NCBI GenBank assembly: GCA_018645325.1
Contig: JABGOU010000008.1
Span: forward strand, 1 to 64,000
Reading direction: 5' to 3'
DNA from: Desulfobacula sp.
Lineage (GTDB): Bacteria; Desulfobacterota; Desulfobacteria; Desulfobacterales; Desulfobacteraceae
DNA length: 64,000 nt
This document shows, one piece after another, positions 1 through 64,000 of the stretch (position 1 is the first letter of the stretch; every line of letters begins with the position of its first letter). Below the pieces are notes generated by a model. The model was not told where the DNA came from and ran no database searches. It worked only from the letters and a program-made list of their open reading frames with translations. A program made the translations under genes and the position numbers.

Positions 1-1
1 A

Positions 2-511
2 AAACTTACCCTGGAAATATTAAAAAAGGTTTTAGTTGATTCAGCAAGTACAACAGCCATGATCTTTTTTCTGCTGATTGGTTCAATGATTTTTGCCAAC
101 TTTGTTAATGTGGTTGGTATGCCCGATGCTTTAGCTGATTTTGTCCTGGGATGGGATGTTTCGCCTTTTGTTGTGGTGCTCATTCTTATGCTGGTCTATG
201 TTCTTTTAGGCTGCATCCTGGAAAGTATGTCAATGATTGTTTTAACGGTTCCTGTTTTTTATCCCATGATACAGGCACTTGGTTTTGATTTAATATGGTT
301 CGGAATCGTAGTCGTTGTTGTTACTGAAATAAGTTTGATCACACCTCCTGTGGGATTAAACGTGTTTGTACTCAAGGCTGTATTGCCTGATGTAAAAGTC
401 AGCACCATCTTTAAAGGCGTAACACCTTTCTGGATAGCTGATATTGTTCGTTTAACACTTATTGTATTGTTTCCAGCGATTTCACTGTTTTTAGCCCACA
501 TGATGGTGTAA
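2..511 (+). CDS. TRAP transporter large permease (DctM), C-terminal part
   Basis: This is the C-terminal ~169 residues of a TRAP-type transporter large membrane subunit, which moves organic acids across the inner membrane with a periplasmic binding protein. The frame is open from base 2, so the gene starts outside the window. The protein is hydrophobic throughout, with about four membrane spans. It carries the family-typical stretches GCILESMSMIVLTVPVF and VVVVTEISLITPPVGLNVFV, matching the end of DctM proteins (usual length ~430 residues). The small permease and binding-protein genes are expected upstream, outside the window. The substrate cannot be told from this part. Family call secure, substrate unknown. 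Confidence 0.9.
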   Translation, partial: KLTLEILKKVLVDSASTTAMIFFLLIGSMIFANFVNVVGMPDALADFVLGWDVSPFVVVLILMLVYVLLGCILESMSMIVLTVPVFYPMIQALGFDLIWFGIVVVVVTEISLITPPVGLNVFVLKAVLPDVKVSTIFKGVTPFWIADIVRLTLIVLFPAISLFLAHMMV

Positions 512-615
512 AGCCTGCTGAAATTTTGGACAATTGTCTTACGATAAAAAGCCGGAATTGAACATACTGATCCTGTTAAATTCCAGCTTTTGATTATGGG
601 TTAGAAAAAATATTT

Positions 616-751
616 GTAATTGTTTAGCCCGTTAAAAGACGTTATCTCAGAGCCCTGTCTGATGGATATTTGCAGGAGGTTAAGCGTTTAGCATCGAACA
701 AAAATATCCATCGGACAGGGGCGGTTTCAAACATAAGAGCTGAATAGTTAA
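616..751 (+). mobile_element. IS66-like MITE, copy A
   Basis: This is a 136-bp element that begins GTAATTGTTTAGC and ends with the imperfect inverted tip. It is flanked by a perfect 8-bp direct repeat, AAATATTT (608-615 and 752-759). The middle is a long hairpin with ~20-bp arms (CCCTGTCTGATGGATATTTG and its complement). GTAA tips and 8-bp target duplications are hallmarks of the IS66 family. There is no coding capacity, so it would be non-autonomous. It lies 12 bp beyond the stop of the minus-strand response regulator and may act as its terminator. Confidence 0.85.
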
Positions 752-763
752 AAATATTTCTGA

Positions 764-1264
764 TTAGATATAATAATTTTTATCAAATTTATCCCAGAAT
801 TCCTTATCGTCATCTTTCCAGTCGTTACCAAAACGCTTGTTAAAATTATTTCCTAATTTTTCAAAGGAAAATTTCCAGGTGGATCTGCCTTGTTTGTGTT
901 TGCTCAAAATATCATTGATTAATGAATCAAGTACACTTAAATGTTCTTTTGAAAGATAGGAAATAGCACCCTTTTTAATGGACTCGATCAAGGATTTTGG
1001 ATTCATTGAGTTGGCAGTCAACATTATGGCAGGAATTTTTCTTTTTACACATTCTTCAAGAAGCGTAATCCCGTTGACTCCCATAATGTCCAGGATAGCA
1101 AGATCATATTGAGTCTTAAGAATTTTTTGGGAAGCAGTCTCGTAGTCCTGTGCAACGTCAACTATTGCCTCTTCCAGAATTTCCTGTATAGTTTCAATGA
1201 CATCCGATTCATCGTCAACTGCCAGTATGTGCTTATTTTTGAGAAAAGAATTGTTTTGTGTCAT
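764..1264 (-). CDS. single-domain response regulator with C-terminal tail
   Basis: This is a 166-residue receiver-domain protein. The acidic pair lies at D17-D18 in ILAVDDES, the phospho-acceptor is D59 in AILDIMG, the switch threonine is in IMLTANS and the conserved lysine is in YLSKEHL, so phosphorylation looks intact. A ~45-residue charged and aromatic tail follows, with no DNA-binding or enzymatic domain, so it is probably a phosphorelay intermediate or a protein-interaction regulator. The start has a good ribosome site (AAAGGAG) on the minus strand. No histidine kinase is adjacent, so the partner is unknown. Confidence 0.85.
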   Translation of the reverse strand: MTQNNSFLKNKHILAVDDESDVIETIQEILEEAIVDVAQDYETASQKILKTQYDLAILDIMGVNGITLLEECVKRKIPAIMLTANSMNPKSLIESIKKGAISYLSKEHLSVLDSLINDILSKHKQGRSTWKFSFEKLGNNFNKRFGNDWKDDDKEFWDKFDKNYYI

Positions 1265-1432
1265 TTTTTCTCCTTTTCAAAATATTATATAAAGGTATAA
1301 GCTGTATTTATTTTAAAATAATTTTGCTGATATCTTTTATTGACTCATAAATATCAGTTTGTTTATCCTTCTTATTAATTTTATAAACTAATTAAAAATT
1401 CTTGAAAAGTCAAGCTATTACAGGGGCCCTGA

Positions 1433-1640
1433 TCAACCATCAAGGTGCCACCTGCTGCGTTGACTGCAGTCGTTCCTTCCTGCAGAGTATGACTTATACG
1501 CATCTTTCGTCACTCCTTGTCGCCTTGCATCTGGCACCTTGCTGATGGCCAGGGATAGTGCGCAACCCCATGGCCCAGCCGGTAAATAAAAATTTGATGG
1601 TGGATTTGGGGGCAAACTGACCTGAACGGGTAATGGTCAC
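1433..1640. repeat. noncoding repeat-like segment shared with 14.6 kb
   Basis: The gap 1265-1757 holds no supported gene. It contains a hairpin-like pair, AAGGTGCCA near 1441 and TGGCACCTT near 1535. A ~43-bp stretch at 1568-1610 recurs nearly identically at 14629-14671 (core AATTTGATGGTGGATTTGGG). A 60-codon minus-strand frame crosses it, but its other half has no counterpart at the second site and no ribosome site, so I do not call it a gene. It is best read as a dispersed-repeat remnant of unknown family. Confidence 0.5.
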
Positions 1641-1757
1641 AAATATTTAATGCAGCATACAAAATTCTTCATAATTCGAGTTGATAATTATTTGCCACCG
1701 AGAATTGCTTAATAAGAATAATGGACAAAGCCAAGATTTTAAGATAGATGAGAATTC

Positions 1758-2099
1758 ATGTCGAAAAAATTTTTTAATAAAATCATGGTTGCTCTACATC
1801 GCAATCCCTGGATAAAAAAGCGCTGGGCCCAAAACTTCAATGCCTTGGAATCTGATAACATTCCCTGGACTCCTCTTAAAAAACCTCTTTCAAAATGCAA
1901 AATAGCATTATTGACGTCCGGAGGTGTTCATTTAAGGATGGATCATCTTTTTGATATGAAAGACAAAAATGGAGATCCTTTTAACAAAAAACAACAAACA
2001 GCTGTTTTCAAGGAGTGTTTAGAAGTACTTAAATCAGCTCAAAAACCAGGGATTATCGTTGATAGTACACATGGTTGGCCCCGACACAAGTTTAATTAA
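1758..2099 (+). pseudogene. GrdB-like selenoprotein B family remnant (internally deleted)
   Basis: This is a 113-residue frame whose N-terminal half has the motif IPWTPLKKPL followed by IALLTSGGVHLRMDHLFDM. That pattern is typical of the glycine/sarcosine/betaine reductase selenoprotein B family and its short relatives. The C-terminal part, AVFKECLEVLKSAQKPGIIVD, resembles the end of the same proteins. The central segment expected between them (normally ~60 or more residues) is missing, so the frame looks internally deleted. A MITE begins 10 bp after the stop. The region seems to be decaying. The family assignment comes from motif memory only. Confidence 0.5.
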
Positions 2100-2108
2100 A
2101 TACAAAAG

Positions 2109-2244
2109 GTAATTGTTCAGCTCGTTAAAAAAAAGTTATCCCCAAAGCCCTGTCTGATGGATATTTGCAGGAGGTTAAGCGAATAGCCTCGAAACAAATA
2201 TCCATCAGACAGGGTGATTTCAAGCATAAGAGCTGAATAATTAT
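2109..2244 (+). mobile_element. IS66-like MITE, copy B
   Basis: This 136-bp copy has GTAATTGTTCAGC at the left tip and a matching inverted right tip. Its flanks are TACAAAAG (2101-2108) and GACAAAAG (2245-2252), a 7/8 match to a target duplication. It sits between the GrdB-like remnant and rfaE2. The bases around it are also part of a longer 26-bp imperfect direct repeat (about 22/26 identical). Confidence 0.85.
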
Positions 2245-2449
2245 GACAAAAGTTTAATAAAAGACAAAAAGATTGACCATAAACAAGTGAAATTATATGT
2301 TTGGGAAAGTTTAATTCATGGCAGATATTTTAATCAGATAAAAAAGCTTCAAGGTTTGAAAAATAATTTTAAGGCAGACATTGTTCAGCTTGATGTGAAT
2401 ACTGTCAGAACATTAATCACGTGCAGGATAGACCGGAGACAAGAAACTT
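2245..2449 (+). other. open but unassigned stretch before rfaE2
   Basis: One plus-strand frame is open from the MITE end to just inside rfaE2 (about 69 codons, containing HKQVKLYVWESLIHGRYFNQ). It has no convincing start codon or ribosome site. It may be the tail of a gene broken by the MITE or by earlier decay. I cannot name a family. It also serves as leader for rfaE2. Confidence 0.3.
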
Positions 2450-2929
2450 ATGGATAAGCTTGCCAGTTTCTCAGAGATCAAAATATTATCCAGGCAATAC
2501 AAAGCTTCTGGTAAAACAATTGTATTTACCAATGGGTGTTTTGATATTATTCATGCAGGTCATGTAAAATACCTGAGCCAGGCTGCAAGTCTTGGTGATA
2601 TCCTTATTTTGGGTCTTAATTCAGATCTTTCCGTGAAAACCATCAAAGGAGAAAAAAGACCAGTGATTGGTCAGGATCATCGCTCAATTGTTGTGGCAGC
2701 CCTGGCATGTATTGACCATGTGGTATTGTTTGATGAGCCTGATCCCAAACTTTTGATTGAAACCATCTGTCCTGATGTACTGGTTAAAGGAGCAGACTGG
2801 CAGGAAGATCAGATCATCGGAGCTGATTTTGTAAAAAAAAATGGGGGATATATCAAAAGAGTCTTTTTAGAACCAGATATTTCAACATCAAAAATTATAG
2901 AAAAAATTGGTAAGCTTTACTATGAATAA
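2450..2929 (+). CDS. rfaE2: D-glycero-beta-D-manno-heptose 1-phosphate adenylyltransferase
   Basis: This nucleotidyltransferase activates heptose-1-phosphate with ATP to give ADP-heptose for the lipopolysaccharide inner core. It is 159 residues long, the size of the stand-alone adenylyltransferase half of HldE; no kinase domain is fused. The signature TNGCFDIIHAGHVKYL contains the HxGH nucleotide-binding motif near the N-terminus. The conserved KGEKRPVI loop and a late VKKNGG motif follow. The kinase partner (rfaE1/hldA) must be elsewhere. Its stop overlaps the start of pgeF by 8 bases, so the two are probably translationally coupled. The call is firm. Confidence 0.92.
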   Translation: MDKLASFSEIKILSRQYKASGKTIVFTNGCFDIIHAGHVKYLSQAASLGDILILGLNSDLSVKTIKGEKRPVIGQDHRSIVVAALACIDHVVLFDEPDPKLLIETICPDVLVKGADWQEDQIIGADFVKKNGGYIKRVFLEPDISTSKIIEKIGKLYYE

Positions 2930-3695
2930 AACCCATATCAAACTTTATGAGTTTGAACATTTTAAAAACCATCCAGGTATTGTTCATGGCATATTTACAA
3001 GGGCAGGCGGAACAAGTACAGGCGCTTTTGATTCTCTTAATATTGGTATCAATTCAGGAGATGACCAGTCGACCATAGCAAAGAACCGGGATATTATTAT
3101 CCAAAAAATGGGGAGCAAACCCTTTGTTTTTTTAAATCAGGTCCATAAAAGCGGTATTAAGGTTTTGGAAAAAGAGAAAACGGATTTGTTTAAAAAAAAA
3201 CGATCCAGTATTGAGGCCTATACTGCTGACAGCATTATTACAGATATAAAGGATGTGTTTCTTGTCATCCAGGTCGCTGATTGCCAGGCTGTAATGCTGT
3301 ATGACCCCCAAAAAAAAATAATTGCAAATATTCATTCAGGATGGAGGGGAAGTGTTAAGAATATTATTGGTAAAACCCTGGACAAAATGGGTCTTCAATT
3401 TGGGTGTCAGCCTGAAAATATCATTGCAGGTATTGCTCCCTCCCTTGGTCCCTGTTGTTCTGAATTTGTAAATTATAAGGATGAGATTCCCCAAAATCTA
3501 TGGAGATATAAAATTAAAGGTAAAGATTATTTTAATTTCTGGGAAATAAGCCGGGATCAGCTCAGGGAAAAGGGCGTGAAAAAAAATAATATTCAAAATA
3601 TGGAAATCTGCACAAAATGTAATACAGAAATGTTTTATTCTTTTCGGAAAGAAAAAACAACAGGCAGGTTTGCCTGCGTGATTTCAATGGTTTAA
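2922..3695 (+). CDS. pgeF: peptidoglycan editing factor / laccase-domain purine nucleoside phosphorylase (YfiH family)
   Basis: This is a 257-residue cytoplasmic protein of the multicopper-oxidase-like laccase-domain family (YfiH/PgeF). Members have been described as purine nucleoside phosphorylases and as editing factors that prevent wrong peptidoglycan precursors. Metal-site motifs are present: NQVHKSG, QVADCQAVML and HSGWRGSV, with a later GPCCSEF. I chose the ATG at 2922 (MNKTHIKL), which overlaps the rfaE2 stop, over an in-frame ATG 15 bases upstream that lies deeper in rfaE2. Length matches the family. The family call is firm; the physiological role here is inferred. Confidence 0.88.
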   Translation: MNKTHIKLYEFEHFKNHPGIVHGIFTRAGGTSTGAFDSLNIGINSGDDQSTIAKNRDIIIQKMGSKPFVFLNQVHKSGIKVLEKEKTDLFKKKRSSIEAYTADSIITDIKDVFLVIQVADCQAVMLYDPQKKIIANIHSGWRGSVKNIIGKTLDKMGLQFGCQPENIIAGIAPSLGPCCSEFVNYKDEIPQNLWRYKIKGKDYFNFWEISRDQLREKGVKKNNIQNMEICTKCNTEMFYSFRKEKTTGRFACVISMV

Positions 3696-3895
3696 TGAAT
3701 ATTGGATTCACAAAAAGATTTATCCGGCATGCAATTTAATACATACAATCTGATAAATGTAATTTGATATCTGATTGCAATAAACTCTGGATAAAAAAGA
3801 TGCTATTTTCACATTGACTTGAAATTCAGCATATGGTATTTGCTTTCAGGATAAATTGATCTGTATGGCCAGAGGGAAAATTATAAAGGCTTAAT

Positions 3896-4114
3896 ATGAA
3901 AAAAGAGACGGGCAAAACCATCAGAGAGCTTGGATATTTTGCCAGTCTGGGGATTTCAATAGCCCTTGCCATTTTCATCGGTCTTGGAATCGGACTTTGG
4001 CTGGATAAAAAATTTGGTACAGAGCCTGTTTTGTTACTTGTTGGTCTTGCATTCGGTATAGCCGCCGGATTCAGCAATATCTACAGAGCAGGGCAAAAGG
4101 GAAAAAAGTTTTAA
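3896..4114 (+). CDS. atpZ: AtpZ-like small F0 accessory protein
   Basis: This is a 72-residue protein with two predicted membrane helices, FASLGISIALAIFIGLGIGL and VLLLVGLAFGIAAGFSNIY, joined by the loop WLDKKFGTEP. The layout and the LGxxLDKxFGT-type loop fit the AtpZ/AtpI-like family encoded at the head of ATP synthase operons, implicated in assembly or cation supply. It overlaps atpI (ATGC at 4114). It is the first gene of the F0 cluster and is preceded by ~200 bases without a gene. No strong promoter could be picked out there. Confidence 0.8.
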   Translation: MKKETGKTIRELGYFASLGISIALAIFIGLGIGLWLDKKFGTEPVLLLVGLAFGIAAGFSNIYRAGQKGKKF

Positions 4115-4515
4115 TGCAGGACCTGCAAAAGATAGTTGATTTTATAACAAGGTCTAACTGGTTGATTCTTCTGCTGGGCGGAATGATCGGCCTTGTGATG
4201 ACCCCGATGAAATTTGCTCTGGGTATCATTCTTGGCGGCTTGATTGTTGCTGTCAATTTCCATCTTTTAAAGGGAACATTAAAAAAAATGTGCCATCCTG
4301 ACACTGTATCGGAAAAAGGACGGTCAATTGTCGGTAATGTCCTGGTTAAATATTATATTCGATTTGCCATAAGCGGGTTTTTGATCTTCCTGCTGATATC
4401 GAAACATATTGTTCATCCGGTAGGCCTTCTGGCAGGCCTTTCCGTAGTTGTTGCAAGTGTATTTTTGGCTACGGCACTTGAATTAAAAAAAATATTCTTC
4501 AAGGAGGCAGTATAA
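4114..4515 (+). CDS. atpI: ATP synthase subunit I-like protein
   Basis: This is a 133-residue membrane protein with four hydrophobic segments (about residues 15-30, 33-50, 82-97 and 101-122), fitting the ATP synthase I chain family (PF03899 type), which helps assemble the c-ring. It lies between the AtpZ-like gene and atpB. Its start overlaps the end of the preceding gene. The ribosome site of atpB (AAGGAGG at 4501-4507) is inside its 3' end, so the genes are co-transcribed and probably coupled. Sequence conservation in this family is weak, so position in the operon is a large part of the evidence. Confidence 0.8.
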   Translation: MQDLQKIVDFITRSNWLILLLGGMIGLVMTPMKFALGIILGGLIVAVNFHLLKGTLKKMCHPDTVSEKGRSIVGNVLVKYYIRFAISGFLIFLLISKHIVHPVGLLAGLSVVVASVFLATALELKKIFFKEAV

Positions 4516-4516
4516 A

Positions 4517-5206
4517 GTGGAGCATCCCTATTTGTTTATGACGTCATTGTTCGGAATATTTGGAATGGAAGAATGGGCTGCAGCTCATCCGCATGTTACC
4601 TATATGTGGCTGGCTATGGTCATTTTGATAGTTTTAGGTTGGCTGGGTGGAAAAAGTATTACCATGGTTCCCAAACCAGTACAGAATGTATTTGAAGTCC
4701 TGATATCAGGTCTTGAAGAATTTATGGTAGGCATAACCGGAGAAGAGGGCAGAAAATCTTTTCCTTTGTTATTGACTATTTTTCTATTTGTTTTACTTGG
4801 CAACCTGTTTGGATTGATTCCCGGATTTTATCCGCCAACGGCCGCGATTAACACCACAGTGGCCCTGGCCCTTATTGCGGTAACATGGAGTCATGTGATT
4901 GGAATAAAAATGCACGGGATTAAATACATCAAACACTTTTTGGGGCCAGTACCTGCCTTGATGCCTTTGTTTCTGATTATAGAACTTATAGGTCATGCAG
5001 CACGCGTTTTATCCCTGACCCTGCGTCTTTTCGGAAACATGATGGGCCATGAACTTGTAGTTGGTATTTTACTCATGCTGGCCGGACCATTTTTAGTACC
5101 GCTTCCCATCATGGCCATGGGTATACTGGTCTCTCTGATCCAGGCAATCGTGTTCTTCCTGCTGCCCACCATGTATATTGCAGGGGCAATAGAAGAAGCA
5201 CATTAA
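4517..5206 (+). CDS. atpB: F0F1 ATP synthase subunit a
   Basis: This is the 229-residue membrane stator subunit that forms the ion half-channels against the c-ring. The start is GTG at 4517, with a strong AAGGAGG site. The essential arginine is R170 in the conserved SLTLRLFGNMMGHE. The upstream PFFLL-type region reads FPLLLTIFLFVLLGNLFGLI, and the C-terminal helix contains LIQAIVFFLLPTMYI. Five to six membrane spans are predicted. It is followed by atpE after a ~75-base spacer. No b, delta, alpha, gamma, beta or epsilon genes follow, so the F1 and stalk genes must be elsewhere. Confidence 0.95.
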   Translation: MEHPYLFMTSLFGIFGMEEWAAAHPHVTYMWLAMVILIVLGWLGGKSITMVPKPVQNVFEVLISGLEEFMVGITGEEGRKSFPLLLTIFLFVLLGNLFGLIPGFYPPTAAINTTVALALIAVTWSHVIGIKMHGIKYIKHFLGPVPALMPLFLIIELIGHAARVLSLTLRLFGNMMGHELVVGILLMLAGPFLVPLPIMAMGILVSLIQAIVFFLLPTMYIAGAIEEAH

Positions 5207-5280
5207 TACGAGTTTTACGGGATTTGGAAGAAGCCCCGTTATTTTATATTATTTTATTAAATTATAATAAGGAGTAAAAC

Positions 5281-5550
5281 ATGGAATTTCTAGTTGGTAG
5301 TGTATGGGCAGCAGGTCTTGCCATCGGTATCGCAGCTTTTGGTTGTGGTATTGGCCAGGGTTTGGGTTTAAACGGCGCAATGGCCGGTATTTCAAGAAAC
5401 CCTGAAGCAGCCGGTAAAATCCAGGTGAACATGCTGATCGGTCTGGCATTGATTGAGTCTCTTTGTATTTATGCACTTGTTGTTGCAATGATTCTTCTTT
5501 TTGTTCATCCTGCTATCGCACCTGCAGTTAAAGCACTTGGTGGACATTAA
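5281..5550 (+). CDS. atpE: F0F1 ATP synthase subunit c with Na+-type binding signature
   Basis: This is an 89-residue c-ring subunit: two membrane helices joined by the polar loop SRNPEA. The carboxylate is E59 in [10 protein letters not shown]26 (in GIGQG), E59, S60 and Y64 occupy exactly the spacing of Q32, E65, S66 and Y70 in the Na+-dependent Ilyobacter tartaricus c subunit (33 residues Q to E, 5 from E to Y). Strictly H+-binding c subunits generally lack this set. The enzyme is therefore predicted to be able to couple to Na+. The ribosome site is AAGGAG. A rho-independent terminator follows. Confidence 0.95.
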
Positions 5551-5585
5551 GCCATACAGCTTGAATTAGATAGATATTTTTAACA

Positions 5586-5622
5586 AAAAGGGTGTAAAAA
5601 TTTAATTTTTTACACCTTTTTT
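5586..5622 (+). terminator. rho-independent terminator after atpE
   Basis: The hairpin pairs AAAGGGTGTAAAAA with its complement TTTTTACACCTTT around a short AT loop and ends in a run of T. It is symmetric enough to act in both directions, so it may also end the convergent ACT-domain gene. The next element downstream is a separate 64-bp palindrome. Confidence 0.8.
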
Positions 5623-5642
5623 GTATCTGGGGTCATGTATCT

Positions 5643-5706
5643 GGGGTCAGGCTTGCCTTATTGTACTTATTTGTCAAAATAAGTACAATAAGGCAAGCCT
5701 GACCCC
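5643..5706. repeat. GGGGTCAGGC palindrome, copy 1
   Basis: This is a perfect inverted repeat with two 29-bp arms and a 6-base loop. The arm starts GGGGTCAGGCTTGCC. It ends 2 bp from the stop codon of the convergent ACT-domain gene. Related palindromes are at 12818, 20563, 22474 and 28526. The outer ~14 bp are conserved between copies while the inner arm varies, yet pairs perfectly within each copy. Confidence 0.85.
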
Positions 5707-5708
5707 GT

Positions 5709-6140
5709 TTAGAGGTTGCTGATTTCCTGGCTGGTGAAGACTTTAATATTTTTTGCGGCAAGAATTTTCAATGCCTTATCATGATCATCAAATCGGAAAA
5801 TCATTATGGCGTTTTTGGTTTTTGGATTTGCAAATGCATACATGTACTCCAGGTTGACTTCATTTTCTAAAAATGGGTCTAAAATTTTATTTAATCCGCC
5901 TGGCTCATCCATGACTTCAACAGCAAGAACCTGGGTTATTCCCACTTTAAACCCTTCTTTTTTTAATGCTTTTTCTGCTTTTTGATTATTGTCTACAATT
6001 AAGCGTAATACGCCAAAATCAGTGGTATCAGCAAGAGATAAAGCTCTTATATTGACATTGGCATCCCTTAAGATAGCAGTAACTTCTGCAAGTCTTCCTT
6101 CCTTGTTTTCAATGAATATGGATATTTGTTCAATAAACAT
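5709..6140 (-). CDS. tandem ACT-domain protein
   Basis: This is a 143-residue protein made of two ACT-type regulatory domains. The first runs over residues ~1-68 (QISIFIENKEGRLAEVTAIL, with ANVNIRALSLADTTDFGVLR). The second runs over ~72-140 (DEPGGLNKILDPFLENEVNL, then YAFANPKTKNAIMIFRF). ACT domains bind amino acids or other small ligands. Stand-alone tandem ACT proteins like this are often encoded near phenylacetate-CoA ligases or branched-chain acid genes, but here it precedes nothing of that kind directly; a PaaK-like gene lies 57 kb away. It follows the crotonase gene by 18 bases, so the two are likely co-transcribed. Ligand unknown. Confidence 0.85.
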   Translation of the reverse strand: MFIEQISIFIENKEGRLAEVTAILRDANVNIRALSLADTTDFGVLRLIVDNNQKAEKALKKEGFKVGITQVLAVEVMDEPGGLNKILDPFLENEVNLEYMYAFANPKTKNAIMIFRFDDHDKALKILAAKNIKVFTSQEISNL

Positions 6141-6158
6141 GGTGGAAACTCCTTTTGT

Positions 6159-6947
6159 CTAATACAGTTTTCCTTTAAACACGGGTTTTCTTTTTTCAAG
6201 AAAGGCATTGGTTCCTTCCTTTGCATCTTCACTTGCCATATTAAGACCAAAGACATCATTTTCAATCCTGCATCCGGTTTCGAGGTCGGCATTCAGACCT
6301 GATTGAATGACTTCTTTTGCAGATCTTAAGGCTACCTTTCCTTTAGTGGCAATGAGGCCGGCTGTTTTTAAAACATTTTCCATAAGCTTGTCAGGTTCAC
6401 ATACTTTATTGACAATACCATATTCCAGGGCTGTTTGAGCATTAATATTTTTGCCGGTAAAAATCATTTCTTTTGCAAGGTTTTCACCAATTCGTCTTGC
6501 AAGCCTCTGTGTCCCTCCGAATCCGGGAATCAATCCCAGGTTGATTTCTGGCAGGCCAAAAAGAGCTTTGTTTGAAGCATAAATAAAATCACAGCCAAGG
6601 GCCGCTTCCAGGCCTCCGCCCAGGGCAAATCCGTTTACAGCTGCAATGGCCGGGATGGGAAGGTCTTCAATTTTTGAAAAAACCTTCTGCCCTTTGCGGG
6701 AAAAACTTTTTCCTTCAAGGGGGTTCATTTTCACAAGTTCAGCAATATCCGCTCCTGCAACAAATGCTTTGCCGCCTGTGCCGGTCAGTATGAGAACCCT
6801 AATATCTTTATTGTCTCTTATTTGATCCAGGGCAATATCCAACTCATCAAAAAGCGCATTATTTAGTGCATTCATCGCTTTTGGACGGTTAAAAAACAAG
6901 GTTGCAATCGAGTTGTCAACCTCAAGGATAATGTTTTCAAAAGACAT
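6159..6947 (-). CDS. enoyl-CoA hydratase / crotonase family protein
   Basis: This 262-residue crotonase-fold enzyme probably hydrates a 2-enoyl-CoA (beta-oxidation or crotonyl-CoA step). The oxyanion-hole region GKAFVAGADIAEL and the segment AAVNGFALGGGLEAALGCD are typical. Both catalytic glutamates are present: one in GGGLEAAL, the other in LPEINLGLIPGFGGTQRL. Length is standard for short-chain enoyl-CoA hydratases. A good AAAGGAG site precedes the ATG. It sits between the amidase and the ACT protein on the minus strand. Substrate chain length cannot be read from sequence alone. Confidence 0.9.
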   Translation of the reverse strand: MSFENIILEVDNSIATLFFNRPKAMNALNNALFDELDIALDQIRDNKDIRVLILTGTGGKAFVAGADIAELVKMNPLEGKSFSRKGQKVFSKIEDLPIPAIAAVNGFALGGGLEAALGCDFIYASNKALFGLPEINLGLIPGFGGTQRLARRIGENLAKEMIFTGKNINAQTALEYGIVNKVCEPDKLMENVLKTAGLIATKGKVALRSAKEVIQSGLNADLETGCRIENDVFGLNMASEDAKEGTNAFLEKRKPVFKGKLY

Positions 6948-6968
6948 GGTTATCTCCTTTAGATAAAA

Positions 6969-8690
6969 TTATAATTGTTTTGGATTTGTTGCGTTTATAT
7001 ATTTTTCAATTCCATCAGTAATTGTTGTGGCAATGGCTGTCTGGTAGGAATCGCTCATGAGTCGTTTGCATTCTGTCTTGTTAGAGATAAAGGATGTTTC
7101 AATCAGGATAGAAGGCATTCTGGCACCCAGCAGAACATAAAAAGGAGCCTGCTTAACACCTAGATTATTTATCCCTGAATATTTTTTCCTCATACCCTTT
7201 ATAAAATTATTCTGCACTAGATTTGCAAGCCGTGTGGATTCTTCAATTTTTGTATTTTGGATCAAATCACTCAAAATTAAATCCAGATCAGAGATGTTTT
7301 TTTCAGATGTTGCATTTTCCCTTGCTGCAACGGCAATGGCCTGTTTATCCGTGGCAAGGTTTAAAATATAGGTTTCAATACCTTTTAATTTTCTGTTTTT
7401 AGCCGCATTAACATGAAGAGATATAAAAAGATCTGCTTTCTTTGTATTGGCTATGGCAGTCCTTTCTTCAAGTGTCAGCTTTTTATCCTTGTACCTTGTC
7501 AGCAATACCGTACATTTTAATCTCTGCCTGAGAGTTACAGCCAGTTTTTTTGCCATTTTCAGGACAATGTCTTTTTCCCAGACATTCTTATAATATCCCG
7601 GAGCTCCGGGGTCAGAGCCGCCATGCCCCGGGTCAATGACTATTTTTCTAACCCCGAGTGCAAATTGTCTTGCAATATCAGATGATTTTAAATTATCTGT
7701 TGAAAGTCTGGAGGTTTTCCCGGATTTTTCAGAGGCTGCCACTTTTGGAGGAGAAGATGAGGCAGGCGATCCATTAGATCCTTTTCCCCAGACATCAATG
7801 ACAATCCTGAAAGGATCCTTTAAAGAAAATATTTTATAATTTTCAAATGATTTAATATCCACCACAACCCTTACAGTATGGGGAAGGTGCTGGCCTGCCC
7901 GGGCCTGTTTTAAAAGAGTGTCATTGATGGGAGTGTGTTCTGCAACGCCTTTTCCAAGCTTTGTCTTTTCAATATCAATATACAATCGTTGCAAAGGTTT
8001 ATTGATATAGGGATCTTTTTTTAAGAGTCTGTGGGAATACTTCCTTTCGCTTTCTGCATTGATAACAATTCTTGTGTATTCAGGGTTGGACCAGAACCTG
8101 AGATCTGTAATAGTGGTATCCCTGGAAACATTGTCATAAGATGATCCAAATTTTTCGGGTTTGTTTTTTTTCTTAACAGTGACTTCATTGCTTTGAACAA
8201 ATTTTTTGATCAAGACATTATTTTTAGACAGACTTTTTTTAGATCGTATGTGACGAATTTTTTTAACAGAAAAATTTGGGTTATCCGTTATGGTTTTAAG
8301 CATTGACTTAGCACGGCCTGCGTATACACTTTTGGGATAGTTGTTCTGGAGACTTGCAAGAAGGTCTGCTGCCTGGCTTTCATGACTCTGTTTCCCGGAT
8401 AATTTGGACAGGGTTGTATAAAGTTTGGCTGCTTTATACATGCCTGCCGGTGCCCATGAGTCCTTGGGATGAAGTCGATATATGATTTCATACCGGCTGA
8501 TGCAATTGAGCCATTCGTTTTCTTTTTTCTGCTTGGATGCGGAATGTCTCAGTTTTTTATAGCAGGCATCAGCTTCCATATATTTTTGTTTTGCACTGTC
8601 TGCAAACCCATTTACTGTGAAAATAAAAACATATGCAAAGATGAAATGTATGAGAAAAATCTGCAGTATAGATTTTTTAAATGTTACCAT
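6969..8690 (-). CDS. N-acetylmuramoyl-L-alanine amidase with AMIN domain
   Basis: This is a 573-residue periplasmic cell-wall hydrolase that cleaves the amide bond between MurNAc and the stem peptide at division. The N-terminus has a signal segment (ILQIFLIHFIFAYVFIFTV). A helical TPR-like region follows (~residues 30-120), then an AMIN domain (~190-290, ITDLRFWSNPEYTRIVI) for septal targeting. The C-terminal Amidase_3 domain runs from ~350: KIVIDPGHGGSDPG, then LFISLHVNA and SILIETSFISN, which supply the zinc His/Glu/His and the catalytic Glu. It is longer than E. coli AmiC because of the helical insert. mutS ends 4 bp upstream. Confidence 0.92.
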   Translation of the reverse strand: MVTFKKSILQIFLIHFIFAYVFIFTVNGFADSAKQKYMEADACYKKLRHSASKQKKENEWLNCISRYEIIYRLHPKDSWAPAGMYKAAKLYTTLSKLSGKQSHESQAADLLASLQNNYPKSVYAGRAKSMLKTITDNPNFSVKKIRHIRSKKSLSKNNVLIKKFVQSNEVTVKKKNKPEKFGSSYDNVSRDTTITDLRFWSNPEYTRIVINAESERKYSHRLLKKDPYINKPLQRLYIDIEKTKLGKGVAEHTPINDTLLKQARAGQHLPHTVRVVVDIKSFENYKIFSLKDPFRIVIDVWGKGSNGSPASSSPPKVAASEKSGKTSRLSTDNLKSSDIARQFALGVRKIVIDPGHGGSDPGAPGYYKNVWEKDIVLKMAKKLAVTLRQRLKCTVLLTRYKDKKLTLEERTAIANTKKADLFISLHVNAAKNRKLKGIETYILNLATDKQAIAVAARENATSEKNISDLDLILSDLIQNTKIEESTRLANLVQNNFIKGMRKKYSGINNLGVKQAPFYVLLGARMPSILIETSFISNKTECKRLMSDSYQTAIATTITDGIEKYINATNPKQL

Positions 8691-8693
8691 ATC

Positions 8694-11357
8694 CTATTGA
8701 CTACTTTTTTGTTTTAAATCGTTTAACACATTAATTGCTTCAAGTGGAGTCATACTTGAAATATCAATCTTTTCCAATGTTTTTTTAATAGATTGTTCAT
8801 TATGGCTGAATAATTCCAGTTGATTGTCCCTGGATTTTTCTTTCTTTGTCTTCTTCTTTTTTATTTTTTCAGGCACAGGTTCGGGTAGATCAGTGTTGTT
8901 TTTATGTTCAATACGAGACAATATATATTTTGCATTGTTAATAACAATATCCGGAACACCGGCAAGTCTGGCCACCTGGATTCCGTAACTTTTATTGGTT
9001 CCGCCTTTAACAAGCCTGCGTAAAAATACTATATTATCATTAAACTCTTTGACGGCAATATTAAAATTTTTAATCCTGGGTTTTGTTTTTTCCAGTTTTG
9101 TTAATTCATGGTAATGTGTTGCAAAAAGGGTTTTCACCCCAATATTATTGAGATCATGAAGGTATTCGGCAACTGCCCAGGCAATACTCATTCCATCATA
9201 AGTACTTGTTCCCCTTCCAATTTCATCCAGGATAACAAGGCTTTTGTATGTGGCATTATTGACAATATTGGCGGTTTCTTCCATTTCCACCATAAATGTA
9301 CTCTGTCCTGACGAGAGATTGTCAAGCGCCCCGACCCTTGTGAATATCCGGTCCACAATGCAGATGGATGCTTTTTTGGCAGGTACGAATGATCCCATCT
9401 GGGCCATTAAAACAGTCAGGGCAACCTGCCTTAATACAGTTGATTTTCCTGCCATATTGGGCCCTGTGATTAAAAGGATCTGGTTCTCAATATTATCCAT
9501 TTCAATGGAATTTGGAACATATCTTTCTCCTGTGATCAGTTTTTCCACAACGGGATGACGTCCGTCTTCAATAAAGATTTTTTCCTCATCATTGATGACA
9601 GGTTTTATATATCCGTTTTCCGATGAAGACCTTGCAAGTCCCTGGAGTGCATCTACATGGGCAATGAAATCCGCTGTTTTAAGAATAAGGGTTGCTTTTG
9701 AAATAATTATGTCCCTTATGGTGCAAAAAATTTTGTATTCCAGGGCATTGCGCTTGTCCTGTGCATTTAATATGGTGGATTCAACCTGTTTCATTTCATC
9801 GGTGATGAATCTTTCAGCATTCACAAGGGTCTGTTTTCTGATATAATGATCTGGAACCAAATTAGCCTGAACTTTTGATACCTCTATAAAATAACCAAAT
9901 ACTTTATTATATTTAATTTTAAGAGAAGACAGTTTTGTTATTTTTTTTTCTGTTGCCTCTGTTTTTGCGATCCAGGATTTACCATCACGTGAAATTAACA
10001 GCAGTTCATCCAGGGCAGGGCTGTAGCCATCATTGATTAAACCGCCTTCATTGAGTACATGGGGGGCATCTTCCCTTATTGCCTGTTGAATCAATCCGGA
10101 CAGAGCACTAAGCTCCTTTAAAATTATTGCCTGATTTTCAATATTTTTTCCCGTGAGTAAAGGACTTTTAAACAAGGAGAGTTCTTTAAAAAGATGAGGA
10201 AGTTTTGTTAAAGAGTTTTTAAGTGCAATAAGATCCCTGGCATTTCCCTGACCCATTGAAATTTTGCTGCCAAGTCGTTCTATATCATAAACTGATTTCA
10301 GGTGATTGATCACCAATTGATGTATATGGGATGCTTTGGTGATTTCTTCAATACAATCCAGACGCTCCTGGATTTTATTTTTATTGATTAAAGGGTATCT
10401 TATCCAGTTTTTGATAAGCCTAGCGCCCATGGCCGTGATCGTTCTGTCAAGCACCTGGATCAATGTCCCTTTTTTATCCATTGTCTGAATATTTGTCAGG
10501 ATTTCAAGGTTTTTGCAGGATCTGTCATCCATAACCAGAAAATTTTTCAGGTCATAGGGTATGATCTGGAAGATATGCCGGGTATCCTGCATCTGGGTAT
10601 TCTGGACATATGCGAGAATTGCACCAGACGCCGCAATGGATGCAGCCATATGCTCAACGCCGAATCCTTCAAGACTTCTGGTTTTAAATTTGTTTAAAAG
10701 CCTTTCCTTTGCTTCTTCGACATCAAAATCATTTTTGTCTAGATAGGTGATTTGTTTTATGTCAAAAATCCGGCGGATATGTTTATAGGCAGGGTCTTTT
10801 TCAAAACTGGAAGGCAGAAGTATTTCTCTGGCATCAATTTTTAAGGCTTCATCAATCAGTTCCAGTGGTATTTTTGACTGCCTGGTTTTAACCTGTGTGG
10901 TTTTAAAGGTTCCAGTTGAGATATCAAGATAGGCAATACCGGCTGCATCCCTTGTTTTTGACAGGGCTAAAAGAAAATTATTAGACCCTTTATCCAGTAA
11001 TTTTTCATTTAAAATCATGCCCGGGGTGATCACCCGGACAACTTGTCTTTTTACCAGACCCTTTGTTACCGCTGCATCTTCCATCTGTTCACACACGGCA
11101 ACCTTGCATCCATTTTCAATTAATCTGGCAATATAATTGTCAGCCGCTTTAAAGGGCACACCGCACATGGGAATGGGGGTATCATCATTTTTATTCCTGG
11201 AGGTCAGGGCAATTTCCAGGATAGAAGCAGCTTTAATTGCATCTTCAAGGAACATTTCATAAAAATCTCCCATCCGATAGAACAAAATTGCGTCTTTATA
11301 TGACTTTTTGATGGACAGGTATTGTTCCATCATGGGCGTATTTTTTTTTGGGCTCAT
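8694..11357 (-). CDS. mutS: DNA mismatch repair protein MutS
   Basis: This is an 887-residue mismatch-recognition ATPase. The N-terminal mismatch-binding domain has the FYEMF motif (FYRMGDFYEMFLEDA). The C-terminal ABC ATPase has Walker A GPNMAGKST near residue 630, the signature DNLSSGQSTFMVEM, and Walker B LVILDEIGRGTSTYDG. The linker near the C-terminus carries QLELF, a likely beta-clamp binding motif, followed by a final helix-turn-helix tail (MTPLEAINVLNDLK). The gene abuts the amidase gene (3 bp gap). Nothing suggests inactivation. Confidence 0.97.
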   Translation of the reverse strand: MSPKKNTPMMEQYLSIKKSYKDAILFYRMGDFYEMFLEDAIKAASILEIALTSRNKNDDTPIPMCGVPFKAADNYIARLIENGCKVAVCEQMEDAAVTKGLVKRQVVRVITPGMILNEKLLDKGSNNFLLALSKTRDAAGIAYLDISTGTFKTTQVKTRQSKIPLELIDEALKIDAREILLPSSFEKDPAYKHIRRIFDIKQITYLDKNDFDVEEAKERLLNKFKTRSLEGFGVEHMAASIAASGAILAYVQNTQMQDTRHIFQIIPYDLKNFLVMDDRSCKNLEILTNIQTMDKKGTLIQVLDRTITAMGARLIKNWIRYPLINKNKIQERLDCIEEITKASHIHQLVINHLKSVYDIERLGSKISMGQGNARDLIALKNSLTKLPHLFKELSLFKSPLLTGKNIENQAIILKELSALSGLIQQAIREDAPHVLNEGGLINDGYSPALDELLLISRDGKSWIAKTEATEKKITKLSSLKIKYNKVFGYFIEVSKVQANLVPDHYIRKQTLVNAERFITDEMKQVESTILNAQDKRNALEYKIFCTIRDIIISKATLILKTADFIAHVDALQGLARSSSENGYIKPVINDEEKIFIEDGRHPVVEKLITGERYVPNSIEMDNIENQILLITGPNMAGKSTVLRQVALTVLMAQMGSFVPAKKASICIVDRIFTRVGALDNLSSGQSTFMVEMEETANIVNNATYKSLVILDEIGRGTSTYDGMSIAWAVAEYLHDLNNIGVKTLFATHYHELTKLEKTKPRIKNFNIAVKEFNDNIVFLRRLVKGGTNKSYGIQVARLAGVPDIVINNAKYILSRIEHKNNTDLPEPVPEKIKKKKTKKEKSRDNQLELFSHNEQSIKKTLEKIDISSMTPLEAINVLNDLKQKSSQ

Positions 11358-11380
11358 TTGCTAGTTTTGTTTCAGCAGAA

Positions 11381-11887
11381 TCAGTCGGCAGTATCGGGTT
11401 TAGGATCCTTTTTAATATCATTTTCCGGCTGCTCATAATCCGGTTGCACGAAATCAGGCTGTTCAAAATCAGGTTGCTCGAGATCGGGCCGCACAAAATC
11501 AGGCTGTTCAGGTTCGCTGAGTTTGACAATCGGTTCTTTTTTCAACTCTTTTTTGATGTAGGGGTCATGCTGGAACACGTCCAGTTCGGTTTTTAGAGAG
11601 ACTATCTTCTCTTTTAAGGAGGAAATGGCAGCATCTTTTGTTCTTATCTCTTTTTTTAAACCCAGCTTTATCATGAATCCCCTTAAAATGGCGAGGATAA
11701 TCCCTAAAAGGAAACAGATTCCAAAATACGCTATGTTTTGAAGTTCTGGTATGGTCCAGCTCCAGGTATCAATTTCCAGATCAATTTTCAATGCTGTTTT
11801 TGTCATGAAATAATCTAAGTTTTGAAAAATCAGGATTCCAATAAGACCTAGAACAATCATCCACAAAAGAAATTTAAGTGTTTTCAT
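11381..11887 (-). CDS. LapA-domain (DUF1049) membrane protein with acidic repeat tail
   Basis: This is a 168-residue protein with two N-terminal membrane helices (residues ~5-25 and ~52-75), arranged as in LapA/DUF1049 proteins linked to lipopolysaccharide assembly. A coiled-coil stretch follows (~80-110). The tail is a repeat of (E/V)(Q/R)PD(F/L/Y), at least five units, rich in Asp, Glu and Pro. The tail is unusual and looks like slippage-prone low-complexity sequence. It precedes mutS by ~23 bases on the same strand. The function is inferred from domain architecture only. Confidence 0.75.
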   Translation of the reverse strand: MKTLKFLLWMIVLGLIGILIFQNLDYFMTKTALKIDLEIDTWSWTIPELQNIAYFGICFLLGIILAILRGFMIKLGLKKEIRTKDAAISSLKEKIVSLKTELDVFQHDPYIKKELKKEPIVKLSEPEQPDFVRPDLEQPDFEQPDFVQPDYEQPENDIKKDPKPDTAD

Positions 11888-12033
11888 TCATCTGCTCCAT
11901 ATTTTAATGTATTCCGTTAAGTTTGGGTAATCATAGATCAATTCTTTTTTTTTTTCAATTCTTCTTTTTTGATAATAAATCAGCCCTTAATACCCACCAT
12001 CATCATTAACCATTTACCATTAACTGTTCACCA

Positions 12034-12600
12034 TTAAAGAAAAACCGGATTAATTTGATTGATATCCGGATGGCTTGGAAAAATGCTCCAGTCTAGATGT
12101 CTCAACAAAATCTTTTTGGGGATTTCAAAACAGGAAAAATGAAGATGGGGAGGTAATTGCGGGTTCTTATGGGTATCACACACCCTTGAAATGACCTGTT
12201 TTTTGATTATGCCATGGCCAATTCTCAATGCCTTTTCAAGGATGATATGGGAATATACAAAGACAACTCTTTTATTGGAAGATCTTAAGTTTTTATGTTC
12301 TACAACAAGGGTCTGGCCAAGAAAATCACTGCAGATATTTAAAATAATCCCGTCTTCCATGGCCGGTACTTTAAAGGAATCATTAAAGCTGTGGATTTTT
12401 CCTGGATGTCTTCTATAATAAGTTATATCGATTCCTTCATGGAAGGCATGCCGGAATTTAAAATCTCCCCACCATTTGTCTTTACTTGAAAAAAGCATTC
12501 CACAATAAAACAGCCATTGAACTTTTTGACTATTTTCAAGGTCACAGGGCAGATCATTGACATTTGAAATGAGGTCAAGATAGTCAGAGAATCTGCTCAT
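12034..12600 (-). CDS. M23/LytM-like peptidase domain protein
   Basis: This is a 188-residue protein with the zinc-peptidase hallmarks of the M23 (LytM) family: HEGIDI supplies the H-x3-D pair near residue 53 and HLHFS supplies the H-x-H motif near residue 152. Between them, VPAMEDGIILNICSDFLGQT resembles the lysostaphin-type core. There is no signal peptide, and the protein is short, so it may be cytoplasmic or divergent, possibly not a classical wall hydrolase. It overlaps the end of the upstream CooT-like gene by one base, which implies co-expression. Confidence 0.7.
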   Translation of the reverse strand: MSRFSDYLDLISNVNDLPCDLENSQKVQWLFYCGMLFSSKDKWWGDFKFRHAFHEGIDITYYRRHPGKIHSFNDSFKVPAMEDGIILNICSDFLGQTLVVEHKNLRSSNKRVVFVYSHIILEKALRIGHGIIKKQVISRVCDTHKNPQLPPHLHFSCFEIPKKILLRHLDWSIFPSHPDINQINPVFL

Positions 12601-12791
12601 TACAGGGCTTTTAAGGTGATCTTATGGCCCATAAGGTTTATGTCTTCTATAATGGCCTTCACCTTCATACTTTCTCCCAGAAGTCCTTTTAAAAGGAATG
12701 TATCTTTGCCAACCGGTGTTACTGCAGCCACATTTTCCATGATCAGTTTTTCATCATTGTTTTTTCTTAGGTATACATTTGATTCGCACAT
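12600..12791 (-). CDS. CooT-like small nickel-binding protein
   Basis: This 63-residue protein starts MCESNVYL and has the pattern V-x(2)-V-x-P-V-G-x(3)-LL-x-L-LGE-x(2)-VKA, as in the CooT family. CooT binds Ni(II) through the N-terminal Cys2 and helps in CO dehydrogenase maturation. Cys2 is conserved here. Anaerobes using the acetyl-CoA pathway often carry several such proteins. No CO dehydrogenase gene is nearby, so the target is unknown. It is directly coupled to the M23-like gene. Confidence 0.7.
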   Translation of the reverse strand: MCESNVYLRKNNDEKLIMENVAAVTPVGKDTFLLKGLLGESMKVKAIIEDINLMGHKITLKAL

Positions 12792-12817
12792 TTTTATTTT
12801 CCTTTATTTATGATTTA

Positions 12818-12876
12818 TGGGGCTTGCATAGTTGCGTTTAGGGTTCCTGAACGCAACTATGCAAGCCTGACCCCAC
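12818..12876. repeat. GGGGTCAGGC palindrome, copy 2 (imperfect left arm)
   Basis: The right arm reads AACGCAACTATGCAAGCC then TGACCCC. The left arm is the same except that the TCAG of GGGGTCAGG is lost (GGGGCTTGCATAG). Like copy 1, it abuts the stop codon of the neighbouring minus-strand gene (phosphoesterase, stop at 12877). Confidence 0.75.
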
Positions 12877-13521
12877 TTAAGTTTGTATCATTTTTACCTT
12901 TAATGGCATATTTTTACAAGAATCAATGATTGCTCCGCCAGAGTTTTTATTCATTGCACAATTGACAACCAGAGTGTTTTTTAAAAACTGATATCCTGCC
13001 TGTTCATGTATATGGCCACATAACACCATTAAGGGCGGGTGATTTTCAATAAAGTTTCTCAGGCCAATGCTTCCGGCGCTGAATCTGTTTCCCACCTTGT
13101 CGCATACACCTCTGGGTGGCGGGTGAACCACGAGAATTGTATCTGGGGTGATACTGGGTTTAAGCCTGTCAAGAAAGTGAGTTTCCCTGAAACTGATTTT
13201 AGAAAGAAAGGGCAAAGGAATGGTTCCGCTGAGGCCAGCAAAGTCTGCATCTTTATAAATTACAGGAACATGGTTCAAAAGGGTGGTATTTTTCTGTTTC
13301 CTTAAAAGTCCTTCAACGCGTTTAAAATCCGAGTTTCCCCGGATACCCATAATGGGTATGGGAGTACCCTTTAACTGGTCAAAGGTTTTTAAAGGGGAAA
13401 CATAATTGGTGATATCGCCGGCAATGACAAGAATGTCAGGGGCTTCCTGCGATATGACATCCTTAATCTTTTCAACCTTTTCGGTTTTTCCATGAATATC
13501 GGCTACAGCATAAATCCGCAT
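12877..13521 (-). CDS. metallophosphoesterase (calcineurin-like)
   Basis: This is a ~214-residue protein with the full set of calcineurin-like metal motifs in order: DIHG, GDIT, GNSD, a histidine in VVHPPP and GHIHE near the C-terminus. These bind two metal ions for phosphoester hydrolysis. The ATG at 13521 (MRIYAVADIHG) was chosen over an in-frame TTG 15 bases upstream, since family members begin this way. No clear ribosome site favours either. The substrate is unknown; proteins of this size include small phosphodiesterases. A repeat palindrome abuts its 3' end. Confidence 0.85.
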   Translation of the reverse strand: MRIYAVADIHGKTEKVEKIKDVISQEAPDILVIAGDITNYVSPLKTFDQLKGTPIPIMGIRGNSDFKRVEGLLRKQKNTTLLNHVPVIYKDADFAGLSGTIPLPFLSKISFRETHFLDRLKPSITPDTILVVHPPPRGVCDKVGNRFSAGSIGLRNFIENHPPLMVLCGHIHEQAGYQFLKNTLVVNCAMNKNSGGAIIDSCKNMPLKVKMIQT

Positions 13522-13575
13522 TTTATTGGGTACCAACCATTTTAAAATTTGTATTCATGAATCATATACAATAAT

Positions 13576-13866
13576 TTAGTGTTGAAGGTATTTTTTTAAT
13601 TCTCTGTAAAAGTTTTCATGTGAACCAAATGAGTATAAAAACAAACTAGAATCCACTACTTCATAAGCTAACAATAAATGCTGGTTCTGAGAGTTGAATT
13701 TATAGATTTGGACACCCTTTAAATCTCCCTTTTTCATATCACCAATTGTGGGGTTGTTGTAAACATATTTTACAGCATTATCCAGGTCTTTGATCTGATG
13801 CTTGTACAATTTCTTCTTTTGTCTGGCAAAAACAGGGGACTGGACAATTTCCTTAATATTACTCAT
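13576..13866 (-). CDS. RelE/ParE-family toxin
   Basis: This is a 96-residue protein with the RelE/ParE fold pattern: an N-terminal helix with ARQKKKLYKHQIKDLDNAV, the strand motif DLKGVQIYKF, then HLLLAYEV and LYSFGSHENFYRELKKY. The late aromatic/His residues in GSHENFYREL are typical of mRNA-cleaving or gyrase-directed relatives. It overlaps the upstream antitoxin gene by 4 bases, the standard antitoxin-then-toxin order. It is one of two toxin-antitoxin pairs that flank the acdA-acdB operon. The target cannot be told from sequence alone. Confidence 0.8.
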   Translation of the reverse strand: MSNIKEIVQSPVFARQKKKLYKHQIKDLDNAVKYVYNNPTIGDMKKGDLKGVQIYKFNSQNQHLLLAYEVVDSSLFLYSFGSHENFYRELKKYLQH

Positions 13867-14090
13867 TCACCATTTCCAAAAACATATGGAGTTCCTTGAC
13901 CGGCTTTTATCTGTTCTCTTCCCACCAGGATATCCTGTATGAATGGTAATGGAAGCTCTGGGTTCTCTTCAATCATTTGTCCTATTTTTGCCCAGTATTC
14001 AATCTGACCGGCAATTGATCTTTTAAATACCTTTGACTTGATCTTTGCTTTCTCAAACAGATCATCAGATACCTTAACTGCTGTTGCCAT
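13863..14090 (-). CDS. ParD-like antitoxin
   Basis: This is a 75-residue protein. The N-terminal part, ATAVKVSDDLFEKAKIKSKV, followed by FKRSIAGQIEYWAKIG, is the ribbon-helix-helix DNA-binding pattern of ParD-like antitoxins. The C-terminal half, with LPLPFIQDILVGREQ, should wrap the toxin. The gene is first in the pair and overlaps the toxin start. It is expected to repress its own promoter together with the toxin. Confidence 0.8.
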   Translation of the reverse strand: MATAVKVSDDLFEKAKIKSKVFKRSIAGQIEYWAKIGQMIEENPELPLPFIQDILVGREQIKAGQGTPYVFGNGE

Positions 14091-14795
14091 AAATCCTCCC
14101 CAAATGGTTTTAGTTTCATTTTAATACCATGGGTTGTCTTTTGCAACTAATATTTTCAGGGTTTTTAACAGGAGCTATTTATCGGAATTGCCAGGATTGG
14201 CATTTCCGATAAATAGATTGACACACTTAATCAGCATCAAATATTTTGCGCAGCTTATGGGCAAGGATGCTTGGATGATGGACTTTTCTATGAAAGAATA
14301 TCCCGGCCGGATCAGATCTTTCTTACGTGCAGCAAACTTCTGCTTTAAGCGGCTTGTCAGCGTTCGGAAAACAAATATTGTGCAAAAAACTGCAACCAGT
14401 ATGAAAATCGAATTTAAACTGCCCAAAAAGATCAGAGTATGCCTGGCAGGCTGGTATACCTCTTCTGCTGGTAATCTTGATACTTACATCTGCGGCCCGG
14501 GCCAGACACTGCTCAATGGAAACATTTTTTGCAGCAAGAGCTTCAACCAGATCCTTTTCAGCGTGCATCCTGTAGTGCCTGTAAAGCGACACAATTCATC
14601 GGCAAGCCGCCACAAAGCCCACCACAATCCATGGCCAAGCTGGCAAACGAAAATTTGATGGTGGATTTGGGTAAACATCCCTAATAAAACCATTTGGATA
14701 TAATGCCGTAATTTATTAGATTATAAAGACTTGAATAAATCGATTCAGAAAGAGATAATATAAAAAAGTGAGTTTGGGAAAGGGGCATAAAATTA
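14091..14795. other. gene-free region with decayed repeat sequence
   Basis: About 700 bases hold no gene I can support, although several overlapping frames of 70-175 codons exist on both strands. None has a recognisable domain, and the frames shift in and out of one another, as in old pseudogene debris. Features seen: an inverted repeat at ~14176-14216 (ATTTATCGGAATTGCC and its complement), and the ~43-bp sequence at 14629-14671 shared with 1568-1610. The last ~100 bases are the AT-rich leader of the acyl-CoA synthetase gene. Confidence 0.5.
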
Positions 14796-16202
14796 ATGGA
14801 TAAAATTGAATCATTAAAAAAATTATTAGATCCAAAGAAAATAGCAGTGATCGGCGCATCAAAGTCCAAGGATAAGGTGGGGGGCATTATTTTCAGGCGG
14901 CTCTTAGGTTCAAGGCGGCGCCTGTTTCCTGTAAACCCAAAGGAGACGGCCATTGAAGGCCATAAGTTTAGTCCCGATATTCAGTCCTTACCTGACGATA
15001 TTGATCTTGCCATCATCACGATTTCTGCCGAGGCTGCGGTAAAATCGGTTGAAATGTGTATTGAAAAAAAAATCCCCAATTATATTATTGTGGCCGGCGG
15101 ATTTGGCGAGGTGGGTGCTGAAGGAAGACTGCTTGAAGAAAAACTGACAAAACTTGCTAAAGATAATAGTGTCAATATCCTTGGCCCCAATTCCCTGGGC
15201 ATATTTTTGCCTGATGAGAATATTGATACCATCTTTGTTGAGCATGGGGACAAATCCCTTGACAGGAACGGCCAGGTCGCATGCATTGTTCAAAGCGGTT
15301 CTGTAGGGGTTGAAGCCCTTGGGTATGCATCCAACACGGGTTATGGCATGCGGGCCTTTGTGGGTCTGGGCAACAAGTGTGATCTTGATGAAATTGATTT
15401 TCTTAACTATTTTTCCCTGGATAAAAAGACAAACTGCCTTGGGTTTTATCTTGAAAATATTGAAAAGGGCAGGCAGTTTTTAACCATTGCCAGAGAAACC
15501 GCCAGAAAAAAACCCGTGGTTGTGTTAAAAGCCGGAAGAACCCATACAGCAGCTTCGGCTGTCAGTTCCCATACAGGAAAACTGGCTGGTTCTGATAATG
15601 TGATTTCTGGCGCTTTAAAACAATTCGGGATTCAGCGGGTTTTTGATGATGAAGAGTTCTGTGATGCCACCAAAGTGCTTTCCATGCTGCCAGGGGCTCC
15701 CGGAAACAGGGTGGCGATTTTAACTGCTGCCGGCGGCTATGGGGTTATGTGTACGGATTTTATTGAGAATATGGACAAGCGGGCAAAGCTTTTGATGGCA
15801 ATACTGTCTGAAGCCACTAAAAGAAAGATAAAAGACGCCACCTTTTCCTTTACAGCCTGTGAAAACCCCGTGGACATCACTGCAAGTGCTGATGATATGA
15901 TGTTTTCAAAAAGCCTTGATGCGTTGATTGAGGATGATGGTGTGGATATTATCATCTGTATCGCTTTTTTTGCCCCGCCGGGCATTACTGAAAATCTGAT
16001 CGATATCATTGCCGACAAAATCAAAAAATCAGATAAACCAATAATCGTGTTTACAAAATATGGACCCTTTACAGATAACAGCATTAAAAATTTATATTAT
16101 GCCGGTGTTGCAGCATATCCTTCCGTTGGAAGAGCGGTCAGGGCAGCCCGTTTTCTTGTGGAAAGAACAAAGATAAAACAAAGGCTTGATCAGGAGGCAT
16201 AA
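14796..16202 (+). CDS. acdA: ADP-forming acyl-CoA synthetase, alpha subunit
   Basis: This is a 468-residue CoA-binding subunit of an NDP-forming acetyl-CoA-type synthetase, which makes ATP from acyl-CoA (or the reverse). The N-terminal CoA-binding Rossmann domain has AVIGASKSKDKVGG and VNPKE. The ligase domain has LGPNSLGIF and QSGSVGVEALGYA. The phospho-histidine is in SSHTGKLAGSD. The ATP-grasp subunit gene follows 6 bases after the stop, so they form an operon. Toxin-antitoxin pairs flank it on both sides. A paralogous pair lies at 48.5-50.5 kb. The acyl substrate is not predictable from sequence. Confidence 0.9.
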   Translation: MDKIESLKKLLDPKKIAVIGASKSKDKVGGIIFRRLLGSRRRLFPVNPKETAIEGHKFSPDIQSLPDDIDLAIITISAEAAVKSVEMCIEKKIPNYIIVAGGFGEVGAEGRLLEEKLTKLAKDNSVNILGPNSLGIFLPDENIDTIFVEHGDKSLDRNGQVACIVQSGSVGVEALGYASNTGYGMRAFVGLGNKCDLDEIDFLNYFSLDKKTNCLGFYLENIEKGRQFLTIARETARKKPVVVLKAGRTHTAASAVSSHTGKLAGSDNVISGALKQFGIQRVFDDEEFCDATKVLSMLPGAPGNRVAILTAAGGYGVMCTDFIENMDKRAKLLMAILSEATKRKIKDATFSFTACENPVDITASADDMMFSKSLDALIEDDGVDIIICIAFFAPPGITENLIDIIADKIKKSDKPIIVFTKYGPFTDNSIKNLYYAGVAAYPSVGRAVRAARFLVERTKIKQRLDQEA

Positions 16203-16208
16203 TTTAAG

Positions 16209-16874
16209 ATGGAAAAAAAGATTGAACAGTGGTTTGAAAGCATTGGTGATAAAAAACATCCCGATGAATTTGATGCAAAATATCTGGTGAAACTGTATTC
16301 CATTAAAGTGCCTTGCGCCAGAAGACTGGGACCGGAAGATATCTTTGATGTGGAGGGAATTGATCCCCCCTATGTGCTAAAGGTGTGCTCTTCAAACATT
16401 CTGCACAAAACAGAATTTCAGGGTGTGGTTCTGAACAATGACAATGAAAGTGTTCAAGCCAATTTCAAGGAGCTGCAGAAGCGGTTTCCCAATGAGAATA
16501 TTCTGGTTGAAAATCAGAGCAGTTATATGGGGCCGGAATTTATTATCGGGATCATCAAAGACCCGGCTCTGGGCCATGCCGTAATGGTCGGGGCAGGAGG
16601 AGTACTGACGGAATTGTATAAAGACACGGCCTTCAGACTGGCTCCCTGTTCTGTGACCGAAGCCATGGATATGATAGATGAGCTGGTTTTATCCCCTGTA
16701 TTTGAAAATTTCAGGGGGATGACACTTGATAAAAAAAAGCTTGCAATAACCATCTCACAGGTGGCAAGGCTTGCCCATGATCTGGGTGATCGATTAAGCC
16801 AGCTGGATATCAACCCCATTGTCTTTAGTGAAGGGGAATGGATTGCCTTGGATGTTAAGATTGTGTTTGAATAG
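16209..16874 (+). CDS. acdB: ADP-forming acyl-CoA synthetase, beta (ATP-grasp) subunit
   Basis: This is a 221-residue ATP-grasp partner of the preceding alpha subunit. It binds ADP/ATP and exchanges phosphate with the alpha-subunit histidine. Typical motifs are PYVLKVCSSNILHKTEFQGV, PEFIIGIIKDPALGHAVMVG, GGVLTELYKDTAFRLAP and a final LDINPIVF. The size is standard for the separate beta chain. It is translationally close to the alpha gene. The downstream 30 bases contain a TTTGACCCCACTT fragment that looks like the broken end of a GGGGTCA palindrome. Confidence 0.9.
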   Translation: MEKKIEQWFESIGDKKHPDEFDAKYLVKLYSIKVPCARRLGPEDIFDVEGIDPPYVLKVCSSNILHKTEFQGVVLNNDNESVQANFKELQKRFPNENILVENQSSYMGPEFIIGIIKDPALGHAVMVGAGGVLTELYKDTAFRLAPCSVTEAMDMIDELVLSPVFENFRGMTLDKKKLAITISQVARLAHDLGDRLSQLDINPIVFSEGEWIALDVKIVFE

Positions 16875-16962
16875 TTCGGATGTGGGACCATTTGACCCCA
16901 CTTAAGACGACTATCCTTAATGTCCTGGCCGCTGATGCGAGGTGTCGCAGTCAAAAATCACC

Positions 16963-16990
16963 TTGACTTTCGGGCTTAATTTGATACCAT
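16963..16990 (+). promoter_or_regulatory. predicted sigma70-type promoter of the Phd/ParE pair
   Basis: TTGACT at 16963 and TACCAT at 16985 are separated by 16 bases. The ribosome site GGAGGTGAT lies at ~17000, before the ATG at 17012. Spacing and hexamers are reasonable (5/6 and 4/6 to consensus). Autoregulation by the antitoxin would be expected here. Confidence 0.5.
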
Positions 16991-17011
16991 ATACGGACTG
17001 GAGGTGATAAA

Positions 17012-17293
17012 ATGAATATTATAGATGACATAAAACCCGTTACTTATCTAAAGTCAAAAGCCGCAGATCTGCTGAATCAAATCAATACAACTCATCGGCC
17101 TGTAATTATAACACAAAATGGTGAACCCAGAGCCGTTCTTCAAGATCCTAAAAGCTATGAAGATATGCGAAATGCGATCAGCCTGTTGAAACTAATATCA
17201 CAAGGTGAAAGTGATGTGAGAAATGGTAAGATAAAGCCACAAGAGAAAGTTTTCAATGATATTGAAAAATCATTGAAGGCAAAACTGACATGA
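17012..17293 (+). CDS. Phd/YefM-family antitoxin
   Basis: This is a 93-residue antitoxin. The N-terminal Phd/YefM fold is recognisable in VTYLKSKAADLLNQINTTHR followed by PVIITQNGEPRAVLQDPKSY. The charged C-terminal tail (ESDVRNGKIKPQEKVFND) would neutralise the toxin. A strong GGAGG ribosome site precedes it. It overlaps the downstream ParE-type gene by 4 bases. Confidence 0.88.
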   Translation: MNIIDDIKPVTYLKSKAADLLNQINTTHRPVIITQNGEPRAVLQDPKSYEDMRNAISLLKLISQGESDVRNGKIKPQEKVFNDIEKSLKAKLT

Positions 17294-17622
17294 GTTCAAA
17301 ATATAAAGTTATTTGGGCCAGTGTCGCAGAAAAAGATCTAAAAAACATCATTGAATATATTGCAGAGGAAAGTCCTCAAAACGCTCTGAAAATATTAACT
17401 AAAATTCGTCAGAACGCTTCAGGTCTGTATACATTACCAGAGAGAGGCAGAATTGTATCGGAGCTCAAAGATCAAGGAATTCTGCTATATCGGGAATTAA
17501 TAATTGCACCATGGCGGTTAATATACAGGATATCTGGACAGGAAATATTTGTTTTGTCTGTTATTGATTCTCGCCGAAATGTTGAAGATGTGCTATTGAA
17601 GCGATTTATTGATAAAGAATAG
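17290..17622 (+). CDS. ParE/RelE-family toxin
   Basis: This is a 110-residue toxin with the plasmid-stabilisation ParE pattern: VIWASVAEKDLKNIIEYIAE at the N-terminus, then a P-x-R-G segment (LPERGRIVSEL), YRELIIAPWRLIYRI and a C-terminal VLSVIDSRRN. This layout is common to ParE proteins paired with Phd-like antitoxins. It is coupled to the antitoxin by a 4-base overlap. The target (gyrase or ribosome-bound mRNA) cannot be assigned from sequence. Confidence 0.88.
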   Translation: MSSKYKVIWASVAEKDLKNIIEYIAEESPQNALKILTKIRQNASGLYTLPERGRIVSELKDQGILLYRELIIAPWRLIYRISGQEIFVLSVIDSRRNVEDVLLKRFIDKE

Positions 17623-17756
17623 AAACTGCGAACAATGCAATCCATCAGACTCTCAGGATCTCGCGGTTTCTTTTTTATTCTGCTACCTGCCATGGCATCT
17701 CCCAGAAATATGATTTTATCTGCCTGAAGGTGACTTGGTTTTTTTTTGTTATGATA

Positions 17757-19115
17757 TTATAGTATGTTTACCGGGTTGGTTCTGGCAATTTTTCTGTGCC
17801 TGCCATAGAGCAGATCGTCCATAAAAAGTGCTATTTTCTGATTCAAAACGTTCCGGGAGATATAAAACCGGACGAATCTGTGAACGATTGTGTCGGGTTT
17901 GGTATAGGGGCAGACAGATATACACAGCCCGCAGTCAGATCCGATTGTTTTCCAGTATGAAAAGCATTTTTCCTGGTTTATCGACCAGTGTCGCAAATTG
18001 CGGCTGTAAGGCTCATCACCATGGGAAACAGACCCTGACGGGCAGTTGTCTGCGCATTTTTTACAGATTTTACAAAAATTTTCCATATAAAGTGGTTTTG
18101 GACATACAGAATCCGGCAGCTCAAGATCTGTTGTCACAATGGCAAGTCTGACACAGGGGCCAAACACCCGGTGCATGAAAATTCCCATCCGCCCCAGTTC
18201 TCCAAGACCTGATTCCACGGCTATGGGAACACAGAGGGTGTCGTAATTGGCATCATTGTGCGCCCGGGCAGGATAGCCGAAATTTCGGATATAACCGGCA
18301 AGGATGTTGGATATTTTGGCGGCTTCCACATATTTTTGTGCAGATTCCTGCAGCACACTGCTTGTAGGCGCTTTTTTTATCATTTCCACCCGCATGGGGA
18401 CCACAATGGCAATGGCTGTTTTATGGTTCTGGTCGGTTTTGCTTCCCCAGTTTTCAGCATGCCGGCCTTTATGGCTGTAGTAATGATGGGGCTTTAATCG
18501 CAGAAAAGACACATCACAGGCCCCATAAAATATGGACAGATCCCTTATGGTTTTACACAATTGAACCGGATCAATGGATGCTTTCTGTTCAGATACGTTT
18601 CCTACAGACAGGGGAATGGATCTTTCAAGATATTCAAATGCCGCTTGATAGCCGGGGACTGTGTACTGGTCATGAAAGACCTGCTCTTTTTCTCCGAATT
18701 CAGGTTTCTGATGAATCTGGTGGTCAATTGATTTTTTTTCAGGCCGCAAGGCATAATATTGCTTCATCAGTTCCGGGTGATGCTGGATGTTATTGCGGGC
18801 AAACATATTATCCCTTTCATCATATTGCACGGCTTTTGAAGTGTCTCGTTCTTTGGGCCGGCCCGGGAAAAATCTGATTAAAGAGATTATACCAAAAAGA
18901 CCCAAAAGTGATACAATGAATATATTAAGAGTTTGACCAGTATCCATACTTGTGAGAAGAAGGCCCCAGAAAACAGAGTTCAATATAAAAGAAACCAATG
19001 CTGTAACTCCTGCCCTGATTTCTTTTTCTCGAAAAAAGGACAGGCTTAAGACCATCAGAAAAAGAGATGTTCCGATCAGGATGATCCAGTTTACAGATAT
19101 TAGTATGCAGGTCAT
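17757..19115 (-). CDS. membrane-anchored reductive-dehalogenase-like Fe-S protein
   Basis: This is a 452-residue protein. Three N-terminal membrane helices (residues ~5-85) replace the usual Tat signal. The rest resembles the catalytic part of reductive dehalogenases (RdhA) and epoxyqueuosine reductases: a central region with FGYPARAHNDANYDTLCVP and ESGLGELGRMGI, then two 4Fe-4S motifs, CKICKKCADNCPSG near residue 347 and a second ending CGLCISVCPY near 395, with an extra Cys at CFSYW. RdhA enzymes use a corrinoid. No RdhB anchor gene is adjacent; the fused helices could do that job. The substrate is unknown. The family call is good; dehalogenation itself is inference. Confidence 0.75.
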   Translation of the reverse strand: MTCILISVNWIILIGTSLFLMVLSLSFFREKEIRAGVTALVSFILNSVFWGLLLTSMDTGQTLNIFIVSLLGLFGIISLIRFFPGRPKERDTSKAVQYDERDNMFARNNIQHHPELMKQYYALRPEKKSIDHQIHQKPEFGEKEQVFHDQYTVPGYQAAFEYLERSIPLSVGNVSEQKASIDPVQLCKTIRDLSIFYGACDVSFLRLKPHHYYSHKGRHAENWGSKTDQNHKTAIAIVVPMRVEMIKKAPTSSVLQESAQKYVEAAKISNILAGYIRNFGYPARAHNDANYDTLCVPIAVESGLGELGRMGIFMHRVFGPCVRLAIVTTDLELPDSVCPKPLYMENFCKICKKCADNCPSGSVSHGDEPYSRNLRHWSINQEKCFSYWKTIGSDCGLCISVCPYTKPDTIVHRFVRFYISRNVLNQKIALFMDDLLYGRHRKIARTNPVNIL

Positions 19116-19154
19116 GGTGATTCTCCAGAAAAAACGATTAAATTATAAAATTGT

Positions 19155-19289
19155 GTAATTATTCAACTCTTGCGCTTGAACCCGCCCTGTCTGATGGATA
19201 TTTGTTTCGATGCTAAACGCTTAACCTCCTGCAAATATCCATCAGACAGGGCTTTGGGGATAATTTTTTTTAACGGGCTGAACAATTAC
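19155..19289 (-). mobile_element. IS66-like MITE, copy C (inside the end of hutI)
   Basis: This 135-bp copy is in reverse orientation and flanked by a perfect 8-bp target duplication, AAAATTGT (19147-19154 and 19290-19297). Its right 48 bp (19242-19289) are translated as the last 15 codons and the stop codon of hutI. Confidence 0.9.
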
Positions 19290-20525
19290 AAAATTGTTTT
19301 TATATATACTGCCTTCTATCATTATCATATCAATGGGTGTAAAGCCGGCAAGATAGCACAGATCTGCGGGCCTATCAATATCCCACACCACAAGGTCGGC
19401 ATCCTTGCCGATTTCAATACTGCCTTTTGATTGCTCAAGACCAAGTGCCCTGGCACCATTGATTGTTGCCCCCACCAAAGCCTGTTCACAGGTCAGGTCA
19501 AAGAGCATGCAGGCCATGTTGAGGATGAGGGTCATTGAATGAACCGGGCTTGAGCCCGGGTTCAGGTCTGTGGACAGGGCCATGGGTATCTTGAGGTCAA
19601 TCAGCGTTTGAACGGGGGGTTTTTGTCTTTCCTTTAAAAAATAGAAAGCGCCGGGCAGAAGAACTGCTGTGACATTGTGGTGAGCCATTTTTTTTGCCGA
19701 GGACAGAGACAGATACTCAAGGTGATCACAGGAGAGAGCCAAAAATTCAGCAGCAAGCGCTGCACCATTTGAATCAGACAACTGCTCTGCATGAAGTTTG
19801 ATCTTAAGTCCAAGATCTGTTGCGGTTTGAAAAACCTTGTGCGTCTGGGAAAGATTAAAGGCGATGCGTTCGCAAAAAACATCCACAGCCGTCGCAATTT
19901 TCTGGTCTTTGACAGCGGGCATCATGGTTTTTGTCACAAGATCGATATAGCAGTCAGGATTGTCTGCAAATTCCCGGGGCAGGGCATGGGCACCTAAAAA
20001 GGTTGCCTCTATGTGTAGAGGAAAATTTTCATCCAATTGCCTTATAACCTCAAGCAGTTTCAGCTCGGTTTCAAGGTTGAGCCCATAGCCTGATTTGATT
20101 TCAAGCGTTGTGATTCCCTGGCCAAAGAGTGCGGCCACCCGTTTTGAGGCGGATATGAATAATTCATCTGCTGTTGCGTTGCGGGTGGCCTGTACCGTTG
20201 AAAAGATGCCGCCGCCTTTTTTTGAAATTTCTTCATAGGTTGCGCCGGAAAGCCTCATTTCAAACTCATTGGATCTTGATCCTCCCCAGACAAGATGGGT
20301 ATGGCAGTCTACAAATCCAGGCATAATCCAGCCGTTTTTACAATCAATAATATTTTGACAGGTGGTTTTATCCTGAATATCTTTATCTTTGCCAATCCAA
20401 CAAATTGTTTTTCCTGTGACACCCAGGGCAGCATTCTTAATAATGGAAAAGGCATTGCCTTCCATTGTGGCAAGATGGCAATTGATAAAAAGGGTATCAA
20501 TTTTATCGGGTTGCAGGACTTTCAT
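19242..20525 (-). CDS. hutI: imidazolonepropionase, C-terminus rewritten by a MITE
   Basis: This enzyme hydrolyses 4-imidazolone-5-propionate to N-formimino-glutamate, the third step of histidine breakdown. It is 427 residues. Metal and substrate motifs are present: GFVDCHTHLVWGG, TLEIKSGYGL, KLHAEQLSDSNG, CDHLEYLS and LSTDLNPGSSP. The last 15 residues (VIVQPVKKNYPQSPV) are encoded by a MITE. Removing the MITE and one target duplicate restores an end of ...NNFII and a native stop, giving ~414 residues. The catalytic core is untouched. It is downstream of hutU on the same strand. Confidence 0.93.
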   Translation of the reverse strand: MKVLQPDKIDTLFINCHLATMEGNAFSIIKNAALGVTGKTICWIGKDKDIQDKTTCQNIIDCKNGWIMPGFVDCHTHLVWGGSRSNEFEMRLSGATYEEISKKGGGIFSTVQATRNATADELFISASKRVAALFGQGITTLEIKSGYGLNLETELKLLEVIRQLDENFPLHIEATFLGAHALPREFADNPDCYIDLVTKTMMPAVKDQKIATAVDVFCERIAFNLSQTHKVFQTATDLGLKIKLHAEQLSDSNGAALAAEFLALSCDHLEYLSLSSAKKMAHHNVTAVLLPGAFYFLKERQKPPVQTLIDLKIPMALSTDLNPGSSPVHSMTLILNMACMLFDLTCEQALVGATINGARALGLEQSKGSIEIGKDADLVVWDIDRPADLCYLAGFTPIDMIMIEGSIYKNNFVIVQPVKKNYPQSPV

Positions 20526-20562
20526 TTATTCTTTCCCTTCATTGATTGAGGTCACATTGATT

Positions 20563-20626
20563 GGGGTCAGGCTTCGCTTATTGTGGTTATTGAACTCAAT
20601 AACCACAATAAGCGAAGCCTGACCCC
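20563..20626. repeat. GGGGTCAGGC palindrome, copy 3
   Basis: This is a perfect palindrome with two 31-bp arms around a 2-base centre; it starts GGGGTCAGGCTTCGC. It lies between hutU and hutI. Right after it, short GACCCCGAAGATTGA units are tandemly repeated (about 20621-20660), as if the end had been duplicated. It could attenuate read-through from hutU into hutI. Confidence 0.85.
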
Positions 20627-20669
20627 GAAGATTGATGACCCCGAAGATTGACCCCGAAGATTACGAAAA

Positions 20670-22370
20670 TTACATATTAATCATGGGGAGCTTTACCCCT
20701 TTTTTGTCGGCCACATCAATAGCCGTGTCATATCCGGCATCGGCGTGTCTGATGATTCCTGTACCCGGATCATTTCTAAGAACGGTGGTGACTCGTTTTT
20801 CAGCATCTGCACTGCCGTCAGCCACAGTGACCTGGCCTGCATGGAGGGCATATCCAATACCCACCCCGCCTCCATCATGAAAAGAGACCCATGTCGCCCC
20901 TGAGGCCACGTTTGTCATGCAGTTTAACAATGCCCAGTCTGCCACGGCATCAGAGCCGTCTTTCATGGCTTCAGTCTCCCTGTACGGTGATGCAACAGAT
21001 CCACAGTCCAGATGGTCTCTTCCTATAACAATAGGTGCCTTTACTCGTCCATCCCTTACAAGATCATTAAATAATTTGCCGGCTTTTTCCCTTTCCCCAT
21101 AACCAAGCCAGCAGATTCGTGAGGGAAGTCCCATGTGTTCAATTTTTTCCCCGGCCATTTTCAACCAGTTCACCATTTTGGTTTTTTCAGGGAAAAGTTT
21201 TAATAGTTCCCGGTCAGTTACCTTGATATCTTCGGGATCACCTGAAAGGGCGGCCCATCGGAAAGGCCCTTCCCCCCGGCAGAAAAGTTCCCTGATATAA
21301 GCCGGAACAAATCCTGGATAATCCATGGCATTGTCAACACCTCGTTTCATGGCCTGGGCCCTTAAATTGTTTCCATAATCAAAGGCAATGGCGCCTTGTT
21401 TCTGCATTTTTAGAATGGCCCTTACATGATCTGCCATGGAGTTTAAGGCCATATCGATATATTTTGCAGGATCTTTTTTTCTGAGATTTTTTGCCTCTTC
21501 CATGGACAACCCCTGGGGATAGTATCCATTGAGCTCATCATGGGCACTTGTCTGATCTGTGATAACGTCTGGGATAAAGTTCTTTTGTATCATTGCCGGA
21601 AGTATATCCACTATATTTGCACAAAGCCCAATGGAAAGGGGTGTTCCATTTCTTGCGGCTTCACGGGCTTTTGAAATAGCATCATCAAGGTTAGATGCTT
21701 CAACATCCAGATATTTTTTTTCAAGCCTTTTTTTAATACGCACAGGGTCAATCTCAATACAGATGGCAACCCCATTTGCCATGGTAACTGAAAGGGGCTG
21801 GGCACCGCCCATTCCGCCAAGTCCTGCAGTTACAACAATTTTGCCTCTAAGATCAGCATTATAATGTTTTTGTCCCAGGGAGGCAAAGGTCTCATAGGTG
21901 CCCTGCAGGATTCCCTGGGTGCCGATATATATCCAGGACCCCGCTGTCATCTGTCCATACATCATCAGGCCTTTTTTATCCAGCTCATGAAAGGTGTCCC
22001 AATTGGCCCACTTTGGAACAATATTGGAATTTGCAATCAACACCCTGGGGGCGCTTTCATGAGTTTTCAACACGCCAACAGGCTTTCCAGACTGAACCAG
22101 CATGGTTTCATCATTTTCAAGATCCAGAAGGGTTTTAACAATAGCATCAAAACATGGCCAGTTTCTTGCCGCTTTTCCAAGACCGCCATATACAATCAAT
22201 TCATCCGGATTTTCACCGTTGTCAGGGTCAAGATTGTTGCACAGCATTCGCAAAGCTGCTTCCTGGTACCAGCCTTTGCAGTGAAGCTGGGTTCCTCTGG
22301 GAGCCCTGACAGGGCGGGCAACTCCGCATCCTATATTTAGATCTTTTAAAAGTTTTTCTATATTATTCAT
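20670..22370 (-). CDS. hutU: urocanate hydratase
   Basis: This is a 566-residue NAD+-dependent enzyme that converts urocanate to 4-imidazolone-5-propionate. Length is standard (~555). The NAD-binding region [20 protein letters not shown], the conserved [11 protein letters not shown], the [16 protein letters not shown] segment with the catalytic-region cysteine, and [19 protein letters not shown] are all present. It is the first gene of the minus-strand hutU-hutI unit. The operator/promoter at 22417-22449 lies just upstream. HutC is divergently transcribed. Confidence 0.96.
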
Positions 22371-22416
22371 TTATTTTCCTCCTGATAAGGTTGACATTTG
22401 CGTTGAAATCCGATAG

Positions 22417-22449
22417 TACTTGTCTATACAAGTATAGATATGATGTCAA
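22417..22449 (-). promoter_or_regulatory. hutU promoter with HutC-type operator
   Basis: TACTTGTCTATACAAGTA (22417-22434) is an 18-bp palindrome with one mismatched pair. Its TGTNTATACA core resembles described HutC operators. On the minus strand, TTGACA (complement of 22444-22449) lies 15 bases before TATAGA, so the operator covers the -10 region. HutC binding would block transcription, with urocanate as the likely inducer (known for the family). Confidence 0.65.
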
Positions 22450-22473
22450 GTGATTTTTAATTGGGGCATAATT

Positions 22474-22664
22474 GGGGTCAGGCTTGCGTAGTTGCGTTGT
22501 AATTGTTCAGCCCGTTAAAAAAAGCTATCCCCAAAGCCCTGTCTGATGGATATTTGCATGAGGTTAAGCGAATAGCCTCGAAACAAATATCCATCAGACA
22601 GGGCGGGTTCAAGCGTAAGAGCTGAATAATTATGTTGCGTTTATGAAAATGCAAGCCTGACCCC
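22474..22664. repeat. GGGGTCAGGC palindrome, copy 4, split by a MITE
   Basis: The left arm GGGGTCAGGCTTGCG continues into GTTGCGTT. The MITE follows, then a second GTTGCGTT and the right part ending GCAAGCCTGACCCC. The duplicated GTTGCGTT is the 8-bp target site, so the palindrome was there before the MITE. Confidence 0.85.
22499..22633 (+). mobile_element. IS66-like MITE, copy D (nested in a palindrome)
   Basis: This is a 135-bp element with a GTAATTGTTCAGC left tip and a perfect 8-bp target duplication, GTTGCGTT (22491-22498 and 22634-22641). It lies in the hutU-hutC intergenic region, between the operator and hutC, so it may insulate the two divergent genes. Confidence 0.9.
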
Positions 22665-22694
22665 AATGACCCTGTATAAAGGACAAAAAAAACA

Positions 22695-23414
22695 ATGGAT
22701 AGATCAGAACAACCCATTGCCTTATATGAAAAAATTAAAAAAAGTGTTGTCAAAGACATTGAATCAGGAAAGCTGAATCCCGATGATAAGGTGCTTTCGG
22801 AAACCAGGCTTGCAAAAAAATTTAATGCCTCGCGAATGACTGCAAACCGCGCACTGAAAGAGCTGACAGAAGAAGGAAGGATTGTAAGAGTCCAGGGAGT
22901 TGGAACTTTTGTGGCCCGGCCTAAACCAGATGCAGCACTTCTTGAAATTAAAAGCATTTCAAAGGAGATTCAAGACTGGGGCGGGGTACATTCATCTGAA
23001 ATTCTGGTATTAAAAAAAGAAAAGATTACAGCATCGATTGCGCAAAAAATGAATCTTAAGATTAATGATATAATCTTTCATTCCCTTATTGTTCACAAGG
23101 ACAGAGGTATACCGGTCCAGTATTCAGAACGCTTTATCAACCCAAAAGTGGCTCCTGAATATCTAAACCAGGATTTTAAAAAGATTACCCCCAGTGACTA
23201 TCTTCTGAAGAAGTCACCGATACAGCAGGCAGAGCATATTATTGAGGCTGTAAATTGTAATAAACAGATTCAAAAACTATTGAAAATCAAATCAAGTGAA
23301 CCCTGCATCTCACTTAAAAGACGAACATGGTCTTTTGACATGGTGGCAACTTACAGCATCATCATCTCACCGGGCTCAAGATATAAACTGGTTGGAAAAT
23401 TTATGAGAGGATAA
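22695..23414 (+). CDS. hutC: GntR/UTRA-family histidine-utilisation repressor
   Basis: This is a 239-residue regulator. The N-terminal winged helix (~1-70) has LYEKIKKSVVKDIESGKLNP, followed by LSETRLAKKFNASRMTANRA, the GntR recognition helix. The C-terminal UTRA ligand domain (~95-235) has VHKDRGIPVQYSERFINP and ends SPGSRYKLVGKF. Its position between hutU and hutH, and the palindromic operator at hutU, support HutC function with urocanate as probable ligand. It is co-directional with hutH, 5 bases apart. Confidence 0.9.
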   Translation: MDRSEQPIALYEKIKKSVVKDIESGKLNPDDKVLSETRLAKKFNASRMTANRALKELTEEGRIVRVQGVGTFVARPKPDAALLEIKSISKEIQDWGGVHSSEILVLKKEKITASIAQKMNLKINDIIFHSLIVHKDRGIPVQYSERFINPKVAPEYLNQDFKKITPSDYLLKKSPIQQAEHIIEAVNCNKQIQKLLKIKSSEPCISLKRRTWSFDMVATYSIIISPGSRYKLVGKFMRG

Positions 23415-23419
23415 AAAAA

Positions 23420-24952
23420 ATGAAAGATCAAATTGTTTTACGCGGGAATGGTTTTATTCTCGAAGATCTTATTCAGATAGCAAGAAATAAGGTAGGCATC
23501 ACAATATCCAAGCAGTCTGAAGCCAGAATTAATAAGGCCAGAAACCTGATTGATAAATGGGTGGAACAAGGAGAAAGAATTTATGGTGTAACCACTGGAT
23601 TTGGAGCTTTGTCCGGGGTAAATATTTCCTATGAAGACACGAAAAAGCTTCAAAAAAATATTTTATTCAGCCATGCTGCAGGAATCGGTAAGGATCTGGA
23701 CAATGACGTGGTCAGGGCAATGATAGCCTTGAGGGTGAATGATTTTTGCCGGGGCAATTCAGGCCTGAGACTTGAAACCATTAAAAAGCTTACCAGGATC
23801 TTAAATGCAGGTATTGTACCTGTTGTACCGGAAAAAGGATCTGTGGGCGCAAGCGGTGACCTTGTTCCCATGGCTCATCTTGCCCTTGTGTTGATCGGGG
23901 AAGGAGAGGCTTATGTTGATGGCATGAGAATGTCAGGTGCCAGGGCCTTAAAGAAAAAATCAATCAAACCCCTTGTGCTTGACTCAGGAGAAGGGCTTGC
24001 TTTGATCAACGGAACACAATTCATGATCGCCCTGGGATCTCTTGCCCTTCATGATGCTTTAAATCTTTGCAAGCATGCAGACATTGCAGCAAGCATGAGC
24101 CTTGAAACACTCATGGGGACAAGATCTGCCTTTGATGCAAGGATTCATAATGCAAGACCCCACACAGGCCAGATTAAAGCTGCTGATAACATGCTCAGGA
24201 TCACGGAAAATTCAGATATCATTTCCTCCCATGGAGACTGTTCCAGGGTTCAGGATGCCTATACCCTGAGATGTTCACCACAGGTCCACGGGGCTTCCTG
24301 GGATGCCTTTGCCTATGTGGATAATGTTATCAGAGTGGAGATGAACTCATCTACGGAAAATCCTCTGATTTTTTCGGAATCAGAGGATTTTCTTTCAGGT
24401 GGTAATTTTCACGGCCAGCCTTTGGCGCTTGCCTGCGATTTTTTAGGTATTGCAATAGCAGAGCTTGCCAATATTTCGGAACGACGGATAGAAAGGCTTG
24501 TGAATCCGCAGCTTTCAGGACTTCCTGCATTTCTTGTAGAAGACGGGGGCTTAAATTCCGGGTTCATGATTGCCCAGTATGCCGCAGCCTCTCTTGTTTC
24601 TGAAAACAAAATCCTTGCCCATCCGGCATCTGTTGATTCCATTCCAACCTCGGCAAATAAAGAAGATCATGTGTCAATGGGTTCAATTGCTGCCAGAAAG
24701 TGCCGGGAAATTGTCGCTAATACAGAAGAGGTCATAGCAATTGAATTGTTGTGTGCAGCCCAGGGAATTGATCTGTTCACCAATATTAAAGCAGGTGATG
24801 GTACCCTTGCGGCCTATGAAGTTATCAGAAGCCGTGTTGATTACATGAAAGAAGATCGGATTCTTTCATTGGATATTGCCAAAGTAAAGAAGCTGCTTAA
24901 GGAAGGCAGTATTGTAAAGGCAGTGGAAGATAAAATCGGCAAGCTGTATTAG
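23420..24952 (+). CDS. hutH: histidine ammonia-lyase
   Basis: This is a 510-residue enzyme that deaminates L-histidine to urocanate, the entry step of the pathway. The MIO cofactor-forming triad A144-S145-G146 is present in GSVGASGDLVPMAHLAL. Other motifs are YGVTTGFGAL, GLALINGTQ and NPLIFSE. Length matches the family. It is transcribed with hutC, opposite to hutU-hutI. No formimidoyl-glutamate hydrolase gene (hutG/hutF) or histidine transporter lies in the cluster, so the later steps must be encoded elsewhere. Confidence 0.97.
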   Translation: MKDQIVLRGNGFILEDLIQIARNKVGITISKQSEARINKARNLIDKWVEQGERIYGVTTGFGALSGVNISYEDTKKLQKNILFSHAAGIGKDLDNDVVRAMIALRVNDFCRGNSGLRLETIKKLTRILNAGIVPVVPEKGSVGASGDLVPMAHLALVLIGEGEAYVDGMRMSGARALKKKSIKPLVLDSGEGLALINGTQFMIALGSLALHDALNLCKHADIAASMSLETLMGTRSAFDARIHNARPHTGQIKAADNMLRITENSDIISSHGDCSRVQDAYTLRCSPQVHGASWDAFAYVDNVIRVEMNSSTENPLIFSESEDFLSGGNFHGQPLALACDFLGIAIAELANISERRIERLVNPQLSGLPAFLVEDGGLNSGFMIAQYAAASLVSENKILAHPASVDSIPTSANKEDHVSMGSIAARKCREIVANTEEVIAIELLCAAQGIDLFTNIKAGDGTLAAYEVIRSRVDYMKEDRILSLDIAKVKKLLKEGSIVKAVEDKIGKLY

Positions 24953-24958
24953 TCAGGG

Positions 24959-25687
24959 TCAGCCGCTGATCCTGACAAGTTTGAGATCGCCCCATAAACC
25001 AATGCTTTCGCCTTTAATGATCACAATGCCCTGGATGCCGGGTATATTTTTACCGATATCAATGGTTTTTTTAATATCAGACGCAGCCCTGACCATATTA
25101 CCCAGGGCCGTGGCAGCTGCATCAGCCAATGAGCATGACCCGGACAGCACTGTTGCTGCATCAGCCTTACCAAAGCTTTTTGAATGACCTAAAGTGCCTG
25201 AAGATGTGCATATCCCATAGGGTTTATCCCTTTTTTTCACCAGGATGCCCGTTGTCATGCTGAAAGGCGTGTTTTCAGCATAAATACTGAAAATGGTTTC
25301 AGAATCTGATTTAACAAAGATATCGCCCCCGTTTTCTACGAGAATTTCCCTGGTATGCTCCAACAGGGATAAGCCTGCATATTGTGCTATAGCACCTGCC
25401 ACGGCTGCCATGGGGCCGACATCGGCCAGTTTTGCCGCCTCAATCATATCCCTAATAATTTTTGGTACAGGCCCGGGATCACTTAAGGGAATAAGGGAAG
25501 ATGCAAATTCAGGGTACAGCTTAATATAGCTCTCAATCCAATTTCGGCAAATTAATACTGATTGTATTGCCTTTTGGGCAAGATCGGTCTGGGCCTGGAT
25601 ATTCAGGTTGGTTTCTTTTACAGTGATATCAAAAGAGACCAGACCCTTTTTTTTATGCTGTTTTCGATATGTCCTGTTCTCAAACAT
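24959..25687 (-). CDS. UPF0280 family protein
   Basis: This is a ~242-residue protein of the UPF0280 family, related in fold to ApbE-like FMN transferases and common in anaerobes and methanogens. The conserved block GPMAAVAGAIAQYAGLSLLE, then LVENGGDIFVKS, GICTSSGTLGHSKSFGKADA and ALGNMV, is present. The ATG at 25687 (MFENRTYRK) overlaps the dGTPase stop; an in-frame TTG lies 6 bases upstream. It converges with hutH (6-base gap). The biochemical role of the family is not settled; related proteins occur near corrinoid or methyltransferase genes. Confidence 0.82.
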   Translation of the reverse strand: MFENRTYRKQHKKKGLVSFDITVKETNLNIQAQTDLAQKAIQSVLICRNWIESYIKLYPEFASSLIPLSDPGPVPKIIRDMIEAAKLADVGPMAAVAGAIAQYAGLSLLEHTREILVENGGDIFVKSDSETIFSIYAENTPFSMTTGILVKKRDKPYGICTSSGTLGHSKSFGKADAATVLSGSCSLADAAATALGNMVRAASDIKKTIDIGKNIPGIQGIVIIKGESIGLWGDLKLVRISG

Positions 25688-26849
25688 TTTCAATGGAATC
25701 CGGTTTTAAATGATTCGGTGCCTGGCGAATAAAATAAGAATCAGTCATGCCCGAGATATAATCCCTGACTATTTCGGGGTTTGAATGATTCTCCTTGTAT
25801 AAAGGAGACATACCATTTAAGAAATCCGAAAAAATAATAGATTCCTCATTTCCTTTTTCAAGGGCTGTCAGGTATTTTTCAAACAGAAAATTGAAAATAT
25901 CTTCAATGGAAGACAAATGCTTTTTAATAACAGGATTTTTGTAAATATGCCTGTAATTAAAAGCCTTAAGTTGTTTTAAAGCAGAAGATATTTCTTTGGA
26001 AAAACCGATGAAAGGCTGCCCCAGACTGTTTGAGATCAGGTCTGTAACAAGATTAAACACAATGGTACCGTTCGTCTGCCCCAGCATTTGTTTGCAGACA
26101 TCCGGTATGGCCTGTCTTTGAACAAGGCCAAGACGGATGGCATCTTCCAGATCCCGGCCGATATAACTTATGGTATCAGCCATTCTTACCACACAGCCTT
26201 CCATGGTCATGGGTATTTCATTGCAGACCGTTTCCTTTTTTATGGTTTCCATCATCAAATGAAATTCAGCAAATGATCTGTTTTTTTGGGGAACAAGTTT
26301 TTTTACATGGGCTTCACCATTATGACAGATAATGGCATCCATTGTTTGAAGGCTTAAATTCAATCCTTTGCCTTTTTTTTCGATTTTATCCAGAAACTGG
26401 ATGCTTTGAAAATTATGATGGAAATAACCCGCCCCCTGTTCATGGGTAAGCTTTGAAAGGAAACGTTCACCATCATGCCCAAAGGGTGGATGCCCGATAT
26501 CGTGCCCAAGACTTGCAGCTTCAATAAGGTCTTCATTTAATCCAAGATACCGTCCAATTGTCCGGCCGATCCTTGAGACCAGCTGAACGTGGATTACCCT
26601 GTGGGTGAGATGATCATTATTTATAAGAGAAAAAACCTGGGTTTTATCAATATACCTTGTAAAGGCAAGAGAATTTAAAATTCGGTCAGAGTCAGCGGAA
26701 AATGCCTGGCGGTATTCTTTTTCAGTGAATTTTTCTTTGTAACGTCTTTGGGCTGTATTGCTGAAACAGGCCAGGGAACAAAAATTTTCCTCCTCCCTTT
26801 GATTCAGAAGATTTTTTAATTCCCCGGCTTTTTCAAAATTGTCATTCAA
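25680..26849 (-). CDS. dgt: deoxyguanosinetriphosphate triphosphohydrolase-like protein
   Basis: This is a 389-residue HD-domain enzyme that releases triphosphate from dNTPs. Signature: THRVIHVQLVSRIGRTIGRY, then the metal-binding LGHDIGHPPFGHDGERFL and MVRMADTISYIGRDLEDAI. The N-terminal region (FTRYIDKTQVF) matches the family. It lies 8 bases downstream of the Mrp gene, and its end overlaps the next gene, so the three form an operon. It is closer in length to the shorter dGTPase-like proteins than to E. coli Dgt. Confidence 0.9.
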   Translation of the reverse strand: MNDNFEKAGELKNLLNQREEENFCSLACFSNTAQRRYKEKFTEKEYRQAFSADSDRILNSLAFTRYIDKTQVFSLINNDHLTHRVIHVQLVSRIGRTIGRYLGLNEDLIEAASLGHDIGHPPFGHDGERFLSKLTHEQGAGYFHHNFQSIQFLDKIEKKGKGLNLSLQTMDAIICHNGEAHVKKLVPQKNRSFAEFHLMMETIKKETVCNEIPMTMEGCVVRMADTISYIGRDLEDAIRLGLVQRQAIPDVCKQMLGQTNGTIVFNLVTDLISNSLGQPFIGFSKEISSALKQLKAFNYRHIYKNPVIKKHLSSIEDIFNFLFEKYLTALEKGNEESIIFSDFLNGMSPLYKENHSNPEIVRDYISGMTDSYFIRQAPNHLKPDSIENV

Positions 26850-26857
26850 TATTGTAT

Positions 26858-27730
26858 TTATAATTGTTTAAGGATGTTTGAAACTATAGTATCAAATGCC
26901 TTTGTAAATTGTGTTTCCTTGTCCTGGGACATCATGGGAACACCATTGTCACCGGATTCAACAATGCGGGTGTCAAAAGGGAGCGATCCTAAAAACTCAA
27001 GGCCCTGGGATTTCGCCGTCTTTGCGCCGCCGCCTGAACTGAATAAGTCAATGGCCTCATTGCAGTGAGGGCATTTGAATCCTGCCATGTTTTCCACAAT
27101 TCCAAGGGTTTTTAAACGAACAGTCTTGCAAAAGGAAATGGATTTTCTGATGTCTGCCAGCGCAACTTCCTGTGGAGTTGTAACTATCACGCCAAGAGCT
27201 TCAGGGATAGTCTGTACAACAGTCAAGGGTTCATCACCCGTACCCGGAGGTGCATCAATAATTAAAAAATCAAGCTCTCCCCAGTCCACGGAACTCACAA
27301 ATTGCTTGATCATTCCAGTCTTAGCAGGACCGCGCCAGATAATGGCCTGGTCCTTGTCCTGCATCAGTGCCTGGACGGAAACAACCTTGAGGTTGCCATT
27401 AACCTGTTTTGGAATCAGAAGCTGATTTTCAGAAATATCCAGGAGTTCCGTGAGTCCCAGCATCTGGGCAATGGAGGGTCCATGTACATCCACATCCATC
27501 AGGCCTGTTTTATATCCTTTTTTTGCAAGGCTGGCTGCAAGATTGGCAGATACACTGCTTTTGCCGACTCCGCCTTTACCGCTTAAAACAAAAATTTTGT
27601 GTTTTATTTTTGAAAGGGAAGCCTTAATTGCATCGTCTTCTAATTTCTGTCTGGCCGCCATATCCTGGCCATTGCCCTGTGATGGGCAGCCTCCGCCTTT
27701 TTTGGCTTTATCTACACTGTCGTGAATCAT
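26858..27730 (-). CDS. Mrp/ApbC-type Fe-S cluster carrier ATPase
   Basis: This is a 290-residue P-loop ATPase that carries Fe-S clusters to apo-proteins. The deviant Walker A is GKGGVGKSSVSANLA, and the Mrp motif GLMDVDVHGPSIAQM and LIIDAPPGTGDEPLTV are present. The CPHC cluster-binding pair is in MAGFKCPHCNEAI. An N-terminal Cys-rich start (GGGCPSQGN) occurs in many anaerobic Mrp proteins. The domain of unknown function DUF59 seen in some homologues is absent. A good AAAGGAG site is present. It heads the mrp-dgt operon. Confidence 0.92.
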   Translation of the reverse strand: MIHDSVDKAKKGGGCPSQGNGQDMAARQKLEDDAIKASLSKIKHKIFVLSGKGGVGKSSVSANLAASLAKKGYKTGLMDVDVHGPSIAQMLGLTELLDISENQLLIPKQVNGNLKVVSVQALMQDKDQAIIWRGPAKTGMIKQFVSSVDWGELDFLIIDAPPGTGDEPLTVVQTIPEALGVIVTTPQEVALADIRKSISFCKTVRLKTLGIVENMAGFKCPHCNEAIDLFSSGGGAKTAKSQGLEFLGSLPFDTRIVESGDNGVPMMSQDKETQFTKAFDTIVSNILKQL

Positions 27731-27784
27731 TTTATAACATCTCCTTTGAGAAATATGGTTTATAAATCACATTTATAATGCTCA

Positions 27785-28612
27785 CTATAAAGGTTCTGTC
27801 AACCTGAATACAGACTCTTTTATCAAGGGATTTGCCTGAAAACCTGTAATGTCCAATGTGAGTTTCCGGGTATCCATATCTTTGATTTCTATTTTTACGG
27901 GAATTTGGTTTGAGCCATATGTTTTATATTTTATAATATTCATTTCATACAAGAGTTTCCCTGATACGTCAGTGGATTTTAAGCCATCTATTTTTTGATT
28001 GCCATTAAAATGAAGGTATTGAGTCACCCCTTTCCAGTTTTGTTCTAAAGCAATACTGGATAATGATGGATCTTGTGCGGTAAAATATGCCTTGTCAAAT
28101 TTTTTTACCGGTAAGCGCCCCAATAAAATTGATATGATTTCAGACATTTTAACGGGAACATTGATAAATTCATCCATGTCCGGGTCTTTTGAGTTATCCG
28201 AATATTTTGCATGCTGCCCCGTATGGGAAAAGAAAGTTATTTGTTCCCCCGTTGCAATAATGGTTTCCAAAGGGTGGCCGGATATTAAAAATGTGATCCT
28301 GATCTTATCGGGAAAGACCGCAGCCCATGCAATCCTGAACTTATCAGTCTTTTTTTTTGTTTCAATCCTTGCCCAGCCCGTCCCTCTGCCTGCAATAATA
28401 TTGTGATTAAAAGACTGAGCTTTTTTTGCAAGAAGAAAGGCTTTTTTATCAAGTAAAGGATTCCCTGCAGGTCTTAGCTGTGCACAACCTGAGAGAATCA
28501 GTATAAAGAGAACGATGCAGACAAATGGGGTCAGGCTTGCGTTGTTGCGTTTATCGTTCGATAAACGCAACAACGCAAGCCTGACCCCAACAAATAGGTT
28601 TTTATTAATCAT
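27785..28612 (-). CDS. LolB-like outer-membrane lipoprotein with palindrome-bearing signal peptide
   Basis: This is a 275-residue predicted lipoprotein. The lipobox is LSGCA. The mature part has LolB/DUF4292-like strands (FNHNIIAGRGTGWARIETKK, KIRITFLISGHPLETIIA). The start at 28612 overlaps the upstream TPR lipoprotein stop. The N-terminal region is abnormally long because a 64-bp palindrome plus a 5-bp duplication (69 bp, in frame) lies between MINKNLFV and CIVLFILILSGC. Removing it restores a normal 19-residue lipoprotein signal. Whether export still works is unknown, but the hydrophobic core and lipobox are intact. It probably helps deliver lipoproteins with the TPR partner. Confidence 0.7.
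   Translation of the reverse strand: MINKNLFVGVRLALLRLSNDKRNNASLTPFVCIVLFILILSGCAQLRPAGNPLLDKKAFLLAKKAQSFNHNIIAGRGTGWARIETKKKTDKFRIAWAAVFPDKIRITFLISGHPLETIIATGEQITFFSHTGQHAKYSDNSKDPDMDEFINVPVKMSEIISILLGRLPVKKFDKAYFTAQDPSLSSIALEQNWKGVTQYLHFNGNQKIDGLKSTDVSGKLLYEMNIIKYKTYGSNQIPVKIEIKDMDTRKLTLDITGFQANPLIKESVFRLTEPL
28526..28589. repeat. GGGGTCAGGC palindrome, copy 5 (inside coding sequence)
   Basis: This is a perfect palindrome with 31-bp arms and a 2-base centre, starting TGGGGTCAGGCTTGCG. It is flanked by a 5-bp direct repeat, ACAAA. It lies in frame inside the start of the LolB-like lipoprotein gene, with no stop codon in the used frame. Confidence 0.9.
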
Positions 28613-30353
28613 TTATTTTTTTTTGAACAGCCTCAATTTTTTTCTTAAGCTCAAGGACTGTTTTTTTGTCCTTTTCATCAGCATTGGTTAAGGCTTTTTT
28701 ATAGGTATCCAGGGCTTTTTTAAACTTATTCAACATTTGATAAGCATCACCAAGGTGATCTGATATTATGGTTTCAAAAGATGTTGTTTCAGCGGCTTTT
28801 TCAAGGTGTTTTACAGCCATTTCATATTCCTCTCTTTTGAAATACACCCAGCCCAGGCTGTCCATTATATACCCGTCATCCGGTTTGATCTTAAGAGCTC
28901 TCTTGATAAGCAAAAGCGCCTCATCAAGTTTTATTCCCAAGTCTGCATAGGAATAACCAAGGTAGTTTAAGGCACTTGCATCCTTTGGATCAATTTCAAT
29001 AATTTTTTTCATGGTATTGATGCTGTCTTCTTTCAGGCCAGCTTTATCCAGTACAGCACCCAGTCTGAACAGCAGCGATGTATTTTCAGGAGAGTTTTTC
29101 AAACCTTTTTTTAAAAAACTTATGGCTTTTTCAAGGATTCCATCTTTTTCATAAAATGAGGCAAGATAAATGATAATATCGATATCTTTTGGAAAGGCTT
29201 TATTTTTGTCTTCAAGATAAGTGACAGCTCTTTGCCTTTCCCCTAATTTCTGGTAGAGAAAAGAAATATTCAGAATGGTCTTTTTATACTGAGAATGTCC
29301 GGGTTTTACTTTCAGATAATGGAAAATGGCTTTTTTTAAATCTGCAATCTCTTCATAGGCCAGGCCCGTAAAAAAATTCAGGGTTTGATTTTCAGGATCA
29401 CTTTTAAGCATCTGGGTGAAAACAATCAAAGCATCTTCATATTTTTTCCTGGAAATATATTCGTTCACAGCCAGCATTATAATCCTGGAATCGCTTTCAG
29501 CGTCCCGGGCAAGATTCTTGAACAGGTCAGAAGCTGCATCCTTGTTCTTATTTTTATAATAGTGCAGGGCCATTCCTAATTTTGCCCTGTAATTTTCCGG
29601 CTCTATTTCAAGTATCTCTTTATAAGCCTCTAATATTTTTTGATAGTTTTCAATGATGTTTTGAAGACTTAAAATATTTATCAGTTGAAATCGTGGTTCA
29701 ACAATATCAGGCTCTAAATCAATAGTTTTTAAATATTGAGTTTTTGCAAGTTCATATTGTTCTTTTGCCTGATAGATCTGCCCCAGATAAAACCATGCAA
29801 CATAATAATCAGGAAACTGATTAACCATTTTTTTTAACAATACCAGAGCCTCGGAGTTGTTTTTTTGATCCATATATATTTTGGCAAGACGAAGAAAGGT
29901 TTCCTTGTTTTTTGGATCAATAGATAGAATCCTGTTTAAAATTTCAACCAGCTCTTTATCATCCATTTTATCTTTTTTAAGTTGAACTAAAAAAAGCAAT
30001 CCTTCTATATTATCAGGGCTCAACCTGACCAGTTTTTCTGCAAGCGCCAGAGCTTTTTCATCTTTGTTTTGTTTCAGGTAGAGCTGGGCCAGATCCCTGG
30101 TTAATATAAACGAGTCAGGGTCTTTAACCATTGCAGTTTCCAGAGATGCAGCAGCTTTTTCATAGTCTTTGTTTTTAATGTGAATCCTGGATTCAAGATA
30201 GTAATAATTTGATGAAACCGGATGGTCTTTTTTAATCTCTTTTGTTTGAACAATTTTTGAACCGGAAGGTTGTTGATTCTGTTTAAGCTCAGTACAGCCG
30301 GCTAAAAAAAAATTTAAGATAAAAATAAGAACAACAACAAGACTTTTTTTCAT
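28605..30353 (-). CDS. TPR-repeat lipoprotein
   Basis: This is a 582-residue lipoprotein: signal peptide KKSLVVVLIFILNFFLAGC, with the lipid-bearing cysteine near residue 20. The remainder is a solenoid of about fourteen tetratricopeptide repeats (for example SALNYLGYSYADLGIKLDEA and YIMDSLGWVYFKREEYEMAV). Such proteins scaffold envelope complexes; relatives are annotated as Tol-system or exosortase-associated TPR proteins. Overlap with the downstream LolB-like gene suggests a shared role at the outer membrane. Specific partners cannot be named. Confidence 0.85.
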   Translation of the reverse strand: MKKSLVVVLIFILNFFLAGCTELKQNQQPSGSKIVQTKEIKKDHPVSSNYYYLESRIHIKNKDYEKAAASLETAMVKDPDSFILTRDLAQLYLKQNKDEKALALAEKLVRLSPDNIEGLLFLVQLKKDKMDDKELVEILNRILSIDPKNKETFLRLAKIYMDQKNNSEALVLLKKMVNQFPDYYVAWFYLGQIYQAKEQYELAKTQYLKTIDLEPDIVEPRFQLINILSLQNIIENYQKILEAYKEILEIEPENYRAKLGMALHYYKNKNKDAASDLFKNLARDAESDSRIIMLAVNEYISRKKYEDALIVFTQMLKSDPENQTLNFFTGLAYEEIADLKKAIFHYLKVKPGHSQYKKTILNISFLYQKLGERQRAVTYLEDKNKAFPKDIDIIIYLASFYEKDGILEKAISFLKKGLKNSPENTSLLFRLGAVLDKAGLKEDSINTMKKIIEIDPKDASALNYLGYSYADLGIKLDEALLLIKRALKIKPDDGYIMDSLGWVYFKREEYEMAVKHLEKAAETTSFETIISDHLGDAYQMLNKFKKALDTYKKALTNADEKDKKTVLELKKKIEAVQKKIND

Positions 30354-30481
30354 AATCAGCTTTACCTTTTATATGAAATTATGCTGCATACCAGCATCGT
30401 TATTTCATGTTTTGTAGTGGGCAAACCCAGGGTCAAAGACCAAGGCGGCCCATGGCCGTTAGTATAAGAATAATTTGTAAT

Positions 30482-31441
30482 TTACTGGTTGTGATCGTAC
30501 ATGTCAAAATCAGGCATGTCTTTTTTGAAATAGGCTTTCATTTTCTTTAAAATATTATTTTCGATCTGCCTGACCCGTTCCCGGGATATTGAGTATATTT
30601 CCCCTATCTGTTGAAGTGTTTCAGGGCTGTCGGAGAAAATTCTTCTGTCAAAGATGTCAAGCTCTCTTGCATTAAGGTCTTTTTTAAAGGCATTGACCTT
30701 TGTATGAAGGATATCTTCAATTTCCTTTTTAGCCACCTTGTCTTCCGATGACTCAGATTCAACATTTATAAATTCAATTCTTTCAGTATTTGAATCATTC
30801 TTTAATGGCTCATCAAGACTTAAGTCCCAGTTGGCCAGTCTCTGATCCATGTCAATTACTTCTTTTTCAGATACACCCAGTTGTTCTGACAATAGCTTTG
30901 GCTTTGGATCAAAACCTTGTTCAATCAATCTTCGCTTTTCTTTTTTCAGCCTGAAAAAAAGTTTGCGCTGGCCCTGGGTTGTCCCGATCTTCACCATTCG
31001 CCAGTTATCCATGATAAATTTGAGAATATAAGCTTTTATCCAGAAGGATGCATAATATGAGAATTTGACATTTTTATAGGGATTGAATTTTTTAACTGCT
31101 TTAACAAGCCCTATATTGCCTTCCTGGATTAAATCTAAAAGGTTCTGCACCCAGATTCTATGAAATTCAAGGGCAATTTTTACGACCAGGCGCAGATTTG
31201 AAGTGGTCATGATATAGGCTGCTTCCTGGTCTTCCTCTTCCTGGATACGCTTCCCAAGTTCAATTTCCTGATCACGCGTCAAAAGCTTGTACCGGCTTAT
31301 CTCATTAAGATAGCTTTGAATGGGATCTGATTTTACAAGTGCTTTTGAACTTGAGGATTTTGTTTTTTTTACAGGAACCAAAAAATCTTTTTTAGTCAGT
31401 CTCTTTTTTTTTTTATTGTACTGATCAGTCTCTTTTGCCAT
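30482..31441 (-). CDS. rpoH: RNA polymerase sigma factor, RpoH-type
   Basis: This is a 319-residue sigma factor. Region 1.2/2 has DPIQSYLNEISRYKLLTRDQ, region 2 has NLLDLIQEGNIGLVKAVKKF and SYYASFWIKAYIL, region 3 begins near DPKPKLLSEQLGVSEKEV, and region 4 has TLQQIGEIYSISRERVRQIE. The segment QGQRKLFFRLKKEKRRL matches the RpoH box (Q-R/K-K-L-F-F-N-L-R), which separates sigma32 from RpoD. The N-terminal ~35 residues are very lysine-rich, an unusual extension. It is expected to direct the heat-shock response. Confidence 0.88.
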   Translation of the reverse strand: MAKETDQYNKKKKRLTKKDFLVPVKKTKSSSSKALVKSDPIQSYLNEISRYKLLTRDQEIELGKRIQEEEDQEAAYIMTTSNLRLVVKIALEFHRIWVQNLLDLIQEGNIGLVKAVKKFNPYKNVKFSYYASFWIKAYILKFIMDNWRMVKIGTTQGQRKLFFRLKKEKRRLIEQGFDPKPKLLSEQLGVSEKEVIDMDQRLANWDLSLDEPLKNDSNTERIEFINVESESSEDKVAKKEIEDILHTKVNAFKKDLNARELDIFDRRIFSDSPETLQQIGEIYSISRERVRQIENNILKKMKAYFKKDMPDFDMYDHNQ

Positions 31442-31586
31442 TAATTATGCCTTAAGATAGTTTTGATAAAAATTAAGTATATCATTATCATCCTGCCGAT
31501 AAAAGCAATTTATTGTCCATAAAAAAATAATCCCCTATTTTTCTATGGACAATTTGGGGTAAATTTGATAAAAAGTCTTCTTGTTT

Positions 31587-31663
<77 letters not shown>

Positions 31664-31675
31664 TTGATATCAAGG

Positions 31676-31706
31676 GTTTTCAGCTTTTAGTTGAAAGCCT
31701 TTTTTG
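31676..31706 (+). terminator. terminator after tRNA-Arg
   Basis: GGTTTTCAGCT pairs (with G-U pairs) to AGTTGAAAGCC across a short loop, followed by six T residues. Placement 13 bases after the tRNA supports termination of its transcript. Confidence 0.6.
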
Positions 31707-32207
31707 TTTCGGGTGACATATGGGTGACACCACTCCAATATGCTGTAATGGTGGCCTGATTAATTCGGTTTTATTTTTTCCTATATAGCTGAATTAATAA
31801 TTTAAAGGATATTTGCTTTATACCACATCTTTGGAACAAACAATCAAGAAAAAACTTATCCCTAACCCTTTAAACATTTTTTTAATTGTTAGGGCATCCC
31901 GTATTTATATCTTCTAATGGTTCAAAGCTCCACTTCCTTAATTCAAGTTTAATGTATCGCAACGTTATAGGTATTCACGATGATAATTATTTTCTATGAT
32001 ATTGGGAAATAAAGTAATCGTTGTTTTTTCCACACATCTTTTGGAGACTTAAATGCCTATGAAAATTTACGGAAAATTTGAGGGCGCATACTCATGGTGA
32101 AATAGGACCTTAAGGACCAACATATCGGTGATACTTTCCCTCTTTCGTGCGTGTCAATCGCTGGTTGATATACCTAAACAAGCCTTGACGAAGTGGTACG
32201 CATGAAC
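31707..32207. other. gene-free stretch between tRNA-Arg and the IS110 transposase
   Basis: No gene is visible. Directly after the terminator lies GGGTGACATATGGGTGACACC, a short tandem GGGTGACA repeat. Such sequence is often met beside tRNA-targeting integration sites, but no integrase is present here. The last ~200 bases (32000-32207) flank the transposase stop and may include one end of the insertion sequence; its exact border cannot be fixed from a single copy. Confidence 0.4.
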
Positions 32208-33251
32208 TTAACTTTTAATTCCCTTGCTTCTCTTTTTAACTATTTGGGGATCATATTCTTCTCCTTTTTTCCACATGCCATACATTGCTGCCAAAATACT
32301 CCTGGAGACTGTAAGCTTGGCCTTGTGAGATGGGATTCCCTTTTCGATCGTCAATTTTAAATACTGTTTTTGGAATTGATTATCCTTTGCAATGATCGCC
32401 ACCTCTGCTGATTTTTTGATCGCATTTTTTAAAGGCCGATTATAGTCTCGTGTTAATTTCTTTGAATATACTCTTTCCCCAGAATTTCTTTCCATCAGCC
32501 CAATACCTGCATACATCCATACTTTCTTTTTGTTTGCAAATCTATGTGGTGTTTCCATTATTGCTGATATGGTTGCAGCATGGATCAGTCCTATCCCGGG
32601 TATTTTTATGAACTTTTTTATTTCAGGGCACTTTTTACTTTGAATTCTAATATTCCTTTTAAGTTTCTCCTTTGATTTGAACAGCTGATCCAGCTGAACC
32701 CATAGTTCTTCGACTATCAAATGTGTAATTTTATTTTTTGAGAGTTTTTTTCGCCATTTATCTCTGTATTTATCCATATATACAGTATCCCCGGTGCATC
32801 GTATCCCATTACTTCTGAATTTGGCTTTTATCTTATTTTTAACCCTTGTCTGACTCTTTATCGTGTCATGATAGGCAAACACCAGATCTTTGAATTTTCG
32901 TCGATGGCTAACTGGATGATAAATCTCCTTTATATATTTCCCCCTGGCCAGTTGAGCTAGTTTCTCAGCGTCTATTGCGTCATCCTTTTGTCCTGCTTTA
33001 CCGATCCATTTATTAATCTTAGGATCTGTAATGACTAACTGTTCTCCAAAATTTAAGCTTGTTTCAAGTAACCAGCCAGCCAGTTCGCCCTCTTCAATGA
33101 AAATTTTCCTGGGTTTGGGTATGTCTTTTACGAAAGCCATAAATTCTTTAACACCTGTATTCACTTTTGCTTTTTTGGTAATAGTTCCTCTTTCATTGAC
33201 CAATGCAAACTCTAAGGTTGAAATATGACAATCCACTCCTATATAATTCAT
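32208..33251 (-). CDS. IS110-family transposase
   Basis: This is a 347-residue DEDD recombinase of the IS110/IS1111 family. The RuvC-like N-terminal domain has YIGVDCHIS (first Asp), IFIEEGELAG (Glu) and KDDAIDAEKLA (last Asp residues). The C-terminal Transposase_20 domain has IPGIGLIHAATISAIME and MYAGIGLMERNSGE, the latter holding the likely catalytic serine. Length is normal and the frame intact, so it may be active. A strong AAAGGAG site precedes the ATG. IS110 enzymes use a bridge RNA from their noncoding end; a candidate lies just upstream. Confidence 0.92.
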   Translation of the reverse strand: MNYIGVDCHISTLEFALVNERGTITKKAKVNTGVKEFMAFVKDIPKPRKIFIEEGELAGWLLETSLNFGEQLVITDPKINKWIGKAGQKDDAIDAEKLAQLARGKYIKEIYHPVSHRRKFKDLVFAYHDTIKSQTRVKNKIKAKFRSNGIRCTGDTVYMDKYRDKWRKKLSKNKITHLIVEELWVQLDQLFKSKEKLKRNIRIQSKKCPEIKKFIKIPGIGLIHAATISAIMETPHRFANKKKVWMYAGIGLMERNSGERVYSKKLTRDYNRPLKNAIKKSAEVAIIAKDNQFQKQYLKLTIEKGIPSHKAKLTVSRSILAAMYGMWKKGEEYDPQIVKKRSKGIKS

Positions 33252-33410
33252 CTGGGTATCTCCTTTCTGGGTTGAGGTTATTTTTTATGGCAAAAAATAA
33301 TACCATATTCCAACCTGGGAGGGATACCCGTTGTTCCATAGTCTCATGGTATATGAATATTTTTCAGTTTTAAAATTTCGATTCCAATATATGAGCCTCA
33401 ACCGCTGTTA
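33252..33410 (-). ncRNA. candidate IS110 bridge RNA / structured leader
   Basis: This is the noncoding stretch directly upstream of the transposase. Nested pairings are visible: GGTTGAGG (33270-33277) with CCTCAACC (33396-33403); ATACCAT (33300-33306) with ATGGTAT (33346-33352); CCAT/ATGG within that loop; GGGTATC near 33253 with GATACCC near 33323. Size and position fit the bridge RNA region described for IS110-group elements. The assignment is inference; the guide loops are not identified. Confidence 0.35.
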
Positions 33411-33506
33411 AAAGCCAATCTTGCACTGTAATTTTTAGTTTTCACTTGCCCCTAAAGCAGAATTTTAAAATTATATTTAGTTAAATTATTTTGAGGAGGC
33501 ACAAAG

Positions 33507-33563
33507 AATTTTCTTTAAATATATTGAAATATATTATAACAAAAGAAGGAAACATTCGGCCAA
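33507..33563 (+). repeat. IS3-type transposase tail fragment, copy 1
   Basis: These 57 bp are repeated almost exactly at 35121-35177. Both translate as FFKYIEIYYNKRRKHSAKG, the hallmark C-terminal end of IS3-family OrfB transposases (usually YI-x(3)-YN-x-RR-x-H-S). Only the tail remains. The two copies lie in direct orientation 1.6 kb apart. Confidence 0.75.
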
Positions 33564-33641
33564 GGGATTTCTCTTTAGAACTCTTATTATTTTGCTCCCC
33601 CCGATATATGAACCAGAGCCGGAATCATAAGCCATTTTTCC

Positions 33642-33672
33642 GCAGTGTTTTTTAATATATAAAAAACACTGC
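33642..33672. terminator. AT-rich hairpin, possible terminator
   Basis: GCAGTGTTTTTTA and TAAAAAACACTGC form a perfect 13-bp stem around ATATA. It could end transcription from the IS3 fragment side or simply be the border of lost mobile DNA. Confidence 0.45.
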
Positions 33673-33802
33673 AGCCAAGCATCTATTTGCCCACGAAGTT
33701 TGAATACTTCAAGACAACACCCTTGCTAAAACGATTCTATGTAATGTCCGGAGCAAATAATAAGGAGTCTTTTTCTAACGACTTTATAGACCGAATCAAA
33801 TA

Positions 33803-33927
33803 GGTGAACGGTATGCTTAAACAGGTCAGAGCGCTGCGGAAACCCGCATTACTGCATATTGCAAGATCTGACGCTTCGGAAAGGCGACCTGGAACCGATA
33901 TTTGATCTCCAAGCTATACCGTTCACC
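33803..33927. other. multi-stem foldable element of unknown type
   Basis: GGTGAACGGTATGCTT (33803-33818) pairs with AAGCTATACCGTTCACC (33911-33927), 16 pairs with one bulged base. Inside, CAGGTC pairs with GACCTG, AGCG with CGCT, and two small hairpins form (TGCGG/CCGCA and TGCA/TGCA). This nested architecture of ~125 bases is unlike the surrounding AT-rich debris. It could be a structured RNA, a single-strand recombination site or a transposon end. No known family was recognised, and the integron attC core motifs do not fit. Confidence 0.45.
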
Positions 33928-34453
33928 CAAATTTATCTTACGCCTTTATTCTCAAATATGTCAAGAAGATTTGTTATCATTCCAACGGGAAGTAAAATCC
34001 AGGCTTCCTTCATCCATAGGAGGAAAAAACTATTTTACAATTGAGCTCATTGATGTAAACGAAGATAACAAATTAGACCTGTTGCTTGGTGGCCATGAAT
34101 GGGAGGGTTCAGGGACAATAGTGTTGATCAATCCCGGGAACAATAATTTTTCCAATGTCACGCCTATTATTATCCCAGAGGTTCCGAATGAAGGTGTAGT
34201 TTTTGATTTTACATTTACTGGAACTGGCAATAATCGCATGTTATGGATACTTAGAACTTCTGGAGGAGATGGAACTTTTTATCAGAGTCGAGTTATTCAG
34301 AAAGTCCTTTGGCATTCACTTAAATCTACTGTTGTTTCAAACGAAAGACCAGCTCAATGGATACCCTGGATTATACCAACAATTATAAATGGTATAAAAG
34401 TAATAGCTTGTGATGATAAAAATACTGGAGTGTCCATTTTTGCATTCGAATAA
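33902..34453 (+). pseudogene. FG-GAP/VCBS-like repeat protein fragment
   Basis: This is a 183-codon frame. Residues ~48-75 read IELIDVNEDNKLDLLLGGHE, the calcium-binding FG-GAP/VCBS blade motif (D-x-N-x-D-x-x-x-D). A second half-blade follows (GVVFDFTFTGTGNNRMLWIL). Such blades normally occur in long surface or secreted beta-propellers with a signal peptide, which is missing here. The start overlaps the foldable element at 33803-33927, so this is probably the 3' remnant of a larger gene left by a rearrangement. Confidence 0.55.
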
Positions 34454-34523
34454 TTTTTAGTGTACGATAATCATACTATTAAACCATAACTTGGCCCAAA
34501 CCATACAATCAGGAGGGGAAAGC

Positions 34524-34703
34524 TTGGAAGAGTTTATAGAAAAATTCAACAAAGTAGATCATGATAAGTTTTCTAAAAATTACTATTGCGATAGAAATAA
34601 AAAGGCTCAAGGAGAAATGAAGGCAGCTTTACGATCATTGCCAGAAACAGAAAAATTTGAAGCAGAAAAAATGATTCACGAGGCACGTAATAACATATCA
34701 TAA
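34524..34703 (+). CDS. small hypothetical protein
   Basis: This is a possible 59-residue protein, charged and helical (FIEKFNKVDHDKFSKNYYCD, then KFEAEKMIHEARNN). A very good ribosome site, AGGAGGGG, lies 5 bases before a TTG start at 34524; a TTG 33 bases further upstream has none. No family recognised. It lies in the accessory patch between the FG-GAP fragment and insertion-sequence debris. Confidence 0.4.
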   Translation: MEEFIEKFNKVDHDKFSKNYYCDRNKKAQGEMKAALRSLPETEKFEAEKMIHEARNNIS

Positions 34704-34770
34704 GAAGAGTAAAAGCAATATCCCCAGAAATGGAGAAAAAGGACAAAGGAGACTCATAAAATGAATCGGT

Positions 34771-34815
34771 GTGGCTCAATTTTTGTGACCATAAATAGCT
34801 CAATTCTTCATGACC
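34771..34815 (+). repeat. tandem terminal-repeat-like motif
   Basis: GTGGCTCAATTTTTGTGACC (34771-34790) is followed by AGCTCAATTCTTCATGACC (34797-34815), about 15 of 19 positions alike. Spaced direct repeats of this kind are seen at ends of IS21-family elements. No istA or istB gene is present, so at most this is a leftover end. Confidence 0.35.
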
Positions 34816-35498
34816 GTTGACAAAACACAGTGTCGTCCGATTACTATTAGTCTACTCCCTACGCTAGATTTAGTGAGTTTGCGTGGTTCGTGCATTTCAG
34901 CAACGGCATCGTCGTCTACTACAGTAAGTCATATAGTTATTATGTACGGGCCGTGCGTGCCTTTGATAGTTTCAAGAGTTTTCAGCATGCCTCGGGTATA
35001 CTTTAACTTTTCATGGAAATCTGTTTTGAGTTGTGTTGGTATATTGAAGATTCCAAACTGTGGATTAAGTCTATAATCGCTTAGGATGATTCAGAAATTC
35101 ATGGTGGTCAGTGACAAAACAATTTTCTTTAAATATATTGAAATATATTATAACAAAAGAAGGAAACATTCCGCCAAAGGCAACCGCCTGCTCATAGTGA
35201 GCAGAAATGGGCACAATAACAAGTTTTATTCAGACTTGGGACGGAGAAAAGGTTACGCTGGAACAAAAAGATATCGTGGAGGTGTTAAAGGCTCAAAGCA
35301 CAGAGAACCAGGATCGAATAGAACTGTCAAAAGCGATCCAGATCATGGAAGATACTCCAAAAATTAAAATCACACTGCCTTCCAACCTCATCTGAGTAGG
35401 CCGATTCAGGGAAAATTATAAACAGGGTAAATACAATTTTAAAAAATTAAACTCAAAACGATTATTTTTTTTATAAATAGAAAGGAGAATTGTGAACC
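34816..35498. other. debris region with second IS3 tail fragment
   Basis: No well-supported gene. 34816-35085 has several frames but nothing recognisable. 35121-35177 is the second copy of the IS3 OrfB tail. A 62-codon frame at 35207-35395 (MGTITSFIQTWDGEKVTLEQ...) lacks a clear ribosome site, so I give it only a slight chance of being real. The last ~100 bases are the leader of the SH3 gene, with AGGAG at ~35482. Confidence 0.45.
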
Positions 35499-35921
35499 AT
35501 GGAAAAATTCATGAGCGTCCAGGTAAAGGAAACTTTTATTCGTATGAGCTCTTCTTTTATTGCAAAAATTAAAGGCAAGCTTTTATATGGTGACCAGGTT
35601 GCAGTTATAGAGGAAAATGATGCCTGGATAAAAATAAAAGCTTTCAATAGCAACATAACAGGTTGGATGCATTCTTCGGCTTTGACCGTGAAAAAAATCA
35701 TACTAAAGCCCGGGGAGAAAGATGTTAAACTTGCAGCAAACAGTGATGAGTATGCTCTTGCAGGCAAAGGGTTTAATAAAGATGTGGAAAAAGAGTATAA
35801 GAAAAAAAATCCTAATTTAAACTTTGCCTGGGTAGATAAAATGGAATCCTTTAAAGTCTCGAGCCGTCAAATTCAGCAATTTCAAAGAAAAGGCAAACTT
35901 GTTCCACAGGGAGGTGCCTGA
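35499..35921 (+). CDS. SH3b-domain protein
   Basis: This is a 140-residue protein with a bacterial SH3 domain over residues ~1-65: VQVKETFIRMSSSFIAKIKG, then LLYGDQVAVIEENDAWIKIK and NITGWMHSSAL. The remaining basic tail (GFNKDVEKEYKKKNPNLNF) recurs in this family. There is no signal peptide, although relatives are often exported. Its stop overlaps the start of the M48 gene, and the cyclase gene follows. The SH3, M48 and CHASE2-cyclase genes form a three-gene operon that I infer acts at the envelope. Confidence 0.82.
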   Translation: MEKFMSVQVKETFIRMSSSFIAKIKGKLLYGDQVAVIEENDAWIKIKAFNSNITGWMHSSALTVKKIILKPGEKDVKLAANSDEYALAGKGFNKDVEKEYKKKNPNLNFAWVDKMESFKVSSRQIQQFQRKGKLVPQGGA

Positions 35922-36874
35922 TGAAGATCTCTAGCAGAAGACAGTTTTTAGGCCAGTCATGCCGGTATGCAGTATTGGGTATAAGTACAATGCCAATTTT
36001 AAGCCTGATGCTGACAGGATGCAAGACAATGGATACAATAGGCAGCCTTGCCGAGACGGTTTCTCCTCTGAGTGGCAAGTATAATACTGACAAGAAAGCA
36101 TCCCTGATAAAGGCTGGCTCGGCCGTTGCAAAAACCTTTGAGAGTTTTACACCGGAGCAGGAATATTATATAGGTAGAACCATTGGTGCGGTTGTCCTGA
36201 ATAAATATTCGCCATATAATAATTCACAGGCAAATTCTTATGTTAATATACTGGGACAGACCCTGGCGCAGTATTCAGATATCCCGGAAACATTTGGAGG
36301 ATATCATTTTTTAATTCAGGATTCTGATGAAATAAATGCGTTTGCTGCACCGGGCGGACTTATTTTTGTCACCAGAGGTATGCTTAAGTGTTGCGAGAAT
36401 GAAGATGCGCTGGCAGCAGTTCTTGCCCATGAGATAGGTCATGTCCAGGCAAAGCACGGGCTCCAGGCGATCAAGAGATCAAGAGTAACCAATGCCCTGA
36501 CAACTATAGGCATTGAAGGTGCTAAGAACTTTGGTGGAGAGCAACTAGGTCAACTTACAAAAACCTTTGAAAAAAGCATATCTGATATAACAAATACTAT
36601 GATTAATAAGGGTTATTCCAGGGCTTTTGAAAAAAATGCAGATCTGGGAGCAGTTAAAATCCTTCAACGGGTAGGCTATGACCCCAACGGACTGACTGAT
36701 ATGCTGAACTTGATGAAGACAAGACTTAAACCGGGAAAAATTGATTTTGCAAAAACACATCCGTCTCCAGAAAAAAGAATTGCTGATATTGAAAAAGTCA
36801 TAGGATACAGCAAAAAAATCAATCAGCCCAAATCCAGGATATCAAGATTTAAAAATTTTATTGGCATAATTTAG
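35921..36874 (+). CDS. M48-family metalloprotease, Tat/lipoprotein signal
   Basis: This is a 317-residue zinc protease. The N-terminus reads SSRRQFLGQSCRYAVLG, a twin-arginine motif, followed by a lipobox-like LMLTGC at about residue 35, so it is probably a Tat-exported lipoprotein. The catalytic site is VLAHEIGHVQAKHG (HExxH) with the third ligand in KNADLGAVKIL (ExxxD/A region). A final THPSPEKRI motif is typical of M48 proteins such as BepA/LoiP. It is the middle gene of the SH3-M48-cyclase operon and ends 1 base before the cyclase ATG. Confidence 0.9.
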   Translation: MKISSRRQFLGQSCRYAVLGISTMPILSLMLTGCKTMDTIGSLAETVSPLSGKYNTDKKASLIKAGSAVAKTFESFTPEQEYYIGRTIGAVVLNKYSPYNNSQANSYVNILGQTLAQYSDIPETFGGYHFLIQDSDEINAFAAPGGLIFVTRGMLKCCENEDALAAVLAHEIGHVQAKHGLQAIKRSRVTNALTTIGIEGAKNFGGEQLGQLTKTFEKSISDITNTMINKGYSRAFEKNADLGAVKILQRVGYDPNGLTDMLNLMKTRLKPGKIDFAKTHPSPEKRIADIEKVIGYSKKINQPKSRISRFKNFIGII

Positions 36875-36875
36875 T

Positions 36876-39023
36876 ATGGCTGGAAATTTTGATATTTTTA
36901 ACAAATGTATTAGAGGTTTATATTTAGGCCTGGCAGTTGTTGGCATTGCACTTAGTGTCTGGCTGTCGGGGAATCTTGAAAAATTCGAAGCCCAAACCTG
37001 GGACTGGCGGGTTTCAAAACTTGCAAAACCGGAAAAAGCAAGCCAGGACATCATTGTTATTCTTTTAGACCAGAACAGTCTGAACTGGGCAAAAGAGGAA
37101 ATGGGGCTGTCATGGCCATGGCCCAGAGAGATATATGGTATCCTGGTTGATTTCTGCCAGAGAAATCAAGCCCGGGCTTTAGCATTTGACGTAATTTTTA
37201 CAGAACCTTCCCAATACGGCGTAGCAGATGATTTGTCGTTTGGAAAGGCTGTTTCCAAATTCAAAAAGACGGCATTCCCCATATACTTGAGCCATACAAG
37301 CGGAAGTGTGACGCAATGGCCGGAAACAGTGCCTGAGCCGACACTTATAATAAAAGGTATTGATTTTTGGCTCAAAGAAAAAAATTCAAAGTCTATCATA
37401 TTTCCAATGGCAACCACGCCTGTTTTGGATATTGCTCAAAATGCTTCTATTTTATGCAATGTCGATATCGCACCTGGTCTTTACGGTGTTTACAGAAAGC
37501 TGCCTTTTTTCAGTTTATTTAATAATAAAACACTACCGGTTCTGGGATTTGGCCTTTTCCTTACGGCTAATCCTAAAACAAATGTGAGTATTGATAATTC
37601 AGGCATTAATATTAATGATTACAAAATACCCATGGATAGTCAGGGTTTTTCAACTTTACGATACAGGGGGCCTTCAGGAACATATAAAACCTATAGTGCT
37701 GCATCTGTACTTCAGTCTGAAATAAGGTTCCGTCAGGGCATGGAACCCAGTATAAAAGATCAAAATGCATTTAAGAATAAATATATTTTTTTCGGGTTTT
37801 CAGCTCCTGGATTGTCTGACAATCATCCTGCGCCTGTTGACAGTAAATTTCCAGGTGTGGAAATGCATGCGACCTTACTTGATAATCTTCTTTCCAAGGA
37901 TTTTATCAAACCTGTCCCAAAATGGGTTACCGGAATCCTTGTAACGATTCTGACTCTTTCATGTGGTATATTATTGTTTGTTTTTTCCAAACCTTCCCAA
38001 GAGGTTGTAATCAGCCTGATGATTCTGCCCATGCCTGTCTTGCTTTCCGTATATGCATATACCAAAGGGTATTGGCTTCCCATTGCAGTTGAGGAACTCG
38101 CCTTGATTTTAATTATAACCTCAGCATTGATAATTAATTATGCAACAGAAGGGAAACAGAAAAGATTTATTAGCCGTGCTTTTAAGCAATATCTGAGTCC
38201 CGAAGTGATTGACCAGATCATCCAGCACCCGGAAAGGTTGAAACTAGGGGGAGAACGCCGTGTTCTGTCTATTTTCTTTTCAGATCTTGAAGGATTTACT
38301 TCTATTTCGGAAAACCTTGAACCAGAGGTTTTGACAGGGTTTTTAAATCAGTATCTTTCCGCTATGTCAGAGATTATTAACCAGGAGGGTGGTACCATTG
38401 ACAAGTATGAAGGTGATGCTATTATTGCATTCTGGAATGCACCTTTAGAAATAAAGGATCATGCTCTAAGATGTGTTAGAGCATCTTTGCGATGCCAGGA
38501 AAAACTTGCCCAGATGAGGCCTGAATTTAAAAAAATGGTTAAAAAGGATGTTCTTATGAGAATCGGTATTAATACCAGCGTTGCAATTGTAGGTAATATG
38601 GGGTCAAAAAAGAGATTTGATTACACCATGATTGGCGATGCGGTCAATCTTGCCGCAAGGCTGGAAGGTGCTAACAAACAATTTGATACCTATACCATGA
38701 TATCAGAATCAACTCGTGATGAACTTGGTGATGAATTTGCCATGAGAGAATTGGGAAAAATATCTGTAAAAGGCCGTCAGGAGCCGGTCAGGATTTTTGA
38801 ACCCATGTTTCACACAAAAAATGAGGAAGAAAAGAAAATTTATGAAATCTTTAATAAAGGTCTTCAATCATTTTACATTGGTGATTTTAAAAAAGCTGTC
38901 AATTATCTTACACCCATAGAAAAAAAAGATCCAGCAGCGTCAGCCTATATAAAAAAATGCGGGTTAACGAATAACGTTGCTCCGGAAGATTGGCAGGGTG
39001 TTTGGATTATGACACAAAAATAA
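36876..39023 (+). CDS. CHASE2-domain adenylate/guanylate cyclase
   Basis: This is a 715-residue class III nucleotide cyclase. An N-terminal helix is followed by an extracytoplasmic CHASE2 sensor (~40-345, LLDQNSLNWAKEEMGLSWPW), three membrane helices (~350-430), then the catalytic domain (~445-630). Metal aspartates are in FFSDLEGFTSISE and YEGDAIIAFWNAP. The substrate region KKRFDYTMIGDAVNLAARLE has the lysine/aspartate pattern usual for adenylate cyclases. The C-terminal ~70 residues are helical. It likely makes cAMP in response to envelope signals. A SulP transporter with a cyclic-nucleotide domain is encoded 2.3 kb downstream. Confidence 0.9.
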   Translation: MAGNFDIFNKCIRGLYLGLAVVGIALSVWLSGNLEKFEAQTWDWRVSKLAKPEKASQDIIVILLDQNSLNWAKEEMGLSWPWPREIYGILVDFCQRNQARALAFDVIFTEPSQYGVADDLSFGKAVSKFKKTAFPIYLSHTSGSVTQWPETVPEPTLIIKGIDFWLKEKNSKSIIFPMATTPVLDIAQNASILCNVDIAPGLYGVYRKLPFFSLFNNKTLPVLGFGLFLTANPKTNVSIDNSGININDYKIPMDSQGFSTLRYRGPSGTYKTYSAASVLQSEIRFRQGMEPSIKDQNAFKNKYIFFGFSAPGLSDNHPAPVDSKFPGVEMHATLLDNLLSKDFIKPVPKWVTGILVTILTLSCGILLFVFSKPSQEVVISLMILPMPVLLSVYAYTKGYWLPIAVEELALILIITSALIINYATEGKQKRFISRAFKQYLSPEVIDQIIQHPERLKLGGERRVLSIFFSDLEGFTSISENLEPEVLTGFLNQYLSAMSEIINQEGGTIDKYEGDAIIAFWNAPLEIKDHALRCVRASLRCQEKLAQMRPEFKKMVKKDVLMRIGINTSVAIVGNMGSKKRFDYTMIGDAVNLAARLEGANKQFDTYTMISESTRDELGDEFAMRELGKISVKGRQEPVRIFEPMFHTKNEEEKKIYEIFNKGLQSFYIGDFKKAVNYLTPIEKKDPAASAYIKKCGLTNNVAPEDWQGVWIMTQK

Positions 39024-39088
39024 GAAAATAATGATAGTAACTATTTCTGGTATATTGTGAATGAAAAATTTTGGTCTGGTATCGGTCT

Positions 39089-40126
39089 ATGCATAAACCA
39101 CAGGATGTTCAATTCGTGATAAGAGGTGTGTCCACTTCCGACCTGGAGATGCTATATTCTCTATCGGTCAATGACAATCTATTGAATCTGCCGCCGGATA
39201 AAGACATATTAAGGGAAAAGATAAAGGCAAGTATTGCCTCATTTTCCCCTGGTGCAACAGTGGCCGACCCGGAATATATATTTGTTCTTGAAGATCTTGA
39301 GAGCGGTGAAGTTATCGGAACCTCAACCATATTTGTAAATTATGCCAGCAAAGCGCATCCCCTGTATTATTTTACAGTATATGATGAATACAATTCAGTG
39401 GAAGGTATCTCTGTCAAAAAGGATCACCAGTTACTTCGACTGGGGTGGGAAACCTTTGGCATAAGCGCATTTGGCGGTCTGATAATAGATCCTCGATATC
39501 GTGGATTGCCGGAAAAACGCGGGAAACAGATCAGTTTGATCCGAATGTTGTTCCTGGGGATGTTCCCGGAACTTTTCCATACAATGATTATCTCTGAACT
39601 CATGGCCCCATTGAATCCAGATGGCAATAATCCCTTTTGGTCAGCCGTCGGCAAAAAATATACCGGGTATGAATATGAGACCGCCTTTCACTATGCAAGG
39701 CAAAAGGATCGCCGTTTTATTCAAGATTATTTTCCAAAAGAGGATATCATCCTTTATCCCCATCAAAAAAATCTGCACCGCAGCATCTATTCGGTCCTTG
39801 ATACGGGACGACCCCAGCAGCACATACTCACAGTACAGGGTTTTAGGTATAACTTTCGGATTGACCCCATGGATGGCGGTCTGCAGTACACCGCAAAAAT
39901 TCAAGAAATCGATATCATTAAAAGGGGAGGTTTTTATGTCTGTGATAGCCTTTGTACAGGTAAACTTCCGGAACTATCTGTATTGATCGGGTCCCTCAAG
40001 GCCGGTCATTTTTATGGGGGCCGGTTTCCAGCGGATATCCACGGCAGTAAAGTTTTTTTATCAAAATATATATTGTCAGTCCTTGGGCTTAACCTCGGTG
40101 ACAGGGTTTATGTCAGTCCTTTCTAA
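39089..40126 (+). CDS. astA: arginine N-succinyltransferase-like protein
   Basis: This is a ~345-residue GNAT-fold protein resembling AstA, which succinylates arginine in the ammonia-producing AST pathway. Matching stretches are FVIRGVSTSDLEMLYSLS, YIFVLEDLESGEVIGTSTIF, FGGLIIDPRYRG and FRYNFRIDPMDGGLQY near the C-terminus. ATG at 39089 was preferred to a TTG 18 bases upstream; neither has a strong ribosome site. None of astB-E lies nearby, so its role may differ from classical arginine catabolism. It converges with the substrate-binding protein gene (4-base gap). Confidence 0.75.
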   Translation: MHKPQDVQFVIRGVSTSDLEMLYSLSVNDNLLNLPPDKDILREKIKASIASFSPGATVADPEYIFVLEDLESGEVIGTSTIFVNYASKAHPLYYFTVYDEYNSVEGISVKKDHQLLRLGWETFGISAFGGLIIDPRYRGLPEKRGKQISLIRMLFLGMFPELFHTMIISELMAPLNPDGNNPFWSAVGKKYTGYEYETAFHYARQKDRRFIQDYFPKEDIILYPHQKNLHRSIYSVLDTGRPQQHILTVQGFRYNFRIDPMDGGLQYTAKIQEIDIIKRGGFYVCDSLCTGKLPELSVLIGSLKAGHFYGGRFPADIHGSKVFLSKYILSVLGLNLGDRVYVSPF

Positions 40127-40130
40127 TTGT

Positions 40131-41189
40131 TTACTTTTTCAAACGATCTTCGGGCAGTGTGATCTCCTGGAAAATATTATCGCTTGCTGCCAGAATATCA
40201 ATGGGCGGATCAAAACCGATTTTGGAGGCTGCATGCAGATTAAACGTGATTTTTGGCGGGGCATTGTCAACCATGATTAATTCCCTGGGTTTGGTACCGT
40301 TTAAAATTTTGATAACCCGTTCTCCCAGAAAACGTCCCCTGTCACTGAAATCATATGTGGAAAATCCCATTAAAGCGCCTGCCTTGACAGTACGGGTTCC
40401 TTCCCTGGAAAAACTGGGAATTTTGTTTTGTGTCAATAACTCCAATAAAGAGGCTACATCACTTATTTTCCAGTCAAAACAGTTCAACGCAGGTATGAAA
40501 AAGGCATCAATGCCCTGGTCTATTAAATATTGGATTCCTGCCTGGCAATCCTGGTTGGATTCTGCATCCCCTATCTGGTTATATTCGATAATCTCAAAAC
40601 CCAATTCTTTTGCAACCTGATGTGCATCTTCAACATTCGAGTATTTGCGGCCATTTTCATTGTCTGAGTAGATAATCCCAAGCTTCTGGAAATCAACGAC
40701 GTCATGGAATATTTCGAACATTCTCTTATAGCGGCCGGGAACAATCCTTACTGTAAAATTATCGCTGCCGGAATCGGTCTCACTGACCACAAATTTTGAT
40801 TTGACCGCATCGGCCACTGCCACAGAAAGGATGGGGGTTTCTTTGTTATTATGCTTGAGAATCGCTGCTGTGGCTGCTGTTCCTGCAGATATTACAAGGT
40901 CGAGATCCTGGCGGGCCATCAGAAGTTTGGCAATTTCCTGGAGTTCGGTTTTTTTTTCCCATCCCGGGCTGAAATGGGCATCCATTGGATATTCCACCTT
41001 ATCTCCCCAGCCTTTCTGGATTAAAATTTTTTTTATGGCTTTATAAGATTCCGTATAGGTCCAGTATTCACCTGCTTCAATAAATCCGACCTTGTACACT
41101 TTATCTGATGCAAACGCGGTGATGGTACCAGAGAGACAGAGGCTGACCAGTATGCATGCCATGATTAACCTGATGGATATTTTACCCAT
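40131..41189 (-). CDS. ABC-type substrate-binding protein (PF04392 type)
   Basis: This is a 352-residue periplasmic protein. The signal peptide is RLIMACILVSLCLSGTITAFA. The remainder has the two-lobed layout of ABC substrate-binding proteins of the TrpX/YtfQ-like group: DLVISAGTAATAAILKHN, TPILSVAVADAVKS, LGIIYSDNENGRKYS and FIPALNCF. No ABC permease or ATPase genes adjoin, so it may work with distant partners or as a sensor component. It has the same direction as the SulP gene upstream, 130 bases away. Ligand unknown. Confidence 0.85.
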   Translation of the reverse strand: MGKISIRLIMACILVSLCLSGTITAFASDKVYKVGFIEAGEYWTYTESYKAIKKILIQKGWGDKVEYPMDAHFSPGWEKKTELQEIAKLLMARQDLDLVISAGTAATAAILKHNNKETPILSVAVADAVKSKFVVSETDSGSDNFTVRIVPGRYKRMFEIFHDVVDFQKLGIIYSDNENGRKYSNVEDAHQVAKELGFEIIEYNQIGDAESNQDCQAGIQYLIDQGIDAFFIPALNCFDWKISDVASLLELLTQNKIPSFSREGTRTVKAGALMGFSTYDFSDRGRFLGERVIKILNGTKPRELIMVDNAPPKITFNLHAASKIGFDPPIDILAASDNIFQEITLPEDRLKK

Positions 41190-41322
41190 AATATACTATC
41201 TCCTAAGTGTTTGGTTGCAAGTAATTAAAGAATGTTATCTTTGAAATTCCCTTAAGTCAATAAAAGGATACATCTGAACACATAATTATTGGCCGGTGAA
41301 TATTCCCTGTAATGGTCTGGTC

Positions 41323-43506
41323 CTATTCTTCAAGCTCTGAAATCGTCAGGTTGGCAGCCCTTAATTTTTCTGAGGTGATACTGGCAATTACCCCATACAG
41401 ATTCAATGCAATTTCCGGATAATCATTTTTCAGTTTGGAAAAATTTGTAATGCCTAATTTGAAGCAGGTGGAAAATTCACGGGCAATTATATCTGCAGAC
41501 CTTGGTGACCCGTCAATGAGAGACATTTCACCGAACATTGAACCATAGGTGCTTGTCAGCAGGCGTTTATGACGTTTTCCGCCCAGGGGCATACTGACGT
41601 CCACTGACCCCCTGACCAGCAGAAACATGGACCTTTCCGTATCCCCCATGGATATTATTTTTTCGCCCTTGTGAAAATCCTGCTTTTCAAGGTAATTTAA
41701 AATAATCTGACTGTGTTCTTCATGAATGCCTTTATATTTAAAAAACGTCTCCAAAGAAATTTCCCGGGGCAGGTCAAGTTTATCTTTATGGGTTTCCAGT
41801 ATACTGTCTTCAAAATATTCCACAGCAAGACTCGTATCAGGGAAGAATCTTTCTTCTCCAAAAACAGATACCAGTCCCTCTTCTGAAAGCAGGCTCCATT
41901 GATTGCTGTGGGGCCCCATATAACTGATGGCAAGTTCAACCTTCTGTTGTTTAAATAAAGAATAGGTTTGCCCAAGAACCTGACACCCGGTACTGTCGAT
42001 CCGATTGACCCGTTTCATATCCAGGACAATATATTTTGCCCCCTGTCTAACCAGTTTTTCCATTTTATCAACAAGGGTGTCTGCAGATCCGAAAAAAAGA
42101 GCTCCTTCCAATCCGATAACGCATATTTTGTGGCCATGTTTTTCCAGGATCACAATTGATTTTTCAAATCGTTGTTTTTTGGAGATCAGCTGTGATCCAT
42201 GGTGAATCGTCCGAATAACGGACCGACCCATCTGGGCGATGAATACAACAATAGAAACAAGAATCCCCACCCCCACGGCTATGATAAAATTAAACATGAG
42301 CCCGACAACCATTACCGTTAAGATAATAATCAAATCAAGGAGAAGTTCACTTCTATTCAGGCCCTTGCCCTTGAATATTTTTTTTATTATCAGAAGGCTT
42401 CTGTTATTCATTAATTGTGCACAGATATACACCACCACCCCAGCCATAGCTGAAGTTGGGATGTACCCCATGGGTTTGCCAAGGATCAATATAAAAAAAA
42501 GAATATACAGTCCACAGAATACCCCGGAAAACTGTGTCCTTGCCCCGGAAGAATAATTTAACGTAGAACGTCCCAGATATCCTGACACCGGAATTCCACC
42601 AAATATGGCACCCACGGAATTCCCAATTCCCTGGGCAATCAGCTCCCTGTTGCCCCGGGGCCGTGACCGGGTAATATTTTGAAGGGAAACAAGTGTTAAT
42701 AAGGACTCAATGGATCCCAGGACTGCAATGGCAAAAGCGGCAGGTACAATAACGGGAAAAAGAAGAAAAAAAGCGTTGTCTGGAAAGGCACTGTAAAAGC
42801 TGACCAGATAGGATAAAGAGGGGACAGCAAAAGGGACCTCACCGATAATCGGGCCCAGGGTTTCCAACGGCAAGACAATTTTAAAAATATGATACACACA
42901 TGTTCCTCCCAGTATTCCCAGAAGATGGGGGGGGAGTTTTGTTTTATATGTATTCCCCCAAAATATTATCAGTATGGTGCACAGGGTGACCACAAGTGTT
43001 GGCAGTGATATTTGTGCCAGGCCTTTGAATATTCCCTCTGATAGGTTCAGTTCTATTCCCAGGCAGGAATTAATCTGGCTGAAAATAATTAATAAAGAGG
43101 TTCCGTTTATAATTCCTAGGACAACAGGATATGAAATATTTTTCACCAGTGTTCCAAGCCGTAAAAGGCCAAACAAAATTTGAAAAATTCCACTGAGGAA
43201 AACCACAAAAAAAGCAATTGAAATGACTGAAACCATATCAGGGTTCACAGAGGAATTAAAATAACTGGTATTGACAAGTTTTGTGATGACAGAGGCAAAA
43301 ATAAATGCTGCCGGAACATTTGGTCCGGATATCATTATTTTTGTACTGCCAAACAAAGCCGCTATCAGTCCATTGAAAACCGATGAAAACATGCCGGCAA
43401 TAATACCGGCCCCGACAAATTCAGGTCCAAGCGGTGCAAAGGCAATCATACCATAAACAATGTTGCCGCTTAAAGACAACACAGACGCCGGAAGCGCTCC
43501 TGACAA
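41323..43506 (-). CDS. SulP transporter with STAS and cyclic-nucleotide-binding domains
   Basis: This is a protein of 727 or more residues. The SulP membrane part (~1-420) is recognisable from the NIVYGMIAFAPLGPEFVGAG and ISGPNVPAAFIFASV region. A STAS domain follows (~440-560, VLDMKRVNRIDSTGCQVLG), then a cNMP-binding domain (~585-700) with FGEMSLIDGSPRSADIIA as the phosphate-binding cassette. Transport of sulfate or bicarbonate gated by cAMP is plausible. Start problem: TTG at 43506 follows AAGGG, but the open frame continues upstream (…FLKLKGDLSGAL, a family-typical N-terminus) to a stop near 43600 without an ATG, so the true start may be CTG/ATT or a frameshift exists. Confidence 0.88.
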   Translation of the reverse strand: MSGALPASVLSLSGNIVYGMIAFAPLGPEFVGAGIIAGMFSSVFNGLIAALFGSTKIMISGPNVPAAFIFASVITKLVNTSYFNSSVNPDMVSVISIAFFVVFLSGIFQILFGLLRLGTLVKNISYPVVLGIINGTSLLIIFSQINSCLGIELNLSEGIFKGLAQISLPTLVVTLCTILIIFWGNTYKTKLPPHLLGILGGTCVYHIFKIVLPLETLGPIIGEVPFAVPSLSYLVSFYSAFPDNAFFLLFPVIVPAAFAIAVLGSIESLLTLVSLQNITRSRPRGNRELIAQGIGNSVGAIFGGIPVSGYLGRSTLNYSSGARTQFSGVFCGLYILFFILILGKPMGYIPTSAMAGVVVYICAQLMNNRSLLIIKKIFKGKGLNRSELLLDLIIILTVMVVGLMFNFIIAVGVGILVSIVVFIAQMGRSVIRTIHHGSQLISKKQRFEKSIVILEKHGHKICVIGLEGALFFGSADTLVDKMEKLVRQGAKYIVLDMKRVNRIDSTGCQVLGQTYSLFKQQKVELAISYMGPHSNQWSLLSEEGLVSVFGEERFFPDTSLAVEYFEDSILETHKDKLDLPREISLETFFKYKGIHEEHSQIILNYLEKQDFHKGEKIISMGDTERSMFLLVRGSVDVSMPLGGKRHKRLLTSTYGSMFGEMSLIDGSPRSADIIAREFSTCFKLGITNFSKLKNDYPEIALNLYGVIASITSEKLRAANLTISELEE

Positions 43507-43728
43507 GTCGCCCTTAAGTTTTAGAAAACTATATTTTTCCTTTAACTTCTCTATGTCCAGTCCTTTTTCATCCTGGGGTTGCAGGCAAAAAATCCTTCAT
43601 ACAAAAATTGTAAAAAATTTTTAATACAAACTATTTAACTTAATTTAATTTATTCTTCAAGATTTGAAGGTGAAATAAAATAAAAGATCTTCTCTCTTTG
43701 AATTTGTTCAGCCGACGAAAAAAGAGTG

Positions 43729-45054
43729 TCAGACTCCGTCGCTGTGAAGCTCCTTTGCTATTTCTATGAAACTTTTTTCACTTGCGAGAAAAGCATCTAC
43801 AACATCAGGATCAAATAATTCTCCTTTGTCTTTGATAATGATCTGTTTTGCTTTTTCGTGGTTCATTTTCTCTTTATAGCACCTTTTTGATGTCAGTGCA
43901 TCGTAAACATCCGCCAGGGCGACCATCCTTGCAGAAAGCGGGATCTTTTCCCCTTTCAACTGGTTTGGATAGCCTTTGCCATTCCATTTTTCATGATGAT
44001 AGTAGGCTATTTCCTTGGCAATGGTTAAAAATGTCTGGTCTTTAAATTTTCTGGTAATTTCAGAAAGAGTACGACCGCCGATAAGGGTGTGTATCTTAAT
44101 CTGTTCATACTCTTCTTTTGTAAGTCTTCCTTTTTTTAATAAAACAGCATCTGGAATACCAACTTTGCCTATATCGTGGAGAATGGATGACTGATAAATA
44201 TCTTCAACATACTGGGGAGTGATATAGTCTTTGAACTGAGGCATATCAGACATTTCCCGGGCAATAATCTTGCTGTACTCACGCATTCGCTCAAGGTGCC
44301 TGCCCGTATCCGTATCTCTATACTCAGATAATTTTGCAAGTCCCAGTACAATTCCGGATCTTGCATCTTTAACATCTTCGAAAGACTGTAACAGGTTTTT
44401 TTCAAGCAATTTTTTTTCAGTGATGTCTCTTACAACTCCCCTTACCCTGTCTGCTGGTAAATGTATATTAACCATAAGAGAAGCAGACATTTCTATAGTT
44501 TTTCGTCCACCGCCTTTGGTGTTAATTTCACATTCTATTGTGCTTGGATGTTTCTCATTATTTTTAATTTTGTTAAAAAATGTATTAAATCCTTCAATGT
44601 CATTTTGATCGAGATGATATGTAATATTGGTTCCTATGATGTCTTTTTCAGATCGTGCCAGAATCTTGCACATGGAATTGTTAACAAATTTGAAATCACC
44701 AGCAAAATTTATTTCATAATACCCTTCTTCAATACTCTCTAATATGATGCGGTATTTTTCATGGCTTTCCTGTAAATTATCTTCTGCCTCACGTCGTTTT
44801 TTTATATTTGCCTTGGCATGGGAACCAAAAACAATAAACAATGTGCATACAATTAATTTTTCATAAAATTGAAGTTCAGTTCCAATTATAATCATTCTCC
44901 AGCTTAAATCCGGTGAATCAAAAAAACGGATCAAGGCATTAAAAAACCAGAAGCAAATTGCTATGCCGATACCAAAAGCCAGCATTGAATCGCCTATACG
45001 ATCGCGGGAAGATTTTTCCTGCAGGCTTATTTGATTTTTAGAAACGATATCCAT
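43729..45054 (-). CDS. PAS/HD-GYP membrane protein (cyclic-di-GMP phosphodiesterase type)
   Basis: This is a 441-residue protein. Two membrane helices (~23-45 and 60-80) are followed by a PAS domain (~100-215, YRIILESIEEGYYEINFAGD) and an HD-GYP domain (~240-430). The metal site is complete: SILHDIGKVGIPD, then HTLIGGRTL, YHHEKWNGKGYP with the GYP loop, and MVALADVYDALTS. HD-GYP enzymes degrade cyclic di-GMP, so this should couple a PAS-sensed signal to c-di-GMP turnover. No partner diguanylate cyclase is adjacent. Confidence 0.9.
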   Translation of the reverse strand: MDIVSKNQISLQEKSSRDRIGDSMLAFGIGIAICFWFFNALIRFFDSPDLSWRMIIIGTELQFYEKLIVCTLFIVFGSHAKANIKKRREAEDNLQESHEKYRIILESIEEGYYEINFAGDFKFVNNSMCKILARSEKDIIGTNITYHLDQNDIEGFNTFFNKIKNNEKHPSTIECEINTKGGGRKTIEMSASLMVNIHLPADRVRGVVRDITEKKLLEKNLLQSFEDVKDARSGIVLGLAKLSEYRDTDTGRHLERMREYSKIIAREMSDMPQFKDYITPQYVEDIYQSSILHDIGKVGIPDAVLLKKGRLTKEEYEQIKIHTLIGGRTLSEITRKFKDQTFLTIAKEIAYYHHEKWNGKGYPNQLKGEKIPLSARMVALADVYDALTSKRCYKEKMNHEKAKQIIIKDKGELFDPDVVDAFLASEKSFIEIAKELHSDGV

Positions 45055-45330
45055 GTGTCCTCAAATTTTAATATTTGAAATACTCGATGTATTCCTTTGG
45101 TTAAAAATATCGCCCACCTTGCACTTGAAAAATTTTTCAGGTGTAAGGTCAGGCATTAAATATCGAAATGAAATTATTAGAAAATTTTATAGTGATAATC
45201 AAGCCATGTCAAGAACAACTAGCAGAACAACCAACAGAATCACCCGTATAATTGAACACCCGGGGGAACAAAATGAGTGGTAAGAGAATATGATAAATGT
45301 TCAAGAAAAATTGGTTGATTTTTATCTTTT

Positions 45331-45627
45331 TTAAATACCCATTGCATATGGGGTATTGATTTTACGATTTTTCTTTTTCGGTCTCGCTAGTTTGGAATTA
45401 AATTTTCGGTAACACCCGGGATAGATCATACCCTGGGTATTTGAATGTGAGCGCTTAAAAAGTTTTCCCAGCAAAATACTTGCCCCTAAAAACAAAATCA
45501 GCCCCATTCCGTTCAACCAAGGCATATATGGGCTGTCACTGCCGGCGATGAGCAAACCTGTCGCCCAGGCTGTTCCTGTGATTCCAATAAAACATTTTTC
45601 ATATATTGTTATTTGATATTGTTTCAT
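45331..45627 (-). CDS. small two-helix membrane protein, unknown
   Basis: This is a 98-residue protein with two hydrophobic segments (~residues 12-28 and 36-55) and a strongly basic C-terminal tail (KLARPKKKNRKINT). No family recognised. It is preceded by a modest AAAGGAC site. It lies just downstream of the S24-type repressor gene on the same strand (67 bases) and could be co-transcribed with it. The 45055-45330 gap beyond it holds nothing I can identify. Confidence 0.5.
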   Translation of the reverse strand: MKQYQITIYEKCFIGITGTAWATGLLIAGSDSPYMPWLNGMGLILFLGASILLGKLFKRSHSNTQGMIYPGCYRKFNSKLARPKKKNRKINTPYAMGI

Positions 45628-45694
45628 TTTTAAGTCCTTTTTTTAAAGCATTTCATCATTTGTTTATAAAACTAAACACATTAATCAAAAAAAA

Positions 45695-46348
45695 CTATCT
45701 ATATTCCCTGCAGCTCCAGATGACCTTACCGACAATTCTTACCCTGTCTGCTTCTTCTCTTTTAAGGTAGATGGGTTCATAATCCTTGTTATCACTGCAA
45801 AGGACCAGTTTATTCGGGTGTTTTTCTACTCGTTTTACTAAAATAGTATCTTCCACGCCTACTGCATATATGGCACCGGCAAGTATATTTTTTTGAGATT
45901 GATCAACCAGCACTGTATCCCCTTCTTTAATTACAGGTTCCATACTCTGACCGAAAACTTCCATGGCAACCATATCCCTGGCAGACCCCTTTGCAGAAAG
46001 CCATTTCGTTTGAAAAGAAAGATAATCTGTTATATTTTCATCACACTCAAATGATCCTGTTCCTGCAGAAAGTCTTGCCGCTACTTTTGGAATATATTTA
46101 AATTCAACATCCTGATCTGACTGTGTCTGGAGAAACACGTTTCCAATGCCGCTTTCAATCCATTGAGGATTAAAGCCAAACCTGCGATACAATTTGACAA
46201 TCCATTTGTCGGGAATTTTATTGTTGTTTCTTGCATGGGTTATCCCGGACCGGTTGATTTCAAGTTCTTTTGCAAGCTCTGACTGGGAATTGATACCTGT
46301 TGCATCAAGGATTCTTTTCAATAATACGTCTATTTTATTCTCAACCAT
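45695..46348 (-). CDS. HTH/S24-peptidase repressor (CI/LexA-like)
   Basis: This is a 217-residue regulator. The N-terminal CI-type helix-turn-helix (~8-65) has SQSELAKELEINRSGITHAR. The C-terminal S24 domain (~120-210) has the catalytic serine in VFGQSMEPVIKEGDTVLVD and the catalytic lysine in DTILVKRVEK. Self-cleavage upon RecA-ssDNA signalling is possible, but no Ala-Gly cleavage site is obvious; SAGTGSF near residue 95 is a candidate. No phage genes are near, so it looks like a host regulator. Target genes unknown. Confidence 0.85.
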   Translation of the reverse strand: MVENKIDVLLKRILDATGINSQSELAKELEINRSGITHARNNNKIPDKWIVKLYRRFGFNPQWIESGIGNVFLQTQSDQDVEFKYIPKVAARLSAGTGSFECDENITDYLSFQTKWLSAKGSARDMVAMEVFGQSMEPVIKEGDTVLVDQSQKNILAGAIYAVGVEDTILVKRVEKHPNKLVLCSDNKDYEPIYLKREEADRVRIVGKVIWSCREYR

Positions 46349-46547
46349 ATTTTCCTTTTAATTCTTTATTTTTTTGAAGTTATGTTTTTTTTTCACATAT
46401 GTTGAAAAAAAGCAACACTTTTTTTTATTTTTTTAAAAAAAAATAGGCCCCTGGTTACAAACTTTAAATCCAAGACTAAAGTTGTTAATCTGAAAATCAG
46501 ACTTATTTTTAAATTAAACTTTTAACAAAAAAAATGGATCAATTATC

Positions 46548-47483
46548 ATGGAAAAAATATTTATTTCAGGGGCTTCAGGATTTATAGGGAAAAAACTTGT
46601 TCGCCTTTTTTTATCAAAAGGATATCAGGTGCTTGGTATTGGCTCTTCTTCGACCAATCCATTTTTGGATGATCCGGTTTTAAAGGAGCAGGATTTAAAG
46701 GAGTTTGAAAAATTTGAATGGATAAGTTCCGACACCACTGTCCCGGGAAAGTGGCAGGATAAAGTTGCCCAATCAGATATTATTATTAATCTTGCCGGGC
46801 GAAATATTTTTCACTATTGGACGGAAAATTATAAAAAAGCAATTTATGACTCCCGCATATTAACAACAAGAAATATTGTCAATGCAATGGAAAAGGGTAA
46901 AACACAAAAATTTTTGACGGCTTCTGCTGCAGGAGTTTATGGAGATTGTAAAGACGATCTGATCACAGAAGAAAGATTGCCGGGAAAAGATTTTCTGGCA
47001 AATGTGTGTTTGGACTGGGAGAATGAAGGGTTAAAGGCGCAAGAAAAAGGGGCCAGGGTTGCGATTATGCGTTTCGGGGTTGTCCTGGGAGATGGAGGAG
47101 CGCTGTCTTTAATGACTCCAGCATTTAAAATGTTTGTGGGAGGCCCCCTGGGAGGAGGGCGGCACTGGTTTCCCTGGATCCATGTGACAGATCTTGAAAA
47201 AGCAATTGAATTCATACTTGGTAACAAAGAAATCATGGGTGTATTTAATTTTACAGGCCCCATGCCAATCCAGCAGAAACAATTTGCAAAAGTTCTTGGC
47301 CGGGTATTGACAAGGCCTTGTTTTATCAATGCCCCATCCTTTATGATCAAGGCAATTATGGGTGAGCTTGGCACCTCTCTTTTGCAAAGCCAAAGGGCTA
47401 TTCCAAAGAACTTGCTGGATTCAGGATATTCATTTGCTTTCCCAACACTGCAATCAGCTCTTGAGGATATTTTCAGAAAATAA
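46548..47483 (+). CDS. TIGR01777-family NAD-dependent epimerase-like protein
   Basis: This is a 311-residue short-chain dehydrogenase-like protein of the TIGR01777/SDR39U1 type. The Rossmann glycine motif is ISGASGFIGKKLV. Family motifs are NLAGRNIFHYWTENYK, LTASAAGVYGD and WFPWIHVTDL, with the C-terminal DUF1731-like domain (APSFMIKAIMGELGTSLLQS) for this family. Such proteins are sometimes called SulA-like cell-division inhibitors, but evidence for that is weak. A longer paralogue with an N-terminal SRPBCC domain lies at 59.1-60.4 kb. Substrate unknown. Confidence 0.88.
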   Translation: MEKIFISGASGFIGKKLVRLFLSKGYQVLGIGSSSTNPFLDDPVLKEQDLKEFEKFEWISSDTTVPGKWQDKVAQSDIIINLAGRNIFHYWTENYKKAIYDSRILTTRNIVNAMEKGKTQKFLTASAAGVYGDCKDDLITEERLPGKDFLANVCLDWENEGLKAQEKGARVAIMRFGVVLGDGGALSLMTPAFKMFVGGPLGGGRHWFPWIHVTDLEKAIEFILGNKEIMGVFNFTGPMPIQQKQFAKVLGRVLTRPCFINAPSFMIKAIMGELGTSLLQSQRAIPKNLLDSGYSFAFPTLQSALEDIFRK

Positions 47484-47636
47484 ATTTTTAATTGATAATT
47501 GGTCTATTTATTGTATATATAAAGGATGTTTAAATAGTTGCGGATGTGGTATGCAATTTGCAACTTTTTTCAAAGTTATTATGAAAGTTATAATGTATAT
47601 AAAAATAATTAAAATCGTTAACTAAGGAGAGTAGAA

Positions 47637-48098
47637 ATGGAATTTGGGTCCGTTGATGAAGTATTAAGTTTTGCCGTTGACAGGGAAAAAGAAGCTGTTG
47701 AATTTTATTCGTCTTTAGCAAAGGAAGCAACCAGGGCTTCACTTAAAGAAACCTTTGAGAGATTTGCCAAAGAAGAAGAAAAGCATGTTTCCCTTCTTTC
47801 AGATATGACAGGCAATAAAGATAAAATTGATTCCTATGAGTTTGAGGAAATTACAGATCTTAAAATCAGTGATTACATGGTGGAAACAGAGTATAAACAA
47901 GGTATGCCCATGCCTGAAATCCTTAAAATAGCTATGAAAAAAGAAGAGCAGGCAGTCAAGCTTTACTCAACGCTTGCGGACAAGACAGATAGTGAAGATG
48001 CAAAAAAAGTGTTCATGATCCTTGTCCAGGAAGAATCAAAACATAAACTTGCCCTGGAATCAATGTATGATGATTATCTTGCAGACCAGGATAATTAA
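47637..48098 (+). CDS. ferritin-like diiron protein (rubrerythrin domain only)
   Basis: This is a 153-residue four-helix-bundle protein. Two E-x-x-H pairs typical of rubrerythrin diiron sites are seen: FAKEEEKHVSLL in the first half and LVQEESKHKLALE in the second, with partner glutamates in REKEAVEFY and KKEEQAVKLY. The C-terminal rubredoxin domain of classical rubrerythrin is lacking, so electrons must come from a separate rubredoxin. Its role is probably peroxide reduction or iron handling. A clean AAGGAGAG site is present. A weak hairpin (48116-48140) follows. A second protein of this kind is at 57.0 kb. Confidence 0.85.
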   Translation: MEFGSVDEVLSFAVDREKEAVEFYSSLAKEATRASLKETFERFAKEEEKHVSLLSDMTGNKDKIDSYEFEEITDLKISDYMVETEYKQGMPMPEILKIAMKKEEQAVKLYSTLADKTDSEDAKKVFMILVQEESKHKLALESMYDDYLADQDN

Positions 48099-48250
48099 CT
48101 TATTATCATAAAAAGGGGTTGATAAACTTATTATCAACCCTGGCCCTATATATTGTCATTGATCTTTTTTATCAGGCAGTATTTTTATTTATATTAACAA
48201 TTTTATAATGTGGCCGTGTTTTTCTGGTGTGAATTAAGAATGCCTGAGTA

Positions 48251-48456
48251 AGGATTCACTCAAAAATAATAGTAATTGTTCAGCCCGTTAAAAAAAATCA
48301 TCCCCAAAGCCTTGTCTGATGGATATTTGCAGGAGGTTAAGCGAATAGCCTCGAAACAAATATCCATCAGACAGGGCGGGTTCGAGCGCAAGAGCTGAAT
48401 AATTACAAATAACTTTACATTTTCAAAAATCGGTAATTAATTTTTGAGTGAACCCT
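48251..48456. repeat. third palindrome family, copy 1 (split by a MITE)
   Basis: The left arm AGGATTCACTCAAAAAT (48251-48267) matches the complement of the right arm ATTTTTGAGTGAACCCT (48440-48456) with one mismatch. A MITE (48272-48406) sits between them. An uninterrupted relative lies at 60628-60676. Both lie just upstream of a plus-strand operon. Confidence 0.7.
48272..48406 (+). mobile_element. IS66-like MITE, copy E
   Basis: This is a 135-bp element with GTAATTGTTCAGC and an inverted TGAATAATTAC tip. Its flanks, AAATAATA and AAATAACT, match 6/8, which suggests an older insertion. It is inside the third-family palindrome and 60 bp upstream of the second acyl-CoA synthetase operon. Confidence 0.85.
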
Positions 48457-48468
48457 AAAGGAAGAAAA

Positions 48469-49836
48469 GTGAATTTAAAACATCTTTTCAAGCCATCAAC
48501 CATGGCAGTTGTCGGAGTGTCCACTTCCCAGGACAATCACCCGGCCAACGTGATCTATAATAAAAATCATTTACGATATCCTGTAAAGACATTTCCAGTG
48601 AATCCAAAGGGAGGCATCCTTAATCGGGAAACTCTTTATCCAAGTGTTAACCATATCAATGAAAATATTGATATGGCTGTTATTGCAGTGCGTGCAGAGT
48701 ATGTTATCAAGGTTGTGGAGCAGTGCATAAAAAAAGGAGTTAAGAGTGCTGTGATTATTTCCGGAGGATTTGCCGAGGTTGGAAATTTAAAGCTACAAAA
48801 TTTTCTTGTTGATATGGCAAAAGAAGCTTCTTTTCCTTTTATAGGTCCCAATTGTCTTGGAATTTATGCTCCTGATCATGTGGATACGTTTTTTCTGCCG
48901 GGAGAAAGGATAATCCGACCTGACAAAGGCAATATCGGTTTTGTAAGTCAAAGCGGGGGAGTGCTTGTGGATCAGATGGTTAAATTTGCAGGCCAGGGAA
49001 TTGGTGTGTCCCTTGGTGTCAGCATAGGAAACAAGGCTTGTATCAGGGAAACTGATATGCTGGACTGGTTCGATAAAGATCCCGGAACAAAGGCCATTGC
49101 CTTTTATATTGAAGGATTTGAAAAAAATGAAGGCAGGATGTTTATTAAAAGAGCGGAAAAATGTTCAAAACCCGTGGTTGTTTTAAAAGCCGGGAAAAGT
49201 AAAAAGGGAATTGAGGCGGTTTCCAGTCACACAGCCTCCCTGGCAGGTGATTACAGGGTGTTTTCCCAAATCATGAAACAATATTGTGTGGCTGAGGCAG
49301 AAAATGAACATGAGCTTACTTCCTTTTGCGAGGCTTTAAGCTGCTATCCAAAAGGGATAAGAGGTAATGTGGGTATTATTTCCCTGAGCGGCGGGCATGG
49401 AGTCTTAGCTGCGGATGCATGTGAATTGTACGGCATAAAAATACCTGTCCTGGAAAGAAAAACAATGGATGCCATCAGGGAAAAGCTGTCACGGGAGATA
49501 AGGGATATTGTTTCCCTTGTCAATCCCATGGATTTAACAGGGAGTTCTATTGACAGCGACATTGTGACCTCGGCAAGGCATTTGTCAAGAGATATGAATA
49601 TTGATTGTATACTGGCCCTGTTGATCCCTTATTCTCCAGGGGTTTCAGCCGATATAGGGGCAAAGCTCAGCCAGGTTGCAAGAAACGAGGGAAAGCCCAT
49701 GATTGCCTATGTTCCCAACGAGGATAAATATAAAATTATCATAGAAGGGTTTGAACTTAATAATATTCCTGTGGCATCTTCTGTGGAGGGGGCAGTTCTC
49801 ATGGCGAAGGCTTTGACGAGGTGCAGACCATGTTAA
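48469..49836 (+). CDS. acdA: ADP-forming acyl-CoA synthetase, alpha subunit (second operon)
   Basis: This is a ~455-residue paralogue of the 14.8-kb gene. The CoA-binding domain has AVVGVSTSQDNHPANVIYNK and FPVNPKGG, the ligase domain has FIGPNCLGIYAPD and VSQSGGVLVDQM, and the phospho-His is in SSHTASLAGDY. I chose GTG at 48469, which has AAAGGAAG 4-10 bases ahead; an earlier GTG at 48448 lies inside the repeat palindrome. Its 3' end overlaps the beta-subunit start by 7 bases. It makes ATP from an acyl-CoA, or activates an acid; substrate unknown. Confidence 0.88.
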   Translation: MNLKHLFKPSTMAVVGVSTSQDNHPANVIYNKNHLRYPVKTFPVNPKGGILNRETLYPSVNHINENIDMAVIAVRAEYVIKVVEQCIKKGVKSAVIISGGFAEVGNLKLQNFLVDMAKEASFPFIGPNCLGIYAPDHVDTFFLPGERIIRPDKGNIGFVSQSGGVLVDQMVKFAGQGIGVSLGVSIGNKACIRETDMLDWFDKDPGTKAIAFYIEGFEKNEGRMFIKRAEKCSKPVVVLKAGKSKKGIEAVSSHTASLAGDYRVFSQIMKQYCVAEAENEHELTSFCEALSCYPKGIRGNVGIISLSGGHGVLAADACELYGIKIPVLERKTMDAIREKLSREIRDIVSLVNPMDLTGSSIDSDIVTSARHLSRDMNIDCILALLIPYSPGVSADIGAKLSQVARNEGKPMIAYVPNEDKYKIIIEGFELNNIPVASSVEGAVLMAKALTRCRPC

Positions 49837-50510
49837 AGAAAAATCATAAAAAAATCATAGACCAGAGTAAATCTTTAGGATGGGTATTGGAACCTGATGC
49901 AAAAGCATTAATGAAATCACAGGGCTTTGATATACCCGATTTTATTTTAACCAATTCCTTTGGGGCGGCTGATGTATTTCTTAAAGATTGTAAAGGCCCG
50001 ATTGTGGCAAAGGCCGTTTCAAAAAAAATACTGCATAAGACGGAGCATAATGCTGTTGTTACAGGGATTTTTTCAAGTGATCATCTGAAAACTGAAATGG
50101 AAAGGCTGCTCAAACTTGAGGGATGTGAAAATATCCTTGTTGAACAGATGGTCCAGGGTATAGAGATTATTATCGGGGCAAAAAACGATTTCCAGTTCGG
50201 GCCTGTTATTGTCTTTGGAATTGGTGGTACATCCGTTGAAGTATATAATGATACTGCAATCAGGATGGCCCCTGTAAAGCCGGCTGATGTTTTTTCAATG
50301 GTAGGGTCTTTGAAAGCAAAAAAGCTTATTACCGGATATAGGGGAAAGCCTGGTGTGAATATGAAAATTTTTACGGATTTAATGGTAAAATTTTCCCATT
50401 TAATCATGGAACTTGAAAATGATATTGAATCCGTGGATTTAAACCCCGTGATTTGTACAATGGATCGTTGTGTCATAGCAGATGCAAGAATAATACTTCA
50501 GATGTCTTAG
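49830..50510 (+). CDS. acdB: ADP-forming acyl-CoA synthetase, beta subunit (second operon)
   Basis: This is a ~226-residue ATP-grasp subunit. Motifs are GPIVAKAVSKKILHKTEHNA, GIEIIIGAKNDFQFGPVIVF, GIGGTSVEVYNDTAIRMAP and VDLNPVICT near the end. ATG at 49830, with GAGG upstream, is preferred over an in-frame GTG at 49821. It overlaps the alpha gene, so translation is coupled. Exonuclease III follows after ~120 bases. Confidence 0.88.
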   Translation: MLKKNHKKIIDQSKSLGWVLEPDAKALMKSQGFDIPDFILTNSFGAADVFLKDCKGPIVAKAVSKKILHKTEHNAVVTGIFSSDHLKTEMERLLKLEGCENILVEQMVQGIEIIIGAKNDFQFGPVIVFGIGGTSVEVYNDTAIRMAPVKPADVFSMVGSLKAKKLITGYRGKPGVNMKIFTDLMVKFSHLIMELENDIESVDLNPVICTMDRCVIADARIILQMS

Positions 50511-50629
50511 GTGTGAACAAAAATGGTGATACATACATGTATCATGAGACAAAAAAACAAGAAACCTGCGCCAAAAAAACAAGCAATTTGTTCAAAAAAA
50601 CGGCCAGGCACAAGCAACAGGAAAAATTT

Positions 50630-51421
50630 ATGCCGGATAAAAAAAACTTAAAAATAATATCATGGAATGTAAATGGTTTAAGGGCAGTTTTAAAAAAAGA
50701 TTTTGTAAATATTGTTCATGGCCTTGATCCTGATATTCTCCTTCTCCAGGAGACAAAACTCCAGGAAGACCAAAGGACGGATGAGATGATTGATCTGCAT
50801 CCTTACAGCTCCTTCTGGTCCTATTCAACGATAAAAAAAGGATACAGCGGGGTTGCAGCCTATTCAAAACAGGAACCCCAAAAAGTTACTACTAGATTTT
50901 TAAAGCCTGAATTTGATAATGAGGGCCGTGTGATCCAGCTTGATTATAAAGGTTTTACTTTATTTAATATTTATTTTCCCAACGGCCAGATGAACGATGC
51001 AAGGCTAAAGTACAAGCTTGATTTTTATGACTGGTTTTTAAACCTGGCTGATAAATTAAGAGACCAGGGGAAAAGTCTTATTATTACAGGTGATTTTAAT
51101 ACAGCCCACAATGAAATCGACCTGAAAAATCCAAAACCCAATTCCAAGCGGTCCGGGTTTTTAAGAATTGAAAGGGATGTTCTGGACCAGATGGTTGATA
51201 AGGGGTATGTGGACACTTTCAGACATTTTTATCCGGACCAGGTAACGTATTCATGGTGGTCATACCGCTTTAATGCAAGAAAGAACAATGCTGGCTGGCG
51301 GATTGACTATTTTTTTGTAACAAAGGATCTTATGGATAAAGGTGTTGTAAGAAAGGCCTTTATCCATAATGATGTATTTGGATCAGATCATTGCCCTGTG
51401 GGTATTAGTATCGAGATCTGA
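50630..51421 (+). CDS. xthA: exodeoxyribonuclease III / AP endonuclease
   Basis: This is a ~263-residue DNA-repair nuclease of the ExoIII/APE1 family. Motifs in order: ISWNVNGLRAVL, LLLQETKL (metal Glu), SGVAAYSK, ITGDFNTAHNEIDL (catalytic Asp/Asn), WRIDYFFVT and GSDHCPVGI (catalytic His). The ATG at 50630, with CAGGAAAA before it, gives a normal N-terminus; a longer frame starting at 50453 overlaps acdB and is not needed. It removes 3' blocks and cleaves abasic sites. Confidence 0.94.
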   Translation: MPDKKNLKIISWNVNGLRAVLKKDFVNIVHGLDPDILLLQETKLQEDQRTDEMIDLHPYSSFWSYSTIKKGYSGVAAYSKQEPQKVTTRFLKPEFDNEGRVIQLDYKGFTLFNIYFPNGQMNDARLKYKLDFYDWFLNLADKLRDQGKSLIITGDFNTAHNEIDLKNPKPNSKRSGFLRIERDVLDQMVDKGYVDTFRHFYPDQVTYSWWSYRFNARKNNAGWRIDYFFVTKDLMDKGVVRKAFIHNDVFGSDHCPVGISIEI

Positions 51422-51458
51422 TGTAAAAGAACCTTTTCAGCCCTGTCTTTTAAAGCCA

Positions 51459-52139
51459 TTAGTCCTTAAAAACAAGTTTCCCGCCGATATGTCCTGCAAT
51501 CCCTGCAGCAGCAAGCATGATAATATTTATGAAAATAAATACCAGGGATTTTGGGGATGATAAAATAGCCGGGTCCAGCAAAAACCATACAAAGCTTATC
51601 ATACACGAAACCAGGGTTATTGAGGCTGCCATGATTTTTAACTTAAAAATTATGGTCATGGCGCTATTATATTTTTTCTTCCATTCAACTATTCCCGTGT
51701 AAATCACAAGAGGAAGGGCAAGGATGACAAAAATCAGGTTGACAAAAGCAACCTTGGATAAAAATGGGTAATCAAATATCCAGGCTAAAAGAAAAAGAAT
51801 GACTGCTGCGGGCAGTATCCCGTTGGGCGTATGCACCAGAACCGGGTGGGCGTGGTGTTTGACAATAAGGGAATATATTTTTTCAATTCCTTTTTCTTTG
51901 ACTGCAGGGACGGGCTTTTCAATCTTTTTTTCTGTTCCGGGCTTTGCTTTTGATTTTTCCTTAAAAGGCGTTGTTCCCGGTTTTACTTCAGTAGTTTTTT
52001 TCTCCCCTGTCTTTTTTTCCTGGGGCTCTATGTTGATTTCTACAAATTTAGAAGCATCCACGCCACAGATCGGGCATTTTTCAGGTGGTGCCTCTCCTTT
52101 ATGAATATATTTGCAGACACTGCATTGCCATGTTTTCAT
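51459..52139 (-). CDS. rubredoxin-like domain fused to DUF2231 membrane domain
   Basis: This is a 226-residue protein. Residues ~1-37 form a rubrerythrin-type rubredoxin (WQCSVCKYIHKGEAPPEKCP, CPICGVDASKF) with four cysteines for one iron. A low-complexity Lys/Pro/Thr linker (~40-85) leads to a DUF2231-like domain with four membrane helices (~95-225) that has the family motif HHAHPVLVHTPNGILPAAVI. The fusion suggests membrane-bound one-electron transfer to or from a cytoplasmic redox partner. It lies 18 bases downstream of citrate synthase and may be co-transcribed with it. Confidence 0.82.
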   Translation of the reverse strand: MKTWQCSVCKYIHKGEAPPEKCPICGVDASKFVEINIEPQEKKTGEKKTTEVKPGTTPFKEKSKAKPGTEKKIEKPVPAVKEKGIEKIYSLIVKHHAHPVLVHTPNGILPAAVILFLLAWIFDYPFLSKVAFVNLIFVILALPLVIYTGIVEWKKKYNSAMTIIFKLKIMAASITLVSCMISFVWFLLDPAILSSPKSLVFIFINIIMLAAAGIAGHIGGKLVFKD

Positions 52140-52157
52140 ATCAGCTACCCCTTTTTT

Positions 52158-53339
52158 TTAACGGTCATCCATATCTGTAAATACACACTCATCAGGTCCG
52201 CAATAATCGCCTACATACTCTGCCCCCGGCCTGTAAAGGGATGGTTTTGGAGCTGCCATTGCATATTGTTCTTCAATGACGTGGGCTGACCAGCCACTCA
52301 CCCTTGAAATAGCAAAAAGTGGTGAAAAAAGATCTGTTGCAATACCCATGGCATAGAAAAGGGAGGCACTGTAAAAATCAACATTGGAAAATATTTCTTT
52401 TTGTTTCTTTGCCTTAAAGGCAGCCTTTCCTTTTTTCTCAAGTTCCCTTGAAAGTTCATACCATAATGGTTGATTGCTGATCTGTCCCATCCGCTTGCAC
52501 ATGGGGGTTAAAATAATGGCCCTTGGGTCATCTGTCTGGTAAACGGCATGACCCAGCCCCATGATCAGTCCTCCAGAATTTAATATATCGTTGATATAGG
52601 AATCAATTTTTTCAACAGAGCCTATTTCCTTTAACATTTTCATGACCCTGACATTGGCACCGCCGTGGAGGGCGCCTGAAAGAGAACCTATGGCAGCAGA
52701 TATTGCAGCATATATGTGAGCTCTGGTGGATGCCACCTGCCTTGCCGTAAATGTGGAAGCATTAAATGAATGTTCTGCATGAAGTACAAGGCTTGTATCA
52801 AAAAAAGCCGCTGTTTCATCATCAGGCTTTACTCCATTGAGCATATATAGAAAATTTGTGGCATGGTTTAAATCATTGTCAGGAGAAACAATTGGTTTTT
52901 TGTTCCTGATCCTGTCCCATGCAGCTGTAATTGTAGCAATTCCGGCAATAATATTTTCAGCGCTGAACAGTACATTTTCAATGGCAGGTTCCCCAATTGT
53001 CTGATCATTCTGTATCAGCAGAGGGGTTGCCATTTGAAGTACATCCATGGGGTTCATGTCCTGTGGCAGGGTTTTAAGAAATGAAAAGATATTTTCCGGA
53101 ATCTTTCTTTTTTGTTTCAGACTCAGGCTGAAAGCTTCCAGTTCTTTTTTCTTTGGAAGCCTTTCATACAATAAAAGAAAACAGACTTCTTCAAAACCTG
53201 CGTTTTGGGCAAGGTCTTCAATCAAGAAACCTCTATATATAAGTTTGCCTTGTTTACCCTTAACATCACAAATTTTAGAACTGGCCACATCAACACCGCG
53301 AAGGCCTGTATTCATAACCGGTAATACACAATCTTCCAT
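52158..53339 (-). CDS. gltA: citrate synthase
   Basis: This is a 393-residue enzyme that condenses acetyl-CoA and oxaloacetate. Catalytic residues are visible: the histidine in GALHGGANVRVM, the histidine in MGLGHAVYQTDDPR and the aspartate in NVDFYSASLFYAMGI. HAEHSFNASTFTARQVAST is typical of bacterial type I citrate or 2-methylcitrate synthases. A complete TCA-type oxidation is used by Desulfobacter-like sulfate reducers, which fits. 2-methylcitrate synthase activity cannot be excluded. Confidence 0.93.
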   Translation of the reverse strand: MEDCVLPVMNTGLRGVDVASSKICDVKGKQGKLIYRGFLIEDLAQNAGFEEVCFLLLYERLPKKKELEAFSLSLKQKRKIPENIFSFLKTLPQDMNPMDVLQMATPLLIQNDQTIGEPAIENVLFSAENIIAGIATITAAWDRIRNKKPIVSPDNDLNHATNFLYMLNGVKPDDETAAFFDTSLVLHAEHSFNASTFTARQVASTRAHIYAAISAAIGSLSGALHGGANVRVMKMLKEIGSVEKIDSYINDILNSGGLIMGLGHAVYQTDDPRAIILTPMCKRMGQISNQPLWYELSRELEKKGKAAFKAKKQKEIFSNVDFYSASLFYAMGIATDLFSPLFAISRVSGWSAHVIEEQYAMAAPKPSLYRPGAEYVGDYCGPDECVFTDMDDR

Positions 53340-53356
53340 GAGTTTTTCCTTAAAAA

Positions 53357-53686
53357 TTAAAATATTTTTTCAGGGGATCTTCTTTCAGGGATATAATGCG
53401 ATTCAATTTCATTGTTATGAAGCGCCTTTGATATATAAAGACCGCAAAAGCAGGCACCGAATTCTTCCAGATCAGGTGCCCTGTATTCACAGGGACAGGT
53501 AATGTCCTTGTCATTGTCCCTGTCACCACATGCAAGCCTGCAGGGGCAGGCCATATATCCATATCTTTCCTTATTTAAAAGAAGGGATTCAAGAAGCTCA
53601 AACACAAGGTCTTTATCTTTATTAAAATAAATGTCTCTTGCTTCCTGAGATTTTTTTAATGCCTGGTAAAGTTGTTCAACTTTCAT
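53357..53686 (-). CDS. ferredoxin:thioredoxin reductase catalytic subunit-like protein
   Basis: This is a 109-residue Fe-S/disulfide protein. Cysteines at C47-P-C49, C53, C64-P-C66 and C79-F-C81 match the FTR beta-chain pattern (CPC...CPC...CxC), which holds a 4Fe-4S cluster beside a redox disulfide. In anaerobes it passes ferredoxin electrons to a thioredoxin or glutaredoxin-like partner. The glutaredoxin-like gene directly upstream overlaps it by 11 bases and is the obvious partner. No variable (alpha) subunit gene is present, which is common outside phototrophs. Confidence 0.88.
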   Translation of the reverse strand: MKVEQLYQALKKSQEARDIYFNKDKDLVFELLESLLLNKERYGYMACPCRLACGDRDNDKDITCPCEYRAPDLEEFGACFCGLYISKALHNNEIESHYIPERRSPEKIF

Positions 53687-53942
53687 ATTTAATTCCTAGA
53701 GCCTCCTTTATTTGTTTTTCTTTATATCCGACAATTACAATTTCGTTGATTTTAATTGTGGGAAAAGAACAGCGGGGGTTCATCTCTTTTATGTCTTTTA
53801 AAATGGCTTTCCTTTCTTCTCCTTCAAGATCGTCCACTTCGATGTAGTCGTATTCAACATTGCATTCTGAAAGAAGCCTTTTGGTTGATTTGCAGTGGCT
53901 GCATGTACTTAATGCATATAAGATTGTTTTATCCTTGGCCAT
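53676..53942 (-). CDS. glutaredoxin-like protein
   Basis: This is an 88-residue thioredoxin-fold protein with the CxxC active site in LSTCSHCKSTKRLL, the cis-proline in CSFPTIKI and a closing VGYKEKQIKEALG. ATG at 53942, with AAAGGAG 7 bases ahead, is preferred to an earlier in-frame codon at 53963 that lies before the ribosome site. It overlaps the FTR-like gene, so the two probably form a ferredoxin-driven disulfide-reducing pair. Confidence 0.88.
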   Translation of the reverse strand: MAKDKTILYALSTCSHCKSTKRLLSECNVEYDYIEVDDLEGEERKAILKDIKEMNPRCSFPTIKINEIVIVGYKEKQIKEALGIKYES

Positions 53943-54090
53943 TAATTTCTCCTTTGATGGCAAATGGTTTACTATTGGGGTCTCTTAATTTTTTGTTAAT
54001 AAACTTGCATGATTTATACCAGATTTGCAAGTTAAAGTAAAATTTGAGGAGCAAGGCTTATATACAAAAAAAACCCCGGGTAAATATGAT

Positions 54091-54208
54091 AAAAAAAAAT
54101 TATCCCCAAAGCCTTGCCTGATGGATATTTGCAGGCGGTTAAGCGTTTAGCATCGAAACAAATATCCATCAGACAGGGCGGATTCAAGCGTAAGAGCTGA
54201 ATAATTAC
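54091..54208 (+). mobile_element. IS66-like MITE, copy F (5'-truncated)
   Basis: The left tip (GTAATTGTTCAGCCCGTT) is missing; the element starts within the A-run before TTATCCCC. The rest, including the internal hairpin (CCTTGCCTGATGG ... CATCAGACAGGG) and the right tip TGAATAATTAC, is present. It lies ~90 bp upstream of the hydroxyacid-oxidase-like gene. No target duplication can be seen because the left end is lost. Confidence 0.8.
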
Positions 54209-54297
54209 AAAAAAAATTTAAGATTTTAAGATACAGATGGCCTGAATTTTGCTAAGTTCTTTATAAAATATGAAAAGATATTTTAAGGAGAAAATCA

Positions 54298-55452
54298 ATG
54301 AATCAGTGGTATTGTTCTGTTTGTCATGAAAAATTTAGAAGCGAAAACAAACCCGTTGCATGTGAGGTTTGTCATGCAGACGATAGGATGATAATGAATA
54401 TAGAAGAGATCCCAGAATCCCTTGAACAGGTCAGGGATCTGGCCCGGAAAAAGCTCAAGGGAATCTGTGCGGCATATCCAACATGCGACGGAAGCTTTGA
54501 TAAAATATGCCAGAGAGAAGCTTATGGAAAACCCATAGGGCTTGGCGGTGTCGGTCAGGGTTTGTCCTTCAGGGCAAATACACAGGCCCTTGCAGATATT
54601 AAATTAAATATGTCCGTACTGGGAGAACATTTTGAGCCGGATACTTCATGCTCATTCTTAGGTATGGATCTGAAATTTCCCATATTGGCTTCTTCTACGG
54701 CAGGAGCCCAAAAATATAATGATGCCCTTGATGAAACAATGTTCTGCACATCCGTTTTAAAAGGGTCACAAGACGCAGGCACCATAGGACTCAGGGGAGA
54801 CACATGGTTTTATACGTCTGAAGACAACCCCTCACTTAAGGCAATGAAAGCCTGCAATGGGTATGGTATTCCTATTTTCAAGCCAAGGGCACAGGATGTC
54901 TTGAAAAAATTTATTGAAAAAGCCCAAAGCTTAGGCTGCAAAGCTGTTGGTGTGGATCTGGATGGATGCGGGTCAACCATTATGGCATCCCATGGGCAGC
55001 CTGTATTTAAAAAGAGTGTCAAAGATATTGAAGAATTGGTAAATTTCACCTCCCTGCCCTTTATTGCCAAAGGTATCATGCTGCCGGAAGAAGCACAAAA
55101 ATGTGTCGATGCCGGTGTTTCGGTCATTGCTGTTTCCAATCATGGCGGCAGGGTTTTAGATTCAACCCCGGGTGTTGCCACAATGCTTCCTTTGATCAGG
55201 GAGAAACTTGGGGATGGCATTACCATCACAGCAGATGGGGGAGTGAGAACCGGGTATGATGTGTTAAAAATGCTGGCACTGGGAGCAGATGCAGTTCTTC
55301 TTGGAAGGGATATTATAAGAGCGGCTGTCGGTGCAGGTGCACTTGGAGTCCAGCTCCACCTTGAACATATTAAAAAAACCTTGAAAAAAGCCATGTTTAT
55401 GACTGGAACAACTAATATTAAAAGGGCTAATTCAAGAATTTTATTCAAATAA
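54298..55452 (+). CDS. FMN-dependent alpha-hydroxyacid oxidase-like protein with N-terminal rubredoxin-like motif
   Basis: This is a 384-residue protein. Residues 1-35 (WYCSVCHEKFRSENKPVACE, then CHADDR) form a small zinc/iron knuckle with two CxxC pairs. Residues ~80-380 form an FMN-binding TIM barrel: FPILASSTAGAQKY, VGVDLDGCGSTIMASHG, PFIAKGIML, VSNHGGRVLDSTPGVATM (base-catalyst His and FMN Arg) and ITADGGVRTGYDVL. In an anaerobe it is more likely a dehydrogenase than an oxidase, perhaps passing electrons to rubredoxin or to the flavodoxin encoded 20 bases downstream. Substrate unknown. Confidence 0.82.
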   Translation: MNQWYCSVCHEKFRSENKPVACEVCHADDRMIMNIEEIPESLEQVRDLARKKLKGICAAYPTCDGSFDKICQREAYGKPIGLGGVGQGLSFRANTQALADIKLNMSVLGEHFEPDTSCSFLGMDLKFPILASSTAGAQKYNDALDETMFCTSVLKGSQDAGTIGLRGDTWFYTSEDNPSLKAMKACNGYGIPIFKPRAQDVLKKFIEKAQSLGCKAVGVDLDGCGSTIMASHGQPVFKKSVKDIEELVNFTSLPFIAKGIMLPEEAQKCVDAGVSVIAVSNHGGRVLDSTPGVATMLPLIREKLGDGITITADGGVRTGYDVLKMLALGADAVLLGRDIIRAAVGAGALGVQLHLEHIKKTLKKAMFMTGTTNIKRANSRILFK

Positions 55453-55472
55453 AACTAAATAAAGGAGGAAAA

Positions 55473-55904
55473 ATGGGAAAAGTCTTAATTTTATACGCAT
55501 CACGGTCTAATGAGACAAAATCAATTGCAGAAATCATAGCAGAGGGTGTTCGCATCTCAGGACATGAGCCTGATATAAAAAAAACAAGCCAGATTAAAAG
55601 TGAAGATGATATAAAAGGGTATGATGGATATATCTTTGGTTCTGCAACCTATCATGGCGAAATGATAACATCCATGAAACAGATTTTGTTCATAGCAGAA
55701 AGAGCTGAGTTAAAAGATAAGCCCGGCGGCTCTTTTGGTTCCTATGGATGGAGTGGAGAGGCACCGGGAAGAATATTTGACACAATGCAGCATATTTATG
55801 GAATGAAAATGGTGTCAGGACCTTTGATGCTCAAGGCAAGCTGGGTTGGGGGTGGTATCAAGGCTGCCCAGGATTATGGAAAGAGTATAGCGGCAATGAT
55901 TTAG
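55473..55904 (+). CDS. flavodoxin-like protein
   Basis: This is a 143-residue FMN-binding electron carrier: the phosphate loop is ILYASRSNETKSIAE, and later IFGSATYHGE and SFGSYGWSGEAPGR contact the isoalloxazine. The last motif is nearly identical to that of the flavodiiron protein at 57.5 kb (AFGSYGWSGEAVK), so it resembles the flavodoxin half of FprA. A strong AAAGGAGGAAA site precedes it. It may be co-transcribed with the hydroxyacid oxidase-like gene. Confidence 0.88.
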   Translation: MGKVLILYASRSNETKSIAEIIAEGVRISGHEPDIKKTSQIKSEDDIKGYDGYIFGSATYHGEMITSMKQILFIAERAELKDKPGGSFGSYGWSGEAPGRIFDTMQHIYGMKMVSGPLMLKASWVGGGIKAAQDYGKSIAAMI

Positions 55905-56023
55905 AAATTTTGCTAAAACCAGATTTTTTAGGAAAAATACATTATTTTGACCAACTGGTATGATGTTTGCATTTACACAATAGTTAGCAGCAAGTGTGCG
56001 AAAAAAACCAGGAGGGATAAAAA

Positions 56024-56236
56024 ATGTCCAAACTGAAAATTGTAACAAAAAAATATAAGAAAGACATGCCGCAACCTAATTTTTACTTTGCCTTGAAATC
56101 TAAAAATGAAATTTATTTTCAAATGGCATCTATTTTTAAAGAGGTTACAAATAATAAAGATGAATTGGCAAAAAAAATTGTTAACGGGTTTTTTGCTGGT
56201 GAATCTTCTGACATTGTTCTGGAAAAACAGTTTTAA
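56024..56236 (+). CDS. small protein of unknown function
   Basis: This is a 70-residue basic protein (LKIVTKKYKKDMPQPNFYFA, then IYFQMASIFKEVTNNKDELA). It has a convincing CAGGAGGG site before the ATG. No membrane segment and no family recognised. It lies between flavodoxin and superoxide reductase genes in the oxygen-defence block, co-directional with both, so a stress-related role is possible but unproven. Confidence 0.6.
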   Translation: MSKLKIVTKKYKKDMPQPNFYFALKSKNEIYFQMASIFKEVTNNKDELAKKIVNGFFAGESSDIVLEKQF

Positions 56237-56335
56237 ATGATGTATAGGAATTAAAAGTCCAGATTTAATTTTGTTTGTCTAAGTTTTATTTTACGCATAA
56301 GAATAATTTTATTAATATAAAAAAGGAGATATTAA

Positions 56336-56716
56336 ATGGCTGAACAGCTTGGTATTTATAAATGCGGTAAATGTGGAAATATCGTACAGGTCCTTCACAG
56401 TGAAAAACCTCCGGTTGTGTGTTGCGGACAGAACATGGACCGACTGGTTGAAAATACAATAGATGCAGCATTGGAAAAACATGTTCCTGTGGTTGAAAAA
56501 ATTGATGGGGGATATTTAGTAAAGGTAGGCAGTGTTGCTCATCCCATGGGGAATGATCACTTTATTGAATGGATTGAACTTGTAAGCTGTGATGGAAATT
56601 ATGTGCAGAGAATGATGCTGTCACCCACAAGCAAGCCTGAAGCCACATTTAAAACAGATTCCGATAAGGTAGTTGCAAAGGCCTATTGTAATCTCCATGG
56701 TCTCTGGCAATCTTAA
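56336..56716 (+). CDS. dfx: desulfoferrodoxin (superoxide reductase)
   Basis: This is a 126-residue two-iron protein that reduces superoxide to peroxide without making oxygen. The N-terminal desulforedoxin centre I has IYKCGKCGNIVQV and VVCCGQNM (four cysteines). Centre II ligands are in EKHVPV, SVAHPMGNDHFIEWIEL and the C-terminal YCNLHGLW (Cys and His). The glutamate of the EKHVP loop is present. AAAGGAG site. Electrons would come from rubredoxin, encoded at 58.7 kb. Confidence 0.96.
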   Translation: MAEQLGIYKCGKCGNIVQVLHSEKPPVVCCGQNMDRLVENTIDAALEKHVPVVEKIDGGYLVKVGSVAHPMGNDHFIEWIELVSCDGNYVQRMMLSPTSKPEATFKTDSDKVVAKAYCNLHGLWQS

Positions 56717-56997
56717 GAAAATCGTATTACCTTTTCTTTGCTGGATGGGACATGTTGGCAGGCTCTTATTCGGGCTACACTTGTGGCGGAAAAACTTAGG
56801 TTCCCTCAAACAATTTCCACCACTTAACGTTTTGCCCGCCAGAGCCTGTACCAACAGGTCCCAAAATGCTCATCCAAGGCAAACTGACCCTAACTAGTTG
56901 CTGTGCCGACAATTACAATGATTGTAGCGGATAGCAGCGCAAAATGTTATTTACATGCCTGACCCAATTTTTTTACGGCCTTAGATTTTAAAAGGTT
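56717..56997. other. intergenic region between convergent genes
   Basis: There is no gene here. It contains sequence of atypical composition, such as CCCGCCAGAGCCTGTACCAA, and ends with CCTGACCCAATTTTTTTAC, which resembles the outer end of the GGGGTCAGGC palindromes. A CAAGGCAAACTGACC fragment at ~56875 resembles one near 1610. It probably consists of repeat remnants. Confidence 0.4.
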
Positions 56998-57468
56998 TTA
57001 ATATTCCATCAGTTTTCCAGCAAGAATTCTTATATGGCTCATTTCTTCTTTAATAATATCATTAATCTTTGACTGGCCAAGTTTTAAAGGAACCAGCTCC
57101 TTCATTCCAAGATAAAAGGCAATTGAATCTTTTTCAGCCTGAATAGCTGCACCCAGTATTCCTTGAAAATTGCTTTCAGGCTTGTCTTTTTCAAAAAAGA
57201 CCCTGGTGTCAGCCAAAGCTTTAAGGTAAAGGACATTTTCATCACCAGGATCAAAAGTACTGGAAAATGCTTCTTTATCTGTTAATTGTTTTTGCATGGC
57301 AGCAAAGGTTTTTTCATGATCGTCTTCCATCTTAGCAAGCTCAAGGAGAAATTGTTTGTGATCTTCATTTTCCAGAAGCTTTGCTGCATCTCTGTAGAAT
57401 ATTGCACCATTTTGTTCTATTTTTACAGCAATTTCAAAAATATCATTTGCGTTAAACTCATTGGCCAT
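56998..57468 (-). CDS. ferritin-like diiron protein (rubrerythrin domain only)
   Basis: This is a 156-residue four-helix protein. Diiron ligands are predicted in KIEQNGAIFYRDA, AKMEDDHEKTF, QAEKDSIAFYLG and KEEMSHIRIL. It lacks a rubredoxin domain. Its start overlaps the flavodiiron gene stop by 11 bases, making the third gene of a rubredoxin - flavodiiron - ferritin-like operon on the minus strand. Probable peroxide or oxygen detoxification. It is related in design to the protein at 47.6 kb but only distantly similar in sequence. Confidence 0.85.
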   Translation of the reverse strand: MANEFNANDIFEIAVKIEQNGAIFYRDAAKLLENEDHKQFLLELAKMEDDHEKTFAAMQKQLTDKEAFSSTFDPGDENVLYLKALADTRVFFEKDKPESNFQGILGAAIQAEKDSIAFYLGMKELVPLKLGQSKINDIIKEEMSHIRILAGKLMEY

Positions 57469-58672
57469 CTTTTCCTCCGGATAATTTTTGTTTTAACGTT
57501 TTAGCTATCTTCACACCCAGGTCAAAACATTTATTCAGATCATCTTCATCTGGGACATATTGAACTTTAATACCCTCATCAATAATATCCAGTTTCATTT
57601 CAGAAAATTCATTGTTTAAAATCTTTACTGCTTCTCCACTCCATCCATAGGAACCAAAGGCAGCTGCAATTTTATTCTGGGGCCGCAAACCTTTGATATA
57701 TGTCATGACATCAGCAATAACAGGGAAAATACCGTTATTGAGAGTTGGAGAACCCACGGCAATTGCTCCTGCTTCAATAATTTCAGTCATAATATCGCTT
57801 CTATGCCATTTCCTTGTGTTCATGAGCCTTACAGCCACATCTTCCGACTCAATGCCACTTGTAATTGACCGGGCCATTTTGGTTGTGCTGTCCCACATGG
57901 AGTCAAATATGACAACCACCTTATTGGCAGGTTCCTGCCTGGACCATTTGTCATAGGCCTCAATGATTTTAGATGGATTTTCCCTCCAGAGAATACCATG
58001 ATCCGGGCAGATCATATTGATCTTCAGATTCATTTTTGCAACATCTTTTAAGAGAGCCTGTACCCTTGGCGAAAAGTGAAGAAGTATATTGGCATAATAC
58101 TTTCGGGCGTGGGGGATGATTTCATCTCCTATTTCATCATCAAAGAATTTATCACCGCTGTAGTGCTGTCCAAAGGCATCACTGGAAAAAAGAATTGCAT
58201 CTTCCACAAGATAGGTGAACATGCTGTCCGGCCAGTGAAGCATTCTTGTCTCAAGAAAAGAAAATGTTCTGTCCCCGATTTTGAGTTCATCACCACTTCC
58301 CACAACTTTAAAGTTAAAGTCTCGGTTAAAATGGCTTTTTAAGTTTTTTGCCCCCATTTTTGAACAATAGAGAGGTTTTTCTTCTCCAATTACCTGCATC
58401 AGTCTGGGGATGGCCCCGGAATGGTCCATTTCAGTATGGTTACTGATAACTATGTCAATTTTTTTGGGGTCAATAATTTTGCTGATATTGGATAAAAATT
58501 CATCTGCGAATTTTTCTTTTACAGTATCAATCAGAATGTTTTTTTCACCAAGTATTAAAAATGCATTATAGGTTGTACCTTCATAGGTGGAATAGCCATG
58601 AAAATCCCTGATATCCCAGTCCCGGCACCCGACAGAATAAATTCTGTCAGCTATTTCAATGGGTTTATACAT
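57458..58672 (-). CDS. flavodiiron protein (rubredoxin:oxygen oxidoreductase type)
   Basis: This is a 404-residue A-type flavoprotein that reduces O2 to water (or NO to N2O). The beta-lactamase-like domain (~1-250) has the diiron ligands in ISNHTEMDHSGAIP (H-x-E-x-D-H), MLHWPDSMFTY, FSSDAFGQH and CPDHGILW. The flavodoxin domain (~255-395) has VVIFDSMWDSTTKMA and AFGSYGWSGEAVK. It lacks the C-terminal rubredoxin of NorV, so it uses the separate rubredoxin encoded 19 bases upstream. The gene order matches oxygen-reducing units known in Desulfovibrio. Confidence 0.95.
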   Translation of the reverse strand: MYKPIEIADRIYSVGCRDWDIRDFHGYSTYEGTTYNAFLILGEKNILIDTVKEKFADEFLSNISKIIDPKKIDIVISNHTEMDHSGAIPRLMQVIGEEKPLYCSKMGAKNLKSHFNRDFNFKVVGSGDELKIGDRTFSFLETRMLHWPDSMFTYLVEDAILFSSDAFGQHYSGDKFFDDEIGDEIIPHARKYYANILLHFSPRVQALLKDVAKMNLKINMICPDHGILWRENPSKIIEAYDKWSRQEPANKVVVIFDSMWDSTTKMARSITSGIESEDVAVRLMNTRKWHRSDIMTEIIEAGAIAVGSPTLNNGIFPVIADVMTYIKGLRPQNKIAAAFGSYGWSGEAVKILNNEFSEMKLDIIDEGIKVQYVPDEDDLNKCFDLGVKIAKTLKQKLSGGKDGQ

Positions 58673-58691
58673 TTATTTTTTCCTCCTGCAG

Positions 58692-58850
58692 TTAATCCAA
58701 TTTTTTAAAGTTGTCCTGGGATGCACCGCAAATTGGGCAAACCCATTCCCCCGGCAGATCCGTAAAAGAAGTACCTGGCTCAACGCCATTATCAGGATCA
58801 CCATCAGCAGGGTCATACACATAACCGCATACACATTCATATTTTTCCAT
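58692..58850 (-). CDS. rubredoxin
   Basis: This is a 52-residue one-iron electron carrier on the minus strand, read as [18 protein letters not shown] at the start and [18 protein letters not shown] at the end. The four ligands are in the two CxxC-type knuckles (CVCG and CPICG). The first knuckle is the short form C-V-C-G (one residue between cysteines) instead of the usual C-x-x-C-G, a shortened variant that may alter the site. A TTGGAGAA site precedes the ATG. It is the first gene of the operon with the flavodiiron and ferritin-like proteins. Confidence 0.93.
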
Positions 58851-59056
58851 ATTATTATTCTCCAATTATAAATTAAATATTTTTTGGTCAAGCACTAAAT
58901 AATTAACTAAAGTCATTTTAGTTTTTTTTAAATGATGCAAAGACTGTACCTTAAATTTCAAGTTTTATTCCTTATAAAAAGGGTTTTAACTTGGAGTATA
59001 TTATTATAGTATAAGATGCTTAAAATCAATGGATCATTTATTCAAAAGAGTGGAAC

Positions 59057-60430
59057 ATGAGTCATAATGTTTATATAAAACGAACAAAAATCAAAGCACC
59101 AGTGGAAAAGCTTTTTGCCTGGCATGCAAGAGATGGAGCCATATCAAGACTTACACCGCCATGGGCACCCTTGAAAATGATCTGGCGAAGCGGCCATGGG
59201 ATTCAAAAGGGAGTAAAAATAGCATTTCGGATAAGCCTTTTTAAGGTATCCATGATCTGGGAGGCAGAACATATAGAATACCTGGAAAACAAAGTGTTTA
59301 AAGATCGGCAGGTTAAAGGCCCTTTTTCCAAATGGGAACATACTCACAGGTTTATAGCCCATGGCCCACAAAATTCAATCATGGAAGATAAGGTTGAATT
59401 TAAACTTCCCTTTGGATTTTTAAGCCGGCCTTTTTACAGGTTTGCCAAAAAAGAATTTGAAAGAATGTTCAGATACAGGCACAGGGTACTTAAATATGAT
59501 CTTGAAAACCATGTGGACAAAACCCCTAAAAAAACAATTCTTATTTCAGGCTCTTCCGGAACCATGGGAAGTATATTGGTTCCACTCTTAAGAACCCTGG
59601 GTCATGATGTGATAAGGCTTGTAAGAAAAAAAGAAAACCTTTTAAAAGATGAGCTTTTCTGGGATCCTTATAAAGGAATCTTGAACCTGGAAAATAAAGG
59701 ACCCATTGATGCCGTCATAAATTTAAACGGTGTTGATATCTCAAGGGGCAGGTGGACAAAAAAACAAAAACAAAGGATTATTGACTCCAGAGTTTTTCCA
59801 ACCCGGCTGCTTGTTGAGAAAATCAAAGATCTTGATCATAAACCTGAGGTCTTTATTTCATCTTCTGCAATAGGCTTTTATGGCGAAAGAGAAGATAAGA
59901 CCTTAAACGAAACATCCAAAATGGGAGATTGTTTTATTTCCAGGGTTTGCAAAAAGTGGGAACATGCATCCATGGATGCCCAAAAGGCAGGGATCAGGAC
60001 CATTCAGCTCAGGACCGGTGTCGTGCTTACCCCGGCAGGTGGTGCACTCAAAAGAATGGAACTGCCTTTTAAAACAGGCTGCGGTGTAAGACTTTCCCAC
60101 GGCAGGCAATATATGAGCTGGATCAGTATGGATGATGCAGTATCAGGCATATTATACATATTAGGGCATGAAAAAATCAGGGGACCTGTAAATCTGGTAT
60201 CTCCCAATCCTGTAAACAATAAGACCTTTTCAAAGATATTGGCAGGTATTTTTTCAAAAAAAGTATTATTTGTCATGCCCAGATTTATAGCTCTTGCTCT
60301 TTGGGGGGAACTTGGAAAAGAAACCCTTTTGACCAGTACAAGGGTGAAACCTGAAAAGCTTCTGGTCAATGGGTTTTCGTTTCAGCATGAATCGCTTTTG
60401 CCGGCATTGAAGGATATGCTTGGCAGATAA
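59057..60430 (+). CDS. SRPBCC-TIGR01777 fusion protein
   Basis: This is a 457-residue protein. Residues ~1-150 form an SRPBCC (START-like) ligand-binding domain (KAPVEKLFAWHARDGAISRL, then FSKWEHTHRF). Residues ~157-455 are a TIGR01777 epimerase-like domain: ILISGSSGTMGSILVPLLR, VINLNGVDISRGRWTKKQK, FISSSAIGFYGERED and MSWISMDDAVSGILYI, with the C-terminal DUF1731 part. The domain order equals the long form of this family. It pairs with the single-domain paralogue at 46.5 kb. Function unknown; a hydrophobic ligand is likely bound by the N-domain. Confidence 0.88.
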   Translation: MSHNVYIKRTKIKAPVEKLFAWHARDGAISRLTPPWAPLKMIWRSGHGIQKGVKIAFRISLFKVSMIWEAEHIEYLENKVFKDRQVKGPFSKWEHTHRFIAHGPQNSIMEDKVEFKLPFGFLSRPFYRFAKKEFERMFRYRHRVLKYDLENHVDKTPKKTILISGSSGTMGSILVPLLRTLGHDVIRLVRKKENLLKDELFWDPYKGILNLENKGPIDAVINLNGVDISRGRWTKKQKQRIIDSRVFPTRLLVEKIKDLDHKPEVFISSSAIGFYGEREDKTLNETSKMGDCFISRVCKKWEHASMDAQKAGIRTIQLRTGVVLTPAGGALKRMELPFKTGCGVRLSHGRQYMSWISMDDAVSGILYILGHEKIRGPVNLVSPNPVNNKTFSKILAGIFSKKVLFVMPRFIALALWGELGKETLLTSTRVKPEKLLVNGFSFQHESLLPALKDMLGR

Positions 60431-60442
60431 AATTTTAAATTT

Positions 60443-60576
60443 GTAATTGTTCAGCCCGTTAAAAAAGTTATCCCCAAAGCCCTGTCTGATGGATATTTAC
60501 AGGAGGTTAAGCGAATAGCCTCGAAACAAGTATCCATCAGACAGGGCGGTTTCAAGCGTAAGAACTGAATAATTAC
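60443..60576 (+). mobile_element. IS66-like MITE, copy G
   Basis: This is a 134-bp copy with GTAATTGTTCAGC and TGAATAATTAC tips. Flanking TTAAATTT and GAAAATTT match 6/8. It begins 12 bases after the TIGR01777 stop and may serve as that gene's terminator. Confidence 0.85.
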
Positions 60577-60627
60577 GAAAATTTTTTTAAATGAAAAATA
60601 ATAAATAAAAATAAAAGGTAAAATAGC

Positions 60628-60676
60628 TAAGGATCCGCTCAAAAATTGGTAATTAGTTTTTGAGTGGGACCCTAAG
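60628..60676. repeat. third palindrome family, copy 2 (intact)
   Basis: CTAAGGATCCGCTCAAAAA is followed by a short AT spacer and TTTTTGAGTGGGACCCTAAG, an imperfect palindrome of ~49 bases. It ends 11 bases before the ATG of the membrane-protein gene, so its right arm and the following AAGGAAAA form the leader and ribosome site. Confidence 0.7.
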
Positions 60677-60687
60677 GAAAATCTAAA

Positions 60688-61782
60688 ATGAATATCAAAT
60701 TAAAAACTCTTTTTTCTTTTTTAATGATTACAGCGCTTGTTTTCGGGTTTATCCATGTTTATTTCCCGGCTGATAATTATAGTTTTGAAAGGCTTCACAT
60801 TTTCCTTTTTAATCTTTGTACAGGAGGAAGCATTCTTTTGTACTATACCCAGGGAAGAAAGAAAGTATCCAAAACCATCAAGTTTTTTTTCCTGGGGTCA
60901 TTAATTTATGCATTTTCAGCCTTTTTTAAAATCTATCCAATTACCATACTTGTCTCAGTACCTCTTTTTATACTTGTTGAAAAAATTCGAATTAAAAGAT
61001 TTTCTTTGTTTCCTGTTATTTTTTTTAAATTTAAAGAACCCGTATCAGAAAAATTCCACCAGGCATCTTTGCTCTGCCTCTCCATAGGGATTGTCATGGC
61101 AGGCATGGTTATTTTAAACAATGAATATTTTAAATTTGTTACCATGGAAAAATTGACCCTGAACACATTTTTCTTAGGATTTTCTTTTCCTTTGTCCCTG
61201 ATAACGCTTTCCCTTGTTTTCGCCATGCTTAAAAAAATAGAAACTTCATCAATCAAGTTACTTATGGAAATTTGTTTCTGGACCATAACCCTTGGAGTGA
61301 TAATATTTTTTATTTTTATTTTACTGGAAAAATTTATTCCCCAGATTTTTGTTACTCTGGCACTTTTTACAGCAGTGGTCCTTGTTTTTTATCTTTATTC
61401 AAAATTTGCAGATAGAACTCAACAAAAATTTTTTTTAACCTCGGGTATAGGGTTTTTAATTTTTACAGCCATAACAGGTATTGCATACATATTCATGCAG
61501 ATGTCTGAAGGGTATGATCCTCAAAAAATAAAATGGCTTCTGCACATTCATGTTTTTGCCTCCTTATATGGCTGGAATCTCTGCGGCCTGTCAATTATCT
61601 GCAGGTTTGGTGATTTCCCCATAAAACTTCATTCCACAAGTGTGATTTTTATGCACTGGCTTACGGCAATTGTTTTAGCTCCGCTAGGTATTTTTTATGG
61701 ATGGTTTGCAATCTTTGCCATCATTGGATATTCATTTATAGTGCTGACATTATTTTTTAGCAGTAATAAGGATTCAAGATGA
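60688..61782 (+). CDS. polytopic membrane protein of unknown function
   Basis: This is a 364-residue, very hydrophobic protein with about ten to eleven membrane helices. Two late helices hold histidines in WLLHIHVFASLYGWN and STSVIFMHWLTAIVL, spaced as if for heme or metal, so a distant relation to the heme-copper or NnrS-like membrane proteins is conceivable, but I cannot assign it. Its stop overlaps the DHH gene start by 4 bases, so the two are coupled. Confidence 0.6.
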   Translation: MNIKLKTLFSFLMITALVFGFIHVYFPADNYSFERLHIFLFNLCTGGSILLYYTQGRKKVSKTIKFFFLGSLIYAFSAFFKIYPITILVSVPLFILVEKIRIKRFSLFPVIFFKFKEPVSEKFHQASLLCLSIGIVMAGMVILNNEYFKFVTMEKLTLNTFFLGFSFPLSLITLSLVFAMLKKIETSSIKLLMEICFWTITLGVIIFFIFILLEKFIPQIFVTLALFTAVVLVFYLYSKFADRTQQKFFLTSGIGFLIFTAITGIAYIFMQMSEGYDPQKIKWLLHIHVFASLYGWNLCGLSIICRFGDFPIKLHSTSVIFMHWLTAIVLAPLGIFYGWFAIFAIIGYSFIVLTLFFSSNKDSR

Positions 61783-62768
61783 CTAACAAGGAAAAACTAG
61801 GCCGGTTTTTAAGCCTTTTTAAGGGCAGTTCAAAAGTGCTGGTTGTGATCAATGCTGATCCTGATTCCATTGCAAGTGCAATGGCTGTTAAAAGACTTTT
61901 ATGGAGAAAGGTAAGCGAGGTCGGCATAGCCTATTTTAATAAAATAAGCAGGCCCGATAATCTGGCCATGATCGAATATACTGATCCGGGCATAGTAAGG
62001 ATAGAGGATATAAAAAAAGAAAATTTTAATAGTTTTATAGTGGTGGATTCCCAGCCTGATCATAATGAAATATTTGGACAATTTGACTATGATGCCATTA
62101 TCGATCACCATGCTTTGACCTGTGACAATGCAATATATGCCGATATTCGACCAGATTACGGGGCATGCTCCACCATATTGACTGAATATATCAAGTCAAA
62201 AAAAATAAAACCCTCTTCCAAGCTTGCTGCAGCCCTGATGCTGGGGATTAAAACCGATACTTCGGATTTTACCAGGCAGGCAAGCCTGAAAGATATAAGG
62301 GCCTTTCAATACCTTTATAGATTTGCAGATAATAATATTGTTACCAAAGTTGAAAGAGCAGCATTGACCCAGGAAGATCTGGATTTTTTAGGCAATGCCA
62401 TAAAACACAGAAAACTTATGCACAACAGGGTTTTTTTCCATGCGGGAAATATAACCAAGCCGGATGAACTGGTTGTGGTGGCAGACTTTTTTTTAACCCT
62501 TGTAATGGTTAACTGGAGTATTATTTCAGGTATTTATGAAAAAAAACTTATTATTATTGTTCGAAATGATGGCCTGAGAAAAGGTGCGGGAAATGCTGTT
62601 AAAGAAGCCTTTTCCATGTATGGTTCAGCAGGCGGTCACAAGACAATGGCCAGGGCAGAGCTTGATTTAACGCTGATTCGAAAACAAATTGGGGCGGTTA
62701 ATAAAAAAGCCCTTGGAGACTGGATTATATCGGTTATTGAAAAGACAGCCGGCAAGAAAATAGAATAA
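61779..62768 (+). CDS. DHH-family phosphoesterase
   Basis: This is a 329-residue DHH/DHHA1 phosphoesterase related to NrnA-type nucleases or cyclic-dinucleotide phosphodiesterases. Motif I reads VINADPDSIASAMAVK, motif II VVDSQPDHNE, and motif III is DAIIDHHAL with the DHH triad; DYGACSTILTEY follows. The C-terminal DHHA1 part ends with the glycine-rich SAGGHKTMARAEL. The histidine usual at the head of motif I (HxNPDxD) is replaced by valine, so metal binding may differ. It overlaps the membrane-protein gene. A MITE begins 6 bases after its stop. Confidence 0.85.
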   Translation: MTNKEKLGRFLSLFKGSSKVLVVINADPDSIASAMAVKRLLWRKVSEVGIAYFNKISRPDNLAMIEYTDPGIVRIEDIKKENFNSFIVVDSQPDHNEIFGQFDYDAIIDHHALTCDNAIYADIRPDYGACSTILTEYIKSKKIKPSSKLAAALMLGIKTDTSDFTRQASLKDIRAFQYLYRFADNNIVTKVERAALTQEDLDFLGNAIKHRKLMHNRVFFHAGNITKPDELVVVADFFLTLVMVNWSIISGIYEKKLIIIVRNDGLRKGAGNAVKEAFSMYGSAGGHKTMARAELDLTLIRKQIGAVNKKALGDWIISVIEKTAGKKIE

Positions 62769-62773
62769 TTTTT

Positions 62774-62908
62774 GTAATTATTCAGATCTTGCGCTTGAAC
62801 CCGCCCTGTCTGATGGATATTTGTTTCGAGGCTATTCACTTAACTTCCTGCAAATATCCATCAGACAGGGCTTTGGGGATAATTTTTTTTAACGGGCTGA
62901 ACAATTAC
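62774..62908 (-). mobile_element. IS66-like MITE, copy H
   Basis: This is a 135-bp copy in reverse orientation with a perfect 8-bp target duplication, TAATTTTT (62766-62773 and 62909-62916). It sits between the DHH gene and the phenylacetate-CoA ligase-like gene, which starts 33 bases further on. Confidence 0.9.
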
Positions 62909-62940
62909 TAATTTTTTTTATATTTATAAAGGACGAGCAT

Positions 62941-64000
62941 ATGAATCAACCCGAATACTGGAACCCGGCTCTGGAGACAATGCCTCTGGAAAAACTTAAG
63001 CTTTTGCAGTTTAAGAAGTTTAAAAGAATATTAAACTGGGCTTATACCCATTCAAAATTTCATAAAGCACTGTATGATACAGAAGGAATGACCCCGGATG
63101 ATATCCGTTCCTTTGATGATATTAAAAAGATTCCAAAAGTTGAAAAATCCATGATGAGAGAGATTCAGAGTAAAGATCCCTTTCCCTATGGCGATGCTTT
63201 GTGTGTTCCATTAGAAGAGGTGTCAACCTACAGGCAGACAAGTGGTACAACTGGCCAGCCTGTTTATCAGCCCGATACCTGGCAGGACTGGGAATGGTGG
63301 TCGGAATGCTGGTCTTTTGTTTTATGGGCCCAGGGATATCGTCCAAAAGACAGGGTATTTATTCCCTTTGGATATAATATTTTCGTGGCTTTCTGGGCCG
63401 GCCATTATGCAGCGGAGAAACTGGGCTGTGAAGTGGTCCCGGGAGGAGTCCTTGACACCCAGTCCCGGATTTTAAAAATAAAAGAATTAAATGCAACTGC
63501 CATGATGGCAACCCCTACATATGTCTTGAGAATGGCGGATGTGGCAAAGAACAAGATGGGAATCGATCCAAGTGAACTCTCCATCAATAAAATCACCTGT
63601 GCAGGAGAGCCCGGGGCCGGTATCCCCAGCACGAAAAAAAGGATGGAAGATGCCTGGGGGGCAAAAGTATATGACCATTCCGGCGCAACTGAAATCGGTG
63701 CATGGTCATATGAGTGCCGGGACCAGCCTTGCGGAATGCATGTCAATGAAGCCATGTTTCTTGTGGAAATAGAAGATATTAATACGGGTGAGATCACAGA
63801 AGAGCCCGGACGAAAAGGAAAAATGATCATCACCGCACTGGACAGAATGGCACAACCCTGTATAAGGTTTGATTCTAAGGATGTTATTGAATGGGATTCT
63901 GATCTTTGTTCATGTGGCAGGACTTTTAGGCTGATCAAGGGCGGTGTCCTTGGTCGGGCAGATGATATTACAAAGGTGAAAGGGGTGCTCCTTTCTCCTG
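62941..64000 (+). CDS. paaK: phenylacetate-CoA ligase-like protein, N-terminal part
   Basis: The first ~353 residues of an AMP-forming ligase of the PaaK group, cut by the window end. ATG at 62941 has AAAGGACGA before it. The phosphate loop is TYRQTSGTTGQPVYQPDT, followed by ATPTYVLRMAD, TCAGEPGAGIPSTKKRME, YDHSGATEIGAW and the zinc-site cysteines of PaaK (YECRDQPCGMH, DLCSCGRTF). The enzyme should activate an aromatic acid to its CoA thioester with ATP. This fits an aromatic-degrading sulfate reducer such as Desulfobacula. The exact acid is unknown. Confidence 0.87.
   Translation, partial: MNQPEYWNPALETMPLEKLKLLQFKKFKRILNWAYTHSKFHKALYDTEGMTPDDIRSFDDIKKIPKVEKSMMREIQSKDPFPYGDALCVPLEEVSTYRQTSGTTGQPVYQPDTWQDWEWWSECWSFVLWAQGYRPKDRVFIPFGYNIFVAFWAGHYAAEKLGCEVVPGGVLDTQSRILKIKELNATAMMATPTYVLRMADVAKNKMGIDPSELSINKITCAGEPGAGIPSTKKRMEDAWGAKVYDHSGATEIGAWSYECRDQPCGMHVNEAMFLVEIEDINTGEITEEPGRKGKMIITALDRMAQPCIRFDSKDVIEWDSDLCSCGRTFRLIKGGVLGRADDITKVKGVLLSP

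What the first reader, a model, noticed from the sequence alone, without database searches (positions are those of the whole stretch)
616..62908. Eight-copy ~135-bp element with IS66 hallmarks (GTAA tips, 8-bp target duplications)
Seen: copies at 616, 2109, 19155, 22499, 48272, 54091 (truncated), 60443 and 62774. Seven have both GTAATT(A/G)TTCAG tips. Four keep perfect 8-bp duplications (AAATATTT, AAAATTGT, GTTGCGTT, TAATTTTT); one matches 7/8 and two 6/8. Known: IS66 elements begin GTAA and duplicate 8 bp. Inference: this is an IS66-derived MITE that moved recently in this genome. All copies share a conserved internal hairpin with nested GAGG/CCTC stem, which suggests selection on structure.
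Basis: partly seen in the sequence, partly recalled or inferred. Interest (0 to 1): 0.8.

Follow-up and report, generated by a model that had tools for sequence, protein, structure and literature searches.

The report
IS66-type MITE family in Desulfobacula
The repeated 135-base sequence is a small non-coding jumping element, present in roughly 140 copies in this sulfate-reducing bacterium, that most likely borrows the enzyme of a known family of mobile elements (IS66); it is a clean new example of a familiar kind.

Summary
In detail: eight copies of a ~135-bp element lie where stated, with the stated duplications. Genome-wide there are about 140 (284 hairpin-arm matches). I recovered 115; 104 have both tips, and 69 of these keep a perfect 8-bp duplication and 21 keep 7/8 (shuffled mean 3.2, maximum 11). 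Related species show single-target empty sites for copies 62774 and 22499.

The IS66 reading is supported and sharpened to the one-gene (ISBst12-like) subgroup. A same-genus element of this type has tips GTAATTATTCAGC/GTAACTATTCAGC and an 8-bp duplication. In 86 family genomes, the MITE's 15-base right tip occurs only in the four MITE-bearing genomes and at five other sites, all beside remnants of such a transposase.

Two reader claims fail. The nested GAGG/CCTC stem is intact in 51 of 110 copies. Selection on structure is not shown: 2 compensated changes against 1.45 shuffled. No matching transposase was found in MITE-bearing assemblies (one IS66 match there unexamined), and beyond the tips the MITE does not resemble the IS above chance. 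New member of a known kind.

The parts
616..751 (+). MITE copy 1 (136 bp), TTTAGCATC loop; duplication AAATATTT at 608-615 / 752-759 (8/8)
2109..2244 (+). MITE copy 2 (136 bp), AATAGCCTC loop; TACAAAAG / GACAAAAG (7/8), 10 bp after an ORF that ends at 2099
19155..19289 (-). MITE copy 3 (135 bp), TTTAGCATC loop; AAAATTGT duplication (8/8); element absent at the aligned place in G011, G014 and G024 (gap 33-41 bp against 175-185 in the window)
22499..22633 (+). MITE copy 4 (135 bp), inserted in the loop of a REP-like palindrome (GGGGTCAGGC...GCCTGACCCC, about 22474-22664); GTTGCGTT duplication (8/8); G011 has the palindrome with a single GTTGCGTT and no MITE
48272..48406 (+). MITE copy 5 (135 bp), AAATAATA / AAATAACT (6/8), nested in a copy of a second element (tips at 48252-48267 and 48440-48455)
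54091..54208 (+). MITE copy 6, left tip missing, right tip GTAATTATTCAG at 54197-54208
60443..60576 (+). MITE copy 7 (134 bp), TTAAATTT / GAAAATTT (6/8); element absent in G005, G023 and G024
62774..62908 (-). MITE copy 8 (135 bp), TAATTTTT duplication (8/8); G023 has a single TAATTTTT and no MITE
60479..60547 (+). Example of the internal hairpin: arms of about 20 bp (CCTGTCTGATGGATATTTG and its complement), 27-nt loop with GAGG..CCTC
   Evidence: RNA fold of the copy -56.3 kcal/mol, z -9.6

Best explanation
A MITE: a non-coding ~135-bp element whose two tips (left GTAATTGTTCAGC, right GTAAYTATTCAGCTC) are the terminal inverted repeats of the one-gene, ISBst12-like branch of the IS66 family. 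A transposase of that branch, made by an intact IS elsewhere (in this cell now or in the past), binds the tips, moves the element and leaves an 8-bp duplication at AT-rich sites. It has spread to about 140 copies in this Desulfobacula genome and fewer in three related ones. Shown: repeats, tips, duplications, empty sites, tip identity with the IS, genus-restricted spread. Inferred: that this transposase does the moving, by what chemistry, and that the source was an IS copy at all. The large internal hairpin is part of the unit that spread, but nothing here shows that it does anything.
For: 104 of 115 recovered copies have both tips; 69 of these have 8/8 and 21 have 7/8 duplications, against a shuffled mean of 3.2 and maximum of 11 at 7/8 or better; 60 distinct octamers among the 69 perfect ones. 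Target bases 43% A, 47% T. Single-target empty sites: TAATTTTT in G023, GTTGCGTT in G011, AAAAATAA in Ca. D. maris for the copy on C85. Same-genus IS66 element G001:C168: 1,759 bp, one ORF of 471 aa (PF03050 E 9e-47, NF033517 E 1.6e-86), tips GTAATTATTCAGC / GTAACTATTCAGC, duplication TATAATTT 8/8. GTAAYTATTCAGCTC occurs exactly in 7 of 86 family genomes (reverse-pattern control 0): 4 carry the MITE, and the 5 sites in the other 3 lie beside 4 remnants of that transposase. Published ISDge4, an ISBst12-group IS66 element seen to transpose in Deinococcus, has a 449-aa single ORF, tips GTGACTACTCAGCA / GTAACTGCTCAGCA and an 8-bp repeat (PMC12898284, passages).
Against: No such transposase in the window's own assembly: 0 matches to the G001 protein, and the only PF03050 matches are two pieces of one broken gene on C106. 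The IS66 copies examined in the other MITE-bearing genomes (G014 C125 and C153, G021 C609 and C28) lack matching tips; G014 has a third match that I did not examine, G011 has none. The genomes are drafts (own: 157 contigs, 90% complete), in which repeated IS copies are often lost. Beyond 13-15 bp the ends do not resemble the IS ends above chance. The five outside tip sites lie beside remnants, none beside an intact gene.
Confidence: 0.87

Rival explanations
1. The MITE is moved by a three-gene IS66 element (tnpA-tnpB-tnpC) of the genus, whose tips are GTAAATATTCGG.
For: Such tips match the MITE right tip at 10-11 of 13 positions; an element of this kind with an 8/8 duplication and 2,653 bp is in G008, and the MITE-bearing G014 has related transposases on C125 and C153.
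Against: The one-gene elements match at 12-13 of 13, and the exact 15-base right tip occurs outside MITE genomes only beside the one-gene kind.
Confidence: 0.08
2. The mover belongs to another IS family that also makes 8-bp duplications (ISL3, IS1595 and IS256 are recalled examples) and the tip likeness to IS66 is convergent.
For: No matching IS66 transposase was found in the MITE-bearing assemblies, so the mover has not been seen.
Against: 13-base identity of both tips with a same-genus IS66 that also makes an 8-bp duplication; 5 of 5 outside occurrences of the 15-mer lie beside IS66 transposase remnants. I did not run searches for other IS families.
Confidence: 0.05
3. The hairpin is kept by selection because, as RNA or as single-stranded DNA, it does something (terminator, RNase III site, help in transposition).
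For: Very stable predicted fold on both strands (z -6.9 to -9.6). The arms are the same in the own, G021 and G014 consensus sequences except at the arm end, while other parts differ. Only 1 of 91 own right-half matches has the hairpin-less junction.
Against: 2 compensated double changes against a shuffled mean of 1.45 (863 of 2000 shuffles reach it). At least three copies that lost all or part of the hairpin persist with 7/8 duplications (C67, C103, C105). No orientation bias beside tandem genes (27 against 23). No run of T directly after the stem (read from the consensus).
Confidence: 0.12
4. Not mobile DNA: a repeated regulatory sequence or RNA gene spread by recombination.
For: Conserved stable hairpin, mostly between genes (93 of 99 copies tested).
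Against: 8-bp duplications in 90 of 104 copies at 7/8 or better, empty sites, nesting in and by other repeats, no Rfam match at the copies.
Confidence: 0.01

Closest known systems
ISBst12 group of the IS66 family (example ISDge4, Deinococcus geothermalis; PMC12898284, passages seen)
   Same: Tips of the form GTAACT.CTCAGC and an 8-bp duplication; the same-genus element has one transposase ORF, as ISDge4 has.
   Different: The MITE carries no gene, is 135 bp instead of about 1.7 kb, and its interior shows no likeness to the IS above chance.
High-copy bacterial MITEs, for example MITECca01 of Cardinium (169 copies, IS982 family; PMC9769881, passages seen)
   Same: Short non-coding element with IS tips, more than a hundred copies, mostly intergenic, nested in other mobile DNA.
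   Different: Here the family is IS66 rather than IS982, and no intact parent IS was found in the assembly.
MITEPsy1 of Pseudomonas syringae (PMC3189936, passages seen)
   Same: Small MITE linked to an IS by near-identical terminal repeats; actively mobile.
   Different: It has 4-bp duplications and IS5-like tips; mobility was shown by experiment, here only inferred.
Hairpin-forming bacterial repeats (NEMIS/Correia, ERIC, REP; recalled, no call)
   Same: Small repeated sequence with a strong hairpin in intergenic DNA.
   Different: NEMIS duplicate TA and REPs depend on a different class of enzyme (recalled); this one makes 8-bp duplications and has IS66 tips.

Membership tests
MITE | Short, non-coding, terminal inverted repeats, many dispersed copies | tested here: met
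   91 of 101 simple copies with both tips are 133-136 bp... counted as 5+28+47+14 = 94 of 101; about 140 copies; inverted tips.
MITE | Target-site duplication and empty sites | tested here: met
   90 of 104 at 7/8 or better; single-target empty sites at three places.
MITE | Tips match an autonomous element that can supply transposase | tested here: met
   G001:C168 in the same genus, 13 of 13 bases for the right tip, 12 of 13 for the left.
MITE | The autonomous partner is present in the same genome | tested here: inconclusive
   Not found in the draft assembly; draft assemblies often lose repeated IS copies.
   Consensus tips GTAATTGTTCAG and GTAATTATTCAG; IS66 elements here begin GTAA.
IS66 family | 8-bp target duplication | tested here: met
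   8 bp for IS66 elements ISPpa5a and ISPpa7 in PMC3281130 (passages).
IS66 family | Encodes an IS66 transposase (PF03050) | tested here: not met
   The MITE is non-coding, so it is an IS66-type MITE and not itself an IS66 insertion sequence.
IS66, ISBst12 group (as the source of the transposase) | Single ORF element with tips like those of the MITE | tested here: met
   G001:C168, one ORF of at least 80 aa (471 aa) in 1,759 bp. The group name is from PMC12898284 and recall; no ISfinder search was possible.
IS66, ISBst12 group | Its transposase moves the MITE | not testable with these tools
   Needs a transposition assay.
Structured RNA family | Match to a known Rfam family | tested here: not met
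   Only a tRNA at 31587-31660 in the window.
Structured RNA family | Compensatory changes in the stem | tested here: not met
   2 compensated changes, shuffled mean 1.45.

The most novel reading that the evidence does not exclude
An IS66-type MITE that spread to about 140 copies because its hairpin helps it: the palindrome could be an acquired cis-acting part (for example a replication-fork or transposase-recruiting structure) that lets a 135-bp element use an ISBst12-like transposase better than the IS itself, even when the IS is rare or supplied from outside.
Probability: 0.1. Interest if true: 0.55.

Novelty: new member of a known kind. Interest (0 to 1): 0.3.

Why it matters
It adds a well-documented, high-copy MITE tied to the ISBst12-like branch of IS66. 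In the held paper library I found no description of an IS66-derived MITE: two searches on IS66 with MITE terms gave 38 papers (20 listed) and 3 papers, and ISBst12 with MITE gave 0; I read passages of three of those papers, not all. About 0.4% of this genome is the element (about 140 x 135 bp in 4.39 Mb), so it explains many repeat breaks and intergenic differences between Desulfobacula species, and it gives ready insertion markers. It does not change what is known about how such elements work.

Tried and rejected
Looked for right ends not followed by the hairpin in the own genome, hoping to find the full-length IS: among the loci searched only truncated or hairpin-less MITEs turned up. First look at 30 IS66 loci for matching tips: none found; these were mostly the higher-scoring kind of PF03050 match, and the matching one-gene element came from a second, chosen set. 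Sub-terminal homology between MITE and IS ends: not above chance. Hairpin arms inside IS loci: nothing better than 5 mismatches of 19. A 27-base partial match in another genus (G067) is not an element: no tips around it. Terminator role: no orientation bias (27 against 23), and only a mild avoidance of gene starts (17 within 30 bp of a 5' end, simulated mean 24.3, 8 of 500 simulations as low) with a slight excess near gene ends (44, simulated mean 37.9, 26 of 500 as high). Gene calls there were crude ORFs of 70 aa or more, not annotation. Strand bias of stem changes was looked at by eye and left, because inherited changes cannot be told from independent ones. Literature searches with GTAA as a whole word gave nothing.

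Counts and drops: 116 hairpins included one duplicate at a locus edge; one search gives 115, of which 5 have long spans (insertions or two merged copies) and 110 are simple. Listings were cut, so about 25 of about 140 own copies were not examined. One own copy (L042, contig C30) is 100% identical over 861 bp to the Saanich Inlet MAG and may be cross-binned; it was kept in the counts.
Full report
What is in the window. The window is the first 64,000 bases of contig C136 of a 4,385,846-base draft genome in 157 contigs.

How many. The 19-base arm occurs 144 times on one strand and 140 on the other with up to 2 mismatches, control 0; two arms per copy gives about 140 copies. The right end occurs 131 times. 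In the genus, 4 of 26 genomes have the right end: own 131, G021 39, G014 26, G011 2. In a wider search 5 of 145 genomes matched at E 0.001, the fifth (G067) being a 27-base chance-like match without tips. So the element is confined, in what was searched, to a few Desulfobacula.

Is it a transposable element. I recovered 115 distinct own-genome hairpins; 104 have both tips and none lacks the right tip. The 8 bases on the two sides agree 8/8 in 69, 7/8 in 21, 6/8 in 9, and less in 5; re-pairing sides at random gives 7/8 or better in 3.2 on average and 11 at most. The same holds in G021 (8 of 9 perfect), G014 (6 of 9 perfect, 3 at 7/8) and G011 (1 of 1). The perfect octamers are varied (60 kinds among 69) and 90% A+T.

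Empty sites. At 62774 the window reads GAATAATTTTT[MITE]TAATTTTTTTTAT; G023 reads GAATAATTTTTTTTAAG, with one target. At 22499 the MITE sits in a REP-like palindrome; G011 has that palindrome with one GTTGCGTT. A copy on C85 has AAAAATAA on both sides and Ca. D. maris has it once. At 19155 and 60443 the element is absent from aligned relatives but the target bases have diverged. Some insertions are older than the species: the copy on C92 (L084) has a filled counterpart in SI073_bin145, and two Ca. D. maris contigs break at the place of the copy on C69.

Which transposase. The own genome has only two PF03050 matches, pieces of one gene on C106 separated by three Phage_integrase-type genes, and nothing like the one-gene IS66. 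In the same genus, G001 has a complete element of 1,759 bp at L178:1598-3356: one ORF of 471 aa with DDE_Tnp_IS66 and DUF6444, tips GTAATTATTCAGC and GTAACTATTCAGC, flanked by TATAATTT twice. Related one-gene elements or fragments in the family carry GTAAYTATTCAGC or close variants, while three-gene IS66 elements read GTAAATATTCGG or GTAAGCG. The sharpest test is the 15-base right tip GTAAYTATTCAGCTC over 86 family genomes: 7 have it exactly, control 0. Four are the MITE genomes. The other five sites (G020 one, G049 one, G044 three) lie within about 100 bases of four remnants of this transposase, in three of the four just after its C-terminal codons and in G020 after a shortened remnant ending near residue 389. 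ISDge4, a published ISBst12-group element with tips GTGACTACTCAGCA and GTAACTGCTCAGCA and an 8-bp repeat, fits the same pattern (PMC12898284, passages).

What the interior is. Inside the tips the ends do not resemble the IS ends above chance in most of 16 comparisons (best 4/300 and 7/300 shuffles), and no IS locus examined contains the hairpin arms. The copy folds at -56.3 kcal/mol as RNA, z -9.6, and strongly on the other strand too. The loop comes in two main forms, AATAGCCTC (59 of 110) and TTTAGCATC (44 of 110); both GAGG and CCTC are intact in 51 of 110. In 133 hairpins from four genomes there are 65 left-arm and 111 right-arm changes, of which 2 are compensated, as expected by shuffling (mean 1.45; 863 of 2000 reach 2). 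Copies on C67, C103 and C105 have lost all or part of the hairpin yet keep 7/8 duplications. So the hairpin travels with the element, but selection on it is not shown.

Placement. Of 99 copies with enough flank, 6 lie in a crude ORF once joined, and 11 could not be classed. For 82 copies, placement beside tandem, convergent and divergent genes fits random AT-rich intergenic positions; starts of genes are mildly avoided, and there is no orientation bias. This is what purifying selection on a neutral passenger would leave.

Verdict. An IS66-type, ISBst12-like MITE family of Desulfobacula, spread to about 140 copies here. It is new as a named case, ordinary in kind. The missing partner in the MITE-bearing assemblies is the main gap.

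Noticed in passing
window 48252-48455; also L084, L076, L045, L049, L312: A second high-copy element with tips GGGTYCACTCAAAAAT (57 matches in the own genome, up to 1 mismatch, control 1; 55 in G013, 23 in G021), apparently duplicating 3 bp (TAA/TTA). It sits inside hairpin loops of the IS66-type MITE (L076, L084), and in the window the IS66-type MITE sits inside it; short tip-like scars remain in L045 and L049.
   Followed up: partly
window 5642-5707, 20562-20627, 22474-22664: REP-like palindromes TGGGGTCAGGCTT...AAGCCTGACCCC, each with a different inner palindrome; relatives have matches to the 20562 copy on both strands. A RAYT-type source is recalled, not tested.
   Followed up: no
L085 (G000:C106:1-12000), 3115-7828: The genome's only IS66 transposase matches are two pieces of one broken gene, separated by three adjacent minus-strand genes that all match Phage_integrase.
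   Followed up: partly
L042 (G000:C30:780-1640) against L230:3614-4474: 861 bases including a MITE copy are 100% identical to the Saanich Inlet MAG SI073_bin145, where other shared regions are about 80-90% identical: cross-binning or recent transfer.
   Followed up: no
window 33503-33566 and 35117-35180: A 64-base direct repeat, 95% identical, 1.6 kb apart.
   Followed up: no
L252 (SI073_bin145) opposite window 62770-62924: At the place of copy 8 this relative has about 1 kb of other sequence between the two aligned flanks.
   Followed up: no
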